A stretch of 64,000 nucleotides of DNA from contig OZ024936.1 of NCBI GenBank assembly GCA_964017235.1, positions 30,030,040 through 30,094,039 of the forward strand. Direction: 5' to 3'. This DNA is from Sabellastarte sp. h YS-2021 (Eukaryota > Annelida > Polychaeta > Sabellida > Sabellidae). Shown piece after piece: positions 1 through 64,000 of the stretch. A model generated the notes under the pieces. That model was not told the origin of the DNA, made no database searches, and saw only the letters and a program-made list of their open reading frames with translations. Position 1 is the first letter of the stretch. Every line of letters starts with the position of its first letter. A program made the translations under genes and the position numbers.

Positions 1-480
1 GCAATAAAAGCAATAGTTTTCACGTTACTAGTGACTTACTCATCAGTGAGAACCTTAAAGTAGCTATTGCTCAGCTATGCAATGACTTACAGGTCTGCAG
101 TTTTACTATATTATAGCCGACCCCAAAATACGTGAATAACATATTTAAACAAAATACTCTAAATGCAAAATTCTACAGTTACAAGTAATGTACTGAACAG
201 TTCTCTAAATGCAATAGTATTCAAGTTACAGGTGTTTTACTAAACAATGAGAACATCAAAGTAGGTATTGCTCATCTATGCAATGAGCTATATGTCTGCA
301 AGTTTACTGTGTTGTGTCACAGCTGATCAAAAAGTAGGCGAATAACATATGTCAACAAAATACTTTAAATACAATAATCGTTTTCAAGTTACAAGTCATT
401 TTACTCATTTTGGAAGATACTCAAAAGTCAGAAAGTAGCTATTACTCATTTAGTTATTGGGATACACTCCCAAGTTACAC
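1..480. repeat. Degenerate tandem repeat, ~200-bp unit
   Basis: Two to three diverged copies of an AT-rich unit are visible; the phrase around AAAGTAGCTATTGCTCA at 57 recurs near 257 and again, weaker, near 435. The wording (ACTCATT, AAGTAGCTATTACTC, GAGCTA) is shared with 24420-25170, 36230-36280 and, more distantly, with the 133-bp array at 8.5-12 kb, so this looks like an old relative of that satellite core. No coding potential seen. Confidence 0.6.
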
Positions 481-613
481 ACCATATTGTTGCGATGGAA
501 AAAGTAGCTGAACAACACATTTTACTAAAATGCTCTATATGCAATACTTTTCAAGTTATGGGTGATTTACTGCATGAAATCATGAATTTTAACGCATTAA
601 AAATTGTTTTAAA

Positions 614-2216
614 AATAGCATCAGAGATGCCCGTACCCCACAGCCTTGGGAAATATTTTCAACACCATGAGATATAGAAGTACTGTACCAGTACAAACTT
701 CAGGATACTTTCAGAGAACTGTCAGTTATATAAAGGTCCAAACAATGTTTAAATGGAGAAATAATGTTTAAAAGAAAGATAATGCGTATAAACATGAAGT
801 ATTAAAACAAGATAATTCAATGACAAGATGACAGCATTAATCAGTAAACTAAAATTCAACACTCTTTATATACATCTGCATTTCCGAATTATGGTTTAGA
901 TGGTTTGAATATTACCATGCATACAGAAGTGGTAATACATTTAATGAATGCTTATGTGTGGTGTTGGAGTAAAATCTGCGGCTCACTTGATGAAATTCTA
1001 TCTCTTACAATGGGAAGTTATGAAAGTAAAATTCTTAATAAATTCTAATATGACTTTTGCTTAATCTGCATCAAAAGACAGACCCAAAGGTGCAACAAGA
1101 TTTTAAAGGTCAAGGTCACTACAGCAAGGTAAAAGGTCAAATTAAGGTCACACCATGATAATACACACCTATAGCCAATAACCAATGTCCCTACCAAGTA
1201 TCAACTTCCTACACCTTACGGTTTCCGAGATACAGCCCTGACGATTTTATAGGTCAAGGTCACTATGGCAAGGTCAAAGGTCAAATCAAGGTCACACCAT
1301 GATGCTGCACACCTACACCCCCTAGCCAATGTCTCTACCAAATATCAACTTCCTGCACCTAACAGTTTCCGAGATAAAGCCCGGACAATATTTTATAGGT
1401 CAAGGTCACTACGGCAAGGTTAAAGGTCAAATCAAGGTCAGACCATGACATTGCACACCTACACCCCCTAATCAATATCCCTACCAAGTATCAACTTCCT
1501 ACACCTTACGGTTTGTGAGATATATCCCAGACAACATTTTATAGGTCAAGGCCACTACGGCAAGGTCAAAGGTCAAATCAAGGTCACACTATGACGTTGC
1601 ACACCTACACCCCCTAACCAATAGCCGTACCACGTATCAACTTCCTACACCTTACAGTTTCTGAGATATAGCCCGGACAACATTTTATAGGTCAAGGTCA
1701 CTACGGCAAGGTCAAAGGTCAAATCAAGGTCACACCATGACGTTGCAAACCTACACCCCCTAACCAATATCCCTACCAAGTATCAACTTCCTACACCTTA
1801 CGGTTTCCGAGATATAGCTCGGACAAGATTTTATAGGTCAAGGTCACTACGGCAAGGTCAAAGGTCAAATCAAGGTCAGACTATGACGTTGCACAACTAC
1901 ACCCCCTAACCAATGTCCCTACCAAGTATCAACTTCCTACACCTTACAGTTTCCGAGATATAGCCCGGACAAGATTTTCAAACTCAAGGTCACTATGGCA
2001 AGGTCAAAGGTCAAATCAAGGTCAGACCATGACGTTGCACAGCTACACCCCCTAACCAATGTCCCTACCAAGTATCAACTTCCTACATCTTACGGTTTCT
2101 GAGATACAGCCCGGACAAACTATTTCCCGCCGCCCGCCCGGACGCCCGCCCGCCCGCCCGTCCATCCGGACACCATGGGTGAAAACAATACCCCAACAGC
2201 CCTTAAGGGGGTAAAA
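614..2216 (+). mobile_element. Helentron/pearl-like element, 146-bp family, copy A
   Basis: The left block starts ATAGCATCAGAGATGCCCG and holds TACCCCACAGCC, the inverse of the 3' terminal GGCTGTGGGGTA of sister copies. It is followed by about 450 bp of non-repeated sequence, about seven 146-bp tandem units (1090-2130), a (GCCC)n tract (2130-2165), and the end block CACCATGGGTGAAAACAATA with a CAGCCCTTAAGGG hairpin. In this copy the right arm of the hairpin is lost (AAGGGGGTAAAA). The layout matches DINE-1/pearl-type non-autonomous Helentrons; the family assignment is inference. No transposition protein is encoded. Confidence 0.75.
1090..2130 (+). repeat. 146-bp minisatellite with AGGTCA sites (copy A core)
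   Basis: About seven head-to-tail units. Each carries TCAAGGTCAC, then AGGTCAAAGGTCA (two AGGTCA half-sites spaced by one base), then another TCAAGGTCA within the first ~45 bp, followed by a conserved stretch ending in CCGAGATATAGCCCGGACA. The half-sites are better conserved between units than a random unit would need. Confidence 0.9.
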
Positions 2217-2737
2217 ATTCATAATTAAAAATATATAAATAAAAAAGTTCCAGGGCTGGTACTCACACAAGGGAATCTACTTGTGACCTAGAGCATATAT
2301 GCAAGATAAGAGAGAAAACCCTTCAATAGCAATACTGTCAACTGACTTGACATTAGTCAGCTGACATAAAATCTAAATTCAAATTATCAAATAAAAGAGA
2401 TTGCTCAAAAGTAATGGTTTGAGGGCTTTGATGAAATAATAATAAGCAGTTATGTTGGTAAATTAATTCAGACTTAGAAATAATGCTATGTCCACCTTTT
2501 TGGAAATATATAACAAAAATTGTATATGTGGTCACACCTAAACAGAAACAAGTAATTTAGAAACTGTTAATGATTTTATATGCTTAGCTCCACTGCAAGC
2601 TACAGTAATCAGTATTCACAAACACAGCACAATAATACATTCACATGTGAATATTCAATAATTAAATCCTGATTATCTGAATTTCCAGCTAAATGTCAAA
2701 AGACCAGTGTAATGGCAGTAGTACAAGATAACCTTAC

Positions 2738-2865
2738 ATTTCATCTGCCATCTCATGGAATCGTTTGGCCACAGTAATAACTCTCTGTAAATCTCTCGGT
2801 GTTTTGTCTTTACCAATCTTCAATACCATGTCAGCAAAGGTTTGACAGTTGTTGATATTGGCAAT
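2738..2865 (-). CDS. EXOC3: EXOC3 exon (last one in window)
   Basis: 128 nt, acceptor GTTTTGTCAG, donor GTAAGG. Encodes [19 protein letters not shown] through [15 protein letters not shown] and ends in phase 2 (two bases of the next codon). It covers the conserved INNCQTF signature of Sec6. The next coding exon must lie left of position 1. Confidence 0.92.
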
Positions 2866-5800
2866 CTGACAAAACAAAACAGTTACAACATTTTCAGTTT
2901 TCTGACAATGCGAAAGTAATATGAAACATTACATCACACATATAACTGTGTAGCCATTTTCAAATGGAGTTCAATTTCAATCAATTAAAATTTTGGTTTA
3001 ATGTCGCATTAAAGTATTGCATAGATAACTGTCTCATGGTCTCATGACTTCCATATATGCATTCATTACATCCACCTTATGATATTCTTTGTCATTCTAT
3101 GTAATTATATAAACTGCTTCATTTGGTTCTAATGTTGCATTTGTGATCTTGTATAGTACCATGAACTAGCATGAAGTGCAGTTGAGGGGATGGAGGGAAT
3201 ACATCAAAATTCTGCACTGAAAACCATTGGATATCAGTGAGAAACTGCCAACTTTCCAAACTCAGGTCTGGAAAAAAAATTAAGATTATTTATTATATGA
3301 TCTGCTTTTAACATCAGTTTAAGACATTGTACAGGTGATATCATGCTGTGTAATTGGGGGGGGAAGGTGGGTGGAGGAAATCAGTGCACACTAGTTGGTC
3401 AAGATTCTACACTGAAAATCATCTGGCACTGGTAAGTTACTTCTCATGGGGCAAGGAACTGAATAGCTGACCTCAGATGTGAAAGGCCAGTGTTATGCAC
3501 TATGTCACTGTGTGCCTAAATTAATTTCTCAAGTAGAAACTAGCCATTAGTAAAAAGTTAAGTCTAACAAATTTCTTAATAATAAACAATCAGTGAAATT
3601 TTCTTCTAATGAAAATTTCGACGTATACAGTACTTTTATTTAAGAGCAGACATAGAGTAAGAAATCTAAAATTCGCCATATATCTGAAATTCGCCACATG
3701 TGAAAATACTAATAAAATAAATGAATTGTGGTGAGACTTGTTGACTGTATAGTAAATTAAGGCTTTTTGAACTGAAAAATACCAATTTTTGGACAAAAAC
3801 ATAATTTTCTTCATAAAATTACCTAAGGTTTTAGAGGTGGCGAATTTTAGATTCCTGGCGAATTTTAGATTTCTTACTCTACTTACCATATAATGCAGGT
3901 AAAACTGTGGTTCTCCTCTATTTACCATGTGTTTTTCTCTGTAACTGTTCAAGGCACCTGAAAAACATAAATATTCACTCGGTTCAGGCCGTAGGGTTAA
4001 CAAAAATATTGAGAATTAGGATTGTTAATTTCATCATGGCGTGTATTGAATAACTTTACATTTTTAATTTATTTATTAATAAGTAGTTATTACATATTCT
4101 TAAAGTGGATATATGTGCACAACCTATATACTCATGACATGCAATTGGATAGAAATTTTTCAGGTCAATGTAACAAATAACCTGTAGTTATTGCAAATTC
4201 TCAACCCTGTTTGCCCTTTGTAAAAGCATATATATCAAAACACATCTGTTCTATAATTCACTAAGTTAAACATTGGTCCTGAATTTCCTCTTAGAATACT
4301 CCCATTCTCAGACTTTAGAATGCTAATAATTATATGATTAATGGTCTTTAAAAATGTATGAGAGTTTTCCCTGTGGCATGTGTATATATTGTAAAAATAT
4401 AAGCTTGTGTTTTTTAAGTGAACAGTTTCAGGATTTATCAACATGATCTGGCTGAGGATGTGAACCCCACACCTCACACTTTATCAACAGTAGTAGAACC
4501 TCAGACTATTATCGGACATTCTATTATCATTTATGACTATGTTTAATTATAAATCCATATCCATTCTCTTACAAATTTGTATGGATGTATTCCTATTGTT
4601 TATATTAAAATTGTCTCTTATTCTTTATGAAACTTCTATCATCTCACCAAAGTTTAACTCTCCCAGTATGGACATATAACAGGAGTTGCTTTGTTTGTCA
4701 TACAGGTGTTAAATTGCAGTTCAAAACAGATGGTACACTATCCATACATCCATTATATCGCAGTGTTTTACCAGAAAAAAGTGGGAGAAATGCTGATATT
4801 TATGTTTGCTAAACTCAATAAAAACCCAGATATCATGTGTTGCGGTATACTGTTTCAGCCAATTAATAGCTAGGAGAGGCTACAATTGCAATACCTGTGG
4901 AATGAAACTACATACTTTGTATATTTTATATGAACAGATGGCACTATATGTTACCCTCAATTTCCGGACGTCTGTGAATACAAAGCATGAAACTAAAATT
5001 GATTGGCGTAGTGCAGGATCAACACTTGAAACACAATATTTCATTGATAGGTTTATTTTTGCATTATTGTCAATAATGTAATTATGTGTTATATACTACT
5101 TTGTACACTTTATTATAATGTTCACTGTTTTGCTATTCAATTGTCTATTTATATCATTAAATAAAATAACATAGGCACCTGGGTCAAGGGTGCAACAAGC
5201 CAGGGCATAAACTCTCAGAAATATGTTGATACCCGTTTAGTGGAGGGTGGGGAAAGCCCAGATGTAAAATAGCTCCTGTCTTTTACATTTAGTGGAGGAC
5301 TCTGGGTGAGTATTTATACTTTATGGCTACCACTTTGATGGACCTCACATCTACTACTACATCCACTAATACTCTCTTTTATATCCCTGAAATGAAGGGT
5401 TTTGTAATTGGGTCTGTTTGTCTGTACGCATCACTCATAAACTATACATTTACACCTGGGTCATATATTTACACCCAGTGTGATTGAACGTTGCTCAGTC
5501 TTCCTTAAAAGATGATCTGGAAGCAGTTCTGGATTTTGTATCCAGAGTAAGTTGTTTTTGGGGTTCTTTTAGCACTACCTGTGGGCGAGGGTTTGTACAT
5601 TCTCAAGGACTGTCTATAGGTCAATGCAAACAGCTCAATGTGTATGGGTTCTCTTCCATTTTAAATGAGTAAAATGTGAACAGGTTTATATATGATATAT
5701 CACTAATATCTGCCACAGACTTTCTTAGAACATCTCTGTTCATCCGGAGATGTGAAAACCAAACAAGCAAATGTGGTAAACTCTATGCTGTTGCATTGTT

Positions 5801-8800
5801 AGAGGGCTGTTTCACCTTGGAGATAATGCTTTGCGATAGGTTTACGACCCTATAAATTGTCCAGTCGGGGGTAGACCTTTTCAATCACTGCTATCTTAAA
5901 GCCACCATTAACCCATTATGTACAGAAGTTACGGCACCCCCAATGGGTGGGCGATAGCATGCGCTTGTATATCTGTTGGGAAGAGTTTATGACAATATTA
6001 AACTGCCTAAAATTATCTCAAACTGCTCTCGATCTGTATCAGATTTTTCTTATCTAAAACCTATCTGAAAGCTATCTTTTCACTCATAAAGTCATCTTTT
6101 TAATCTTATAGCAATCTTATACCCATCTTTAAAGTACAACACAATATTTTCCATCTTACAGCGATCTTTAACCTATACTTTTTCATCATAAACTGATCGT
6201 ATACCTATCCTAAACTTTTTAGGAACCTATTTATGGCAATCTCTGCATTATCGGGATGAGATCTTAAACTTATCTCAAACTACACCCATGGATCGATCAT
6301 GCAATATTTTATTTTTTCCAATTGGGACTGAGGTTTATGATTGGCTAGTCAAGGTGGAACAGCCCCATTAGAGTTGCAGTTGGTTTTTTATTTTCCAAAA
6401 CCAGTTGGTCAGATTTCCAAAAACAGGCGATGACCATTATTAACCAGTTTTGAAATTGTATTAAAAATCTCTTCAAAAACTACAAACGAAACATAAAACT
6501 TTATATATTTGGTGAATCTATATTATGATTTTTGTTAATAAAAGACAAGAGGTTTAAAATAACACGTAATGCCATCAGATGTGTAGCCTTTTATAACCTC
6601 TTACAATATTTAATTGAAGATTTGAAAAAAAAAATTACATTTAATTTTGAATGCAACAACCGGTTGTGAAAAGTTTATAACCATTTGGTTTCTTTCTGCC
6701 AAAAAACCAACCCACAACAAAATAAACTGGTTAAAATTTTTCCATTTACAACCTCATCTACTCTACATTTTTTTGTGTTTCCCTTGCATCAAAATCCAAG
6801 CAGACATTTGTAAAAAATTATGAGTTCAAAAATGGTAGGTTTACGTCAATTTTACTGGATATTTATTGCAAAATAACTTGAACATTTACAGCAGATTTTG
6901 ATGAAATTTCATGAAAAGTCGACACAAGGAAAAGAGGATTAGATTTTGATGTTTATTCGGCTCCCCCTCTGGAATTTTTCAAAGGATTTTTTATCATTGC
7001 ACTCATTAACATTATTGGAAGTGTTGGGTTTTGGCAGAGGTTTGCGGTCAATGAGTGCTTCTGTATTTGTTGTTTTACTCATGACAAGTTTTAAAAATAT
7101 ATACCTCTCTTGGGTAATTTTCCCAACAGTATACGATACACACACAAGACAGATAAATACATTAAATAGACAGAATGTCCCTATAATTCACAATGAAGTA
7201 AATGAGTATGAGTTCTTCAATGAATGAAAAATCTCCTATTTCTTTCTGTATGATTATGTCTTTCATTATTCATTTCTACTGCAAGTAATCATTTCTTTCT
7301 TAACTATATGTGTACTAATTAGAAATAACTAGAGGATCGCTCGCAAAAAAAAAGATAATGTTTTTGCATAGCAAAAACAAAGCGTCCCGAAAAGGATATA
7401 AAGGTGAGTGCTAAAGTATTAAGAAAATGCTTCGTTTCTAGCCTTATACTGTTGTGGCAACCAAAGTCAGCGCAGTCTGCTCTATCTAGCACGGTTTTCA
7501 AGATATAAGCATTTTTGTGTTTTGCAAAAAATAAAAAAATTAAAATTGTCCGCTATATTTGGCGAGACAAAAATATTTTGAAAATTGGCATGGCTACTCT
7601 GCAGAGATACCCAGCAGGTCCAAAATTTTGTTGAGTTCGCTCCATATAGCATGGTTTTCGAGATATAAGCATTTTTGTGTTTTGCAAAGACTTTGAAAAT
7701 TCAAAATGGCCACCATTTTTGGGGAGACAAAAATTTTTGTCAAGACCACTGCCGCGGTGTGTATCTCCCGCCGAGCATTAAAGCAGAAGAAATAGCTTTT
7801 CCGAGATATTCACAATTTTTCATTTTCGTGTGTGAAAGCTCTTCCAAAAGTAGGTGAATGAGTTATTTGAGAAAAATTGGCTATCTGCAATACTATTAAG
7901 AGATAATTCACATTTACTCATTTTGAGTAGGTGAACTAGAGGATCGCTCGCAAAAAAAAAAGATAATGTTTTTGCATAGCAAAAACAAAGCGTCCCGAAA
8001 AGGATATAAAGGTGAGTGCTAAAGTATTAAGAAAATGCTTCGTTTCTAGCCTTATACTGTTGTGGCAACCAAAGTCAGCGCAGTCTGCTCTATCTAGCAC
8101 GGTTTTCAAGGTATAAGCATTTTTGTGTTTTGCAAAAAATAAAAAAATTAAAAATGTCCGCTATATTTGGCGAGACAAAAATATTTTGAAAATTGGCATG
8201 GCTACTCTGCAGAGATACCCAGCAGGTCAAAAATTTTGTTGAGTTCGCTCCATATAGCACGGTTTTCGAGATATAAGCATTTTTGTGTTTTGGAAAAACT
8301 TTGAAAATTCAAAATGGCCACCATTTTTGGGGAGACAAAACTTTTTGTCAAGACCACTGCCGCGGTGTGTATCTCCTGCCGAGCATTAAAGCAGAAGAAA
8401 TAGCTTTTCCGAGATATTCACAATTTTTCATTTTCGTGTGTGAAAGCTCTTCCAAAAGTAGGTGAATGAGTTATTTGAGAAAAATTGGCTATCTGCAATA
8501 CTATTAAGAGATAATTCATATTTACTCATTTTGAGTAGGTGAATAATTATCTATGGGTCTGAAACTTCACCAAGTGAAAGCTCTCCCAAAAGTAGGTGAA
8601 TGAGTTATTTGAGAAAAATTGGCTATCTGCAATACTTTTAGAGATAATTCGCATTTACTCATTTTGAGTAGGTGAGTAATTAGCTATGGGTCTGAAACTT
8701 CACCATGTGAAAGCTCTCCCACAAGTAGATGAATGAGTATTTGATAAAAATTGGGTATCCGTAATACTTTTACAGATAATTAGCATTTACTCATTTTGAG

Positions 8801-11800
8801 TAGGTGAATAAATAGCTATGGGTCTGAAACTTCACCAAGTGAAAGCTCTCCCAAAAGTAGGTGAACGAGTTATTTGAGAAAAATTGGCTATCTGCAATAC
8901 TTTTACAGATAATTCACATTTACTCATTTTGAGTAGGTGAGTAATTATCTATGGGTCTGAAACTTCACCACGTGAAAGCTCTCCCAAAAGTAGGTGAATG
9001 AGTTATTTGAGAAAAATTGGCTATCTGCAATACTTTTAGAGATAATTCGCATTTACTCATTTTGAGTAGGTGAGTAATTAGCTATGGGTCTGAAACTTCA
9101 CAGAGTGAAAGCTCTCCCAAAAGTAGGTGAATGATTAATTTGACAAAAATTGGCTATCTGCAATACTTTTAGAGATAATTCGCATTTACTCATTTTGAGT
9201 AGGTGAGTAATTAGCTATGGGTCTGAAACTTCACAGAGTGAAAGCTCTCCCAAAAGTAGGTGAATGATTAATTTGAGAAAAATTGGCTATCTGCAATACT
9301 TTTAGAGATAATTCGCATTTACTCATTTTGAGTAGGTGAGTAATTAGCTATGGGTCTGAAACTTCACCGAGTGAAAGCTCTCCCAAAAGTAGGTGAATGA
9401 TTAATTTGAGAAAAATTGGCTATCTGCAATACTTTTAGAGATAATTCGCATTTACTCATTTTGAGTAGGTGAGTAATTAGCTATGGGTCTGAAACTTCAC
9501 CGAGTGAAAGCTCTCCCAAAAGTAGGTGAATGATTAATTTGAGAAAAATTGGCTATCTGCAATACTTTTAGAGATAATTCGCATTTACTCATTTTGAGTA
9601 GGTGAGTAATTAGCTATGGGTCTGAAACTTCAGAGAGTGAAAGCTCTCCCAAAAGTAGGTGAATGATTAATTTGAGAAAAATTGGCTATCTGCAATACTT
9701 TTAGAGATAATTCGCATTTACTCATTTTGAGTAGGTGAGTAATTAGCTATGGGTCTGAAACTTCAGAGAGTGAAAGCTCTCCCAAAAGTAGGTGAATGAG
9801 TTATTTGAGAAAAATTGGCTATCTGCAATACTTTTAGAGATAATTCGCATTTACTCATTTTGAGTAGGTGAGTAATTAGCTATGGGTCTGAAACTTCACC
9901 AAGTGAAAGCTCTCCCAAAAGTAGGTGAATGATTAATTTGACAAAAATTGGCTATCTGCAATACTTTTAGAGATAATTCGCATTTACTCATTTTGAGTAG
10001 GTGAGTAATTAGCTATGGGTCTGAAACTTCACCAAGTGAAAGCTCTCCCAAAAGTAGGTGAAGGAGTTATTTGAGAAAAATTGGCTATCTGCAATACTTT
10101 TAGAGATAATTCGCATTTACTCATTTTGAGTAGGTGAGTAATTAGCTATGGGTCTGAAACTTCACCATGTGAAAGCTCTTCCAAAAGTAGGTGAATGAGT
10201 TATTTGAGAAAAATTGGCTATCTGCAATACTTTTAAGAGATAATTCGCATTTACTCATTTTGAGTAGGTGAGTAATCATCTACGGGTCTGAAACTTCACC
10301 ATGTGAAAGCTCTCCCAAAAGTACATGAATGAGTTATTTGATAAAAATTGGGTATCCGCAATAGTTTTTGAGATAATTAGCATTTACTCATTTTGAGTAG
10401 GTGAGTAATTAGCTACGGGTCTGAAACTTCACCAAGTGAAAGCTCTTCCAAAAGTAGGTGAATGAGTTATTTGAGAAAAATTGGCCATCTGCAATACTTT
10501 TAGAGATAATTCGCATTTACTCATTTTGAGTAGGTGAGTAATTAGCTATGGGTCTGAAACTTCACCAAGTGAAAGCTCTCCCAAAAGTAGGTGAGTGATT
10601 AATTTGAGAAAAATTGGCTATCTGCAATACTTTTAGAGATAATTCACATTCACTCATTTTCAGTAGGTGAGTAATTAGCTATGGGTCTGAAACTTCACCA
10701 AGTGAAAGCTCTGCCAAAAGTAGGTGAATGAGTTATTTGAGAAAAATTGGCTATCTGCAATACTTTTAGAGATAATTCGCATTTACTCATTTTGAGTAGG
10801 TGAGTAATTAGCTATGGGTCTGAAACTTCACAGAGTGAAAGCTCTCCCAAAAGTAGGTGAATGAGTTATTTGAGAAAAATTGGCTATCTGCAATACTTTG
10901 AGATAATTCGCATTTACTCATTTTGAGTAGGTGAGTAATTAGCTATGGGTCTGAAACTTCACCAAGTGAAAGCTCTCCCAAAAGTAGGTGAATGATTAAT
11001 TTGACAAAAATTGGCTATCTGCAATACTTTTAGAGATAATTCGCATTTACTCATTTTGAGTAGGTGAGTAATTAGCTATGGGTCTGAAACTTCACAGAGT
11101 GAAAGCTCTCCCAAAAGTAGGTGAATGAGTTATTTGAGAAAAATTGGCTATCTGCAATACTTTTAGAGATAATTCGCATTTACTCATTTTGAGTAGGTGA
11201 GTAATTAGCTATGGGTCTGAAACTTCACCGAGTGAAAGCTCTCCCAAAAGTAGGTGAATGAGTTATTTGAGAAAAATTGGCTATCTGCAATACTTTTAGA
11301 GATAATTCGCATTTACTCATTTTGAGTAGGTGAGTAATTAGCTATGGGTCTGAAACTTCACCAAGTGAAAGCTCTCCCAAAAGTAGGTGAATGATTTATT
11401 TGAGAAAAATTGGCTATCTGCAATACTTTTAGAGATAATTCACATTTACTCATTTTCAGTAGGTGAGTAATTAGCTATGGGTCTGAAACTTCACCATGTG
11501 AAAGCTCTCCCACAAGTAGATGAATGAGTTATTTGATAAAAATTGGGTATCCGCAATACTTTTACAGATAATTAGCATTTACTCATTTTGAGTAGGTAAA
11601 TAATTAGCTATGGGTCTGAAACTTCACCATGCGAAAGCTCTTCCAAAAGTAGGTGAATGAGTTATTTGAGAAAAATTGGCTATCTGCAATACTTTTAAGA
11701 GATAATTCGCATTTACTCATTTTGAGTAGGTGAGTAATCATCTACGGGTCTGAAACTTCACCATGTGAAAGCTCTCCCAAAAGTACATGAATGAGTTATT

Positions 11801-14800
11801 TGATAAAAATTGGGTATCCGCAATAGTTTTTGAGATAATTAGCATTTACTCATTTTGAGTAGGTGAGTAATTAGCTACGGGTCTGAAACTTCACCAAGTG
11901 AAAGCTCTTCCAAAAGTAGGTGAATGAGTTATTTGAGAAAAATTGGCCATCTGCAATACTTTTAGAGGTAATTCGCATTTACTCTTTTTGAGTAGGTGAG
12001 CAATTAGCTATGGGTCTGAAACTTCACCAAGTGAAAGCTCTTTGGGATAGCTGCTCTGCAGAGATACCCTGAAGATAAAAAATTTCGTCGAAATCGCTCT
12101 ATGTAGCACGGTTTTCGAAATATTAGCATTTTTGTGTTTTGCAATTTTTGCGCAAAAATTTGAAAATTCAAAATGGCCGCCATTTTTGGCAAGAGAAAAT
12201 TTTTTTGAAAAGTGGCATGGCTACTCTGCAGAGATACCCTGTGGGTCAAAAATTTCGTCGAAATCGCTCTATCTAGCACGGTTTTCGAGATATAAGCATT
12301 TTTGTGTTTTGCAATTTTGCGAAAAATTCGAAAATTCAAAATGGCCGCCATTTTTTGCGAGAAATTTTTTGTTTGAAAATTGGCATGGCTTCTCTGCAGA
12401 CATACCCTGTGGGTCAAAAATTTCGTCGAAATCGCTCTATCTAGCAGGGTTTTCGAGATATAAGCATTTTTATGTTTTGCTATTTTTGCGAAAAATTCGA
12501 AAATTCAAAATGGCCGCCATTTTTGGCGAGACAAAAATTTTTTCAAAATTGGGATAACTACTCTGCAGAGATACCCTGCGGGTCAAAAATTTCGTCGAAA
12601 TCGCTCTATCTAGCACGGTTTTCGAGATATAAGCATTTTTGTGTTTTGCAATTTTTGCGAAAATTTCGAAAATTCAAAATGGCCGCCATTTTTGGCGAGA
12701 TAAAATTTTTTTGAAAATTGGGAAAAGTACTGCGCAGAGATATCCTGCGGGTCAAAAATTTTGTCGAAATTGCTCTATCTAGCACGGTTTTTGAGATATA
12801 AGCATTTTTGTGTTTTGCAACTTTTTCGAAAATTTCGAAAATTCAAAATGGCGGCCATTTTTGGCGAGAGAAAAATTTTTTGAAAATTGGGAAAACTACT
12901 CCGCAGAGATACCCTGTGGGTCAAAAATTTCGTCGAAATCACTCTATCTAGCATGGTTTTCGAGATATAAGCATTTTTGTGTTTTCCTTATTTGGAAAAT
13001 TCGTAATGATTAATTAATCATTAATTACTCGGCCATTTCTTGACCAATCAATGCCAAAATCTAATGATTTCCAGATTTTAATAGAATGAATGTATTTGCC
13101 AAGTTTCAGGTGAATTGATAAAATTCCTTTCAAGTTAACATCTGGACAAGCTTCCCCATCGAAAAAAGACATTTTTGGTCATGTGACCTCTCTGATTGGT
13201 TGAAATGTCACTGCAGCATATTCAAAAAAATTCCCCAAGGCTACTGCCTAAACCTGCAAATTTGAAAAGAATCCGCCTAACGGTTACAGAGTTATAAGGA
13301 AAACAAAATGCGGAGCCGGCGGAGCCTGAAGCTCTCCCATACACAAACAAGCGTCCCTTGCGGGACGCTTAATTAATTCCTAGAGAGGAGAATATACCTG
13401 TGATACTGGGGGATTTGATAATTAAATGACACCTAAGAAAATTGTATATTGGTCTCCAAGTCTCATTGTTGAGGACTGAATGAGCAGGCAACTGTGAGTG
13501 AATAAGAAAACCCATCCTACAAATTAGCAAATAATCACTAAATGCTTTTATGTGTTGTAGGCAATAACTCAATGGACAGTAATACCTCTGAAATCTGCCC
13601 ATTATGTAAAATTTGCCTGTAGCAAGTGTCCCTCCCTTGCCTTGTATAATTGAAATATTAATCAAATTTTAAAGTGTTACATGTAGCAATAAAGGATGAG
13701 GTTTGAGTATAGTATCGGCGAATAAATTACGAATTTCCGGGTGGATTTTGGCTGGATATTTGTGATTTATTTGACCATACAATACTCAAACCAAGTCCTT
13801 TATTGCTATTATAAATTATTGTAATTTTCACACAAAAACATCTATTAATTCAGTCAATTAATGTAGCTGTTGTAGGAACACTTTGCTGAATTACAGCCAT
13901 TTGGACTACTTTTACAATCAGATTCCTTGTATTATACTGTATGCTAGCAATGATGCATAGCGACGAGTTTTTGTTCACTGCGTATTTTCAGTCTTTATAA
14001 TACCGGTAACAAGTAGACTCCAAGTCACAGCAAAAAGGGGAAAAATTTCAAAGAAGCTAAGATGGATATGCTTTTTTGGAGGAGGCAATATATATAGAGT
14101 AAGAAATCTAAAATTCGCCACATATCTGAAATTCGCCACATGTGAAAATACTAATAAAATAAATGAATTGTGGTGAGATTTGTTGACGGTATAGTAAATT
14201 AAGGCTCTTTGAACTGAAAAATACCAATTTTTAGACAAAAACATAATTTTCTTCATAAAATTAACCAAGGTTTTAGAGGTGGCGAATTTTAGATTATTGA
14301 CGAATTTTAGATTTCTTACTCTATATAGGAAGAATCATATTTCTGATCAGGCAACTCCTTCCATATCGTAGGTGTATTACGAGGAAAAATATAACCAAGA
14401 AACTGTTTCACTGTTTTAAAAATGGATGAATGGATGAAGAAAAAAATGTAGAAATATGTGAAGTTTACCCTCCCCTTGATACAGCATTAGTATTGAACAG
14501 GCTGATATCAAGAGAATGAGATGCATTTAATTTAATAATATGTCTCTCCATTACAGAAATTTCATCAGTACATTCATTTTTAATCGGTTACAGAATATCA
14601 CTGGTTTTTAAGTGCGAGCCTAGACATTATGTCCTTTTGGCTTTTGCCCATACTTTTGTCTTTTTGTCTCCGTACTTTGATGACATTGACAACACCTGGC
14701 TGTGCATTCTGAATTTCCCTCTCTTGCTCTCCAATACCTAAAAGGACATGTGTCCTTTTGCCCTTTGTCCTTTTGGGATGTATCTACGTTGGAATTTCTT

Positions 14801-17800
14801 TCTGTCACGAGACTTTCTAGTGCACTACTCGTGTCTCTGATGGCTTTGTGCTCATGCTAGGGGACCAAAACACCTTTTGGCCTTGTTCTTTCTAATGTTT
14901 ATATTAAGGGCAGTGTCTCATAGATGGTGAATTTCACACACTGTGGTGAATTTTAGCTATCTTATGGCTTATACCACCTCAAGATAAACAGCCTTCATAA
15001 CTCACTGGAGAGAGACAACATAAGAACTTATTTTAATGCACAATAGCCTCCTTAAGGAGTTTTAAGCCCAAAGTTCAAGGGTTCAAAACCTTTCACATAT
15101 CTCTCATTCTTTTGTGTCAAATGTAATGTTAAAGGAAACTTCTTAAGATAATTAGCATACAGATTAGAGCAGTAATATACTTAAAGTAACCACATTCAAA
15201 TCTGACATTCATAGGTGGACAAGTCCCCTATGATGACATTTTTCTGGTTGACATTTGGCCGGTGACTTTTTGAGGGGCAGGACAATTGCCCGGTGACTTT
15301 TATATTATGTTATTTATGTTATCATATATTATTTTATTATTTGCCACAAATAAAAAAAAACTTATGGCAAAGGAGTTTAAAATGTCATTTTTATATTGTT
15401 TCAAATAAAGTAAACTGCTTGTTAACTATAACATTATCATTTTCTTATCAACCTGTGGTATGGCTTACCTACATATAATTTAAAATTGTCCTCATTAAGT
15501 TTACTGAGGTATTTCATGGTCACAACGATGAGTGATACAATTTAGCAGCCAGTTGATCTTACTGATTTTTGTAATTAATGCACTAAATGCACCAAATCCT
15601 CCGAATGGTAGAGATTCAGTGCCATAAAAGTAGAGAATAGAATAGAATGCACCAAAGGTGTGCTTCCAGATTCCCAGAAAGATAAATCACAGAAAGGCTA
15701 GAAATGAGCTCAATGACACAACTGGGGACACATCAAACAACCTTGTATTGAATGTAAGCTTTAAGGTCATCTGCATGTGACTGTGATAGCTAATTATGGA
15801 CTTCTGTTTCTTGAAGTCAAGAGCACAGAATTTACAGAGTGGACAATATTTAACCAGTGCAGGCTTTTTTGTGTTTACTGTGTGAGAATCTATAAATAGA
15901 ACCAAGACAAAGCTGGTTGGTGTTCTTTCTGGGTCAGATATAGGCCAGATAATTATATGTGGTGTGTTTCTGATACAAATAAAAACAGTGAGCTGCTCCA
16001 GATGTAATATAAAAAGTAAGTGTATGCATAAACTATATTGCAATAATCTATAAAGCAAACTGGAAGCAAAGGATAAAATAGAAAAGAATTTCACGCTCAA
16101 TGTCATTTGTATAGACTGGTGCCTGGGATATCTGTTTTTAAAGGTGGTAATAAATCTGTTGGGGTGAAAATGAATAGTTGACTTCACAGAAGAAGCCCCA
16201 AAAAGTATGATCTGTATGTAAAATTGTATGTAAAATTGGGGGGCACCATTTTTAAAGTATTCACTTCGATAAAGTTCAATAAAAAGATAAAGTACAAAGA
16301 CAAAATAATCAAATTATGTGCCAAATTATGCATCAGGGGAGATCAGAGGGGAATAATGTTGTCACCAAAATCTCAAATGTTTTAAAAATTTCACACAAGT
16401 CAAGGAAACAGAAGGGGTGTTCTGACTATCACTGACAAATTTCACATTGTGTCAGTGGCCAATTTCATGCTTATTTTTGTTCACTGATATTTTTTTCTGC
16501 AAATTAAAAGTGAAAGTAAATTCTGAGGATGTTTGGCAGTAAAATAATTAGCATTACATAGTATGTGAAAGACACAGATTTTAAGGGACCCACCCAGTAT
16601 AAATCAAAATATAATGGTATCAGAGAGAAACGTTTAAAAAAAATCTACATTTATATAATATACCATATATCATTTGAAAGGTACTTTTACATAGCTTCTG
16701 AGGGTTTGGTTGTACATGTATTAACGTCCGTGCAGAAATGGCGACAGAAATTTTGAGTTAAAAATTGAGGTTATAATATTCTCTGGTAGCCCTTACTATG
16801 GATATGTCTCATGGATTATTTTTGCAGTCTTGAGGTAAAATACTGACTTACTTTGTTTAGTATTAAAAAAATGTGGTGGACAATAAATGTAATATTTTCG
16901 TTTTGAACTATTTTTATTAAATTTATGGACTTCAATATTATGGTTTTGTCTTTTATTTATGATAAAATTTAAAACTAGACCTACGCATCAGAGAACTAAT
17001 GCAAATTTGTATCCACCGGAAAGACAACTCACCAAAGCCAGTGAACCATCGTTTGACCTTGAAGGAGTGGCCAAAGGTCAAATGTGACAACATATTCAGA
17101 AGATTCCCAGCCCATGATATCCTGCAAGTTGGTTTCACATTGCAAAACTCTAGGATCAATAATGAGCTAGTTATAAGCACTTTTACGTTTGAAGGAGGGG
17201 CTCAAGGTCAAATCTGACCACATCAGAAGATTGAAAAATAAACTGAAGTGAACAATAAGTCACCAAGTGATGTTCACAATGGTAAATATGATGATATGCC
17301 TTACACTATATAAAATTTGTTATATTGTGTTTCGAAAGTTTTTGGGTGAACTTCCAGCCTCAGTTTATTTTTCAGTTATTAATATTGATGTGACCTCCTG
17401 AAAGTGCTAGTCACCTTACTCTGTTTATAGCCACCTCCTGACTTAATCTACAATTTGATGGTTTGGAGTACTGTTGGGATCGGTATATAATCCTTTGCCT
17501 AAAAGAGAAAAATCTCTTTACACAATCAATGCAGCAATTATGTAAATTCACTTATTGTACACTAAACAGAGTTCAGAGCACAATTCTATGAACATAGACT
17601 CTTTACAAATAAAGTAAAACAATGGATAATAGACTCACCTTTGTAACCAAATATTTATTGGTTAAAGGTTGCTCTATTAAGGATATGCAGGTCCCTACTG
17701 ATGTAGGTTCCCTAAAATAATAACTCTCAAACTAGATCACATCAGTAATGTGTACAGTGGTTGATGTTCAATATTGGGGCAACCCACGCAATTGGCACTT

Positions 17801-20800
17801 AGCAAATTTATCTAACTGTGTGCATTTTGGTCTTACTTCACACTCATAAGACCCCTTGTTTCTTGTTCACATCAGAAGATTCCCAGCCCATGATTTCCTA
17901 TAACTTAAAGTTGGTTTCACAATGCAAATCTCTAGGACCAATAATAAGCAAGTTCAGTGGCCAATCAGTGGCCGTCTGCCTGTAGTGTGAACATCTCGGA
18001 CGAAATGGGGCGACCTGGGGACGGTTCCGCCGCCGAGGAAAAACTTCTAACCGCTTGACGGACACAACAAAAATAACGCAAAAAGCACTAAGGCCAAAAT
18101 AAATTTTACGCTTGAACTCAACTGAAACAGCAAATCAGTTCAGTGTATGACAACAGAACTATTTTAACATATTAATAGGTGTTATCTATAACTAACAAAA
18201 ATAACACCTGGCTGCTGAGGGCTGCTGTTACAGTGAAATCCTCTGGAACTCAATAGAGTCACAGTACTTAGTGTTACAGCTTTGATGTGTAAAAAATTAA
18301 ACTAGACTTTGCCAACTGAACGGATGCCAACATATCCCCAGACAGGTCATCCCTCATACATATTCGCAGTAATGTGACTGATTAGGTGACACTTGCCACA
18401 CGTATGTAATGCCCAAGTCAGACAGTGGTTATTTTTGAAAGAAAATATTTGTGAAGAGAAACTTTTTCGAAGTTAGTGACAACTTCTTTGTCATTCCTGC
18501 ATTGTCTCCAACCATCCCAATTAATCCTTTATTTTATCTTTTTTTTTTTTTGGCCAGTTCTATCATTTACATTTTTGAGAGAAATCTCCCAACAGCTAGG
18601 TGTCTCCTGTGACATAAATCAGGTTTCCTTTTTTATCAGAACTGTTTATATCTTATGCTATCATAAAAAATTAAATAACTATTTTTTCCCTTTCAGTGCA
18701 TTAATTCTAATTTCCTTAAATAATACAACGTTTTTAAGGCAGTATCTTTTGAGATATACTTCCCCTCAGATAGTGATTAGAGGTGTAGTTTTCATTCTTC
18801 CTCATGCAATGACAACTACCTGCTGATCAAAATTGTCCTGATTAGTCTTTGTGTTTTGAAGTTTATTCTTCTGACAATATGCACACAATGAGTAGCTCAT
18901 TCTTTGATGTTGTAAATGACCTTCACTAGAGCAGTCACCAATATCTCAGGCTTTTTTCTTGTTTTCAGTACATTCTATGGATGGCCTTCCTTATTCTCAC
19001 CTTGTTAGATTATGGCAGAAGAATGTTTAAAGTTCACATTCCTGTCTCACCTACCCATAGCTAGGTCTCCCATAGTCTTTCCCAGTTCAGACGGGATTCC
19101 CAAATACAATTTTGCTTTGTCGAGGTTTCATCTCAGCATATTCTTTGAAGAACATCACAGAAATCTGGAATTGTTTTTAATCACATGACTCCAGTTTCCC
19201 GTCTATACTGAATGATTGTTGGTGACTTTTAAATTGCCTTGATTATCATTTTTAGCCAAGGTTATTGTAGTCATGTCTGGAGTGTGTGACCTGGGGATTA
19301 GGCTGTATATTCTTTGGCGTCACATTTGAGAGATAAAAGTGATGTTTTCTTATGTCTTTTAACCCCATCACCTTTAAACATTTTAAAACAGACAGGCTTT
19401 AAAACAGAAAGACTGACATATATTGGTTAAAAACATTATAATAAACTGTCCTAATTCACAGAGGTAACAACCTTGCATATATCATGAACACTGACAGTGA
19501 GTCTTTGTCTGGCAATTCAATATAATAGCTATTTTTTCATGACATTCAAATCAATAGCATTCTTTTCTCATTTGGACAAGTGTGCAAAAGAAATCAATGC
19601 AGAGAATTGTAAAAAAATAATGAGTCACCATAACAATTTATCAACCCTACAGACAAACTAGAGAGAAGTCCCCCTTTACATTAATTTTAAACAAACTTAA
19701 TATACATCCTGTTTCCATGAAAAAGGAAATGGTAGTAAGCTTTCTGTGAAAGCAGCTGTAAACATTTAGCTGATGTAATAACTCTGCAGGTTATCAGCAC
19801 CAGATGTATATACACTCCCTAGTATAATAATATTGTTAGCAGTTACATTGCATCAGTTTGTGTTGTTACTTTACTTAGTTTTGATTGTGAACCAGAGAGC
19901 GGTGCAATCCACTGAAAAGGCACTGCTGCCTTATATATTACAGGCAAACTTTATAGAGAAACATTGTTAGATATTACATTCTTCAAACAACTTATTTCAG
20001 TAGTCTTTTTACTTCTATATTTCACTATATTTTACAGTGTTGGGACAATGTGATGAAAGTGTATTGACAATGATCTTTTATGCTATGGAGTATGGTACCT
20101 AAATTGTGATGTACAACTTATCAGGATATACGAAAAAAATTCAGGTCATACCCATCTAAATGGTTACTACAATCAGCAGGTATGAAAAATGAAAACGTAT
20201 ATATTAATATAATTAATTTGATGCTGTTTTATTGTAATTGTTCATTTTTTTTAATATTATTATTATTTTTCTTTAATTTTGATAAAACTGATCTGGGTGT
20301 CAATGAAATAGTGGAGGGTTCAAAACACATGTAAACTCACTAATTTCTCTGTCCACTGTGAGGCTAAAGTAACAAGAGTACTCTGAGAGTGCATACCTCC
20401 ACCAAGACCATTGTCGACATTTCCTGAAAACTTTACCAAATTCTGTCCATGACTTTTCAAGTTATTTTGCAAACAAACATACACCATCAAAAACATAACC
20501 TCCTGGGTGCAGGTAAAACTCCATAGCAACCTAATGTACCCCTGAAATCAGTACACAGTTACACACATGATAAAATATATGGCTCAGAAGCCTGGTGGGC
20601 GAGTTTGATCTTACAGATGATGAAATTTATAATAATAGGATTTTTTGTCCCAGAAGAAAGAATTTTCCAGATTTTAAAATTTTGCGTCAAAGATATACTG
20701 TACCAGAATCTTCTATACTTTTGCCTTTTGTCATCAATTTAAACAGAAGTTACTGTAGTGGAAAGCATTGAAAAGCTTCTGCCATTTTCACATTATTGAA

Positions 20801-23800
20801 AGTACAATTATATATTTAACCTGTATGGTCTATCTACTTAATTTGAATATGATAGTATTTTAACATATGTACACGGGTGGTCACAATTGTGTCCGGTTCA
20901 TAATTGTGTCCTTTATTTTTTTACTAAACGTGATGGTACTCAGTTTGGGTGTTTGATTCAATTTTTAAAATTTTCATGAAATAATATTGATCTCAAAGAA
21001 AATAATGTGAAAAAAATGTTCAAAATTCTGGTTGCAACATTTTGAAAATAAACTCCAATAAAAATCGGACATTATTATGAACCGGACACAATTGTGACCA
21101 CCCGTGTAGTAATTTATAATAAAGGTAACTAACAGTTCAAATATCCTTGAATAACAAGGGTGAATAAATGGACTCTATTGAACTGTTAAATCCAAATGCC
21201 ACTTTAGTTTGCTTCTGCCAGCTGATGCACTGTGGTAAAGTTGTTAAATAAATTATTTAACTAGTAGAGTAAGAAATCTAAAATTCGCCACATATCTGAA
21301 ATTCGCCACATGTAAAAATACTAATAAAATAAATGAATTGTGGTGAGATTTGTTGAATGTATAGTAAATTAAGGCTTTTTGAACTGAAAACTACCAATTT
21401 TGAGACAAAAACATCATTTTCTTCATAAAATTAACTAAGGTTTTAGAGGTGGCGAATTTTAGATTCCTGGCGAATTTTAGATTTCTTACTCTACCTGTTG
21501 AAAATTAATTTGAAATTATTTTACACCATAAGCTATGTCTACCCCCCTCCACCCAGCTTTCCTCCAGCTACATGACTGAAACAACAACACCAGAGTGGTA
21601 TGATCTCCCACTGGGGATTAACCTCTAAAATTTAATAATACCGTAGCCGCGCTCTGTATCGCTCATGCTTTTGAAAGCGCCCATCCACAATCTTACGTTA
21701 TCGATCATAAATTGCTAATATGTTGTTTCGAGGTAAACTTTCTCCATAAACACCCAATAATCGGTGAAATTTGTTTAATTTATAGCCATTTTCAACAAAA
21801 TTGTCTTTATTTTAGTAGTTATGTCACTTTTTATTGCATCAAGATTTGTTTACCAACCGCATATTTTACTTCCAGTCGGTGTGTGCTAAAACGCGGTTTC
21901 CCCAAATTCGGGTTATTTCTTCGAAACGCCCGGCTTATTTTCGTTGTCGTAAACGCCCATCCCCAAATTTTGCAAATATTTGGTCACATTGCCCATGGGC
22001 GCTACAGAGCGCGGCTACGGTATATACAAATATGAAGCTATAGCTATGGAAATATATCAAAACACAGAACATTAACTAGACCAAGGACGCATCAGTGGCC
22101 AGATACAAGGTGTATTTTCTCTTTTTTTAGAGGCTATTACAGAAGAAGTCCTCAGTACTAGGGCTGTGACTTCGTTAGAAAAACCACACCGGTTATTTGT
22201 CTTGAAAAAAAAACGATCCGAATATGAGATAATGAACATAAACATCATTTTGCATGTTCAATAATTTGGATATGATGGTGGTCAAATTCAAAACAAGAGG
22301 GTCAGAAATGCCCCAAAAGGTGGGTTGCGCAGACAGCAATAAGGTTAGCGACTGCTGTAATTAAATTTAGAAACAAGGAAAGAAATGTTAGGTCACACAG
22401 TTAAGGTAAATGAGTTAGACGTGCTAAGAAATGTAAAATTTGTAATCTAGGTTACATAATTGTATCTATGCTATAAACGGACAAACAAACAGACAGAATT
22501 ACACCAATTTCGACAGGAACCTAGCTATGATGGTGATCTCTCTCCCTTTCAAGTTTGAATTCGATTGGACAAAGCGTTTTCGAGTTACAGTCCGGAAACG
22601 GAAATGTTGATGGACAAACAAACAGATAGAATTACACCAATTTCAAAAGCAACTTAGCTATGATGGTTATCTATCTCCCTGTCAAGTTTGAATTCGAATG
22701 GACAAAGCGTTTTCAAGTTCGAATCCAGAAACGGAAATGTTGACAGACAGATAAACGAACAGACAGAATTACACCAATTTCGAAAGGAACCTAGCTATGA
22801 TGGTGATCTATCTCCCTGTCAAATTTGAATTCGTTTGGACAAAGCGTTTTCGAGTTAGAGTCCGGAAATTAAAATGTTGACGCACAGACAAACGGACTAA
22901 AAACAGACAAACGAACAGACGGAATTACACCAATTTGGAAAAGAACCTAGCTATGATGGTGATCTATCTCCCTGTCAAGTTTGAATTCGCTGGGATAAAG
23001 CATTTTCGAGTAAGAGTCCGGAAACGAAAATGTTGATGGACAAACAAACAGATAGAATTACACCAATTTCAAAAGCAACTTAGCTATGATGGTTATCTAT
23101 CTCCCTGTCAAGTTTGAATTCGAATGGACAAAGCGTTTTCAAGTTCAAATCCAGAAATGGAAATGTTGACAGACAGATAAACGAACAGACAGAATTACAC
23201 CAATTTCGAAAGGAACCTAGCTATGATGGTGATCTATCTCCCTGTCAAGTTTGAATTCGTTTGGACAAAGCGTTTTCGAGTTAGAGTCCGGAAATTAAAA
23301 TGTTGACGCACAGACAAACGGACGAAAAACAGACAAATGAACAGATGGAATTACACCAATTTTGAAAGGAACCTAGCTATGATGGTGATCTATCTCCCTG
23401 TCAAGATTGAATTCGTTTGGACAAAGCGTTTTCGAGTTAGAGTCCGGAAATTAAAATGTTGACGCACAGACAAACGGACGAAAAACAGACAAACGAACAG
23501 ACGGAATTACACCAATTTGGAAAAGAACCTAGCTATGATGGTGATCTATCTCCCTGTCAAGTTTGAATTCGCTGGGATAAAGCATTTTCGAGTAAGAGTC
23601 CGGAAACGAAAATGTTAACGGACAGACAAAAGGACAAAAAACGGACAAACGAACAGATGGAATTACACCAATTTTGAAAGGAACCTAGCTATGATGGTGA
23701 TCTATCTCCCTGTCAAGATTGAATTCTTTTGGACAAAGCGTTTTCGAGTTAGAGTCCGGAAATTAAAATGTTGATGCACAGACAAACGGACGAAAAGCAG

Positions 23801-26800
23801 ACAAAGGAACAGACAGAATTACATCAATTTGGAAAAGAACCTAGCTATGATGGTGATCTACCTCCCTGTCAAGTTTGAATTCGATTGGACAAAGCATTTT
23901 CGAGTTAGAGTCTGGAAACAAAAATGTTGATGGACAGACAAACGGACAAAAACGGACAAATGAACAGACAGAATTACACCAATTTCGAAAGGAACCTAGT
24001 TATGATGGTGATCTATCTGCCTGTCAAGTTTGAATTCAAATGGACGAAGCGTTTTTGAGTTAGAGTCTGGAAACGAAAATGTGGACGGACAGACAGACAG
24101 ATGGACAGACAGACAGACGGACAGACGGACGTCGGACACATCAATCTAATAGGCGGGTTGGTTACACGCAACCCACCTAAAAATTCTCAATTTTTAGAGG
24201 CCATAAAGGAGTAGTCCTTAGCACCCACTGGCTCCAAGGTTTGCCCAAAAATGCTCAATCTCTTACGGTTTTCGAGATAAACAACATTTTCAATTTCTGC
24301 CCAAAATCAAGATGGCAGCCAAAATTTGGAAAATTTTAGATTTTTGATGGGCCTTAAAGTACTAGTCCTTAGTACCCAGGGGGTCCAAAATTTGCCCATA
24401 AATGCAGTTAACTCAAGCGTGAGATTATAAAAGTAACCATTACTCCCTTATAAAAGCAGTTTTTTAATCAGCTTTGGAACTACAGTGCTGAAAATTTGCC
24501 ATGACAAAAATTATCAAAAAGTAGGTGCAAATCATCTTTCACAAAAAAAAAAACACTTTAAATTCAATAGTATTAAAGTTACTCATTGATGAGTGATTTA
24601 CTCATTGGCAAAATATCAAAGTAGCTATTACTCTGTTAGCTATGGAGCTAGAGCTCTGAAAACATGCCAGGACAATGTAACCAAAACACTGCAACTATAA
24701 CAGTTACAAATAAAAAAGCCATTCATTTTATTTAATATGTTACTCAATATTAAATAGTATAAAATAGCTTATTATAATACCTCACTTAGCTATTGAGCTA
24801 GACCTTTAAAATAGGTACCATCTTTAACATACAGAGAAAGTAGCTGAACAAAATGCATGTATTTTGGAAAACGTTGTACATGCAGTCATTTTTGAGTTAT
24901 ATGCAATTTACTCAAAGCAGCTACTAGTTTTGAAATTAAGAGTGATTTACTCATTTGCAAAATGTTTAAGTAGGTATTACTCAGTTAGCTTTGTAGCTAT
25001 AGTTCTGAAAATGTCCCATGACATAGAATACCTAAAAGTGGCCAAATAACATCTTTGACCAAAGCACTGTAGCTAGAAGTTACAAAGAAAACAGCTATTT
25101 ACTAATTTTTGCCACTGTAAAATTAGGTCTTACTCATTTAGGTAGACACACACTCACACACAAGAGGCATTTTATGATTTCCTGCCCGGCTGGGGATAAA
25201 AACAAACTAACAGAAACACCATTTTAACAGTAAAGAGCTACTGATGATTTTAAATGAAAAAGAGGATATTGAAGCAATGTTTGTTTGCTTGAGCACAAAA
25301 CAAGCATTTTCTGTGCTTAATTAAATAAAAGATAATAATACTTTAATTACAAAAAGCTGTTTAAATATTTACATAAAACAACAACTTCAAACATGTAGAT
25401 ATTTTATCTAATATTTATTTCGTAAATATTAAATACAAGTATAAAATATTTTATCTTTTTAAAATTAAATGAAATAAGTTAAAACACTTTGTTTGGAGAT
25501 TCATCATATTTCCTATAATTAGAAAAATATTGACTTTTCTGAAAATTATCAGAGGATAACATAACAGTCTATTCTGAGTATTTAATAATAGATTGTACAT
25601 GAAAGTCATAAATACACAAAACCACTGGCTTAGCTTGGTCTTAACTTAAAGATCTCTGTCCCCTTTTGAGGAATTGGTTTACGCTTAAGATGTAGCTTAG
25701 ACAAAAGGCTCGGGTTTAAGTTCATAAGTTTGCCAAAAAAACAGCCAAGTCTGAGAAAACATTGTGAAATAATGGCAACAACAGCTGTAAAAATATAGCT
25801 TCAGAGATGTCCAAAACCCATAGCCTAGAAATAGTGTTGGACGACATGAGATACAGAAGAAGTGAAAAATGCATTTTAAATACTTTTTAAAAGTATTTGC
25901 ACTTGCAATTTTCAAATGAAAAGTATTTGCATGTGTATTTGAAAAATATTCAAGTACCTTTCAAATATTTTCAAACGCATTTTACAAATATAATTTATTC
26001 TGTAACAGAATGAATTTACTAAACATTTCTTTCCTTTTTCAAAGTATACAATTAAATTTTTTATTCTTATTTATTACTATTATTCTTGTGTATTGCTGAA
26101 TTAAAATTAATTTATATTTATTTGTAAAACTTGAAAATATTTTATAATGACTAACATATTCTATGACTAACATAATTTTACTAATACGCCTATCTGAAGA
26201 TATTTAACTGATAAAGAAACAGTTGGTCACAGAGTGGTTGAGCTCTTAACAAGGTCACACTGCAATTATCATAAACATTTTCAATGCACTGTCACTATAG
26301 CAATGTCACATGTCCAAATGAGATCACGTCATGACGTTGCAAATCTACAAACATGCCCCAACCAAGTATCAGCTTCCTGCACCTTACAGTTTATAGCCCA
26401 GACAGGATTGTAAAGGTCCTTTAAAGGTCACTATGGCAAGGTCAAAGGTCAAATCAACGTCATCCTAATATGATGATGCACACCTATTAACATCCTTTAC
26501 CTTACAGTTTCTGAGATATAGCCCAGACAAAATTTTAAAGGCAGTAGGGTCTCTATCTTTGACACATTATCTGACATCATGTGTTAATATTTTTACAGGG
26601 ACCCATACCAAAGAAAGTGACAGAGTCTTAAATTCTGCAAATATTAAACAGCATCCATAATGAAATCAGAAGTGGATAGAAGTGAGAATCAAGATGCAGA
26701 AGAGACTAGTCCTGTGTTATCAGCCATCCAGACGGCTGTGTTACAAGGGGATGAAAGCCGGGTGATAAATCTTGTGAAAAATGGGGTAGATATCAACGAA

Positions 26801-29800
26801 CAAACTACAAAGGATGAACACATAATCTGCAGGATTTGCAAAAAATGTATCTGTGATATAAAGGACAGGTCTTACAATACAGCGAGTGTCTCAAAGTTTG
26901 GTGCAACAGTTGATGACTCCCTTGATACTGATGTAGATGGGAAATCAGGTGTTAGCCCTCCCCGAACCACTGACAGTTTGATGAAGACCATATTACTCTG
27001 TAATGGCAGTGTCTCAAGCCAAGTGAGTTCTCTCTCAGACACCATTACCGTGACATTTTGTTGCAGGACAGATTGCACACACAAGGTAGACAGTCTGACA
27101 GATGTCAGGACAAATGTACACTTGTGTAAAGGATCAACCATACTGCATCTTGCTGTGTTAATGAGTAGTTCCAAGATGGTGGGAGTGTTATTGACACTGG
27201 GTGCAAAAGTTGAGTTAGAAAACAGCCAATCACATACAGTTTTACATCTGTCTGCCAAACTAGATCATGTGGACATGGTCAAGTTGCTGACTAAGCATGG
27301 TAAGGACATAAACAGAGTCAATTCTAACAAGGACCATGTTTTACATACTGCTGTTACATATTCAAGTCCACATGTAATTGGGTATATACTAAGCCAAGCC
27401 ACAGCCATACAGGTGCCCATGATCAATCGATTTGGAAAACATCCAATCCACATCGCCATCCAGAACAATAACCCTCAAGTTTTGAAGTCATTGCTTTCTG
27501 CTTTCAGCAAAAACACCCAGATCAATGAATCAAATAGCTTATCAAATGCTTTACATTTTGCTGTAATTCATAACAGCACAGACTGTGGCCAGATGTTAAT
27601 TGACTCTGGATTTGATGTAGATGCCTGCGACAGTTCAAACACCCCTCTACTTCGGGTGGCATCCAGGTTTGGTCTGGAGAGTATGACCTCATTGCTCCTC
27701 AGAAATGGGGCCAAAGTTCATAGGACAAAGTACAAAGATCAGGGACAAAGTGCCCTGGATATGGCCTTGGAAATGACCTATCTGGATCAAATGCTCGTTT
27801 TGCTCTCTGCTGGAGCGACCTTTTATTCAAGGTCAGAGGATAAGAACAACACCTGGGCCATAGAACAGATGGACATGAAACTCTGTTTATCTAGTGATAA
27901 TACACCGAATAAAAAAGAAAAATTCCTGAAGTTGCTGTTATTTGGATATCAATTTTCTGGAACTGTTTTGTCTCTAGCTAAAGCAAGAGAAGACAACATT
28001 GGGCATGCTTGGGATGAAGTTGTTCAGTTGATCTTGACATTTACTAAGAACCCTCTGCCATTACAAAGGTTGGCAGCTAACAGTATTCTTAGAACATTGT
28101 ATCCCAATGCATGGGTTTCGCTGAAGCAATTGCCACTGCCTAAAACTGTACTGGAGTATGTGATTCAACACCAGTACAGTTGGGATTAGGAACACTCATG
28201 AGATGTAATGCTTGCCTGGCTTTAAACTGGGGTGTGGAAAACTGAAAAAAATGGGTTATCTCTGCATTTTACAATAACTGACCCAAGTATCTGAACAACT
28301 AGAGATATCAGTAAAGTTGATGAAAACAAAATTCATCATAAATGTCAAATATCTGTGAAATAGACAAATCTGCCAAAATGTCAGGTTTTACATGCTATTT
28401 ATGGATATAAAAAAAAATTTCAACAGTTTAAACAAACATCAGGTTCACCACCTATTTTCAGGTCCCTCAACAAAGCTAGATCATTTTTGGATAGTATAAA
28501 CATAACACAGAACTGCTGTAGATTTATGCTATAACAATCAAACACCTTAAAGGTGAATTTTATTCAGAGGAATAATTATTTCTGTTTAAGTCTACTAGAA
28601 ATAAATATGGAGTCATTGGCTGGCCAATTTCTTTTGATGTTGACCCTGTTATCTATTATTCTTGCTTCAGTTGTTTTGACCTTATATCTGTCATAAAGGG
28701 CAGGGGATTTTCCATTTCGGTATCCCGCCAGTGTGAAACCGCACAGATTCCGGGATACCGAAGAAATTGTGTTTTAGCCTATCCCAAATCAAATAGGCCC
28801 ACCAACCAGAAGTAAGATTCACAAAAAGAAAACATTGCAGTTGTTCTGGAAGAAATCACTATAAAAGTGCTGAAATATATAAAAAATTAATATGGGATAA
28901 AAGTTTATAATTTCTTAAGATTTGAGGTTTGTTTCCAATACTTTATGTTTTCTCACAGTATTTTATACTGACATTTGAAATATCTGCTGTAAAGCGTTGC
29001 CATGTTGTTAAAGATACCTGTGTCACCAACCCTATATTAAAATGCATTGATTTAAGTGGGAGAGGACAGTATAGATCCAGAGGAATGTTTGTGGTTTGTA
29101 TTTTATGAAAATTAAACGGTCTGCAAACACTTGTACTTGTGATATTGAAAACTCTAAAACTTCTATCAATCATTATGAAATATTAACATATCATTGCTTC
29201 TAAGGCAACTCTTACTTCTTTCTCTGTGTCTGTATCAGACTTGTAAACAAAGTAATAGAAGTAATAGAAAAGTAATAGATTGGAGTCAACTTCGATGTAA
29301 TAGTAATAGATTGAAATTTTTCAAATGTAATAGTAATAGATTGAAATTCTATCTATTACATCTATTACTTTCTATTATTTTTCTATTACAATTTACTCTT
29401 TGGTTTTTGAGAGAAGGAGGTTGTAGGAAAATGATCACTTAACATATACTTTAATTCTGTAATGAATTAGTTTTCATATAAATGAATACTTTAAATGGAC
29501 TTTGATACAATAATGAATTAATTGTCATAAAATCATCACTTTAAATAAACTTCAAAACAACAATGAATTGATTTTGTAGCACTCATAAGTCAAATTCATT
29601 TCAAACTTTCACACATAAACTTTTCAAATAATCAATATGTAATGTATTGATATTCTTCAAAGAATACTAAATATAACACACAAATGTTAAAATAAATAAC
29701 TTTGAAATATCAAAGGACCTTTAATTGTCCCTCTTTGATTGAGTGTTCTAAAACAACTGTCTTTGAGGTGGTATTATTAAAGGCTTAAAGAGGCCAATTT

Positions 29801-32800
29801 AACCTTTGGAAGGTTTAACTAAATGTTCCTGAGTAAGGAGAAACTGTGACACATGAAAGGCAATCACACAGGTCACTATTGTGTATAATAAGGGCAGCAT
29901 TGTGGCATGTGTAAGCTGTTTCACTGATTTACATACAATTACCAGAGTTATTATTTTCAAACATAAATGTCATTTTCAACTCATTTTGAGGTGGGCTCTG
30001 CATGCAAAGAATTTGAAAGAAAGGGGTTCTTTGAATGCAGTGTTTTCTTTTGCAAACACTGCTCATCAAGTATTTCTCATAATAATAAGAGTTTTTCAAA
30101 TCTAACAACTCATCATAAAGTGAAAAAATATGAGAATTGTTTGATAACAGTGTATATTCCCCAGATAATATTTACTGATAACATATTTTTCAGCATTTAA
30201 AAAGCTTTTCACGGAATTTGACAGAAATATACCTCTCATTACAAAATTTACAGCACTTAAGTGGCTTTGTATAGAATTCTCATAAATTCTCAAAGTAGTC
30301 AAGTCATTCTTAAATAGAATAAATACGGGATCTATTTTTTTAATTGTAAATGGACCAAGTGATATATTTGAGATATTTTATCCTTGTGTGGCATAATCTG
30401 AAGCATTTTCAATAAAATTAGATGTATAAAGTATCCTGTCAGTTTTATTTCTGTGTTAAAATTACCTCTCAAGTTTGCGCCAAATTGTAATAGAATGTAA
30501 TAGAAAGTAATAGAAGTAATAGATGCCAATGTAATAGTAATAGATTTAAAATTTTAAAAAGTAATAGTAATAGTAATAGATTGGCTGTAATAGATTACAA
30601 GTCTGGTCTGTATAAATATATCTGGGAATCATAATTTCTGTGCATTACTAATTATGATGGGTTGAATGTAACAAATTCTAAAATGGTAGGCTGCGCAGTG
30701 AACGTGGACACATCTTTTGCGCAATTCAGAAATCGTGAATATAGAACGGTAAATAAAGTAACACTGTTGAATTTTATGTACATCATCCCTTTGCGTACAA
30801 ATGTAAACAAACAACTCACAGTAAAATAAAACGTAAACTAGACCTAGCGCATCGGAGAACCGATGCAAATTGTATCCACCGTAAAGACAATGCACCAAAA
30901 CCTCTAGGACCAATAATAAGCGAGTTATAAGCACTTTTAAGTTTGGCTGTCCTCATTTGACCTTCAAGGAGGGGCCCAAGGTCAAATCCGACCACACCAG
31001 AAGATTCCCAGAACATGATTTCCTATATGTTGGTTTACTATCCCAAACATCAAGGACCAATAATAAGCGAGTTATAAGCACTTTTTAGTTTGGCTGTCCT
31101 CACACTTGACCTTGAAGGAGGGGCCCAAGGTCAAATCCGACCATGACAGAAGATTCCCAGCCCATGATTTCCTGTATGTTGGTTTACCATCCCAAACCTC
31201 TAGGATCAATAATAAGCGCGTTATAAGCACTTTTAAGTTTGGCTGTCCTCGTTTGACCTTGAAGGAGGGGCCCAAGGTCAAATCCGTCCATGACAGAACA
31301 TTCCCCGCCCATGATTTCCTATATGTTGGTTTACCATCCCAAACCTCTAGGACCAATAATAAGCGAGTTATAAGCACTTTTAAGTTTGGTTGTCCTCGTT
31401 GGACCTTGAATGAGGGGCCCAAGGTCAAATCCGACCACACCAGAAGAATCCCAGCCCATGATTTCCTATAGGTTGGTTTACCATCCCAAACCTCTAGGAC
31501 CAATAATAAGCGAGTTATAGGCACTTTAACCTTTGGCTATCCTCGTTTGACCTTGAAGGAGGGGCCCAAGGTCAAATCCGACCACGCCAGAAGATTCCCA
31601 GCCCATGATTTCCTATAGGTTGGTTTACCATCCCAAACCTCTAGGACCAATAATAAGCGAGTTATAGGCACTTTAACCTTTGGCTATCCTCGTTTGACCT
31701 TGAAGGAGGGGCCCATGGTCAAATCCGAACACACCAGAAGATTCCCAGTGCATGATTTCCTATATGTTGGTTTACCATCCCAAACATCTAGGACCAATAA
31801 TAAGCGAGTTATAAGCACTTTTAAGTTTGGCTGTCCTCATTTGACCTTGAAGGAGGGGCCCAAGGTCAAATCCGACCACACCAGAAGATTCCCAGCCCAT
31901 GGTTTCCTATACGTTGGTTTACCATCCCAAACCTCTAGGACCAATAATAAGCGAGTTATAAGCACTTTTAAGTTTGGCTGTCCTCATTTGACCTTGAAGG
32001 AGGATCCCAAGGTCAAATCCGACCACACCAGAAGATTCCCAGCCCATGATTTCCTATATGTTGGTTTACCATCCCAAACCTCTAGGACCAATAATAAGCG
32101 AGTTATAAGCACTTTTATGTTTGGCTGTCCTCATTTGACCTTGAAGGAGGGGCCCAAGGTCAAATCCGACCACGCCAGAAGATTCCCAGCCCATGATTTC
32201 CTATAGGTTGGTTTACCATCCCAAACCTCTAGGACCAATAATAAGCGAGTTATAGGCACTTTTACCTTTGGCTATCCTCGTTTGACCTTGAAGGAGGGGC
32301 CCAAGGTCAAATCCGACCACACCAGAAGATTCCCAGCCCATGATTTCCTATATGCTGGTTTACCATCCCAAACCTCTAGGACCAATAATAAGCGAGTTGT
32401 AAGCACTTTTAAGTTTGGCTGTCCTCGTTTGACCTTGAATGAGGGGCCCAAGGTCAAATCCGACCTCACCAGAAGATTCCCAGCCCATGATTTTCTATAT
32501 GTTGGTTTACCATCCCAAACCTCTAGGACCAATAATAAGAGAGTTATAGGCACTTTTACCTTTGGCTATCCTCGTTTGACCTTGAAGGAGGGGCCCAAGG
32601 TCAAATCCGACCACACCAGAAGATTCCCAGCCAATGATTTCCTATATGCTTGTTTACCATCCCAAACCTCTAGGACCAATAATAAGCGAGTTATAAGCAC
32701 TTTTAAGTTTGGCTGTCCTCGTTTGACCTTGAAGGAGGGGCCCAAGGTCAAATCCAACCACGCCAGAAGATTCCCAGCCCATGATTTCCTATATGTTGGT

Positions 32801-35800
32801 TTACCATCCCAAACCTCTAGGATCGATAATAAGCGAGTTATAAGCACTTTTAAGTTCTGCTATCCTCGTTTGACCTTGAAGGAGGGGTCCAAGGTCAAAT
32901 CTGACCACATCAGAAGATTCGCAGCACATGATTTCCTATAGGTTGGCTTCACATTGAAAACCTCTAGGACCAATAATAAGGGAGATATAGGCACTTTTAA
33001 AGTCTGCTATGTGTGTTACTTCGGCACTCCGTGGATGACCTTGAATTAGGAGCTTCAAGGTCAAATGTGTGCAAGGTTGTAGAGGACATGTATACGTGTC
33101 ATACATATCACCTATGAAGAGATTCAACCTTCTACCTATGAGGAACAGCCAGTAGAAAAATGTAGATTATTTTCAAAGAAATGCCCGTGGCGGCCATCTT
33201 GTTTTTCAGAATGAGGCTATTTTCCTTCCTAGAGAAGCTTACCCCCCAATGAAGATATCCTGCAAATTGACATCAACAAACAATTGTCAACTTATTTCTT
33301 CACATTAAAAAATACTACCTGGTCTCAGAAAACAACCCAACTGGGACACAAAGTCTATATTTTGATTTGTTAAGGTATGAAAAGTGCCACTCCAAGCATC
33401 CCAATAAGCATTAATGATTTTGCCGAAATGACTATCTTGCACTGTTTAATATGTTTTTTTCCAATCATGCAAAAATTCAACCTGCCTTCAAAAAATAACA
33501 TGAAAATGCTTTCTTGAAAGAGTGCCGGATGACTCTCTCTATACCCTGCGGACCAAAAATTTTGTCAAAATTGCTCTATCTCGCACCATTTCTGAGATAA
33601 ATGTGTTTTTGCATTTTACGCAGAATTTGAAGATGGCCACCAAAAATGGCAGGAAAATGATTTTTGAAAGAACCTGACAGATGACTCTGGGCCTACCCTA
33701 GAGATAAAAACTTTCATCGATATCACTCTACCTTGCACTGTTTTTGTGCCAAATCTGAAGAGAATCTGTCCAGTGGTTGCGGAGCATAAGCAATAGAAAA
33801 TGCAGGAGCTAGTAGAACTGGCACCCTTCTGCGTGAATTTCTGCTGTATACAAATAAGCCATTAGTGAAAATTAATTCTATTGAATTTCTTAATAATGAA
33901 CCATCAGTGAAACATTATTTCTTTCTAAAATTTTGACTTATACAGTATGACACATTCTGTATTTTGGTCACATAAAAACTCAAACACATTCAGCTTTCCA
34001 AATGCCTTAAAAATGATATAATATTTTTTCTTACCTGCATAAGTGGTGACAAAGTTGGCAAGTTCACCAATACACAAACTCACTACATCCATAACCAGTT
34101 CTTCCTTGATACAGGCAGCCACTTGTAGCTACAAACACCAAAACAAGCAATCAGTCAGGCCGATGAATTGGCCAGGTATCTCATGTTTTGGTTTAGTAAA
34201 GAGGGTTGAATACAACACTATTATCTTAGTACTTGCAAGTGTACAAGCAATGATACACAAAGGTTACTGAGAGAAGCTAGGAGTTTAAGTTATGATTACT
34301 TTTCACTACAGAGGCAACAAAGCTGTCAATGATTTTGACCACAACAGTTACAAACACTCTAAGCCACAGGTGACTTTGTAATAATCAATGATGAAAATCT
34401 AGACTGCTTTCCTAGGACAGTTAAAACTAGAAATAGGACGCCCTGTTGATAGTAGCTGCGACATATGAATAGAAACAGGATAGCATAGAAGAACACACAT
34501 TATCATGTGTAATGTCCACCCCATGAACCTTTTGCCAAAATTGTACAGTAGTCTTACAAGACCCTGTTTGATTTGTAAAATATATCAATGATGCTTAAAT
34601 ATTTATTAGTGTACATGTAAATTATTTAAGCTTCATGCCTTTTTGCATTGGTTGGGTCGGAAATTTTGACGAAGTCACTCTATCTTGCACGATTAAGAAG
34701 ATAGAAGCAAATTTCTGTTTTTCTATTTTGGCAAAAATTCGAAAATTCAAAATGGCCGCCATTTTTGGGAAGAGGAAAATTTTTTGAAAATTGCCAAGAG
34801 TACATTTCTTAGATACCCTATGGGTCGAAAATTTCAACAAAATAACTCTATTTTGCACGGTTAAGGAGATAGAAGGAAATTTGTGTTTTTCCATTTTGGG
34901 CAAAAATTCGAAAATTCAAAATGGCCGCCATATGTAGGGAGGGAAAAATTTTTGAAAATTGCAAAGAGTACATTCCTTAGATACCCTGTGGGTCGAAAAT
35001 TTCGACGAAATCACTCTATCTCGCATGGTTAAGGAGATAGAAGCAAATTTGTGTTTTGCCATTTTTGGGAAAAATTCAAAAATTCAAAATGGCCACCATT
35101 TTTGGGGAGGGGAAAATTTTTTGAAAATTGCAAAGAGTACATTCCTTAGATACCCTGTGGGTTGAAAATTTCGACGAAATCACTCTATCTCGCACGGTTA
35201 AGGAGATAGAAGCAAATTTGTGTTTTGCCATTTTTGGGAAAAATTCGAAAATTCAAAATGGCCGCCATTTTTGGGGAGGGGAAAATTTTTTAAAAATTGC
35301 CAAGAGTACGATGCTCAGATACCCTTTGGGTTGAAACTTTCGACGAAATCGCTCTATCTCGCACGATTAAGGAGATAGAAGCAAATTTGTGTTTTGCCAT
35401 TTTTGGCAAAAATTTCGAAAATTCAAAATAGCCGCCATTTTTGGGAAGAGGAAATTTTTTTGAAAATTGCCAAGAGTACATTTCTTAGATACCCTATGGG
35501 TCGAAAATTTCAACGAAATAACTCTATTTTGCACGGTTAAGGAGATAGAAGGAAATTTGTGTTTTTCCATTTTGGGCAAAAATTCGAAAATTCAAAATGG
35601 CCGCCATATGTGGGGAGGGGAAAATTTTTGAAAATTGCAAAGAGTACATTCCTTAGATACCCTGTGGGTCGAAAATTTCGACGAAATCACTCTATCTCGC
35701 ATGGTTAAGGAGATAGAAGCAAATTTGTGTTTTGCCATCTTTGGGAAAAATTCGAAAATTCAAAATGGCCACCATTTTTGGGGAGGGGAAAATTTTTTAA

Positions 35801-38800
35801 AAATTGCCAAGAGTACGATGCTCAGATACCCTGTGGGTTGAAACTTTCGCCGAAATCGCTCTATCTCGCACGGTTAAGGAGATAGAAGCAAATTTGTGTT
35901 TTGCCATTTTTGGCAAAAATTCGAAAATTCAAAATGGCCGCCATTTTTGGGGAGGGGAAAATTTTTTTGAAAATTGCAAAGACTATCCTGTGGGTCGAAA
36001 ATTTCGACGAAATTGCTCTATCTCGCACGGTTTAGGAGATATGAGCACATTTGCCTTTTTCAGTACTCAAAATAGCCAATTACTCATTTATTTAATTAAT
36101 TACTCACTGATCTATGAAGCAATTCCCCCCAAAAGCAATCCCATACAAGCTATTAACCCAATGAACCTCCACACCAAATTTCAGAAAGATAGGCTTAATA
36201 GCATTCCTTAAAATGTCTGGAAACCAAAGAGATACTCAAAAGTAGCAAAGTAGCTATTACTCAGTTAGCTATAGAGCTATCATCACCAAAAGCAATCCCA
36301 TACAAGCTATTAACCCAATAAACCTGCATGCCAAATTTGGTAAAGATAGGATAAGAACTGTTGCCTAAAATGCCTGGAAAACAAGTGTGACGCCGGACGG
36401 CGGAAAAAGCAAAAATAATATGTCCACCTCCCAGTGGGGTGGACATAATTTATATGTTTGCTTGACAGTGTTCTAATGTTCCAGAAGGTACCTGTGTACC
36501 TGTGTACATGAACAATAACTTACAACAAAAGAATGATATCAGAAGATATTTTATAGTTCAAACTCAAAGTTTGCTTTAAATCAAACAATATTGAATATTA
36601 AATAAAAGATACATGTTTTTTGGTATTTCACCAGAGCTATAAAAGTGTGAGAAAATTGTGACCTAATGCTAAAAATACTGTATGAAAACATATGCCAGAA
36701 ATAGCATCAGAGATGCCTGTACCCCACTGCCGGGGAAAAAGTTTTCCACACCATGACATACAGAAGCAGTGAAACAGTACAAAGACCGGGATACTTTCAG
36801 CGCAGTGTCACTTACATAAAGGTCCAAATAATGTTTAAGTAGACAAAATAACATCTAAGAGAAAGAAAATGTATGTAAAGATAAAGTACTACAACAAGAC
36901 AATTCAATAGTAAGATGACAGCCTTAATCAGTAAACTAAAAATAATTTTTATGAAGCTGTAAAATTTATTAATTGGAGAATAGCTGTCAATGGAAATAGC
37001 ATGATTATGTAAAAGTGTATATAATTAGATTTTGTGTCTCGACGCAATGTATCCCCGGACGGGACATGGTTGAAGCGTGACATACAGAGTATTATGGTTG
37101 ACACAAATATACCCCTGTCGGGAGCGGGCTTAAGTGTTTATATGAGTAACTTGTACTGACACTAAGTAAGCAAAATGTTTGCTTAATGAAAGATACAAAT
37201 GTAACTAGAAGTAGCGCATCGGAGAACCGATGCAAATTGTTTCCACCAGAAAGAAAACTCACCAATGCCAATCAACCATCACTTAACCTTGAAGGAGGAG
37301 CCCAAGGTAAAATCTGACCACATCAAAAGATTCTTAGCCCATGATTTCCAATAGGTTGGTGTGACATTGCAAACCTCTAGGAACACGAATAAGCGAATTA
37401 TAAGTGCTTTTTATTTTGGCTATCCTCATTTGACCTTGAAAGAGGGGCCAAAGCTCGAATCTTATCACATCAAAAGATTCCTAGCGCATGATTTCCTATA
37501 GGATGGTTTCACATTACAAACCTCTAGGACCAAGAAAAAGTGATTTATAAGCACTTTTAGATCTCGTTATTCTCGTTTGACCTTGAAGGAAGGGCCCAAT
37601 GTCAAATCTGACCACATCAAAAGATTCCCAGCCCATGATTTCCTATAGGTTGGTTTCACATTGCAAACCTCTAGGACCAATAATAAGGGAGATATAGGCA
37701 CTTTTAAGTTTGGCTATCCTTGTTTGACCTTGAAGGAGGGGTCCAAGGTAAAATCTGACCACACCAAAAGATTCCCAGCCCATGATTTCCTATAGGTTGG
37801 TTTACCATCCCCAACCTCTAGGACCAATAATAAGCGAGTTATAAGCATTTTAAGTTTGGCTATCCTCGTTTGACCTTGAAGGAGGGGTCCAAGGTCAAAT
37901 CTGACCACACCAGAAGATTCCCAGCCCATGATTTCCTATAAGTTGGTTTACCATCCCAAACCTTTACAACCAATAATAAGCGAGTTATAAGCACTTTTAA
38001 GTTTGGCTATCCTCGTTTGACCTTGAGGGGGCCACGGTGGCAGAGTGGTAACACTCTCGCCTCCCACCTCTGAAGCCGGGGTTCGCTTCACGGCTCTACC
38101 TCAAGTGGGAAAGCTGGTAATTGCTTGCCGTTGGTCGGCAGTTTACAGTACAGAACCTTGACCAACTGTATGTACTGGTTTCCTTTGCCCTTCCAACTAC
38201 CCGTCGTGATATGACCTGTACAGTGTTGAAAGCGAGGTAAAACCCCAAATAAATAAACAAATCGTTAGACCTTGAAGGAGAGGACCAACGTCAAATGTGA
38301 CCACACCAAAAGATTCCCAGCCCATGATATCCTATAGGTTGGTTTACCATCCTAAACCTTTAGGACCAATAATAAGAGAGTTATAAGCACTTTTGAGTTT
38401 GGCTATCCTCGTTTGACCTTGAAAGAGGGGTCCAAGGTCAAATCTGACCATATCAAAAGATTCCCGGCCCATGATTTCCTATAAGTTGGTTTCACATTGC
38501 AAACTCTAGGACCAATAATAAGCGAGTTATAAGCACTTTTAAAATATAAAATTTAGGTTTGACTATCCTCGTTTGACCTTGAAGGAGGAGCCCAAGGTCA
38601 AATCTGACCACACCAAAACCATCCCAAACCTCTAGAACCAATAATAAGGGAGATACACTTTTCATGACTAACAAAAAATGCCTGTGGCGGCCATCTTATT
38701 TTTCAAAATGAGGCCAAAAATATTTCCAGTCAAGATTTTGTAATGCAGAACATATTCTGCGAATTTGAGATCTCTACCAATAATACCCTTTCCTCTAGAG

Positions 38801-41800
38801 GACCACCAAAAGTCCTTGCTGAAAGTCGAAATAACGCCCGTGGTGGCCATCTTGTTTTTCAAAATGAGGCCAAAAATATTCCCAGGCAAGATTTTATGGT
38901 TATGAATATATCCTGCAAATTTGAGAAGGCTAGCTAAATTATTTTTTTGTTAGAGCAGTAACAGCCAATAATAAAGGAGGTATATGGCCTCACAGTCTAA
39001 GGTACCATTTTGAGTCATTTTAGCAGGCCTAAGGTGACTTTGAAAACAATAGCCAAGGTCAACAAACTGGATGCTGGTACTCCATCATGTACTCAAAAGC
39101 CAAAGCCATTTTCAATAGTTTTTATGCAATATAGTCAGCATTAAGTGTGAAAATATCTCCCAAAAGGCCAAAAATGGCCTATTTCTGCATGCTTACAGAG
39201 GACATATATATGTATTATATACACCAGCCATAGGATGATCTAACTTTCTGTATATGAGAACTGGGCCAAAATGTGAAAAAAATGGCCAAAATCAGACCTT
39301 TAAGAGGCCACCAGTAACCTTGAAATTGAAGGTCAAGGTCACAAAACAATAGCATTCGTGGCATTGCCCATATATACCCACATACCAAATCTGAAAGGTC
39401 TAACTAAAATATTTTTTAAGTTATCGCATCCGAAACGCGGTGGCAGTGTGACCATACTGAATCCTAAGTACTTTTGTCTGGGGATACAATTATCAGTTGC
39501 AGCAATCAGCAATCCATATATCTTTGTCATAAGAGAAAGATGTTTCAAATGTGGCAGATGAACACACTTTGGCAGAGAAAAAAGGTCACGACATGATGCA
39601 CACATACAGTTACATATACCCCATAACCAATGTCCCTCCAAGTGATAACCTTCTACACCTTATGGAATCCAACAAATAGCCCAAACAAAATTTTAAAACT
39701 CATGGTCACTATGACAAGGTCAAAGGTCAAATCAAGGTCACATCATGATGTTGTACACCTACAACCCATAACCAATATCCCTACCAAGTATCAACTTTCT
39801 ATACCATACGATTTCCAAGATACAGCCCGGACAAGATTTTATAGCTCAAAGTCACTACAGCGAGATCAAAGGTCAAATCAAGGTCACACCATGATGTTGC
39901 ACACCTACAATCCCCCACCAATGTCCCAAACAAGTACCAACTTCCTACACCTTACGGCTTCCAAGCCCAGACAAGATTTTAAAGGTCAAGGTCACTACGG
40001 CAAGTTCAAAGGTCAAAACAAGGTCACATCATGATGTTGTACACCTACACCTCCTAACCAATGTCCCTACTAAGTATCAACTTCCTACACATTACAGTTT
40101 CCAAGATATAGCCCGGACAAGATTTTATAGGTCAAGGTAACTACGGCAAGGTCAAAGGTCAAATCAAGGTCAGACTATGACGTTGCATCTACACCCCCTA
40201 ACCTACGTCCTTACTAAATATCAATTTCCTACACCTTATGGTTTCCGAGATATAGCCCGTACAAGATCTAATAGGTCAAGGTCTCTACAGCAAGGTCAAA
40301 GGTCAAACCCACCCACCCACCCACCCACCCATCTGGACACCATAGGTGAAAACAATACCCCGACAGCCTTAAGGGCTGTGGGGTAAAAACCATTCTGCCT
40401 TTTATTAAATAACTGCTTACTTCATTGGTTAAAATATAACAGGAACTATTCACTCACATTCTGCTCGATCATCTGGAATAGTATGATGGGCAGTGAGGTG
40501 TGGAAGAATCCTTTGTCATCAGAGTCAGGTTCTTGATCTCTGTGCCAGTCCTGTTAAAAACAATGGCAATAATTTAACATATAATGCTTGGCTTAGTAAT
40601 TTGCATAATATCTAAGGCTGTGACTTCGTTGGACAAATGAGACTGGATATCCATTTTGAAAGAACCAATCCTCAACTTTGTATTTGGTCTCTCAAAGAAT
40701 TATGGACATTTTCAGGAAAACGGTGACAGCCTTTATAACCTTTTTAAAAGACATGTGAAATAGGAAAACTTCCTGAATGACTTATACAGAAAAAATATAT
40801 TTTAATGAAGATAAGAATACTGCAAGAGTACATAGCACAAGTTCATCTCCATGAGTGATATATTTTTCTCTTTATGTCTAATGATGGATGTTTTACTTTT
40901 ATTATCCACCATTTTGTATCTATTTACAAATTAAATATATCCATATTTAATGAAAGAATGTGAAAAAGGCTGTTATATATACAGGGGCATCAGTATATAT
41001 AAAACCTCCATAATTAATTTGCAATTTCTCAGCCATTTCTGCATTGATTTTTATGCAACAAAAACAAGCAGAAGTGCTGCAAAAATACCTTTCTAATGAT
41101 ATTAGATATTTGTATGTGACATTGTTTCTGAATATTTTTGACACATGATAAGAAATGCTGCTATATACAAAAAAAAATATCCCGCTCTGTATATCCCCCT
41201 ATACAGGACATATGTGGCGTGTAGTGTTAAATAGCAGGTCTTTTTTTGTCTAAGAAATCTACAAATTATGCAGGCGTTCCACTGGAGCCGACCCTGTAAC
41301 TGACCCTACAACCCTAGGGTCGGTGGCAAAAGTCGTCGAGTCGTGAGAAAAAGCGCACGAAAATGCTGAGTCGGTTATGAAATCCCCGATAGGACGGTAG
41401 ACCTACAGACAGGACGTAATGGCCATCCCGACAAGACATAGGGTCGGGGATGTTTTTTGCACGGCCAGTCATAGAAGTACTACAACAAGCCCTAAATCCC
41501 TAACAGACAAGCCGCAAACACAAACAGACAAGCCGGGAGCATGTTCCCGACCATCCCAACAGGACTGATTGTTTTTGTGGGTCGGTATCTACAATTGCGA
41601 TCCTGAATCTGGATCCATATCACACTATATTCCCCACCTGAGGAAGCCAATCATCAACTTCAGGAAGCCACTGGAAGTCGGGTTGAAACTGGCAGTTACT
41701 TTGAGACACTTATCCACAGGGGAAAGCTACACATCACTGCAATACCAATGGAGAATTGGAAGAACGACCATCTGCAAATTTGTCCCCCCAAGTCTGCAAA

Positions 41801-44800
41801 GCCATTTTGAAAGAATTTCAACAAGAGTATCTGGTGTGCCCCACTGATCCTGAAGACTGGAAGAAAATTGAAGAAAGATTTAGAAACAGATGGAATGTCC
41901 CCCATGCAGTCGGTGCATTAGATGGAAAACACATTGCTATCAAGAAGCCCAAGAAGTCAGGCATTGAATATTTTAACTACAAGGGCTACTTCTCCCTGGT
42001 ACTTTTGGCTTTAGTTGATGCAGATTACAAGTTCCTGTGGGTCAACACGGGAACCAGTGGGTCATCATCCGATGCACAGATTTTCAACCCCAGCAAACTG
42101 AAAAGAAGAATTGAGAACGGAACCTTGGGACTACCACCACCTGAACCACTTGGACCTGGGGGGGCCAGATCTACACTACTTCCTACTAGGGGACGATGCC
42201 TTTGCCCTGATGCCTTGGCTGGTCAAGCCTTACAGTAGACGCCAACTGACCAGAGAGGAGAGAATAGTCAGCTACAGGATATCCAGGGGGAGAAGGGTGG
42301 TCGAGAACTCATTTGGTATACTTGTCAAGCGATTCAGGGTGCTGTTGACCACCATGGAGCAGAGGCCAAAAGTTGTCAGAGACATTGTGTTAACATGTGT
42401 GGTACTACATAACATGTTGAGAAGCCATCAGCGGGCAGCAGACAGACCACCCACTCCAGCTGACGACATACAACCACCACAGGGGGACCAGGGGGAACAG
42501 AGACATCATAAGAACTTAAGAAACCCATCGAGGGAGGCCAAACATCAACGAGACCTACTGAAAGACTACAATCACGTGGGGGCGCTGGCTGGGCAGGAGG
42601 ACAGAGTTTAAGAAGACTGAGAGGAAGAACATGCTGTCATCTATCAGTCCTTTTCAGGACTACCCAAATAATCCAAGAACTTTTATTTAGCAAAGTGTTG
42701 CCTCAAAAATAACCCCAATTTTCTAACTCTTTTTTATAATTTCCATTTCACTAAAACCATTCCCCATCACAAACACAAATCCATTCCAAACTCACTTCAC
42801 AAAAATAAATTTCATCACTTACAGCTTAAAACCCAGGTCCTCAATTTACACAGTTGACATCCCACCCCAACATGACCTGGCTTTATTCTTAGATAAAATA
42901 ACTTAAAAAATAGTATGAAAAAAAGTATCCAAATAAATACCTGAAAATATTTTATGCCAAGAATTTAAAAAAAGTGCTAAGAAATTTGTAAGACAAAATT
43001 ATACAGGTTTGCAGTCTCAGTTTAACATTTTTTTTTATTCAGTTTGTTAGTCCATTGCCACTCATATGTTTGAATATCTTGTTGGGCCTCACGTTTGTTT
43101 GTCAGTGAGTGTGCATGTGGCATTTTATTTCAAGTTGGGTTTTGGGAGGGACGTGGGTTTGATTCTGGATCTTGGTTGTTGTTTTTTTGGGGGAAGTGTG
43201 TTTTTTAAAATGGAGTTTTGTTGGGGGGTGGGGGTGGTTTTACTTTAATGTCTTAGGGGGATTATTTTTTATTAAGGGGACTTTTTGTGAACTGTTTTTT
43301 TGTGTACTGTCGGGATGTGTAAGTGTTGGACTGTGTGCTTTTTATGTTTTTGGGCAGACATGTAGCTTGTTAATTGTTTTTGCAAGATTCGGGTGGCCCT
43401 GAGAAGGGCCGGTTTTGGTGTGACTTGTGCGGGCTAATCCGCTGATTTGGGCTGACTCTGACTCTGCTGGCTGGACTGGCTGCGAGGTGTTGACTGTTCA
43501 TGATGGGTAGAAGATGGCACTGGTGATGGTGCTGGTTGAAGCTGAAGTTGAGAGGGTGAAAATGGCTGTGGTGTGTCCATCTGCTGAAACTGAAGCACAC
43601 TGGGAATAGCTCCAAAGAGACTGGATAATCCAGAAGTGTTGTGCTGACTTTCCTCCTGTGGTGAAGGTGCAACTGAAGGTGGGTTGAAAATCATCTGTCT
43701 GGAAGTCCCAGGCTGTTGGTCATCCACAACTATGTAAGAAGTTGGCTGTGCTGACGCTGATGAAGGTCTTGATGGTTGCTGTACTTTGGCAATCAATGTA
43801 ACAGGCTCTCCTGTGGCTGTCTGTGTAGGCTGCACAACTGGAATGGAGACTGGTTGAGTTTCTGCTATGGTAAGCATGTATTCACGTCCTGCTGTGGCCT
43901 GTGATGCTTCTGGAAGTTGATATGTGGTGACCTCTTGACTTTTGGTGACCTGTCTCTTGCGTTCTTCGGCCTTGTACTGTATTTCACTGAGAAGCTTCAC
44001 TGTCTCATTCCTGAAGGTCAAAAAGTCCCTTTCTTCCAGGTTTTCAATCGCAGAGTGTAGATAGTTGCAGAATGACTGTCTAGGACTTGGAGTAGGGTCC
44101 TGACGTGCACCCAGAAATGTGGAAAGCATTGACCTCATCTGGTGGAACTGATCGAAGACTGGATCTACAGAAGTGGTGGAAGTCGCGACTGGAGGCTGTC
44201 GTCGCTCGGGACTGGTGCTCGAAGGCTGATGAGTAACATCTGATGCAATGCTGATTTCCATCTCAGATTCTGTGTCCCTGGATGTATCTGGAACTGAAGC
44301 TAAGGCTGCGGCTGCAGAAGGTCTCTGGGGTGACTTGAACGCAGAAGACTTGGAAACTCCCTTCCTTCTGATGTGACATTGTAGAAAACTGAAACTATCC
44401 TTCAGCCAGGTCTGTCATTCTGTGCTCTTCTCAGCTGCTTGTCCTGACTTTGTCTGAGTGAGCTTGCCATATCTGGTATGTTGAGTCTCGAACCACTTCT
44501 TCACAGTCTTGATAGGCAAGTTTCTGGTAGAAGCTAGCTGCTCCCAAAGTCTTTCTTTCTTCTGCGTGTCTTTGAAACTGTCGTAAAGTTCCTCGTGCTG
44601 TTTAATGAACTCCATGATGGCTTCTTCGTCTCAATCACTCAGGAAAATGGACTTCATCTGGCCCTTCTTCTCTCTGGATTGAGTTGATTCTACATCAGTA
44701 TCCGTGTCAGTCTGCACTCTCTTCTCTCCCCTTTCCCGGCTCTCTTCCCTCCTCTCTCTCTCAATCCTCTCTCTGTCCCTCTCTTCCTGCTCTCTCCTCT

Positions 44801-47800
44801 CTCTCTCATCCCTCTCCTCTCTCTCCCTCCTCCTTCTCTCTATATCCTCAGCTGTATCTCCTAACTCAAACTGTGGTTGAGTGTCATTCTTTCGCCTTCT
44901 GCCCCTTGGCATGATGATCAATCAATCAATTGTACAGCTTGTTTAAAAAAAAAAACTTAAAAATAAAAGTGAAACCTCACAGAACAGATTTCACTCCCAA
45001 CCAGTCCAGCCTAGCTCAAAACTTAGCTAATTTTACAAAAAAAAATAAAAATCTAAAGAGAAGCTGCACACCAGTTGTCTCTCGACAAGTCAAAGCCCAA
45101 ATATATGCAGATATTGCCGGCCTGTTGGTTACAGTTCCTGGCTTGTCTGTTAGTGTTACAGGCTTGTCGGTTGTTGTTTACGGCTTGTCTGTTTCACTTT
45201 AAGGCCTGTCGGTTACAAATTTTCCTGACTCTAGGACCCAGTCTGTTGAAGTTACCGACTGGCCTGTAAACTTTACAGGCCTGTCGGGAACACTTACAGA
45301 CAGGCCGGCTAAAGTTACCGACTGTACTGTAACACTTCCCGCATGGTCGGTGAGTCATCACGTACAGTCTGGAAGTCCATATTTGGGACAAGCCGGATAC
45401 TTGTTACAGACAGGCCTGTTTGATTAACCGACAGGCTGGGAAGTGTAACCGACAGGCCGTTAAGTTAACCGACAGGCCTGTTGCTACAGGGCTGAAATTA
45501 GGGTCAGATACAAGGGTCGGCAATGGTCACTGACTCTCCCCGACAGGCTAGTAACTTGCAACCGACCCTAACATTGATCCCGACTCTCCAAAAATGCATA
45601 CTTAGTTACCAGCCTGTCGGCTCCAGTGGAACTCCTGCATGAGCTACAGATGTATCAGATATTATAATAGTAAATTGCAAATTTAATAAGTAAATTAAAT
45701 TTTTATAAGTTAATACCCTATCCAATGGACAATAGGTTATCCGGTCGGCGCGGACCGGCCCGCCAAACGTCAGAAAAAGACGTCCTGTGTCTCCACCGGC
45801 TAGGCCGGCCCAGTACTGTGCACTCGCCAGATGGCGTGTTGTACTTCCTTCCTGTCTAGACAACCTGACGTCATAGCATCTTTTTCGTTGTCTAAACCTA
45901 TTAGACCCCTAGTAAGCTGATAGCGGGGTCGGTGGGAGGGTCTTGTGTGTCCATTGGATAGGGTATTAACTTATAAAAATTTAATTTACTTATTAAATTT
46001 GCAATTTTATTGCGTTAATACATTCTATCCAATGGACAATAGCTGACTAATTACCGCTTGGTCGGCGGGTAAGTTACTAGGAACTAACAATTGAACTCAT
46101 GTTAGAGGTAATGACAATTCCTTCTTTAAGCCTAGGTACACTTTGAAGTCAAAAAACCCTTAAGGCTATGGTCGAATATCATCATCCAGTTAACCGGAAT
46201 GGAACCGTCAGAGTCGACCTTGCCCCCCCCCCCTTTTTTAACAGACCTGCTCTGAGGTAGGGGAAGAGAGGGATGAGTTCAGTCCCATATCATTGAATCT
46301 CCCGGAGGAAGTACGTGAGATTTTTTTTTTTTTTTTTTTGTGTTGCTCCTTAACTATATGTGTCATATATACAAATATGTACAACTATGTACATATGTAC
46401 AGATCTCCTCTAGGTACCAGTCTGTTGGTGGATTTGCTGAGCAGCCACAACAGGACCAAGATGGTAGAGCTCAGAGTCAGCCCAAGCCACATTCTTCCAA
46501 CAGGTAGAATTGAGTGAAGGTATTATGAGATTTCCAATGGCAGGCTGATAAGATCTGCTCCAAGGAGACTCCCGACTGGAAGGCCTTAGAAGCAGCAAAT
46601 GCCCTCATATCATGAGCTTTAACTTGATGTAGGGTGTGGGCATGGTGATCAGAGAGCTCATAGCATAGGATCACAGTTTGCTTGATCCATGAGGAGATAG
46701 TAGCAGGTGATATGTCCTTGTCGAAGCCTTTCTTGAAGGAGACAAAAACTAATTCTTTGTCCTGCCTAATGTCTGAAGTCCTGTCCAAATAGTAGCGCAA
46801 GGCTCTGACTGGACAAAGAGATCTATCAGACTTGAGGGATCTATCCAGTGTAGGAGCCAGGGCTGGTATGACCACTGGGGCTACACTCTCTGGACCCTCT
46901 TTGGCCAGCTGATTCTTGGAAAGAAAGCTGGGAGATGGAAACAGGGACACCTTAGACCAATCGGCTTGGTGTCTGATGTTCTTGTGCTGCCATGCATGGA
47001 TCTCACTCTTTCTTTTACCAGAACCCAGGGCCAAAAGGAAGACAGTCTTGAAGGTCAAATGTTTCAGAGATGCCTCCGTAAGAGGTTCGAAAGGAGCCTT
47101 TGTTAGCTGGTGTAATACCAGGGAAAGGTTCCAGGAGGGTACTCTCCTCCGCCCTTTGGGTCTATCTCTGTGGAAACTTTCCAAGAGACGAGTGAGATTA
47201 TCATTTTTGCTCATATTGACTGTTGTATCACCTAGTTTATCCGAAATGGCAGACCTGTATCCATCAATGGTGCTGGGCTGTAACTTCTTGTCCTCAAAGA
47301 GGTACATTAGGAAGTCAGCCACCGACTTTACAGGTGGTGACCTGAAGTCCACCTGATTAGCGTCGCACCACTTTGTAAAAATGGTCCACTTTGCCTCATA
47401 GACTGATCTGGTTGACCTTCTTTGAGGAGTCTCAATTCTTGCTGCCACTGCCTCAGAGAAGCCCTGTTCCTTGATTTTTGAGGCTCTAGGAGCCAGGCAT
47501 GGAGATTTAGATTTGTCAGATTTCTGTGAGGGATCTGATTGAAGGGCTGTGTTAGCAGACTGGGCAGGTTGGGCAGGCTGAGAGGGACCTGACTGGACAT
47601 GGTCACTAGGTCCCAAAACCAAGGCATGTTGGGCCACCCCGGGGCAATCAGAATGAGTCTCTTGCACGGGGAGTCCAGTAGCTTCTCCACCACTTTGCCC
47701 AATATGGCGGTCGGTGGGAAGGTGTATGCATCCAGATCGTCCCATGGCAGAGTAAGTGCATCCACTGCTACAGCCAGAGAGTCCGGTACTGGAGAGACAA

Positions 47801-50800
47801 ACTGAGGTAACTTGTGGTTGAACCTCGTGGCAAATAGGTCTATTTGAGGCCGGTGCCATTGGTTGCATAGTTGTTGAAATACTTCCGGAAGGAGGGACCA
47901 TTCTGTTTGGATGGTCTGACCCAGTCTGGATAGCTTGTCTGCTATCACATTTAGATGGCCTGGAATATGCCGGGCTTTTAGAGTCACTTGTCGCTGGGAA
48001 CACCAGGTCAAGATTCTCCACAGTAGGGCACACAGTGGGCCCGACCTCATGCCTCCTTCCTTGTTTATGTAAGCTACCACTGTAGTATTGTCGGTTGCCA
48101 CTAGAACTATTTTGTCTACACAGAGGTCTTGGAACTCTTTGAGGGCTAGAAACACTGCTTTGAGTTCCAGATAGTTTATGTGCAGCTTGCTTTCTGGAAC
48201 TGACCAGGACCCTCTTGCAGTGAACTCATTTAAGTGAGCGCCCCACCCTTCTTTTGATGCGTCTGTAAATATTTGCAGAGCATGTCTTACTGGGTGTAAT
48301 GGTTGACCTTGAAGCACATTGTCTTCCTCTAGCCACCATTGCAAGTGAGGGTGTAGGGACCTTGGTAGCGGGATAATCTTCTCTAGAGATTCTGGTACCC
48401 GCCAATTGTTTTTGAGATGCCACTGTATGGGTCTCATGTGTAGTCGGCCGAGGTGAACCTGTTTTTCTGTGGCTGTTAGAAGACCTATCAGGGACATAAA
48501 CTGCCGGACCGGACAGGCCGGTAGAGACAAAAGTGTTTGTATCTTGTCCTGAAGGTTTTGCCACCGGTCCGGAGTCGGTCTGACCCGGCCGGACCTGAGG
48601 TCGAACTGGTAACCTACAAAATCGAAGACCTGTTTGGGTTCCAGTTCTGATTTCTCCAAGTTCACCAGCCAACCTAGGTCCTGACACATTTTGATTAGGA
48701 TTTGGGTATGCTGGAGACAAGTTTCTAGGGATCTGGCTCTCACCAATCAGTCGTCTAGGTACTGGTGGATTCTTATACCCTTGCGTATGGCCATCAGTTT
48801 TACCTCCTTTGCTAACACGGTGAACTCCATGGGAACTGTGGACAGCCCAAAGGGCAGTGCTTTGAATTGATAAGTCCGGCCCTGGACATGAAATCTTAGG
48901 TATTTTCTGGATTGTTCCTGTATCGGTATGTGGAAGTAGGCATCCTTGAAGTCTACGGAGGTGACCCACTCCCCTTGCTGGAGGGATGTTCTGATGGTTT
49001 CTGGTGTCTCCATTTTGAATTTCTCCACCTTGAGGAAGAGGTTTAGTTTGCTCAGATCCAGTATTGGCCTCCATTTGTTGTTGGGTTTTGGGACTAGAAA
49101 GAGTCGATTGAAAAACCCCAGAGATGTTTGATTGTGGACCCGTTCTACTGCGTTTTTGTCCATAAGCTGATGTAATGCCTCCAACAGGTAGCTGTTCCTG
49201 TGGGGATTGACATAGCGGCTTATGACAGTCAGAGACCTTGTAAGATTTGGTCCGGTCCGGAAAGGGAGGGTGTAACCTTCCCTCAGGATTTGAACTATTT
49301 TCGGACCGGCCCCTAGATCCAGCCAAGTTTGCCAAAAGTTTTGTAGTCTGGCCCCTACAGGTAGATTGGGAGCAGCATGATTTACACTTATTGCAGATTG
49401 GACACAAGACAATGGAATGACACAAGAAACACTTTTCACAGACTTTAATGTGTAATTTCTGCAAATACAATCTACTGGCCCGGGACTTAGTTCTTTCTTT
49501 TGCGAATGCCCGGCCACAGTATGAGCATTTGTAACAACATGAGATTTTACATTTGAAAAAACAGGAGTCACTAAAGTCTGAGGAAGGCTCCCGGCCAGCA
49601 GTCGTCCCTGCAAGGGTGTCATACAGTGATTGTCATTTGTACGACTGCTGGCCCTTGGCAGGTCGGGAAGAGTAGTTGGAAGAACGTCCTTTCCCTTTTC
49701 TAAACTGTTTCTTTCCAATCGTTTTCCAAGCCGGTTTCTCCGTTGCGATCCGGTGTGTCCTTTGGACTCAAATTGAGCAATGTCTTCCTCTGCACGCTTG
49801 ATGGTTGCATCCGGGAAGAGTGTCGGTATGGGAAGAGGGGCGGCTCTCAAAGCTGTGAGGGTGTCCTGTTTGATACCCGTCCTGAGGTGGCTAAGATATG
49901 CGTCCCTACGGACCAGGGTGAGATTCCCCATAGTTATGAACACAAAATCCGACAAGATCTCCATTGATTTTGCGGCTGCTTGTGTAATGCTTCAATTGAA
50001 ATCCAGGAGGTAGTTCAATTCATCAATGGCCACCAAACTCTTGGAAGATCCTTTACCCTTACATTCAGAAGAAAGTGTCTTGATGTGATCCTTCATGTTT
50101 TGTTGGACTCTAAACAGACACCTATTAAAACTTGCCGCCTGGTTACACACTATTGAGGCTTCTCTAGCCGACCTTTCCCACCGGCGCAGCGTTTCCTGGG
50201 CTATTCTGCGTGAAGCCGGTGGAGTGGAAGATAGTCCAGTGTAACGGGCAATCCGGCTGTAACTGCTATTAAGTTTTGAAGCGTCAGTACTCCAGGTGGT
50301 CACTTTAGTTGGATCAAGCTGGGAGTCGGTGTGCAACCCGTACCATTTGGACTGTGAACGGGGAGGTCTGAGAAACACATCTTTTGCCAAACCACCGGCT
50401 TCTGAGCCACGGGAGGGATACCCTTCAGTTAGTGTCAAATTTAGTTTTCCCAGTTTCTTGCACAGCCACTCCTCTGTGGGCATTTTAATTGAAACTTTGC
50501 CTGGTGTCACAGTCTTAGGCCCTGCAAAGGGGTTGTCATCTGAGGTGGCTGTTGAGTTGTCGACCTCTGGAATATGGGACCAACCCATATAAGAGCGAAT
50601 GCCCTGCATCGTCTCTCTATAGTTCTGTTCTTCCGAAATAGGTTGGTCCTGGTCTATCACTGTCTGATCCGGGTCCTCAGAGAGTTCACCTTCCTCCGTG
50701 TATAGATCCAAAGGAGGTCGGTCCGACTGGACACTGTTGGCATCTGAGGAAAGGCTGGATACACTATCCCTTCTAGCTCTATGCAGAGTGGGAGAGCCGG

Positions 50801-53800
50801 TGTCGGCCGGACCTGTGGGGAGAGGTCGGTCGGTAACAGCAGGCCGGTTCTGAACTGAGTCCAGTGGAGTAGGTCGGCTACTAGCAGTTTGACTGGCAGG
50901 CTGATGCATACTAGCAGAGGAGCCTTGTCCAGGAAACTTGGAGGTTGATGTCGGTCGGCTGGATTTAGTTTGACTGGCCGGCTGAGGCTGGGTAGCAGAG
51001 AAGCCCGTACCAGGAAACTTAGATGAAGAAGTCTGCTTGTCGGTCACTGCTTTACTGGTAGGCTGATGCTTTTCAGCAGAGAAGCCATTGCCAGGAAGCG
51101 TGGATGAAGTTGAAGGCCGGATAAATGGCTCAGACACATTTTCAACAGATGATGGAGGTGAATGGGTTGGTGTAACCTTCACATTGGCAGAAAAGGTAGG
51201 TTCAAAGTTCTTCGATAAAATCAAAGCTTCTAAGCGGTTAAAACGTTCCGACCACTTAGAGTCCAAGTCTGCAATTTTAGTGTCTGCACTGGTCTGACTG
51301 GTAGATTTGGAAGCTTTAGCAGGGGGGGATTTTTCCTTTCTAGTATCCTTTTTTAAGTCCTTCTTTGTCTTTTTCTCTGGTGGAGGGGCGGGAGAGGGAG
51401 ATTTCACAGCACCTTTATCCACAGCCCCTATAACAGCTACATTAGCGGGGTCCACCAACTCTTCTGATTCTTGAGGGGGGGCAGTAACTAGTTTCTTAGC
51501 CTCCCGCTTCTCCTTCTTCAATCTATAAGAAGGTGTAGCTAACTGCTGACACTGATCTTCAGAAAAGGCATTACAAATGTGACAGTTATCTGATTGTGGT
51601 TCTTTAATACACGGGTCAGAGCCCTTACCCTTCTCTCTGCAGCGTGCGCAATACTGATGAGTATCAAAGTTCGCCATAGCGTGCCCACAACTCCCCCTGC
51701 GTTGTCCTGGAGAAGACATGATGTCAATACTATCCGTTGGACACAATAAGAAAGCTTCTGAACAAAATGGCTGATGAAAACTTTAAAATATATCTGGCTG
51801 AGAAAATTCCTGTGCACTAGTCACGCGCCAAACGAAAAAGATGCTATGACGTCACTCTGTCTAGACAGGAAGGAAGTATGACACGCCATCTGGCGAGTGC
51901 ACAGTACTGGGCCGGCCTAGCCGGTGGAGACACAGGACGTCTTTTTCTGACGTTTGGTGGGCCGGTCCGCGCCGTCCGGATAAGCTATTGTCCATTGGAT
52001 AGGATGCATTAACGCAATAAAAGAGGACTTTAATACTCACACATCATACCATTTCAACTAGATTCAGACCCACAAGATAGGTCCCTGACGAATTCCTTGT
52101 ATTATATGGCTAATAGTACAATAATGTAATTTTATAGGGCAATATACTGTAGAAATGGACCACCGTCAATGATTATTGGCCTGACACATCCATTAGTGCT
52201 CGAGGCTTGCCGAGAAATTTAATCTAATTCTATTTGTGTTTTGATAAAATCAAAGACAAAACATAATACACCTTCACCTTAACATCTGAAGTCAAAGAAT
52301 TTCTCATCCATTCTTGGAAATTGGTTTTCATTGTCTGTAGATACCTGCAATATATGTGTTGGCAAATACTCAAAACACATGCGTCACCTTCATGACAAGA
52401 ACAAAACATTATTACTAAAACATAAATTCTAAGTCCTTCACTCAACAAAATTAATAGCTGCTACACTTTTTTCCACCTTCACAATTAGTTTGTGCTCATA
52501 CCACAAATAGTGATAATACTGTATCTCTGAAGAGCCCATGGGCAATTCGCAAAAGTTAGGGATGGGCATTTATGACAATGTAAACCAGCCAGGAGTTTTG
52601 AAAAAATAACCTGAATATGGGGAAACATCATTATAACACACGCCAACTGGAAGTAAAATATGTGGTTAGTAAACAAATCTCTGTGAAATAAAATGTCAAA
52701 TAACTGCTAAAATAGGGAAAATATTGTTAAAAATAGCATCAGAGATGCCCGTACCCCACAGCATAGGGAAATATTTTCAACACCATGAGATACAGAAGCA
52801 CTGTACCAGTACAAAGTTCAGGATACTTTCGGAGCACTGTCAGTTATATAAAGTTCCAAAAAATGTTTAAATGCAGAAAATAATGTTTAAAAGAAAGATA
52901 ATGCATGTAAAGATGAAGTATTAAAACAAGTCAATTCAATAACAAGATGACAGCATTAATCAGTAAACTAAAATTCAACATTCTTTATCTACATCTGCAT
53001 GGCCGAATTATGGTTTAGATGTTTTGAATATTACCATGCATACAGAAGTGGTAATACATTTAATGAACGCTTATGTGTGGTGTTGGAGCAAAATCTGTGG
53101 CTCACTTGATGAAATTCTATCTCTTACAATGGGAAGTTATGAAAGTAAAATTCTTAATAAATTCTAATATGAATTAACAGTGCTTAATCTGCATCAAAAG
53201 GCAGACCCAAAGGTGCAACAAGATTTTAAAGGTCAAGGTCACTACGACAAGGTCAAAGGTCAAATTAAGGTCACACCATGATAATACACACCTATGGCCC
53301 CTGACCAATGTCCCTACCAAGTATCAACTTCCTACACCTTACGGTTTCCGAGATATAGCCCGGACAAGATTTTATAGGTCAAGGTCACTACGGCAAGGTC
53401 AAAGGTCAAATGAAGGTTAGATCATGACATTGCACAACCACACCCCCTAACCAATGTCTCTACTAAGTATCAACTTCCCACACCTTACGGTTTCTGAGAT
53501 ATAGCCTGGACAAGATTTTATAGGTCAAGGTCACTACAGCAAGGTCAAATCCTGATCAGACCATAACGTTGCACACCTACACCCCCTAACCAATGTCCCT
53601 GCCAAATATCAACTTCCTACACCTTACAGTTTCCGAGATATAGCCCGGACAAGATTTTCAAACTCAAGGTCACTACGGCAAGGTCAAAGGTCAAATCAAG
53701 GTCACACCATGACGTTGCACACCTACACCCCCTAACCAATGTCCCTACCAAGTATCAACTTCCTACACCTTACGGTTTCTGAGATATAGCCCGGACAAGA

Positions 53801-56800
53801 TTTTATAGGTCAAGGTCACTACGGCAAGGTCAAAGGTCAAATCAAGGTCAGACCATGACATTGCACAACTACACCCCCTAACCTATGTCCCTACCAAATA
53901 TCAACTTCCTACACCTTACAGTTTCTGAGATATAGCCCGGACAAGATTTTATAGGTCAAGGTCACTACGGAAAGGTCAAAGGTCAAATCAAGGTCACACC
54001 ATGACGTTGCACAACTACACCCCCTAACCAATGACCCTACCAAGTATCAACTTCCTACACCTTACGATTTCCGAGATATAGCCCGGACAAGATTTTCAAA
54101 CTCAAGGTCACTACGGCAAGGTCAAAGGTCAAATCAAGGTCAGACCATGACGTTGCACACCTACACCCCCTAACCAATGTCCCTACCAAGTATCAACTTC
54201 CTACACCTTATGGTTTCTGAGATACAGCCCGGACAAACTTTTTCCCGCTGCCCGCCCGCCCAACAGGACGCCCGCCCGCCCATCAGGACACCATGGGTGA
54301 AAACAATACCCCGACAGCCCTTAAGGGCTGTGGGGTAAAAATGGATATAAAATAAACATATTAAACCGATTATGTTTTTTAGTGTAGCAAGTTTACACTG
54401 AAACGATATATTAGAAATTTATGAGCGATAACAAAAGATCGTCAAGGGCGCTTCAGAAAGCATGGGCGATACAGGGCATGGCACCGGTATTACCTTTTTG
54501 CTCAATGTTTGCTTAATGTAAATCAGTGCAATACACTCTGAAAAGTTATGATTTTGTCTTCATTCTAATCCAGTTACTTAATACAGGCAATTGTGCAGTT
54601 ATAGTTGTGCTTGGTCCAACATTTAACCAGCAGTTACAATAAACACATTCTTTTTCATGTATGAGAAATGATATAACTAAAAAGAACAATATGACATAAA
54701 TGGTACAATTAAATTTTCAGTTATATTCTAGAATAGATACTCTCTTAAAATTTAATTTTAAGAACCAAATGCAAGAGCCAATAAAAAGAGACAAGACATA
54801 GCCTGTAGTGAGTATCAATGTGATATGATATTTGATTGGCTGCCACTTACTGCTGCTGTAATTGGTTGATGACTGCTGGTTCCAGCAGAGCAGGGAGCTC
54901 AGAGTTGTTCATCTTTAGGTCGGGGTGACCCAGGAAGTCAGGTGAGTGGTAATCCTTGACCCAGGTCAACAAGGACACAATCTCATTACCTTCAAGTCCC
55001 TGGACGATGACGTCATTCAGCTGGTATAATACGGAAAAAGAAATATGAATGAAACATTAATACTCTTTAAGTATTTGTAATATAAGAATGGAAAAGCCAC
55101 AGTATATTACTGATACATTGTAACATCTATGATAAATTGCCCGTCTACAATTATTGCCTCCAAGACCTTAAATGTACCAATTCTCAGTGACGTAAAATCA
55201 GACACAAAAGCACTAGACAGTGAAAAGTGGGGTCTTTATGGGCATAGCAGATTAACATGATCTCAGGTGAGATTTTAGCATGAATAAGTAAGTTAGCTCG
55301 AGTACTATAGGGCTTAAAGTGGCACAAACTCAATTTCTGACCTTAAGGTGCCCATAAGTTCTTCATATTGGGAGTTTCAAGTTACCTTAAAACAGGTACA
55401 AATACACGTGTGTGAGTTTGAGTGAAATTTGTTAAAGCATTTTTGAGTTATGACACACACAAGACATAAAGAATGACGGTGCAACAGGAGTGAAACCAGT
55501 ATAACCCAACTTTCAACAAGGGATATAAATATTTCTTATTTTATAAGTATTTAAATATTTGCAATTAATGTTCTATAATCAACACTATGGTAAGAATTGA
55601 AGTGTCTACTCACATGCTGTGACATCCCGTTGTGGTACATCTCCAGGTATTTATTGACAATGTCATAATTAGGTGGGAAACAGGAATCAAGGAGCGACTG
55701 AAAACGACAGAAATACACAAAATATAAAGATTTTACAGAGATGTGGAACCTCTATAATCCACAATTTCCGTTACTCACACATTCTGTGGATGGACTTCAA
55801 ATTTACTAAGCTCTTTACTTTAGAATCATGATATCTGTTCTTTATTAAAGCACCTTTTTGGTACATCCATTTTTCTCTATAAATTTAAATATTAGATCTA
55901 CCGATGTTTACCAGTTTTATGCAGAATTAAAATGTATACCCAAACTTAATAGGGTTGGAACACGTAACATCTGAGGTAATTTTGAACACATTGTTGGGTA
56001 AATTTCACAGTTATAGGGCAATAAATATCACTACGTGTTCAATATACTGCACTAGAAACTGTCAACATAAAACCAAGTACTACTGTCACCATTCCCAGAG
56101 AACATTTGGACCAAAATGAATCACAATCGCTGACCTATAAAAAGGTCAGTTCCTTTTCATGGTGACTGCAAACACTATAATTTATCTTGTAACATCTTGT
56201 TTATTTACAAAGCCAATGTGATCCATTTTCATGTTCTAATATAGTGGAACCCACTTTTAAATACAATTACAACAAGACTTGACTATATATTCTAAACAAA
56301 TTCAGCTTTTTGAAACAAACGAACAGGATGAGAAGGCCCCATGACCTTGTGAAGGTTGATGTCTGACCTTGACAACTCGTAAATCCTCCAAAACCACTTG
56401 TCTGGTGACTTCCAAGTGTCTGACTAACCACATCTTGTCTGTAGTGCGGTCGTCCATCTGATTACCTTCTATCCTGCATAGAACAAACATTCCAAAATAA
56501 TTCAAACATATCGCAAATTTTTAAAGCGTTACAAAGGCATTACACTATTTCAGGAAGGCAAGTTGCCTTTTTGAAGTCAATATCAAGGTGCATGTTGCAC
56601 TTAAATTCACCCTGTATCTGGTCATTCTAGTCAGGCAAATCAAATCCATTATGTTTAAAATATTTCTTAAATTCTGAACTCTAACAATACATATAGTCCT
56701 AGGCTTGAAGCTCAGATTTTGTGTCCTACATGGCAGGCTTAGACTTTAACTTCGAAAGAGTATTAAAGTCGGTCACTCCAGGGAGAGTCTAGTAATTAAA

Positions 56801-59800
56801 TTTGTTTAAAATTTAAATCATGTTTACATTGAAGTACACATTTAACTAAACCATTGTTCACAGTTCATTTTTAAAATGATCATGAGTAAATATGAAGATT
56901 GACAATCCAACAATGCTACAAAAGTCTTTTAATACACAAAATTATAAGATAAAAGTTTATAATTTCCTTAGATTTAGGGTTTGTTTGGGATACTTTAAGC
57001 TCTCCCACCATTATATATGTGTTGATAAAGGTCAAAGTTGGGGTTTTAGGTCCCATTCAACAGCCAGGGTCATATTAGGACAGGCCCTCAGCATTGTCAC
57101 TTGTGGGAGTTGAACCTACACAGAGGTGACTGCCTGTAATTAGGTGCCAAACTTGCCAACCACTAGGACACCATGGACCTCTATATATTTGCTGACAATC
57201 AAGATGCCAGTTGTAAAGTGTCGCCAAGCTATTCTACTGAAATGATCTCGATACTGATGTACCGATGACACTGACCCATCTCTAATCGTGAAAATATAAT
57301 ATGTTTGATAAGTGGTTTTTTTATGACATATATGTTTACATCTAGACTTGCTCCAAGTTTTTGCATTGGTATCTATCATTGACTTAAACAGTTCAGTTTA
57401 AATTGGAGTTCATTATACCTCCAGCATTCTGGAATGAAGGGGCATAATCTCTGAAAATACAAAGGCTTGTGCCACCCATTTAGCAACCTTTGTCAGGGCT
57501 GGCTGTTTCTCTAAAAGTCATACAGTACCCATATATTACATAAAAGACAAAGGGATTTGGTGAAAGTCTAGTTTACATCAACTGTCATATTTGCATTACT
57601 GGTCCTTCAAGTTGATTGAGATTAAAATACTGGAACCTGATATTGAGTCAGTTATGGTAAAATGGACACCAAGCTTAGTTTTTAGCCCTGAGTCACACAC
57701 GTATGATTTACTATGGCTAACACAGAGAAACTTACCGAGCACACACTGTACTTTCCAGGACTTGAAAAGCTTTTTGCCTCCAGCGTTTGGGTCGAGATGG
57801 TGGCATGAAGTCATGAAGGTCATATCTCTTCATACATTTGATATCAATGCTGTAAAAATATAAAGGAAACAAAACTCGCAACTCAATTATTTGTTCCAAG
57901 AAATGTGTAATAACTCAGTTCCAGTTTCAAGGCTTATCTTAAGGCCTCCCTGTTTTATCACAAAGGAGACTGTTATGGCTGCTCCTGTTAAAAATGCCCA
58001 GAGAATTGACAAAACACATGATTTGTGCCAAGTGAAAAAATGTCAAACAACCTCCACATATTTTCTGAGCGAGGTCTGGAATGCAAAATCAGGTCAGTGG
58101 AATTGGCGTATACAGTAGTTGGTACATCTTTTTTTGATATTGCTTATATTTATTGTTTTGGGACAGGTTTGCCAATATCGATGTCCAAAGACATATATAA
58201 GTATCATCATTTTAAGTAAAACTGTAAACTTGCACTGCAAATATTTTAAATAAAGCCTAAATCTGAAAAAATTGTACACTTTTATCTCACATTTTTGAAG
58301 TTTTCAATGCATTTTGGATGAAATTTGCATTGTTTTGTTTTTGACAAATTTCACTTCCTGTTAGCGGTTGGGGATATGCTAGAAAAAACATTTTGGGTAT
58401 CCTGAATTCCGACTATTTGGTAGATAACACCATACAAAAATTTCATCTGTTCACGGACACAGACAAACAAGTGGACAGAGAAAATGTAAACACAACCTCC
58501 TAGTAGAAGTATCAGAAAATAGCATCAGAGATGCCCATACCCCACAGCCTGGGGAAATAGTGAGATATAGAAGTAGTGAAAAAGTACAAAGATCGGGATA
58601 CTTTTAGAGCAGTGTCAGTTATATTAAGGTCCAAATGATGTTTAAGTAGAGAAAATAACATCTAAGAGAAACAAAATGTATGTAAAGATAAAGTATTAAA
58701 ACAAGACAATTCAATTGCAAGATGACAGCATTAATCAGTAAACTAAAAACTATGATGCACACCTACAACCCCTAAGCAATGTCCCTACCAACTATCAACT
58801 TCCTACACTTTACAGATTCAGAGATATTGCCTGGACAAAATTTTAAAGGTCAAGGTCACTACGGCGAGATCAAAGGTCAAATCAAGGTCACACCATGACG
58901 TTGCACACCTACAACCCCCAACCAATGTCCCTACTAAGTATCAACCTCCTACACCTTACGTTTTCTGAGATATAGCCCGGACAAGATTTTATAGGTCAAG
59001 GTCACTACGGCAAGGTCAAAAATCAAATCAAGGTCACACCATGATGTTGCACACCTACACCCCCTAACCAATGTCCCTACCAAGTATCAACTTCCTACGC
59101 CTTACAGTTTCTGAGATATAGCCCGGACAAGCTTTTATAGGTCAAGATCACTACAGCAAAGTCAAAGGTCAAATCAAGGTCACACCATGACGTTGCACAC
59201 CTTCCATCCCTAACCAATGTCCCTACCAAGTATCAACTTCCTACACTTTACAGTTTCAGACATATAGCCCAGACAAGATTTTATAGGTCAAGGTCACTAC
59301 AAGGTCAAAGGTCAAATCAAGGTCACACCATGACGTTGCACACCTACACCCCCTAACCAATGTCCCTACCAAGTGTCAACTTCCTACACTTTACGGTTTC
59401 CGAGATATAGCCCGGACAAGATTTTCAAACTCAAGGTCACTGCGGCAAGGTCAAATCAAGGTCACACCACGACGTTGCACACCTACACCCCCTAACCAAT
59501 GTCCCTACCAAGTATCAACTTCCTATACCTTACAGTTTCTGAGAACAGGCCGGACAAAGTTTTCCCGCAGCCCGCCCGCCCGTCCGGACACCATGGGTGA
59601 AAACAATACCCCGACAGCCCTTAAGGGTTGTGGAGTAAAAAGTGGTCACTATGTCCATCATCTACCTCTTTTCCCTGTGTATCTATCACTTACAGTTATC
59701 ACTATGGTTGGTACTTGTCATAAACCATATTGTACACTATAAATACGGACCACTTCTCTGACAGTACAGAATATAACTACAAACACTGACAATTTGAGTT

Positions 59801-60700
59801 TATACAGTCTCTATTGTCTTGGTAATGAAATGAAATTTCAATACTAATAACAGACTTCAATGTAGCTTTCCATATTGTTCGTTTCTCAGACACCATAAAT
59901 GCATTACATTTCAATTGATGTTTAATTTACCAATGTCATATTGTTTTGTGCAGTACAATAGAAAGCAAGAATAGATTTCATAAAGGACTACAGTAAAGCT
60001 TTAAAACATTAACTTATATCTCAAAATAGCTAGTGCAAGTGATAAATTGAGGGTTTTGATATTCAACAACATATAGAACTTTGTTGTGATATTTTCTTGG
60101 AAATGATATTGAAATTGACAATGTTAACACCGAATATTATCGATATTGTAACTCTGAACCATTATCAGTGTAAAATATGATATAATCCAAGTATTGCTTC
60201 CAGTAGTATTTCATACCATTGTATTACAAGCAAATAATATCTTGTGCTCATTAAATTTTGTAGGTATGATATGTCCACGTCATAAAACAGCCACGTAGGT
60301 AAGGTAAACCTAAAATAACCATGAACTATCATGTTTTAAGTTTTAATGTTTTAATATGACCCTCTAATGACAATCCGTAACAAGTAGGTACATGGTAACA
60401 TTTATTTTGTAAAAACTCCAGTTTAAATTGTGCAGATTGATACAATCTCCAAACATCACCGATTGAGCTTTGGCACAGCACACTAGCAATTATCAAACAC
60501 TGTCTAAAAGACTAATAAATGACTCAACCACTAATACTCTATGTACCTCACCTCTCTTCCCTTTCTATAATTCTGAGTACAGTCACCAGTATGGTTGGTT
60601 CACGGCGAGCTGTCATCACGGTTCTCTGTAGCACTAACCACAGCTGTTTGCCCAGCTCTTCCGATAGCTTCTCCACTTGACTGAAGTAGCTCAGGATGGT
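2738..60700 (-). CDS. EXOC3: EXOC3 (Sec6) exocyst subunit, partial gene, ten internal exons
   Basis: Sec6 is a helical-rod subunit of the octameric exocyst, which tethers secretory vesicles to the plasma membrane. Exons in transcript order: 60700-60552, 57849-57736, 56473-56368, 55697-55614, 55020-54851, 52344-52278, 40550-40458, 34128-34035, 3957-3887, 2865-2738. All have GT donors and AG acceptors, and phases join into one frame of about 318 residues without stops. Stretches matching animal Sec6 from memory: [62 protein letters not shown]. Relative to a ~750-residue family this is the middle part; both ends are outside the window. Introns range from ~0.6 to ~30 kb and hold most transposons here. 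Identity is very likely; exon edges are read by eye. Confidence 0.93.
3175..3520 (-). mobile_element. Degenerate tRNA-derived SINE pieces
   Basis: Read on the minus strand, 3520-3445 resembles a tRNA-like SINE head: CATAGTGCATAACACTGGCC (A-box region) followed by CACATCTGAGGTCAGC and a decayed B box. Two related body segments follow (around 3445-3365 and 3275-3185), both containing a variant of TTTTCAGTG(C/T)AGAATCTTGA. Strongly diverged, no target duplication identified. Confidence 0.45.
3653..3881 (+). mobile_element. 229-bp MITE, copy 1, at an EXOC3 splice donor
   Basis: Flanked by TA and bounded by inverted repeats GAGTAAGAAATCTAAAATT / reverse complement; the interior also has inner repeats of the AAATTCGCCA type. 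Two further copies of exactly 229 bp (TA to TA) lie at 14095 and 21265. TA duplication and size fit a Tc1/mariner-type MITE. Its right TA (3880-3881) is positions +6/+7 of the intron whose donor GT is at 3886-3885, so insertion left GTAAG intact. Confidence 0.9.
3887..3957 (-). CDS. EXOC3: EXOC3 exon with MITE abutting its donor
   Basis: 71 nt, acceptor TTTTTCAG, donor GTAAGTA. Completes a split Gly codon and encodes [14 protein letters not shown] then EPQFYLHYM, ending in phase 0. It corresponds to the family region preceding the INNC motif. Confidence 0.92.
3960..7327. other. Intronic sequence, no recognised gene
   Basis: AT-rich. Short open frames at 4627-5081 and 5484-5672 show no recognisable motif. 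At 5990-6270 there is a low-complexity stretch rich in ATCTTA/CTATCTT words. Around 6369-6712 imperfect inverted ends (GTTGGTTTTTT... and ...AAAAAACCAAC) hint at a decayed MITE. Confidence 0.5.
7328..8541 (+). repeat. 607-bp direct duplication starting at the element 5' end
   Basis: 7328-7934 and 7935-8541 are nearly identical (a handful of substitutions and A-run length). The second copy starts exactly at ACTAGAGGATCG, i.e. at the putative transposon 5' terminus, joined to the middle of a 133-bp unit (GAGTAGGTGA). Confidence 0.9.
8542..12040 (+). repeat. 133-bp minisatellite, about 27 copies
   Basis: The phrase GGGTCTGAAACTTCACC recurs from 8557 to 12013 at a mean spacing of 133 bp. Units share CCAAAAGTAGGTGAATGA, TTGGCTATCTGCAATAC and ACTCATTTTGAGTAGGTGAG (the last contains an ACTCATTTTGAGT near-palindrome). 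Higher-order variation is visible: a block with TTGGGTATCCGCAATAG and TACGGGTCTG recurs near 10300-10440 and 11760-11890, suggesting block duplication. AT-rich, non-coding. Confidence 0.95.
12050..12990 (+). repeat. ~169-bp minisatellite with YY1-like motif, five to six copies
   Basis: Units contain CTGCAGAGATACCCTG, TCGTCGAAATCGCTCTATC, GGTTTTCGAGATATAAGCA and AAAATGGCCGCCATTTTTGG. Homologous to the array at 34650-36050 and to single diverged units near 24190-24400 and 33510-33720. Apparent open frames here (for example 12132-12557) are produced by the repeat and are not genes. Confidence 0.92.
13684..13808. mobile_element. Small 125-bp MITE or foldback
   Basis: Bounded by inverted repeats TAGCAATAAAGGA and GGTTTGAGTAT (left) against ATACTCAAACC and TCCTTTATTGCTA (right), about 27 bp with one small mismatch region. 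Starts and ends in TA. Single copy in this window. Confidence 0.7.
14095..14323 (+). mobile_element. 229-bp MITE, copy 2
   Basis: Same length and ends as the copy at 3653, inserted in a TATATA run with TA on both sides. Differs by a small number of substitutions (GATTATTGACG near the right end). Confidence 0.92.
14324..16973. other. Intronic sequence, no recognised gene
   Basis: A short repeat of AAAAGGACA and its inverse TGTCCTTTT lies at 14630-14790, including a near-palindrome at 14740. A 166-codon minus-strand open frame at 15687-16187 has no recognisable domain, no splice context and low-complexity hydrophobic composition. Nothing else is supported. Confidence 0.5.
16974..17220 (+). mobile_element. 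Fragment of the 147-bp-repeat element family
   Basis: Starts ACTAGACCTACGCATCAGAG with a weakened GCAT...ATGC hairpin, followed by the 5' block ATCCACCGGAAAGACAACTC and about one and a half 147-bp units (GACCTTGAAGGAGTGGCC, AAGGTCAAATGTGA). An isolated piece of another unit is at 17868-17955. Confidence 0.75.
17221..20869. other. Intronic sequence, no recognised gene
   Basis: Apart from a possible foldback at 17231-17385 (TGAAAAATAAACTGA versus TCAGTTTATTTTTCA) and the unit fragment at 17868-17955, no gene, RNA or clear element is seen. The open frame at 18476-18826 starts at GTG, spans a T-rich tract and has no motif. Confidence 0.5.
20870..21108. mobile_element. 239-bp mariner-type MITE with ~35-bp inverted ends
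   Basis: Begins TACACGGGTGGTCACAATTG and ends with the exact inverse, CAATTGTGACCACCCGTGTA; the inverted match extends about 35 bp through the CCGGTTCATAAT region. Bounded by TA. The near-perfect ends imply a young insertion. No coding capacity. Confidence 0.92.
21265..21493 (+). mobile_element. 229-bp MITE, copy 3
   Basis: TA-bounded, same 229-bp length and terminal GAGTAAGAAATC as copies at 3653 and 14095, with few substitutions. Confidence 0.92.
21639..22022. mobile_element. 384-bp TA-flanked MITE with GC-rich inverted ends
   Basis: Left end TACCGTAGCCGCGCTCTGTA, right end TACAGAGCGCGGCTACGGTA, exact inverses over 20 bp. The interior has CGCCCAT(C/G) words. A diverged partial copy lies inverted at about 52510-52690, and a half copy at about 54370-54500. 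Open frames inside are incidental. Confidence 0.9.
22075..24180 (+). mobile_element. Helentron-like element with ~130-156-bp core
   Basis: Starts ACTAGACCAAGGACGCATC. At 22319-22329 it has GGTGGGTTGCG, whose exact inverse CGCAACCCACC (24168-24178) forms the right part of the terminal hairpin GGGTTG-gttacacg-CAACCC. Between them lie about 11 tandem units and a GACAGACG microsatellite (24080-24135). Whether the true left end is 22075 or nearer 22300 is uncertain. Confidence 0.65.
22480..24080 (+). repeat. Tandem repeat, 130-156-bp unit
   Basis: Units contain GAATTACACCAATTT, CTAGCTATGATGGTGATCTA, CTCCCTGTCAAGTTTGAATT, GGACAAAGCGTTTTCGAGTT and AAATGTTGA, then a variable GACA/AACGGAC tract whose length causes the spacing differences (132, 138, 156, 133, 137 bp between successive CTAGCTATGA phrases). 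Confidence 0.9.
24181..25170. repeat. Diverged repeat units of two satellite families
   Basis: 24190-24410 holds two diverged ~150-bp units related to the 169-bp family (TTACGGTTTTCGAGATAAAC, AAGATGGCAGCC). 24420-25170 holds degenerate units with GTAGCTATTACTC, GAGTGATTTACTCATT and TTAGCTATGGAGCTA, related to 1-480 and to the 133-bp core. Confidence 0.6.
25795..26560 (+). mobile_element. 146-bp family element, copy B, decayed and 3'-truncated
   Basis: A weak left block (ATAGCTTCAGAGATGTCC, GACATGAGATACAGAAG) at 25795-25865 is followed by AT-rich sequence and two diverged 146-bp units (26300-26550, AAGGTCAAAGGTCAAATCAA). No (GCCC)n tract or terminal hairpin. It ends about 40 bp before the splice acceptor of the ankyrin gene. 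Confidence 0.65.
26581..26598 (+). promoter_or_regulatory. Putative 3' splice site of the ankyrin gene 5' UTR
   Basis: GTTAATATTTTTACAG followed by GGACCC is a good acceptor with a T-rich tract and a candidate branch point, 61 bp before the ATG at 26660. It suggests a non-coding upstream exon that was not located. Confidence 0.5.
26660..28189 (+). CDS. Ankyrin-repeat and SOCS-box protein (ASB-like), 509 aa
   Basis: Likely a substrate receptor of a Cullin-5/Elongin B-C ubiquitin ligase; substrate unknown. Residues 19-48 form an ankyrin repeat ([20 protein letters not shown]). A linker with Cys57, 60, 63 and 65 (CRICKKCIC) and a Ser/Thr-rich insert to about 155 follow. Ankyrin repeats lie at about 158-188, 191-221, 225-255, 259-290, 295-325, 328-358 and 363-391. 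The C-terminus (463-502) looks like a SOCS box, with LPLP as in Cul5 boxes, but the usual BC-box Cys position reads Ala ([11 protein letters not shown]). The ATG at 26660 is the first in frame. The CDS has no intron and sits, opposite in strand, inside the ~30 kb EXOC3 intron. The ankyrin call is firm; SOCS box and ligase role are inferred. Confidence 0.88.
   Translation: MKSEVDRSENQDAEETSPVLSAIQTAVLQGDESRVINLVKNGVDINEQTTKDEHIICRICKKCICDIKDRSYNTASVSKFGATVDDSLDTDVDGKSGVSPPRTTDSLMKTILLCNGSVSSQVSSLSDTITVTFCCRTDCTHKVDSLTDVRTNVHLCKGSTILHLAVLMSSSKMVGVLLTLGAKVELENSQSHTVLHLSAKLDHVDMVKLLTKHGKDINRVNSNKDHVLHTAVTYSSPHVIGYILSQATAIQVPMINRFGKHPIHIAIQNNNPQVLKSLLSAFSKNTQINESNSLSNALHFAVIHNSTDCGQMLIDSGFDVDACDSSNTPLLRVASRFGLESMTSLLLRNGAKVHRTKYKDQGQSALDMALEMTYLDQMLVLLSAGATFYSRSEDKNNTWAIEQMDMKLCLSSDNTPNKKEKFLKLLLFGYQFSGTVLSLAKAREDNIGHAWDEVVQLILTFTKNPLPLQRLAANSILRTLYPNAWVSLKQLPLPKTVLEYVIQHQYSWD
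28190..28715 (+). other. 3' UTR candidate of the ankyrin gene, with AATAAA
   Basis: AT-rich sequence after the TAG stop. AATAAA at 28599-28604 is the first clean polyadenylation hexamer about 410 bp downstream of the stop; transcript end is not proven. Confidence 0.4.
28716..28762. other. Perfect 12-bp stem-loop
   Basis: TTCGGTATCCCG and CGGGATACCGAA are exact inverse repeats separated by 23 bases. It lies 3' of the ankyrin gene. It may be a tiny foldback remnant or an RNA structure; no family recognised. Confidence 0.6.
29228..30613. mobile_element. hAT element, 1370 bp, with 8-bp target duplication
   Basis: GTCTGTAT occurs directly at 29228-29235 and 30606-30613. Between them, 29236-30605 ends in the 11-bp inverted repeat CAGACTTGTAA. 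Dense GTAATAG/CTATTAC words fill both subterminal regions (29250-29395 and 30485-30595), as is common for hAT transposase binding sites. Plus-strand codons around 29967-30140 read [15 protein letters not shown] then CKHC...NLTTHH, resembling a BED zinc finger remnant; no DDE/RNase-H-fold region is seen, so the copy is non-autonomous. Confidence 0.9.
29967..30140 (+). pseudogene. Possible BED zinc finger remnant of a hAT transposase
   Basis: C-x2-C followed about 20 residues later by [12 protein letters not shown] is the BED pattern. It lies centrally in the hAT element. The open frame continues to 30200 without further homology. Assignment is tentative. Confidence 0.45.
30837..33130 (+). mobile_element. 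147-bp-repeat element, Helentron-like 5' end
   Basis: Starts ACTAGACCTAGCGCATCGG with a perfect hairpin GCATCGG-agaa-CCGATGC 12 bp in, then a 5' block (ATCCACCGTAAAGACAA) and 14 tandem units. After the last unit a diverged tail (CTCCGTGGATGACCTTGAAT) runs to about 33130. A 3' terminal hairpin was not found, so the right edge is uncertain. Confidence 0.7.
30940..32995 (+). repeat. 147-bp minisatellite, 14 copies
   Basis: Each unit has TTTGACCTTGAAGGAGGGGC then CCAAGGTCAAATC, i.e. a TGACCTT and an AAGGTCA facing each other about 13 bp apart, followed by CCCAGCCCATGATTTCCTAT, AACCTCTAGGACCAATAATA and AAGCGAGTTATAAGC. Because 147 is a multiple of three, spurious open frames up to 219 codons arise on both strands. 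Confidence 0.95.
33131..34034. repeat. Mixed diverged repeat fragments
   Basis: 33180-33320 holds GGCGGCCATCTTGTTTTTCA and BAC-free AT-rich sequence, repeated with variation at 38690 and 38840. 33510-33740 holds two diverged 169-family units (GACCAAAAATTTTGTCAAAA, AAGATGGCCACC). The remainder up to the EXOC3 donor has no recognised feature. Confidence 0.5.
34035..34128 (-). CDS. EXOC3: EXOC3 exon
   Basis: 94 nt, acceptor GTGTTTGTAG, donor GTAAGA. Encodes [16 protein letters not shown] then [15 protein letters not shown] and one base of the next Gly codon. LQVAA directly follows FQMIEQN in the family, matching the preceding exon. Confidence 0.93.
34426..36446 (+). mobile_element. Helentron-like element with 169-bp core
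   Basis: Starts ACTAGAAATAGGACGCCC. ATGTCCACCCC at 34512 is the inverse of the right arm of the terminal hairpin ATGTCCACC-n9-GGTGGACAT (36420-36446). The core holds about eight ~169-bp units (34650-36050), then diverged CTATTACTCAGTTAGCTA units, then a GACGCCGGACGGCGG tract before the hairpin. It starts about 300 bp from the EXOC3 exon acceptor. Confidence 0.7.
34650..36050 (+). repeat. ~169-bp minisatellite with YY1-like motif, about eight copies
   Basis: Units contain AGAGTACATTCCTTAGATAC, CCTGTGGGTCGAAAATTTCG, CACGGTTAAGGAGATAGAAG, TTTGTGTTTTGCCATTTTTG and AAAATGGCCGCCATTTTTGG. AAAGAGTACATTCC recurs at 169 bp. Homologous to 12050-12990. Confidence 0.93.
36700..36960 (+). mobile_element. 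146-bp family left-block fragment (copy C)
   Basis: ATAGCATCAGAGATGCCTG, a TACCCCACTGCC variant, then ACTTACATAAAGGTCC and GATGACAGC...AATCAGTAAACTAAAA, matching the left blocks at 614, 52732 and 58518. No tandem units follow; the matching right part could be 39590-40388, separated by the 147-bp element at 37204. Confidence 0.7.
37204..38660 (+). mobile_element. 147-bp-repeat element, second copy
   Basis: Starts ACTAGAAGTAGCGCATCGG with the same hairpin GCATCGG-agaa-CCGATGC as 30837, then about eight units of the 147-bp core (more diverged than those at 31 kb), interrupted by the SINE at 38027. Confidence 0.75.
38027..38261 (+). mobile_element. tRNA-derived SINE with 14-bp target duplication
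   Basis: The tRNA-like head has A box TGGCAGAGTGGTA (38038) and B box GGTTCGCTTC (38080). The body has CTTGCCGTTGGTCGGCAGTT and the tail GTTGAAAGCGAGGTAAAACC then an AAATA-type end. Flanks TCGTTTGACCTTGA (38013-38026) and TCGTTAGACCTTGA (38262-38275) differ at one base. It is inserted into a 147-bp unit. Confidence 0.9.
38661..39589. other. Diverged repeat remnants
   Basis: Two copies of a GCCATCTT(A/G)TTTTTCA ... AAAATGAGGCCAAAAATATT segment (38690 and 38845), related to 33190. After 39000, scattered AAGGTCA words but no clear unit. No gene seen. Confidence 0.45.
39590..40388 (+). mobile_element. 146-bp family element, right part (copy C')
   Basis: About five 146-bp units, a short (CCCA)n tract (40307-40330) in place of (GCCC)n, the CACCATAGGTGAAAACAATA block and the terminal GACAGCC-ttaa-GGGCTGTGGGGTAAAA. 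The element ends about 70 bp from the donor of the EXOC3 exon at 40458. Confidence 0.8.
40458..40550 (-). CDS. EXOC3: EXOC3 exon downstream of the transposon-filled intron
   Basis: 93 nt, acceptor TTTTTAACAG, donor GTGAGTG, phase 0 at both ends. Encodes [20 protein letters not shown] and [11 protein letters not shown]. The DW opening and LP(A/I)I(V/L)FQM segment are conserved in Sec6. Confidence 0.94.
41293..41568. repeat. Left subterminal motif cluster of Harbinger
   Basis: Variants of GGGTCGG, CCGACAGG/ACAGGACG and AACAGACAAGCCG recur through the first ~270 bp inside the left terminal repeat, mirroring the denser cluster at the right end. Likely binding sites for the transposase or its SANT partner (inference). 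Confidence 0.6.
41600..42611 (+). pseudogene. Harbinger (HARBI1-like) DDE transposase, two frameshifts
   Basis: A nuclease that cuts at the element ends in the nucleus. The reading frame runs in three pieces: frame 1 to about 41787 ([36 protein letters not shown]), frame 2 from there to about 42160 ([34 protein letters not shown]), and frame 3 to the TAA at 42609-42611 ([37 protein letters not shown]). Both breaks fall at homopolymers, C6 (41784-41789) and G7 (42158-42164); each fits one extra base. The catalytic triad positions are all present: D in ALDGKHI, D in LLGDDAF, E in VVENSFG. No convincing ATG precedes the first piece; an upstream exon is possible. Broken copy or homopolymer sequencing errors. 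Confidence 0.92.
42612..43433. other. Harbinger internal spacer between convergent genes
   Basis: AT-rich to 43000, then G/T-rich. Probably the 3' regions of both genes. The open frames at 43066-43402 are low-complexity and have no recognisable domain. Confidence 0.5.
43434..44912 (-). pseudogene. Harbinger SANT/MADF-like DNA-binding protein, two in-frame TGAs
   Basis: Harbinger transposons need a second, Myb/SANT-type protein that binds DNA and helps import the transposase into the nucleus. One frame from ATG at 44912 ([10 protein letters not shown]) to TAG at 43434 holds: an Arg/Glu-rich charged helix, likely coiled coil (44840-44690); a MADF/SANT-like trihelix ([15 protein letters not shown] to [19 protein letters not shown], 44620-44440); a short basic stretch ([16 protein letters not shown], ~44375-44330); a conserved helical segment ([18 protein letters not shown], ~44160-44105); and a Gln/Ser/Pro-rich tail. 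TGA codons interrupt at 44633-44631 and 44417-44415 without any frame change, so similarity continues on both sides. No TAA or TAG occurs inside. Either nonsense-mutated or, less likely, read through. Confidence 0.85.
45100..45615. repeat. Right subterminal array of CCGACAGGCCTGT-like motifs
   Basis: Roughly twenty imperfect copies of a 12-14-bp word in both orientations (GGCCTGTCGG, ACCGACAGG, ACAGACAGGCC, TTACCGACTG) spaced about 20-30 bp, mostly separated by GTTA/TTAAC linkers. They adjoin the right terminal repeat, whose own sequence reads into GTCGGCTCC. Probable multivalent transposase or SANT-protein binding platform; inference from arrangement. Confidence 0.75.
45717..45889. repeat. 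DIRS left (3') inverted terminal repeat
   Basis: CCTATCCAATGGACAATAG through AGCATCTTTTTCGTT is matched, inverted and with few differences, by 51831-52003. It contains the GC-rich CGGCGCGGACCGGCC and CCGGCTAGGCCGGCCC segments, themselves partial palindromes. Confidence 0.95.
45949..46044. repeat. DIRS internal complementary region
   Basis: 45949-46008 is the inverse of the left outer end (45672-45728) and 46006-46044 the inverse of the right outer end (about 51984-52022), abutting at TTTTATTGCGTT. This is the diagnostic splint of DIRS elements. Confidence 0.95.
46045..46476 (-). other. DIRS 3' untranslated segment
   Basis: Between the recombinase stop and the internal complementary region. 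Includes a C9/T5 run (46226-46240) and a T20 tract at 46321-46340, which reads as poly(A) in the element's sense. No coding sequence. Confidence 0.6.
46477..48033 (-). CDS. DIRS tyrosine recombinase
   Basis: Integrates the circular DNA copy by a phage-integrase-like reaction. The recombinase proper starts around [19 protein letters not shown] (near 47470) with a core-binding domain ([29 protein letters not shown]). The catalytic domain follows: Arg in [12 protein letters not shown], His-x-x-Arg in [13 protein letters not shown], and the nucleophile Tyr in FTQFYLLEE near the end; the R-H-R-Y set is complete. The frame is -1 relative to RT/RNase H and overlaps it by about 700 bp. The open frame starts at a GTG, so the true start is unknown; the first ATG is at 47901. 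Expression may use frameshifting or internal initiation. Intact. Confidence 0.93.
   Translation of the reverse strand: MCPTVENLDLVFPATSDSKSPAYSRPSKCDSRQAIQTGSDHPNRMVPPSGSISTTMQPMAPASNRPICHEVQPQVTSVCLSSTGLSGCSSGCTYSAMGRSGCIHLPTDRHIGQSGGEATGLPVQETHSDCPGVAQHALVLGPSDHVQSGPSQPAQPAQSANTALQSDPSQKSDKSKSPCLAPRASKIKEQGFSEAVAARIETPQRRSTRSVYEAKWTIFTKWCDANQVDFRSPPVKSVADFLMYLFEDKKLQPSTIDGYRSAISDKLGDTTVNMSKNDNLTRLLESFHRDRPKGRRRVPSWNLSLVLHQLTKAPFEPLTEASLKHLTFKTVFLLALGSGKRKSEIHAWQHKNIRHQADWSKVSLFPSPSFLSKNQLAKEGPESVAPVVIPALAPTLDRSLKSDRSLCPVRALRYYLDRTSDIRQDKELVFVSFKKGFDKDISPATISSWIKQTVILCYELSDHHAHTLHQVKAHDMRAFAASKAFQSGVSLEQILSACHWKSHNTFTQFYLLEECGLG
47328..48746 (-). CDS. DIRS RT thumb, RNase H and methyltransferase-like domain
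   Basis: Continues the RT frame after the TGA at 48749-48747. First comes the RT thumb/connection ([20 protein letters not shown]). RNase H, which removes template RNA, has D in [14 protein letters not shown] in [13 protein letters not shown] in [13 protein letters not shown] and D in VIADKLSR. Then comes the methyltransferase-like domain typical of DIRS ([54 protein letters not shown]). It ends at TAA 47328, overlapping the recombinase frame. Confidence 0.92.
   Translation of the reverse strand: MVRARSLETCLQHTQILIKMCQDLGWLVNLEKSELEPKQVFDFVGYQFDLRSGRVRPTPDRWQNLQDKIQTLLSLPACPVRQFMSLIGLLTATEKQVHLGRLHMRPIQWHLKNNWRVPESLEKIIPLPRSLHPHLQWWLEEDNVLQGQPLHPVRHALQIFTDASKEGWGAHLNEFTARGSWSVPESKLHINYLELKAVFLALKEFQDLCVDKIVLVATDNTTVVAYINKEGGMRSGPLCALLWRILTWCSQRQVTLKARHIPGHLNVIADKLSRLGQTIQTEWSLLPEVFQQLCNQWHRPQIDLFATRFNHKLPQFVSPVPDSLAVAVDALTLPWDDLDAYTFPPTAILGKVVEKLLDSPCKRLILIAPGWPNMPWFWDLVTMSSQVPLSLPNLPSLLTQPFNQIPHRNLTNLNLHAWLLEPQKSRNRASLRQWQQELRLLKEGQPDQSMRQSGPFLQSGATLIRWTSGHHL
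48747..49991 (-). pseudogene. DIRS reverse transcriptase, N-terminal part, ends at TGA after YLDD
   Basis: In frame with gag upstream and RNase H downstream. The RT fingers and palm read [61 protein letters not shown] (first catalytic Asp), [13 protein letters not shown] and YLDD. The codon straight after YLDD is TGA; in DIRS relatives a Trp is usual there, so a TGG to TGA change is the simple explanation. Truncation here would remove the RT thumb and RNase H, so without readthrough this copy cannot make a working RT. Confidence 0.9.
49357..49563 (-). CDS. Cysteine-rich module in the -1 frame overlapping RT
   Basis: The frame one step back from RT, open from about 49631, encodes 15 cysteines in about 70 residues, many as C-x2-C pairs ([34 protein letters not shown]). 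Such spacing is typical of zinc binding and unlikely by chance. The RT frame over the same bases is featureless (Ser/Val-rich). It shares its frame with the recombinase. Probably a Gag/nucleocapsid-like zinc module reached by frameshift; which frame is translated is unknown. Confidence 0.6.
49992..51719 (-). CDS. DIRS Gag-like protein (ORF1), 575 aa
   Basis: ATG at 51719 ([15 protein letters not shown]); the frame is open nine codons further upstream without an ATG. Residues ~10-50 hold a Cys/His cluster ([24 protein letters not shown]) that may bind zinc, then a Lys/Pro/Ser-rich low-complexity middle with several SKFPG-type repeats ([33 protein letters not shown]), and a helical C-terminus ([20 protein letters not shown] to [10 protein letters not shown]) as in animal DIRS ORF1. 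It stops at TGA 49994-49992, yet the same frame continues open ([13 protein letters not shown]...) into RT, and [14 protein letters not shown] after the stop reads as more Gag C-terminus. The TGA may thus be a mutation or a readthrough point. Confidence 0.85.
   Translation of the reverse strand: MSSPGQRRGSCGHAMANFDTHQYCARCREKGKGSDPCIKEPQSDNCHICNAFSEDQCQQLATPSYRLKKEKREAKKLVTAPPQESEELVDPANVAVIGAVDKGAVKSPSPAPPPEKKTKKDLKKDTRKEKSPPAKASKSTSQTSADTKIADLDSKWSERFNRLEALILSKNFEPTFSANVKVTPTHSPPSSVENVSEPFIRPSTSSTLPGNGFSAEKHQPTSKAVTDKQTSSSKFPGTGFSATQPQPASQTKSSRPTSTSKFPGQGSSASMHQPASQTASSRPTPLDSVQNRPAVTDRPLPTGPADTGSPTLHRARRDSVSSLSSDANSVQSDRPPLDLYTEEGELSEDPDQTVIDQDQPISEEQNYRETMQGIRSYMGWSHIPEVDNSTATSDDNPFAGPKTVTPGKVSIKMPTEEWLCKKLGKLNLTLTEGYPSRGSEAGGLAKDVFLRPPRSQSKWYGLHTDSQLDPTKVTTWSTDASKLNSSYSRIARYTGLSSTPPASRRIAQETLRRWERSAREASIVCNQAASFNRCLFRVQQNMKDHIKTLSSECKGKGSSKSLVAIDELNYLLDFN
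51831..52003. repeat. DIRS right (5') inverted terminal repeat
   Basis: Inverse of 45717-45889. Lies 110 bp upstream of the Gag ATG, so the promoter is expected here; a CpG-rich TGACGTCA (CRE-like palindrome in the left copy CTGACGTCATAG, TATGACGTCACT here) is present in both repeats. Confidence 0.95.
52278..52344 (-). CDS. EXOC3: EXOC3 exon upstream of the transposon-filled intron
   Basis: 67 nt, acceptor ATATATTGCAG, donor GTGAAGG (weak, no +4/+5 consensus AAG). Completes a split Gln and encodes [20 protein letters not shown] then VK, ending in phase 0. Only 256 bp separate it from the DIRS right end. Confidence 0.93.
52510..52690 (-). mobile_element. Diverged partial copy of the 384-bp MITE, inverted
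   Basis: Read on the minus strand it matches 21840-22010: GATTTGTTTACTAACC, ATATTTTACTTCCAGT, GTTTCCCCATATTC, GCCCATGGGC. Ends are eroded. Confidence 0.7.
52732..54340 (+). mobile_element. 146-bp family element, copy D, best preserved
   Basis: Left block ATAGCATCAGAGATGCCCG with TACCCCACAGC, about 450 bp of unique sequence nearly identical to copy A, seven 146-bp units (53230-54235), a (GCCC)n tract with CAGGAC interruptions (54245-54280), and the intact terminal hairpin CAGCCCTTAAGGGCTG followed by TGGGGTAAAA. The 5' TACCCCACAGC is the inverse of the 3' GCTGTGGGGTA. Confidence 0.85.
54370..54500 (-). mobile_element. Half copy of the 384-bp MITE
   Basis: On the minus strand CGCCCATGCTTTCTGAAGCG and GTTATCGCTCATAAATT match the left half of the 21639 element (GCTCATGCTTTTGAAAGCG, GTTATCGATCATAAATT). 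The other half is absent. Confidence 0.7.
54851..55020 (-). CDS. EXOC3: EXOC3 exon
   Basis: 170 nt, acceptor TATTATACCAG, donor GTAAGTG. Encodes [35 protein letters not shown], then [16 protein letters not shown], ending in phase 2. NEIVSLLTW is a hallmark of Sec6. Confidence 0.95.
55614..55697 (-). CDS. EXOC3: EXOC3 exon
   Basis: 84 nt, 28 codons, phase 0 at both ends; acceptor GTCGTTTTCAG, donor GTGAGTA. Encodes [20 protein letters not shown] and [12 protein letters not shown]-x-Y-(D/E)-I is conserved. Confidence 0.95.
56368..56473 (-). CDS. EXOC3: EXOC3 exon
   Basis: 106 nt, acceptor TTCTATGCAG, donor GTCAGA. Completes a split Arg and encodes [20 protein letters not shown] then [16 protein letters not shown] second possible GT lies downstream (AAG/GTCATG), but only the first keeps the family alignment. 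Confidence 0.94.
57032..57180 (-). mobile_element. tRNA-derived SINE in an EXOC3 intron
   Basis: On the minus strand the head reads TGGTGTCCTAGTGGTTGGCA (A box) and GGTTCAACTCCC (B box); the tail GTTGAATGGGACCTAAAACC then CCAA matches the tail of the SINE at 38027. It is in the same orientation as EXOC3. No clear target duplication. Confidence 0.75.
57736..57849 (-). CDS. EXOC3: EXOC3 exon
   Basis: 114 nt, acceptor TATATTTTTACAG, donor GTAAGTT. Completes a split Ser and encodes [37 protein letters not shown] plus two bases of an Arg codon. The PPGRPK-x-W pattern of the family is present as PPSRPKRW. Confidence 0.93.
57860..58517. other. Intronic sequence, no recognised feature
   Basis: AT-rich; two small open frames (57891-58118, 58025-58219) have no motif and no supporting splice pattern. 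Confidence 0.5.
58518..59640 (+). mobile_element. 146-bp family element, copy E
   Basis: Left block ATAGCATCAGAGATGCCCATACCCC with a shortened unique part, about five 146-bp units (58840-59545), a short GCCCGCCCGCCC tract, and the end CAGCCCTTAAGGGTTGTGGAGTAAAA, where the right hairpin arm carries two substitutions that create G-T and mismatch pairs. Confidence 0.82.
59641..60551. other. Intronic sequence, no recognised feature
   Basis: AT-rich, no open frame, repeat or RNA structure that I can support. Confidence 0.5.
60552..60700 (-). CDS. EXOC3: EXOC3 exon (first one in window)
   Basis: 149 nt. Encodes [40 protein letters not shown] and VLRIIEREE plus two bases of a Ser codon. The donor GTGAGG is good; the acceptor CATTTTAAG lacks a strong pyrimidine tract, so the left edge of the coding exon is the least certain. 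The N-terminal ~190 residues of the protein lie further right, outside the window or unrecognised. Confidence 0.92.
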
Positions 60701-60765
60701 CTTAAAATGGATGATTTATTTACAAACTGAGACTAAGTAAGCCTATAATAATAATATCAATAATA

Positions 60766-63241
60766 ACTAGAGGAATGCTTTTGCTAACAAAAGCGAAGTG
60801 TCCCTTAAAGTTTAAAATGCTTTGTGGTTTTAATAAGCATGCTGTAAAGCTAAGAATGCACAAAGCTGCACCGTATGCTTTCCCAATACCTCTTAATACA
60901 TTCTGAAGCTATAAAAGCAACAATAAAGGAGATATAAGGCAAAAACTCCAAAGCAGCTATTTATGACCCCAGTTTGGCCCATAAGGGAGGGTCGGGGGGT
61001 AAAACTGACAGGCTATTTAGACTCTCCACATATGCTTTCCCAATACCTCTTAATACATTCTGAAGGTCTCAAAGCAACAATAAAGGAGATATAAGGCAAA
61101 AACTCAAAATCAGCTATTTTATGACCCCAGTTTGACCCATAAGGAGGGGGGGGGGGGGGGGGGTAAAACTGACCGGCTATTTAGACTCTCCACATATGCT
61201 TTCCCAATACCTTTTAATACATTTTGAAGGTGTAAAAGCAACAATAAAAGAGATATAAGGCAAAACTCGAAAGCAACTATTTTATGACCCCAGTTTGACC
61301 CATAAGGGGGGGGGGATAAAACTGACCGGCTATTTAGATTCTCCACATATGCTTTCCCAATACCTCTTAATACATTCTGAAGCTATAAAAGCAACAATAA
61401 AGGAGATATAAGGCAAAAACTCCAAAGCAGCTATTTATGACCCCAGTTTGGCCCATAAGGGGGGGTCGGGGGGTAAAACTGACCGGCTATTTAGACTCTC
61501 CACATATGCTTTCCCAATACCTCTTAATATATTCTGAAGCTATAAAAGCAACAATAAAGGAGATAAAGGCAAAAACTCAAAATCGGCTATTTTATGACCC
61601 CAGTTTGACCCATAAGGTGGGGTCGGGGGGTAAAACTGACCGGCTATTTAGACTCTCCATATATGCTTTCCCAATACCTCTTAATACATTCTGAAGCTAT
61701 AAAAGCAACAATAAAGGAGATATAAGGCAAAAACTCAAAATCGGCTATTTGTGACCCCAGTTTGACCCATAAGGGAGGGTCGGGGGGTAAAACTGACAGG
61801 CTATTTAGACTCTCCACATATGCTTTCCCAATACCTCTTAATACATTCTGAAGGTCTCAAAGCAACAATAAAGGAGATATGAGGCAAAAACTCAAAATCA
61901 GCTATTTTATGATCCCAGTTTGACCCATAGGGGGGGGGGGGGGGGGGGCGGGGGGTAAAACTGACCGGCTATTTAGACTCTCCACATATGCTTTCCCAAT
62001 ACCTTTTAATACATTTTGAAGCTATAAAAGCAACAATAAAGGAGATAAAGGCAAAAACTCAAAATCGGCTATTTTATGACCCCAGTTTGACCCATAAGGT
62101 GGGGTCGGGGGGTAAAACTGACCGGCTATTTAGACTCTCCACATATGCTTTCCCAATACCTCTTAATACATTCTGAAGCTGTAAAAGCAACAATAAAGGC
62201 GATATAAGGCAAAAACTCCAAAGCAGCTATTTATGACCCCAGTTTGGCCCATAAGGGGGGGTCGGGGGGTAAAACTGACCGGCAATTTAGACTCTCCACA
62301 TATGCTTTCCCAATACCTCTTAATATATTTTGAAGCTATAAAAGCAACAATAAAGGAGATAAAGGCAAAAACTCAAAATCGGCTATTTTATTACCCCAGT
62401 TTGACCCATAAGGTGGGGTCAGGGGGTAAAACTGACCGGCTATTTAGACTCTCCATATATGCTTTCCCAATACCTCTTAATACATTTTGATGCTATAAAA
62501 GCAACAATAAAGGAGATATAAGGCAAAAACTCAAAATCGGCTATTTGTGACCCCAGTTTGACCCATAAGGGGGGGGTCGGGGGTAAAACTGACCGGCTAT
62601 TTAGACTCTCCATATATGCTTTCCCAATACCTCTTAATACATTCTGAAGCTATAAAAGCAACAATAAAGGAGATATAAGGCAAAAACTCAAAATCAGCTA
62701 TTTTATGACCCCAGTTTGACCCATAAGGGGGGGGCCGTGGGGTAAAACTGACCGGCTATTTAGACTCTCCACATATGGTTTCCTATTACCTCCCAGTACA
62801 TTTTATAGCTCTAAATGCAATACTTAAGAAGATAATAGGGGGGTTGGCCTAAATTTAAGGCTTTCAGATTGGAAGGTGTCAGAAAATCACTCATAAATGA
62901 GACATTTTTCAAGGGATTGCTCCCAAAATCTAATCAGCTTGCGTTTTCGATAGTATGAACATGTGTGTCAAATTATAAGGCTCTGTAGCAAGTAGTTTTT
63001 CCTGAACTGTGATAATGGGGCAGTGTACTTCAAAAAATAGTTTTTGATCATGTGACCTTCATAAAGGTCAAAGGTCAAATTTAAGCATGCAGAAAAATTT
63101 TCCCACGCCTAAGGTATATAACTGCCAAATATGGTTTGAAACCTTCTAATAATAAGGGAGATATTCAAGGGAGACCATAATGCGGTGGCGGCGGCGAGGA
63201 AACTGAGGCGAAAACAAATAAGCGCCCTTTCAGGGACGCTT
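60766..63241 (+). mobile_element. Helentron-like element with 159-bp core
   Basis: Starts ACTAGAGGAATGC with the 5' hairpin GCTTTTG-ctaa-CAAAAGC followed by GAAGTGTCCCTTAA. Twelve ~159-bp units (60878-62780) are followed by ~400 bp of unique sequence (including AAAGGTCAAAGGTCAAATTT at 63065), a GCGGTGGCGGCGGCG tract, and the 3' hairpin AAGCGCCC-tttca-GGGACGCTT (63220-63241) followed by AATTATT. Both ends are homologous to those of the element at 7328-13370 although the cores are unrelated. Confidence 0.75.
60878..62790 (+). repeat. 159-bp minisatellite with G-runs, 12 copies
   Basis: Units share ATGCTTTCCCAATACCTCTT, AGCTATAAAAGCAACAATAA, GACCCCAGTTTGACCCATAA and AAAACTGACCGGCTATTTAG. Each has a run of G (3-19) between CCATAA and TAAAAC; the longest are G18 (61146-61163) and G19 (61930-61948), which suggests instability. 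No coding. Confidence 0.95.
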
Positions 63242-63778
63242 AATTATTGTACAGTTGTAGTGTTGCGACGATGTTGGTAGTTCGCTCTTTGACTGTCCTG
63301 AAAATGAAGTTTGGTTCAAACATCTGAAATTCGCGTTTAGAAATCACCAACATCACAACAGATGATATTTTCCCATCTTTAATACTTGTGTTTTTTTTAA
63401 AAAACATGGTGAAACATTCCCTCCAAAATGAACAGATTTTTGATCTTTTTACCATATTTTCAATAAAATGACAAGCTTTTATATCAGTTTTCTACTGGTT
63501 TTGAAAACGTTGCTTTGATGATGAAACTAGAACGAAGTTTGCTAGCTTATAGCAATACCAAATATTGAAGCCAAAATTCTACGTGCTTTCACAGTACTAT
63601 CAAATAGCCAAGCTCTAACTCTGCTTACTGCCAGTCACAAGGTGTAACAACTAAAAGTTATTTTCCACAAAAAGTAGTTGTCTGTGAAGCCTTGGTGTTA
63701 GCTTTATTTGATCAAAGTGGAAAAAGCATAATATTGTAAATTTTAATTACTTAAATGTAGCTTTTATAAGCTACAAGC
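63242..63778. other. Sequence without recognised feature
   Basis: AT-rich. No EXOC3-like exon was found here, and the 71-codon minus-strand open frame at 63240-63455 shows no motif. Confidence 0.5.
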
Positions 63779-64000
63779 TTACCATGTGGGACTTAATGCT
63801 GTTCTCGGGTTGCCACACCCGGGGCCAACGTCTTAGAAAAAAAGATCGTTCTTGTTAGCCACCGGATATACTGGTAGTTGTCGTCACGTGATAACTTCTG
63901 ACCAATCGCCCTACTTTCTCGTTGAAATTTTATTAAACCTACCCCTCAGCTGTAAACAGCAGGGAGGCAGGGTGGGACTCTTCTAAGTCCCACATGGTAA
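63779..64000. mobile_element. 222-bp MITE with perfect 17-bp inverted ends
   Basis: Left end TTACCATGTGGGACTTA, right end TAAGTCCCACATGGTAA, exact inverses. The interior is GC-richer than the flanks and holds GGTCAGAAGTTATCACGTGA-like sequence on the minus strand (CCAAT-type and CACGTG words). The right end coincides with the window edge, so the target duplication cannot be seen. Confidence 0.8.

Follow-up and report, generated by a model that had tools for sequence, protein, structure and literature searches.

Helentrons and their HINE and DINE-1 relatives, according to the available sections of PMC4067079, involve a Rep-helicase-endonuclease protein, subterminal inverted repeats (subTIRs), a 3' palindrome and a T-rich target, the first three of which recur in the elements described here, as the T-rich target probably does. 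Cg_HINE elements of Crassostrea gigas, as portrayed in the available part of PMC7492417, are alike in having a subTIR, a complementary inverted repeat and a microsatellite on one side, then an array, and a subTIR plus palindrome on the other, and probably also in occupying T-rich sites without target duplication; common ends around unrelated cores are already described there for the oyster 'group 2' elements. The same source attributes short arrays of ~160-bp central repeats to the bivalve elements pearl (CvA, CvE, CvG), MgE and DTC84, which resemble the present ones by description, and notes that pearl was later re-classed as a non-autonomous Helentron. The window, i.e. the whole stretch of 64,000 nucleotides analysed, contains packages of this type, which we assign to HINEs, non-autonomous (non-coding) relatives of Helentrons, with a probability of about 0.88. 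The Helentron/DINE-1/pearl-type class with tandem cores between conserved ends, proposed in a preliminary description of this DNA, is thus borne out by the end structures, and the hairpins and microsatellites reported there are present.

The preliminary description placed the start of each element at the heptamer AACTAGA. The sites are found at 7327, 7934, 16973, 22074, 30836, 34425, 37203 and 60765 (each had been given one position too high), and seven of the eight mark an element end, in families F1, F2, F3 and F5 (for F2 by inference). The direction had been read backwards: AACTAGA corresponds, on the opposite strand, to TCTAGTT, the 3' terminus, and it is the 5' end that bears the GC-rich hairpin. 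The supposed left end is therefore the 3' end, and each of the 12 elements or fragments is in minus-strand orientation. The site at 22074 occurs by chance; the F4 element terminates instead at ~22303 with ...CTCTTGT. As a universal end AACTAGA was rejected, since it also fails for the F6 elements, and in F6a, F6c, F6d and one F6 fragment the common sequence ends near ...GCATCTCTGATGCTATTTTT. In place of a single shared terminal plan, there are at least three different 3' termini (TCTAGTT, CTCTTGT and GATGCTATTTTT).

The tandem cores measure 133+169 bp in F1, 130-156 bp in F4, 147 bp in F3, 169 bp in F5, 146 bp in F6 and 157 bp in F2, where 133, 169, 130-156, 147 and 159 bp had been listed. The F1 element (7934..13372) opens with a 5' palindrome, TTAAGCGTCCCGCAAGGGACGCTT, at ~13372, continues through the 169-bp and then the 133-bp array, and closes with the subTIR CGGGACGCTT, the palindrome GTTTTTGCTATGCAAAAAC and TCTAGTT at 7934. 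A second, duplicated F1 3' end with a partial 133-bp monomer (7327..7933) is a near-copy of 7934-8540. F5 (34425..36447) has a 5' ATGTCCACCCC palindrome and, on its 3' side, the subTIR TGGGGTGGACAT, the palindrome ACACATGATAATGTGT and TCTAGTT, and F2 (60765..63243) has end motifs related to those of F1. F3 is represented by a 3' remnant with a diverged hairpin (F3a, 16973..17240) and by F3b (30836..33860) and F3c (37203..38900), all with approximate right limits; F3c is split by a tRNA-like SINE at ~38028-38262. F6a (612..2215) shows a T-run, a hairpin and a CCGCCC microsatellite at its 5' end (~2215), and a subTIR and a GCATCTCTGATGC palindrome near 612-640. The same family includes a 3' fragment without an array (36684..36941), F6b, consisting of the 5' part and array (39615..40391), F6c (52730..54342) and F6d (58516..59643). 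F4 spans 22303..24180.

Exact subTIRs run to 12 bp in F5, 11 bp in F6c and 10 bp in F1, in line with the ~11-15 bp that characterizes HINEs. The exact run in F2 is only 6 bp, and the 6-bp run returned automatically for F6a is not the subTIR; in F4, GGTGGGTTGCG/CGCAACCCACC is visible by eye, the automatic count having given nothing because of end placement. A short palindrome near the 3' end, past the subTIR, which is likewise a HINE trait, was recognized by inspection in F1, F2, F5 and F6; it is also present in F3 and is not clear in F4. The 5' ends of the F6 and F4 types come after T-runs. Short inverted repeats close to both ends would also suit foldback elements or cut-and-paste MITEs containing tandem cores, the form in which pearl was originally described. 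This is very improbable here, since the repeats are subterminal, the ends are asymmetric and the 3' palindrome comes after the subTIR; in addition, target duplication is absent at the one phased insertion (that of E1, below), and F4 shares its ends and array with a Rep/helicase/endonuclease element. Canonical Helitrons have 5' TC and 3' CTRR, insert between A and T and possess no endonuclease. The present elements do not fit this class: CTAG lies within the TCTAGTT of four families, but the 5' ends are not TC, and the coding relative of F4 has an endonuclease domain.

This relative, E1, is a 12-kb Helentron located elsewhere in the genome, with Rep, PIF1 helicase and endonuclease domains and copies of ~99% identity (98.6% in the 5' half and 99.1% in the 3' half for the sister copy E2). 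Its open frame, 1,897 aa or longer and scanned against Pfam as two pieces, matches Helitron_like_N (E 1e-25), DUF6570 (E 6e-14) and PIF1 (E 2e-28), and has the fusion of Rep-helicase to an AP-type endonuclease that defines Helentrons, with an Exo_endo_phos match (E 3e-5) of 24.2 bits, just below the Pfam cut-off of 24.5. The 5' hairpin is common to E1 and F4; the 3' end of E1 is 86% identical to window positions 22476-22280 over 198 bp, and its array 78% identical to 24184-23173 over 1,134 bp. The ...CTCTTGT end of F4 also occurs in three coding Helentron copies, and the coding copy E3 diverges ahead of the common 3' end. In E1 the related array follows the 5' end and precedes the Rep gene, and because a coding Helentron contains it, F4 is best read as a relative that would have lost the coding part; at only 78-86% identity, the two are relatives rather than parent and child. 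E1 is itself inserted, at a T-run, into an array built of 157-bp F2-like monomers; on the far side the array continues with its phase kept, and the insertion-site evidence consists of this one coding copy. An autonomous Rep/helicase element with the same ends, as had been envisaged, exists for F4 and was not found for the AACTAGA families: no coding partners of F1, F2, F3, F5 or F6 were detected among the Rep loci examined (24 Rep places; the window was compared with E1 and with another seven clusters or single loci, four of them downstream only). The Rep locus L009 was rejected as the owner of an F6 array, the upstream F6 copy being a complete neighbouring HINE with its own 3' end.

Taken alone, the heptamer AACTAGA shows no enrichment within the window (16 against 10.2 expected; at least 16 in 6 of 100 shuffles). 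Enrichment at element boundaries, predicted in the preliminary description, emerges genome-wide when the heptamer is coupled to hairpins. The F1-type pattern AACTAGA-N(0-30)-GTTTTTGC occurs 14,385 times versus 227 for the reversed control, and AACTAGA with the F3 hairpin (at most one mismatch) 3,028 times versus 0. Patterns for F6, F5 and the exact F2 subfamily recovered 7,077, 2,576 and 112 copies, respectively, each versus 0. In 19 of 19 F1-type copies, chosen by the AACTAGA pattern from two clusters, the shared sequence stops directly after TCTAGTT, and the 3' flanks (~150 bp) have no mutual similarity. Eight loci retrieved with the F1-type pattern also diverge right after TCTAGTT, as do the three F3 copies of the window; the 3' end of F5 is defined by comparison with one second copy, at L052, and that of F2 by the copy in the window, together with its similarity to F1. 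The proposed swapping of cores gains partial support, in that F1 and F2 have common end motifs around unrelated cores. At the eight loci, the 133-bp core stands beside the F1-type 3' end in five and the 169-bp core in one, and two, from diverged subfamilies, have no array within 1.5 kb.

We further analyzed the strand of the elements on one contig, C1, using the first 100 places listed per family (99 for F1, after dropping one overlapping row). Among these matches, unrelated HINE families within 50 kb of each other lie on the same strand in 122 of 139 cross-family pairs; a rotation null that preserves within-family order gives 0.50±0.05, and 0 of 1,000 rotations were as high. By distance, cross-family pairs of the listed F1, F3, F5 and F6 matches agree in 61/68 cases below 20 kb, 61/71 at 20-50 kb, 79/119 at 50-100 kb and 143/223 at 100-200 kb (null 0.501±0.041; 2 of 1,000 as high), and show no agreement at 200-500 kb (299/608). 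F5, added once the pattern had been seen, agrees in 63 of 72 listed pairs below 50 kb. Family pairs differ at longer range, again among the matches listed on C1: F5 and F3 agree in 15/37 at 100-200 kb, and F3 and F6 in 4/11 at 50-100 kb. One SINE used as a control shows no agreement below 50 kb among the matches listed, either with HINEs (26/59) or with itself (11/27), F5 and the SINE sharing a strand in 0/7; a DIRS-like element, the second control, was too sparse (394 copies). Near Rep genes, orientation is mixed: the F1-type array by A6 and the F6 array by B11 are opposite, and the array by B20 and the neighbours of A1, A4 and E5 have the same direction. Same-family clusters, such as three F2 copies ~8.7 kb apart on contig C14, might speak for an artefact, in which segmental duplication or local tandem copying produced the agreement. 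This is highly unlikely: in the two same-strand clusters checked the 19 flanks are mutually unrelated, and the effect between unrelated families persists against a null that keeps the order within each family. We rather favour, with some reserve, that elements of unrelated Helentron-type families enter the host DNA in a common strand direction within domains of roughly 100-200 kb, the protein capturing a locally single-stranded host strand.

The candidates for this single-stranded host strand are the lagging template and, in transcribed genes, the coding strand. The measured agreement suggests that some local property of the host strands governs element orientation, and we tentatively place the exposed sense strand of transcribed genes first and fork direction next. 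Among 14 kinase-motif loci (the first two listed rows, which lie 1 kb from each other, and one close neighbour were skipped), nine have HINE matches, in sense at seven and antisense at two, or nine against two by elements, a small test in which 7/9 is not significant alone. L081 was counted though it has no kinase-like frame around its motif, overlapping F3 and F1 matches at L087 were counted once, and at L084 an antisense F6 match of 31 bp lying within a sense F6 was not counted. The window elements share the strand of the Sec6 exons: a host exon at 60590..60715 matches the start of the Sec6 domain (Pfam E 0.013, profile 1-31), with the gene on the minus strand, and further minus-strand matches (profile 124-154 and 152-209) lie at ~55.6 and ~55.0 kb. 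Searches of three window exons against PDB, and of the window at 34.0 and 2.8 kb against Pfam, gave nothing significant. A Pfam search for host exons in five of the six segments of two minus clusters gave no result (L055 left out; L052 and L056 covered in part, with one L056 frame omitted).

Replication fork direction, with an HUH-type protein inserting into the single-stranded lagging-strand template, is a possible but less likely cause. The agreement stays above chance at 100-200 kb, beyond the expected length of most genes, and the orientation of IS200/IS605 recapitulates replication direction, as stated in the available part of PMC5371812. Against it stand the tendency of the elements to be sense to host genes (seven of nine loci; the Sec6 exons), a weak argument because forks and transcription can be co-oriented, and the lack of base skew with element strand in 22 segments (G over C in 11, T over A in 9). 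Unbiased insertion followed by selective removal of antisense or otherwise harmful elements in introns would account for the sense excess near genes, and is unlikely given that the one SINE tested shows no agreement and that agreement extends to 100-200 kb. Moreover, within introns it is usually sense insertions that are selected against.

From the end structures, the protein domains, the homologous array and ends, and the one insertion in array phase, we infer a cycle in which a coding Helentron would supply the Rep-helicase-endonuclease protein in trans. Copying would begin at the 5' end, with its subTIR, complementary inverted repeat and microsatellite, pass through the satellite array and stop at the 3' subTIR, palindrome and terminus, and the single strand would be inserted at a T-rich site, leaving no target duplication. 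Arrays may grow or shrink during copying or recombination, and each family would thereby spread its own satellite.

If genome-wide, the strand domains would be, to our knowledge of the open-licence literature, the first known sign that a eukaryotic rolling-circle transposon selects the strand it targets according to the state of the host strands. The orientation of thousands of old insertions would in that case preserve, like a fossil map, the direction of transcription or of forks in the germ line, and the in vivo insertion target of Helentrons would be testable from sequence. Because E1 is a coding Helentron whose array is homologous to that of F4, a satellite HINE, the tie between the two bears on the origin of such arrays, which HINEs may either capture or inherit from the coding element.

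In oyster, such a link is left unresolved in the available sections of PMC7492417, where no autonomous Helentron could be related to Cg_HINE, whereas F4 shares its 5' hairpin, array and 3' end with one. Some Cg_HINE elements have two arrays, as F1 does. Their insertion is reported there in both orientations, and those sections make no mention of local strand agreement. The available part of PMC4067079 places the subTIR of mite HINEs ~38-60 nt from the 3' terminus, compared with 22 nt in F6c, 54 nt in F1 and 87 nt in F5, and does not mention a satellite array inside a coding Helentron, which E1 contains. Single-strand insertion and an orientation tied to host strand state, both proposed here, are features of the IS200/IS605 elements, which differ in being bacterial peel-and-paste elements (PMC5371812, available sections).

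Tandem Repeats Finder delineates arrays of 133, 169, 130-156, 147, 146 and 157 bp in the window, which spans C14:30,030,040-30,094,039 and in which six families of satellite-carrying HINEs (non-autonomous Helentrons) are distinguished, F1 to F6. On the minus strand, the 5' side of F1, F2, F5 and F6 presents a palindrome of the subterminal inverted repeat (subTIR) and its complement, a microsatellite-like sequence and then the array; after the array, the 3' side presents the subTIR, a palindrome and the terminus. The subTIR match of F2 is short, and the plan was read without the 5' end of F3 and with an ambiguous 3' palindrome in F4. The order of the ends in these four families corresponds to the HINE plan set out in portions of PMC7492417 and PMC4067079, which bears out the Helentron-type class proposed in the preliminary description.

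That description had also taken the word AACTAGA, the reverse complement of a 3' terminus TCTAGTT, as the start of elements at eight sites. By itself the word shows no significant excess in the window (16 occurrences for 10.2 expected). Across the 1.786 Gb of genome searched, AACTAGA followed by a hairpin of the F1-type pattern occurs 14,385 times versus 227 in the reversed control, and with the F3 hairpin 3,028 times versus none. Similarity among F1-type copies ends exactly at TCTAGTT in 19 of 19 cases (two clusters), the 3' flanks being unrelated, and eight fetched loci of the same pattern likewise diverge directly past it; because F1-type copies were chosen by the AACTAGA pattern, the comparison probes the point at which similarity ends rather than how consistently the word is retained. 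The three window copies of F3 also diverge directly past TCTAGTT, and the F5 terminus has this sequence both in the window and in L052, a locus elsewhere in the genome. The ends of F6a, F6c, F6d and one F6 fragment consist of a T-run after GCATCTCTGATGC. The F4 terminus is CTCTTGT in three coding copies (E1, E2 and E5) and lies at about 22303 in the window. From these boundary comparisons, AACTAGA therefore stands as an element end at seven of the eight sites, that of F2 presumably, and falls at F4.

Cores and ends are partly separable. F1 contains both 133-bp and 169-bp cores, in series; beside the F1-type 3' end, the 133-bp core is found at five of eight loci and the 169-bp core at one, and at the other two, which are diverged subfamilies, no array is present within 1.5 kb of that end. 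F1 and F2 have end motifs in common around unrelated cores. At 7327-8540, two F1 3' ends lie in series, 607 bp apart, with the repeat unit beginning exactly at the terminus, an arrangement suggestive of copying beyond the element end. Three F2 copies lie on one strand at C14:10,560,914-10,578,349, about 8.7 kb apart, and probably represent a local duplication.

A genome search for Helitron_like_N returned 24 places and revealed one coding family (L012, L014, L015 and L017; about 99% identity) related to F4 (22303-24180). An open reading frame in its copy E1, at least 1,897 aa long, encodes DUF6570, Helitron_like_N, PIF1 and endonuclease/exonuclease/phosphatase domains. The 3' end of E1 is 86% identical to F4 over 198 bp. 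At its 5' end a T-run precedes AGGYGGGTTGCGTGTAACCAACCCGCC, followed by a GTCC/GTCT microsatellite and then by an array 78% identical to that of F4. The direction of F4 is fixed by the coding frame, which heads toward the end matching 22476-22280 on the minus strand. The array of F2-like 157-bp monomers that E1 interrupts continues beyond it without loss of phase, and over the 6 kb preceding the coding locus E1's own array is not followed by any F4-like 3' end; array and gene therefore form a single element rather than a HINE lying next to a gene. The sister copy E2 resembles E1 from the array through the 3' end, and E5 (L045) has a second F4-type array directly before its 5' end, in the same direction. 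The presence of a satellite array inside a coding Helentron is thus supported by one family. The expected Rep/helicase element sharing the HINE ends was found as a coding relative of F4, with the F4 terminus and not AACTAGA. L009, considered as a second such Helentron with an F6 array, was rejected, the array there belonging to a complete neighbouring HINE. Tandem repeats of 63/126 bp lie within the Rep reading frame from L037:5770 to L015:450, and repeats of 69/138 and 51/102 bp, probably coding, lie near the start of the coding region at two other Rep loci.

Because the array sits inside the coding Helentron, sequence comparison favours its inheritance by F4 from the coding element over separate capture. 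The Helentron protein would act in trans on HINEs, with single-stranded copying that would begin at the 5' subTIR and end at the 3' palindrome, and joining of the copied strand into T-rich DNA; slippage, recombination or repeated circling may alter the arrays.

Every one of the 12 window elements, fragments included, is on the minus strand (chance 0.0005 by arithmetic, if independent), and genome-wide the strands are nearly even in every family counted. Strand lists were compared for the first places listed, all on chromosome C1 (F1 to 18 Mb, F6 to 27.7, F5 to 62.5, F3 to 94.6 and a tRNA-like SINE, the strand control, to 19.6 Mb). Among these listed matches, same-family neighbours within 100 kb share a strand in 52/64 cases for F1, 20/24 for F3 and 26/48 for the SINE. 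Cross-family pairs of F1, F3 and F6 within 50 kb agree in 59/67 cases, and F5, searched later as a fresh test, agrees with them in 63/72. For the four families together, again among listed matches, agreement is 61/68 at 0-20 kb, 61/71 at 20-50, 79/119 at 50-100, 143/223 at 100-200, 299/608 at 200-500 and 381/861 at 500-1000 kb, and individual family pairs scatter (F5 by F3, 15/37 at 100-200 kb). The value at 500-1000 kb, 44% and under one half, could hint at alternating domains. Since pairs are not independent, the null was a rotation of each family's strand list with its own order kept; for listed matches below 50 kb it gives 0.50±0.05, and the observed value was never reached in 1,000 trials. 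The SINE control, among listed matches below 50 kb, shows no such agreement (26/59 with HINEs, 11/27 with itself). Duplication of a segment is not the cause in the two clusters checked, because the flanks there are unrelated. Six round-coordinate segments within two minus clusters contain HINE matches in three cases and none in three; the matches are on the expected strand, apart from some 140 bp of L055.

Transcription and fork direction are candidate causes of the orientation, and the agreement at 100-200 kb tilts toward the second. In the window, minus-strand Sec6 matches at about 60.6 kb (Pfam E 0.013), 55.6 kb (4e-6) and 55.0 kb (4e-5) are each under the family cut-off, yet collinear; exon-like stretches on the same strand at 34.0 and 2.8 kb have no significant Pfam family match. 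Elsewhere, a kinase catalytic-loop motif has 50 matches versus 2 in the reversed control, and 14 of these loci were sampled in list order, passing over the opening pair and a close neighbour. HINE matches occur at nine and are absent from five. They are sense to the gene at seven (L077, L078, L080, L082, L084, L086 and L087) and antisense at two (L081 and L088). L081, which is counted, shows no frame resembling a kinase, and the matches at L088 and L082 span about 100 bp. Taken by itself the excess falls short of significance (a one-sided probability of 0.09, by arithmetic), and it becomes 8/10 with the Sec6 gene added (0.055); it leans toward transcription without deciding.

The window further contains, opposite to the Sec6 exons, an uninterrupted plus-strand ankyrin-repeat frame of 509 aa (26660-28189). 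A retroelement on the minus strand, which we take to be DIRS-like and which encodes reverse transcriptase and phage-integrase-like domains, occupies 46477-49964, with open frames on to 51746, and its reverse transcriptase motif occurs 394 times genome-wide. A plus-strand DDE_Tnp_4 nuclease fragment (41756-42238) is presumably Harbinger-like. The element inside the F3c array (38028-38262), which we class as a tRNA-like SINE, has 11,576 exact-motif copies genome-wide.

Satellite-carrying HINEs are already known in oysters, according to portions of PMC7492417, PMC11136912 and PMC12628747, and some Cg_HINEs described in the first, like F1 and F2, have end motifs in common around unrelated cores. 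That first study, of 2020, could relate no coding Helentron to the satellite HINEs. As far as the open-licence literature searched extends, a coding Helentron with ends and array in common with a satellite HINE is new, as is local strand agreement between HINE families, for which the nearest precedent is bacterial IS200/IS605 (PMC5371812).
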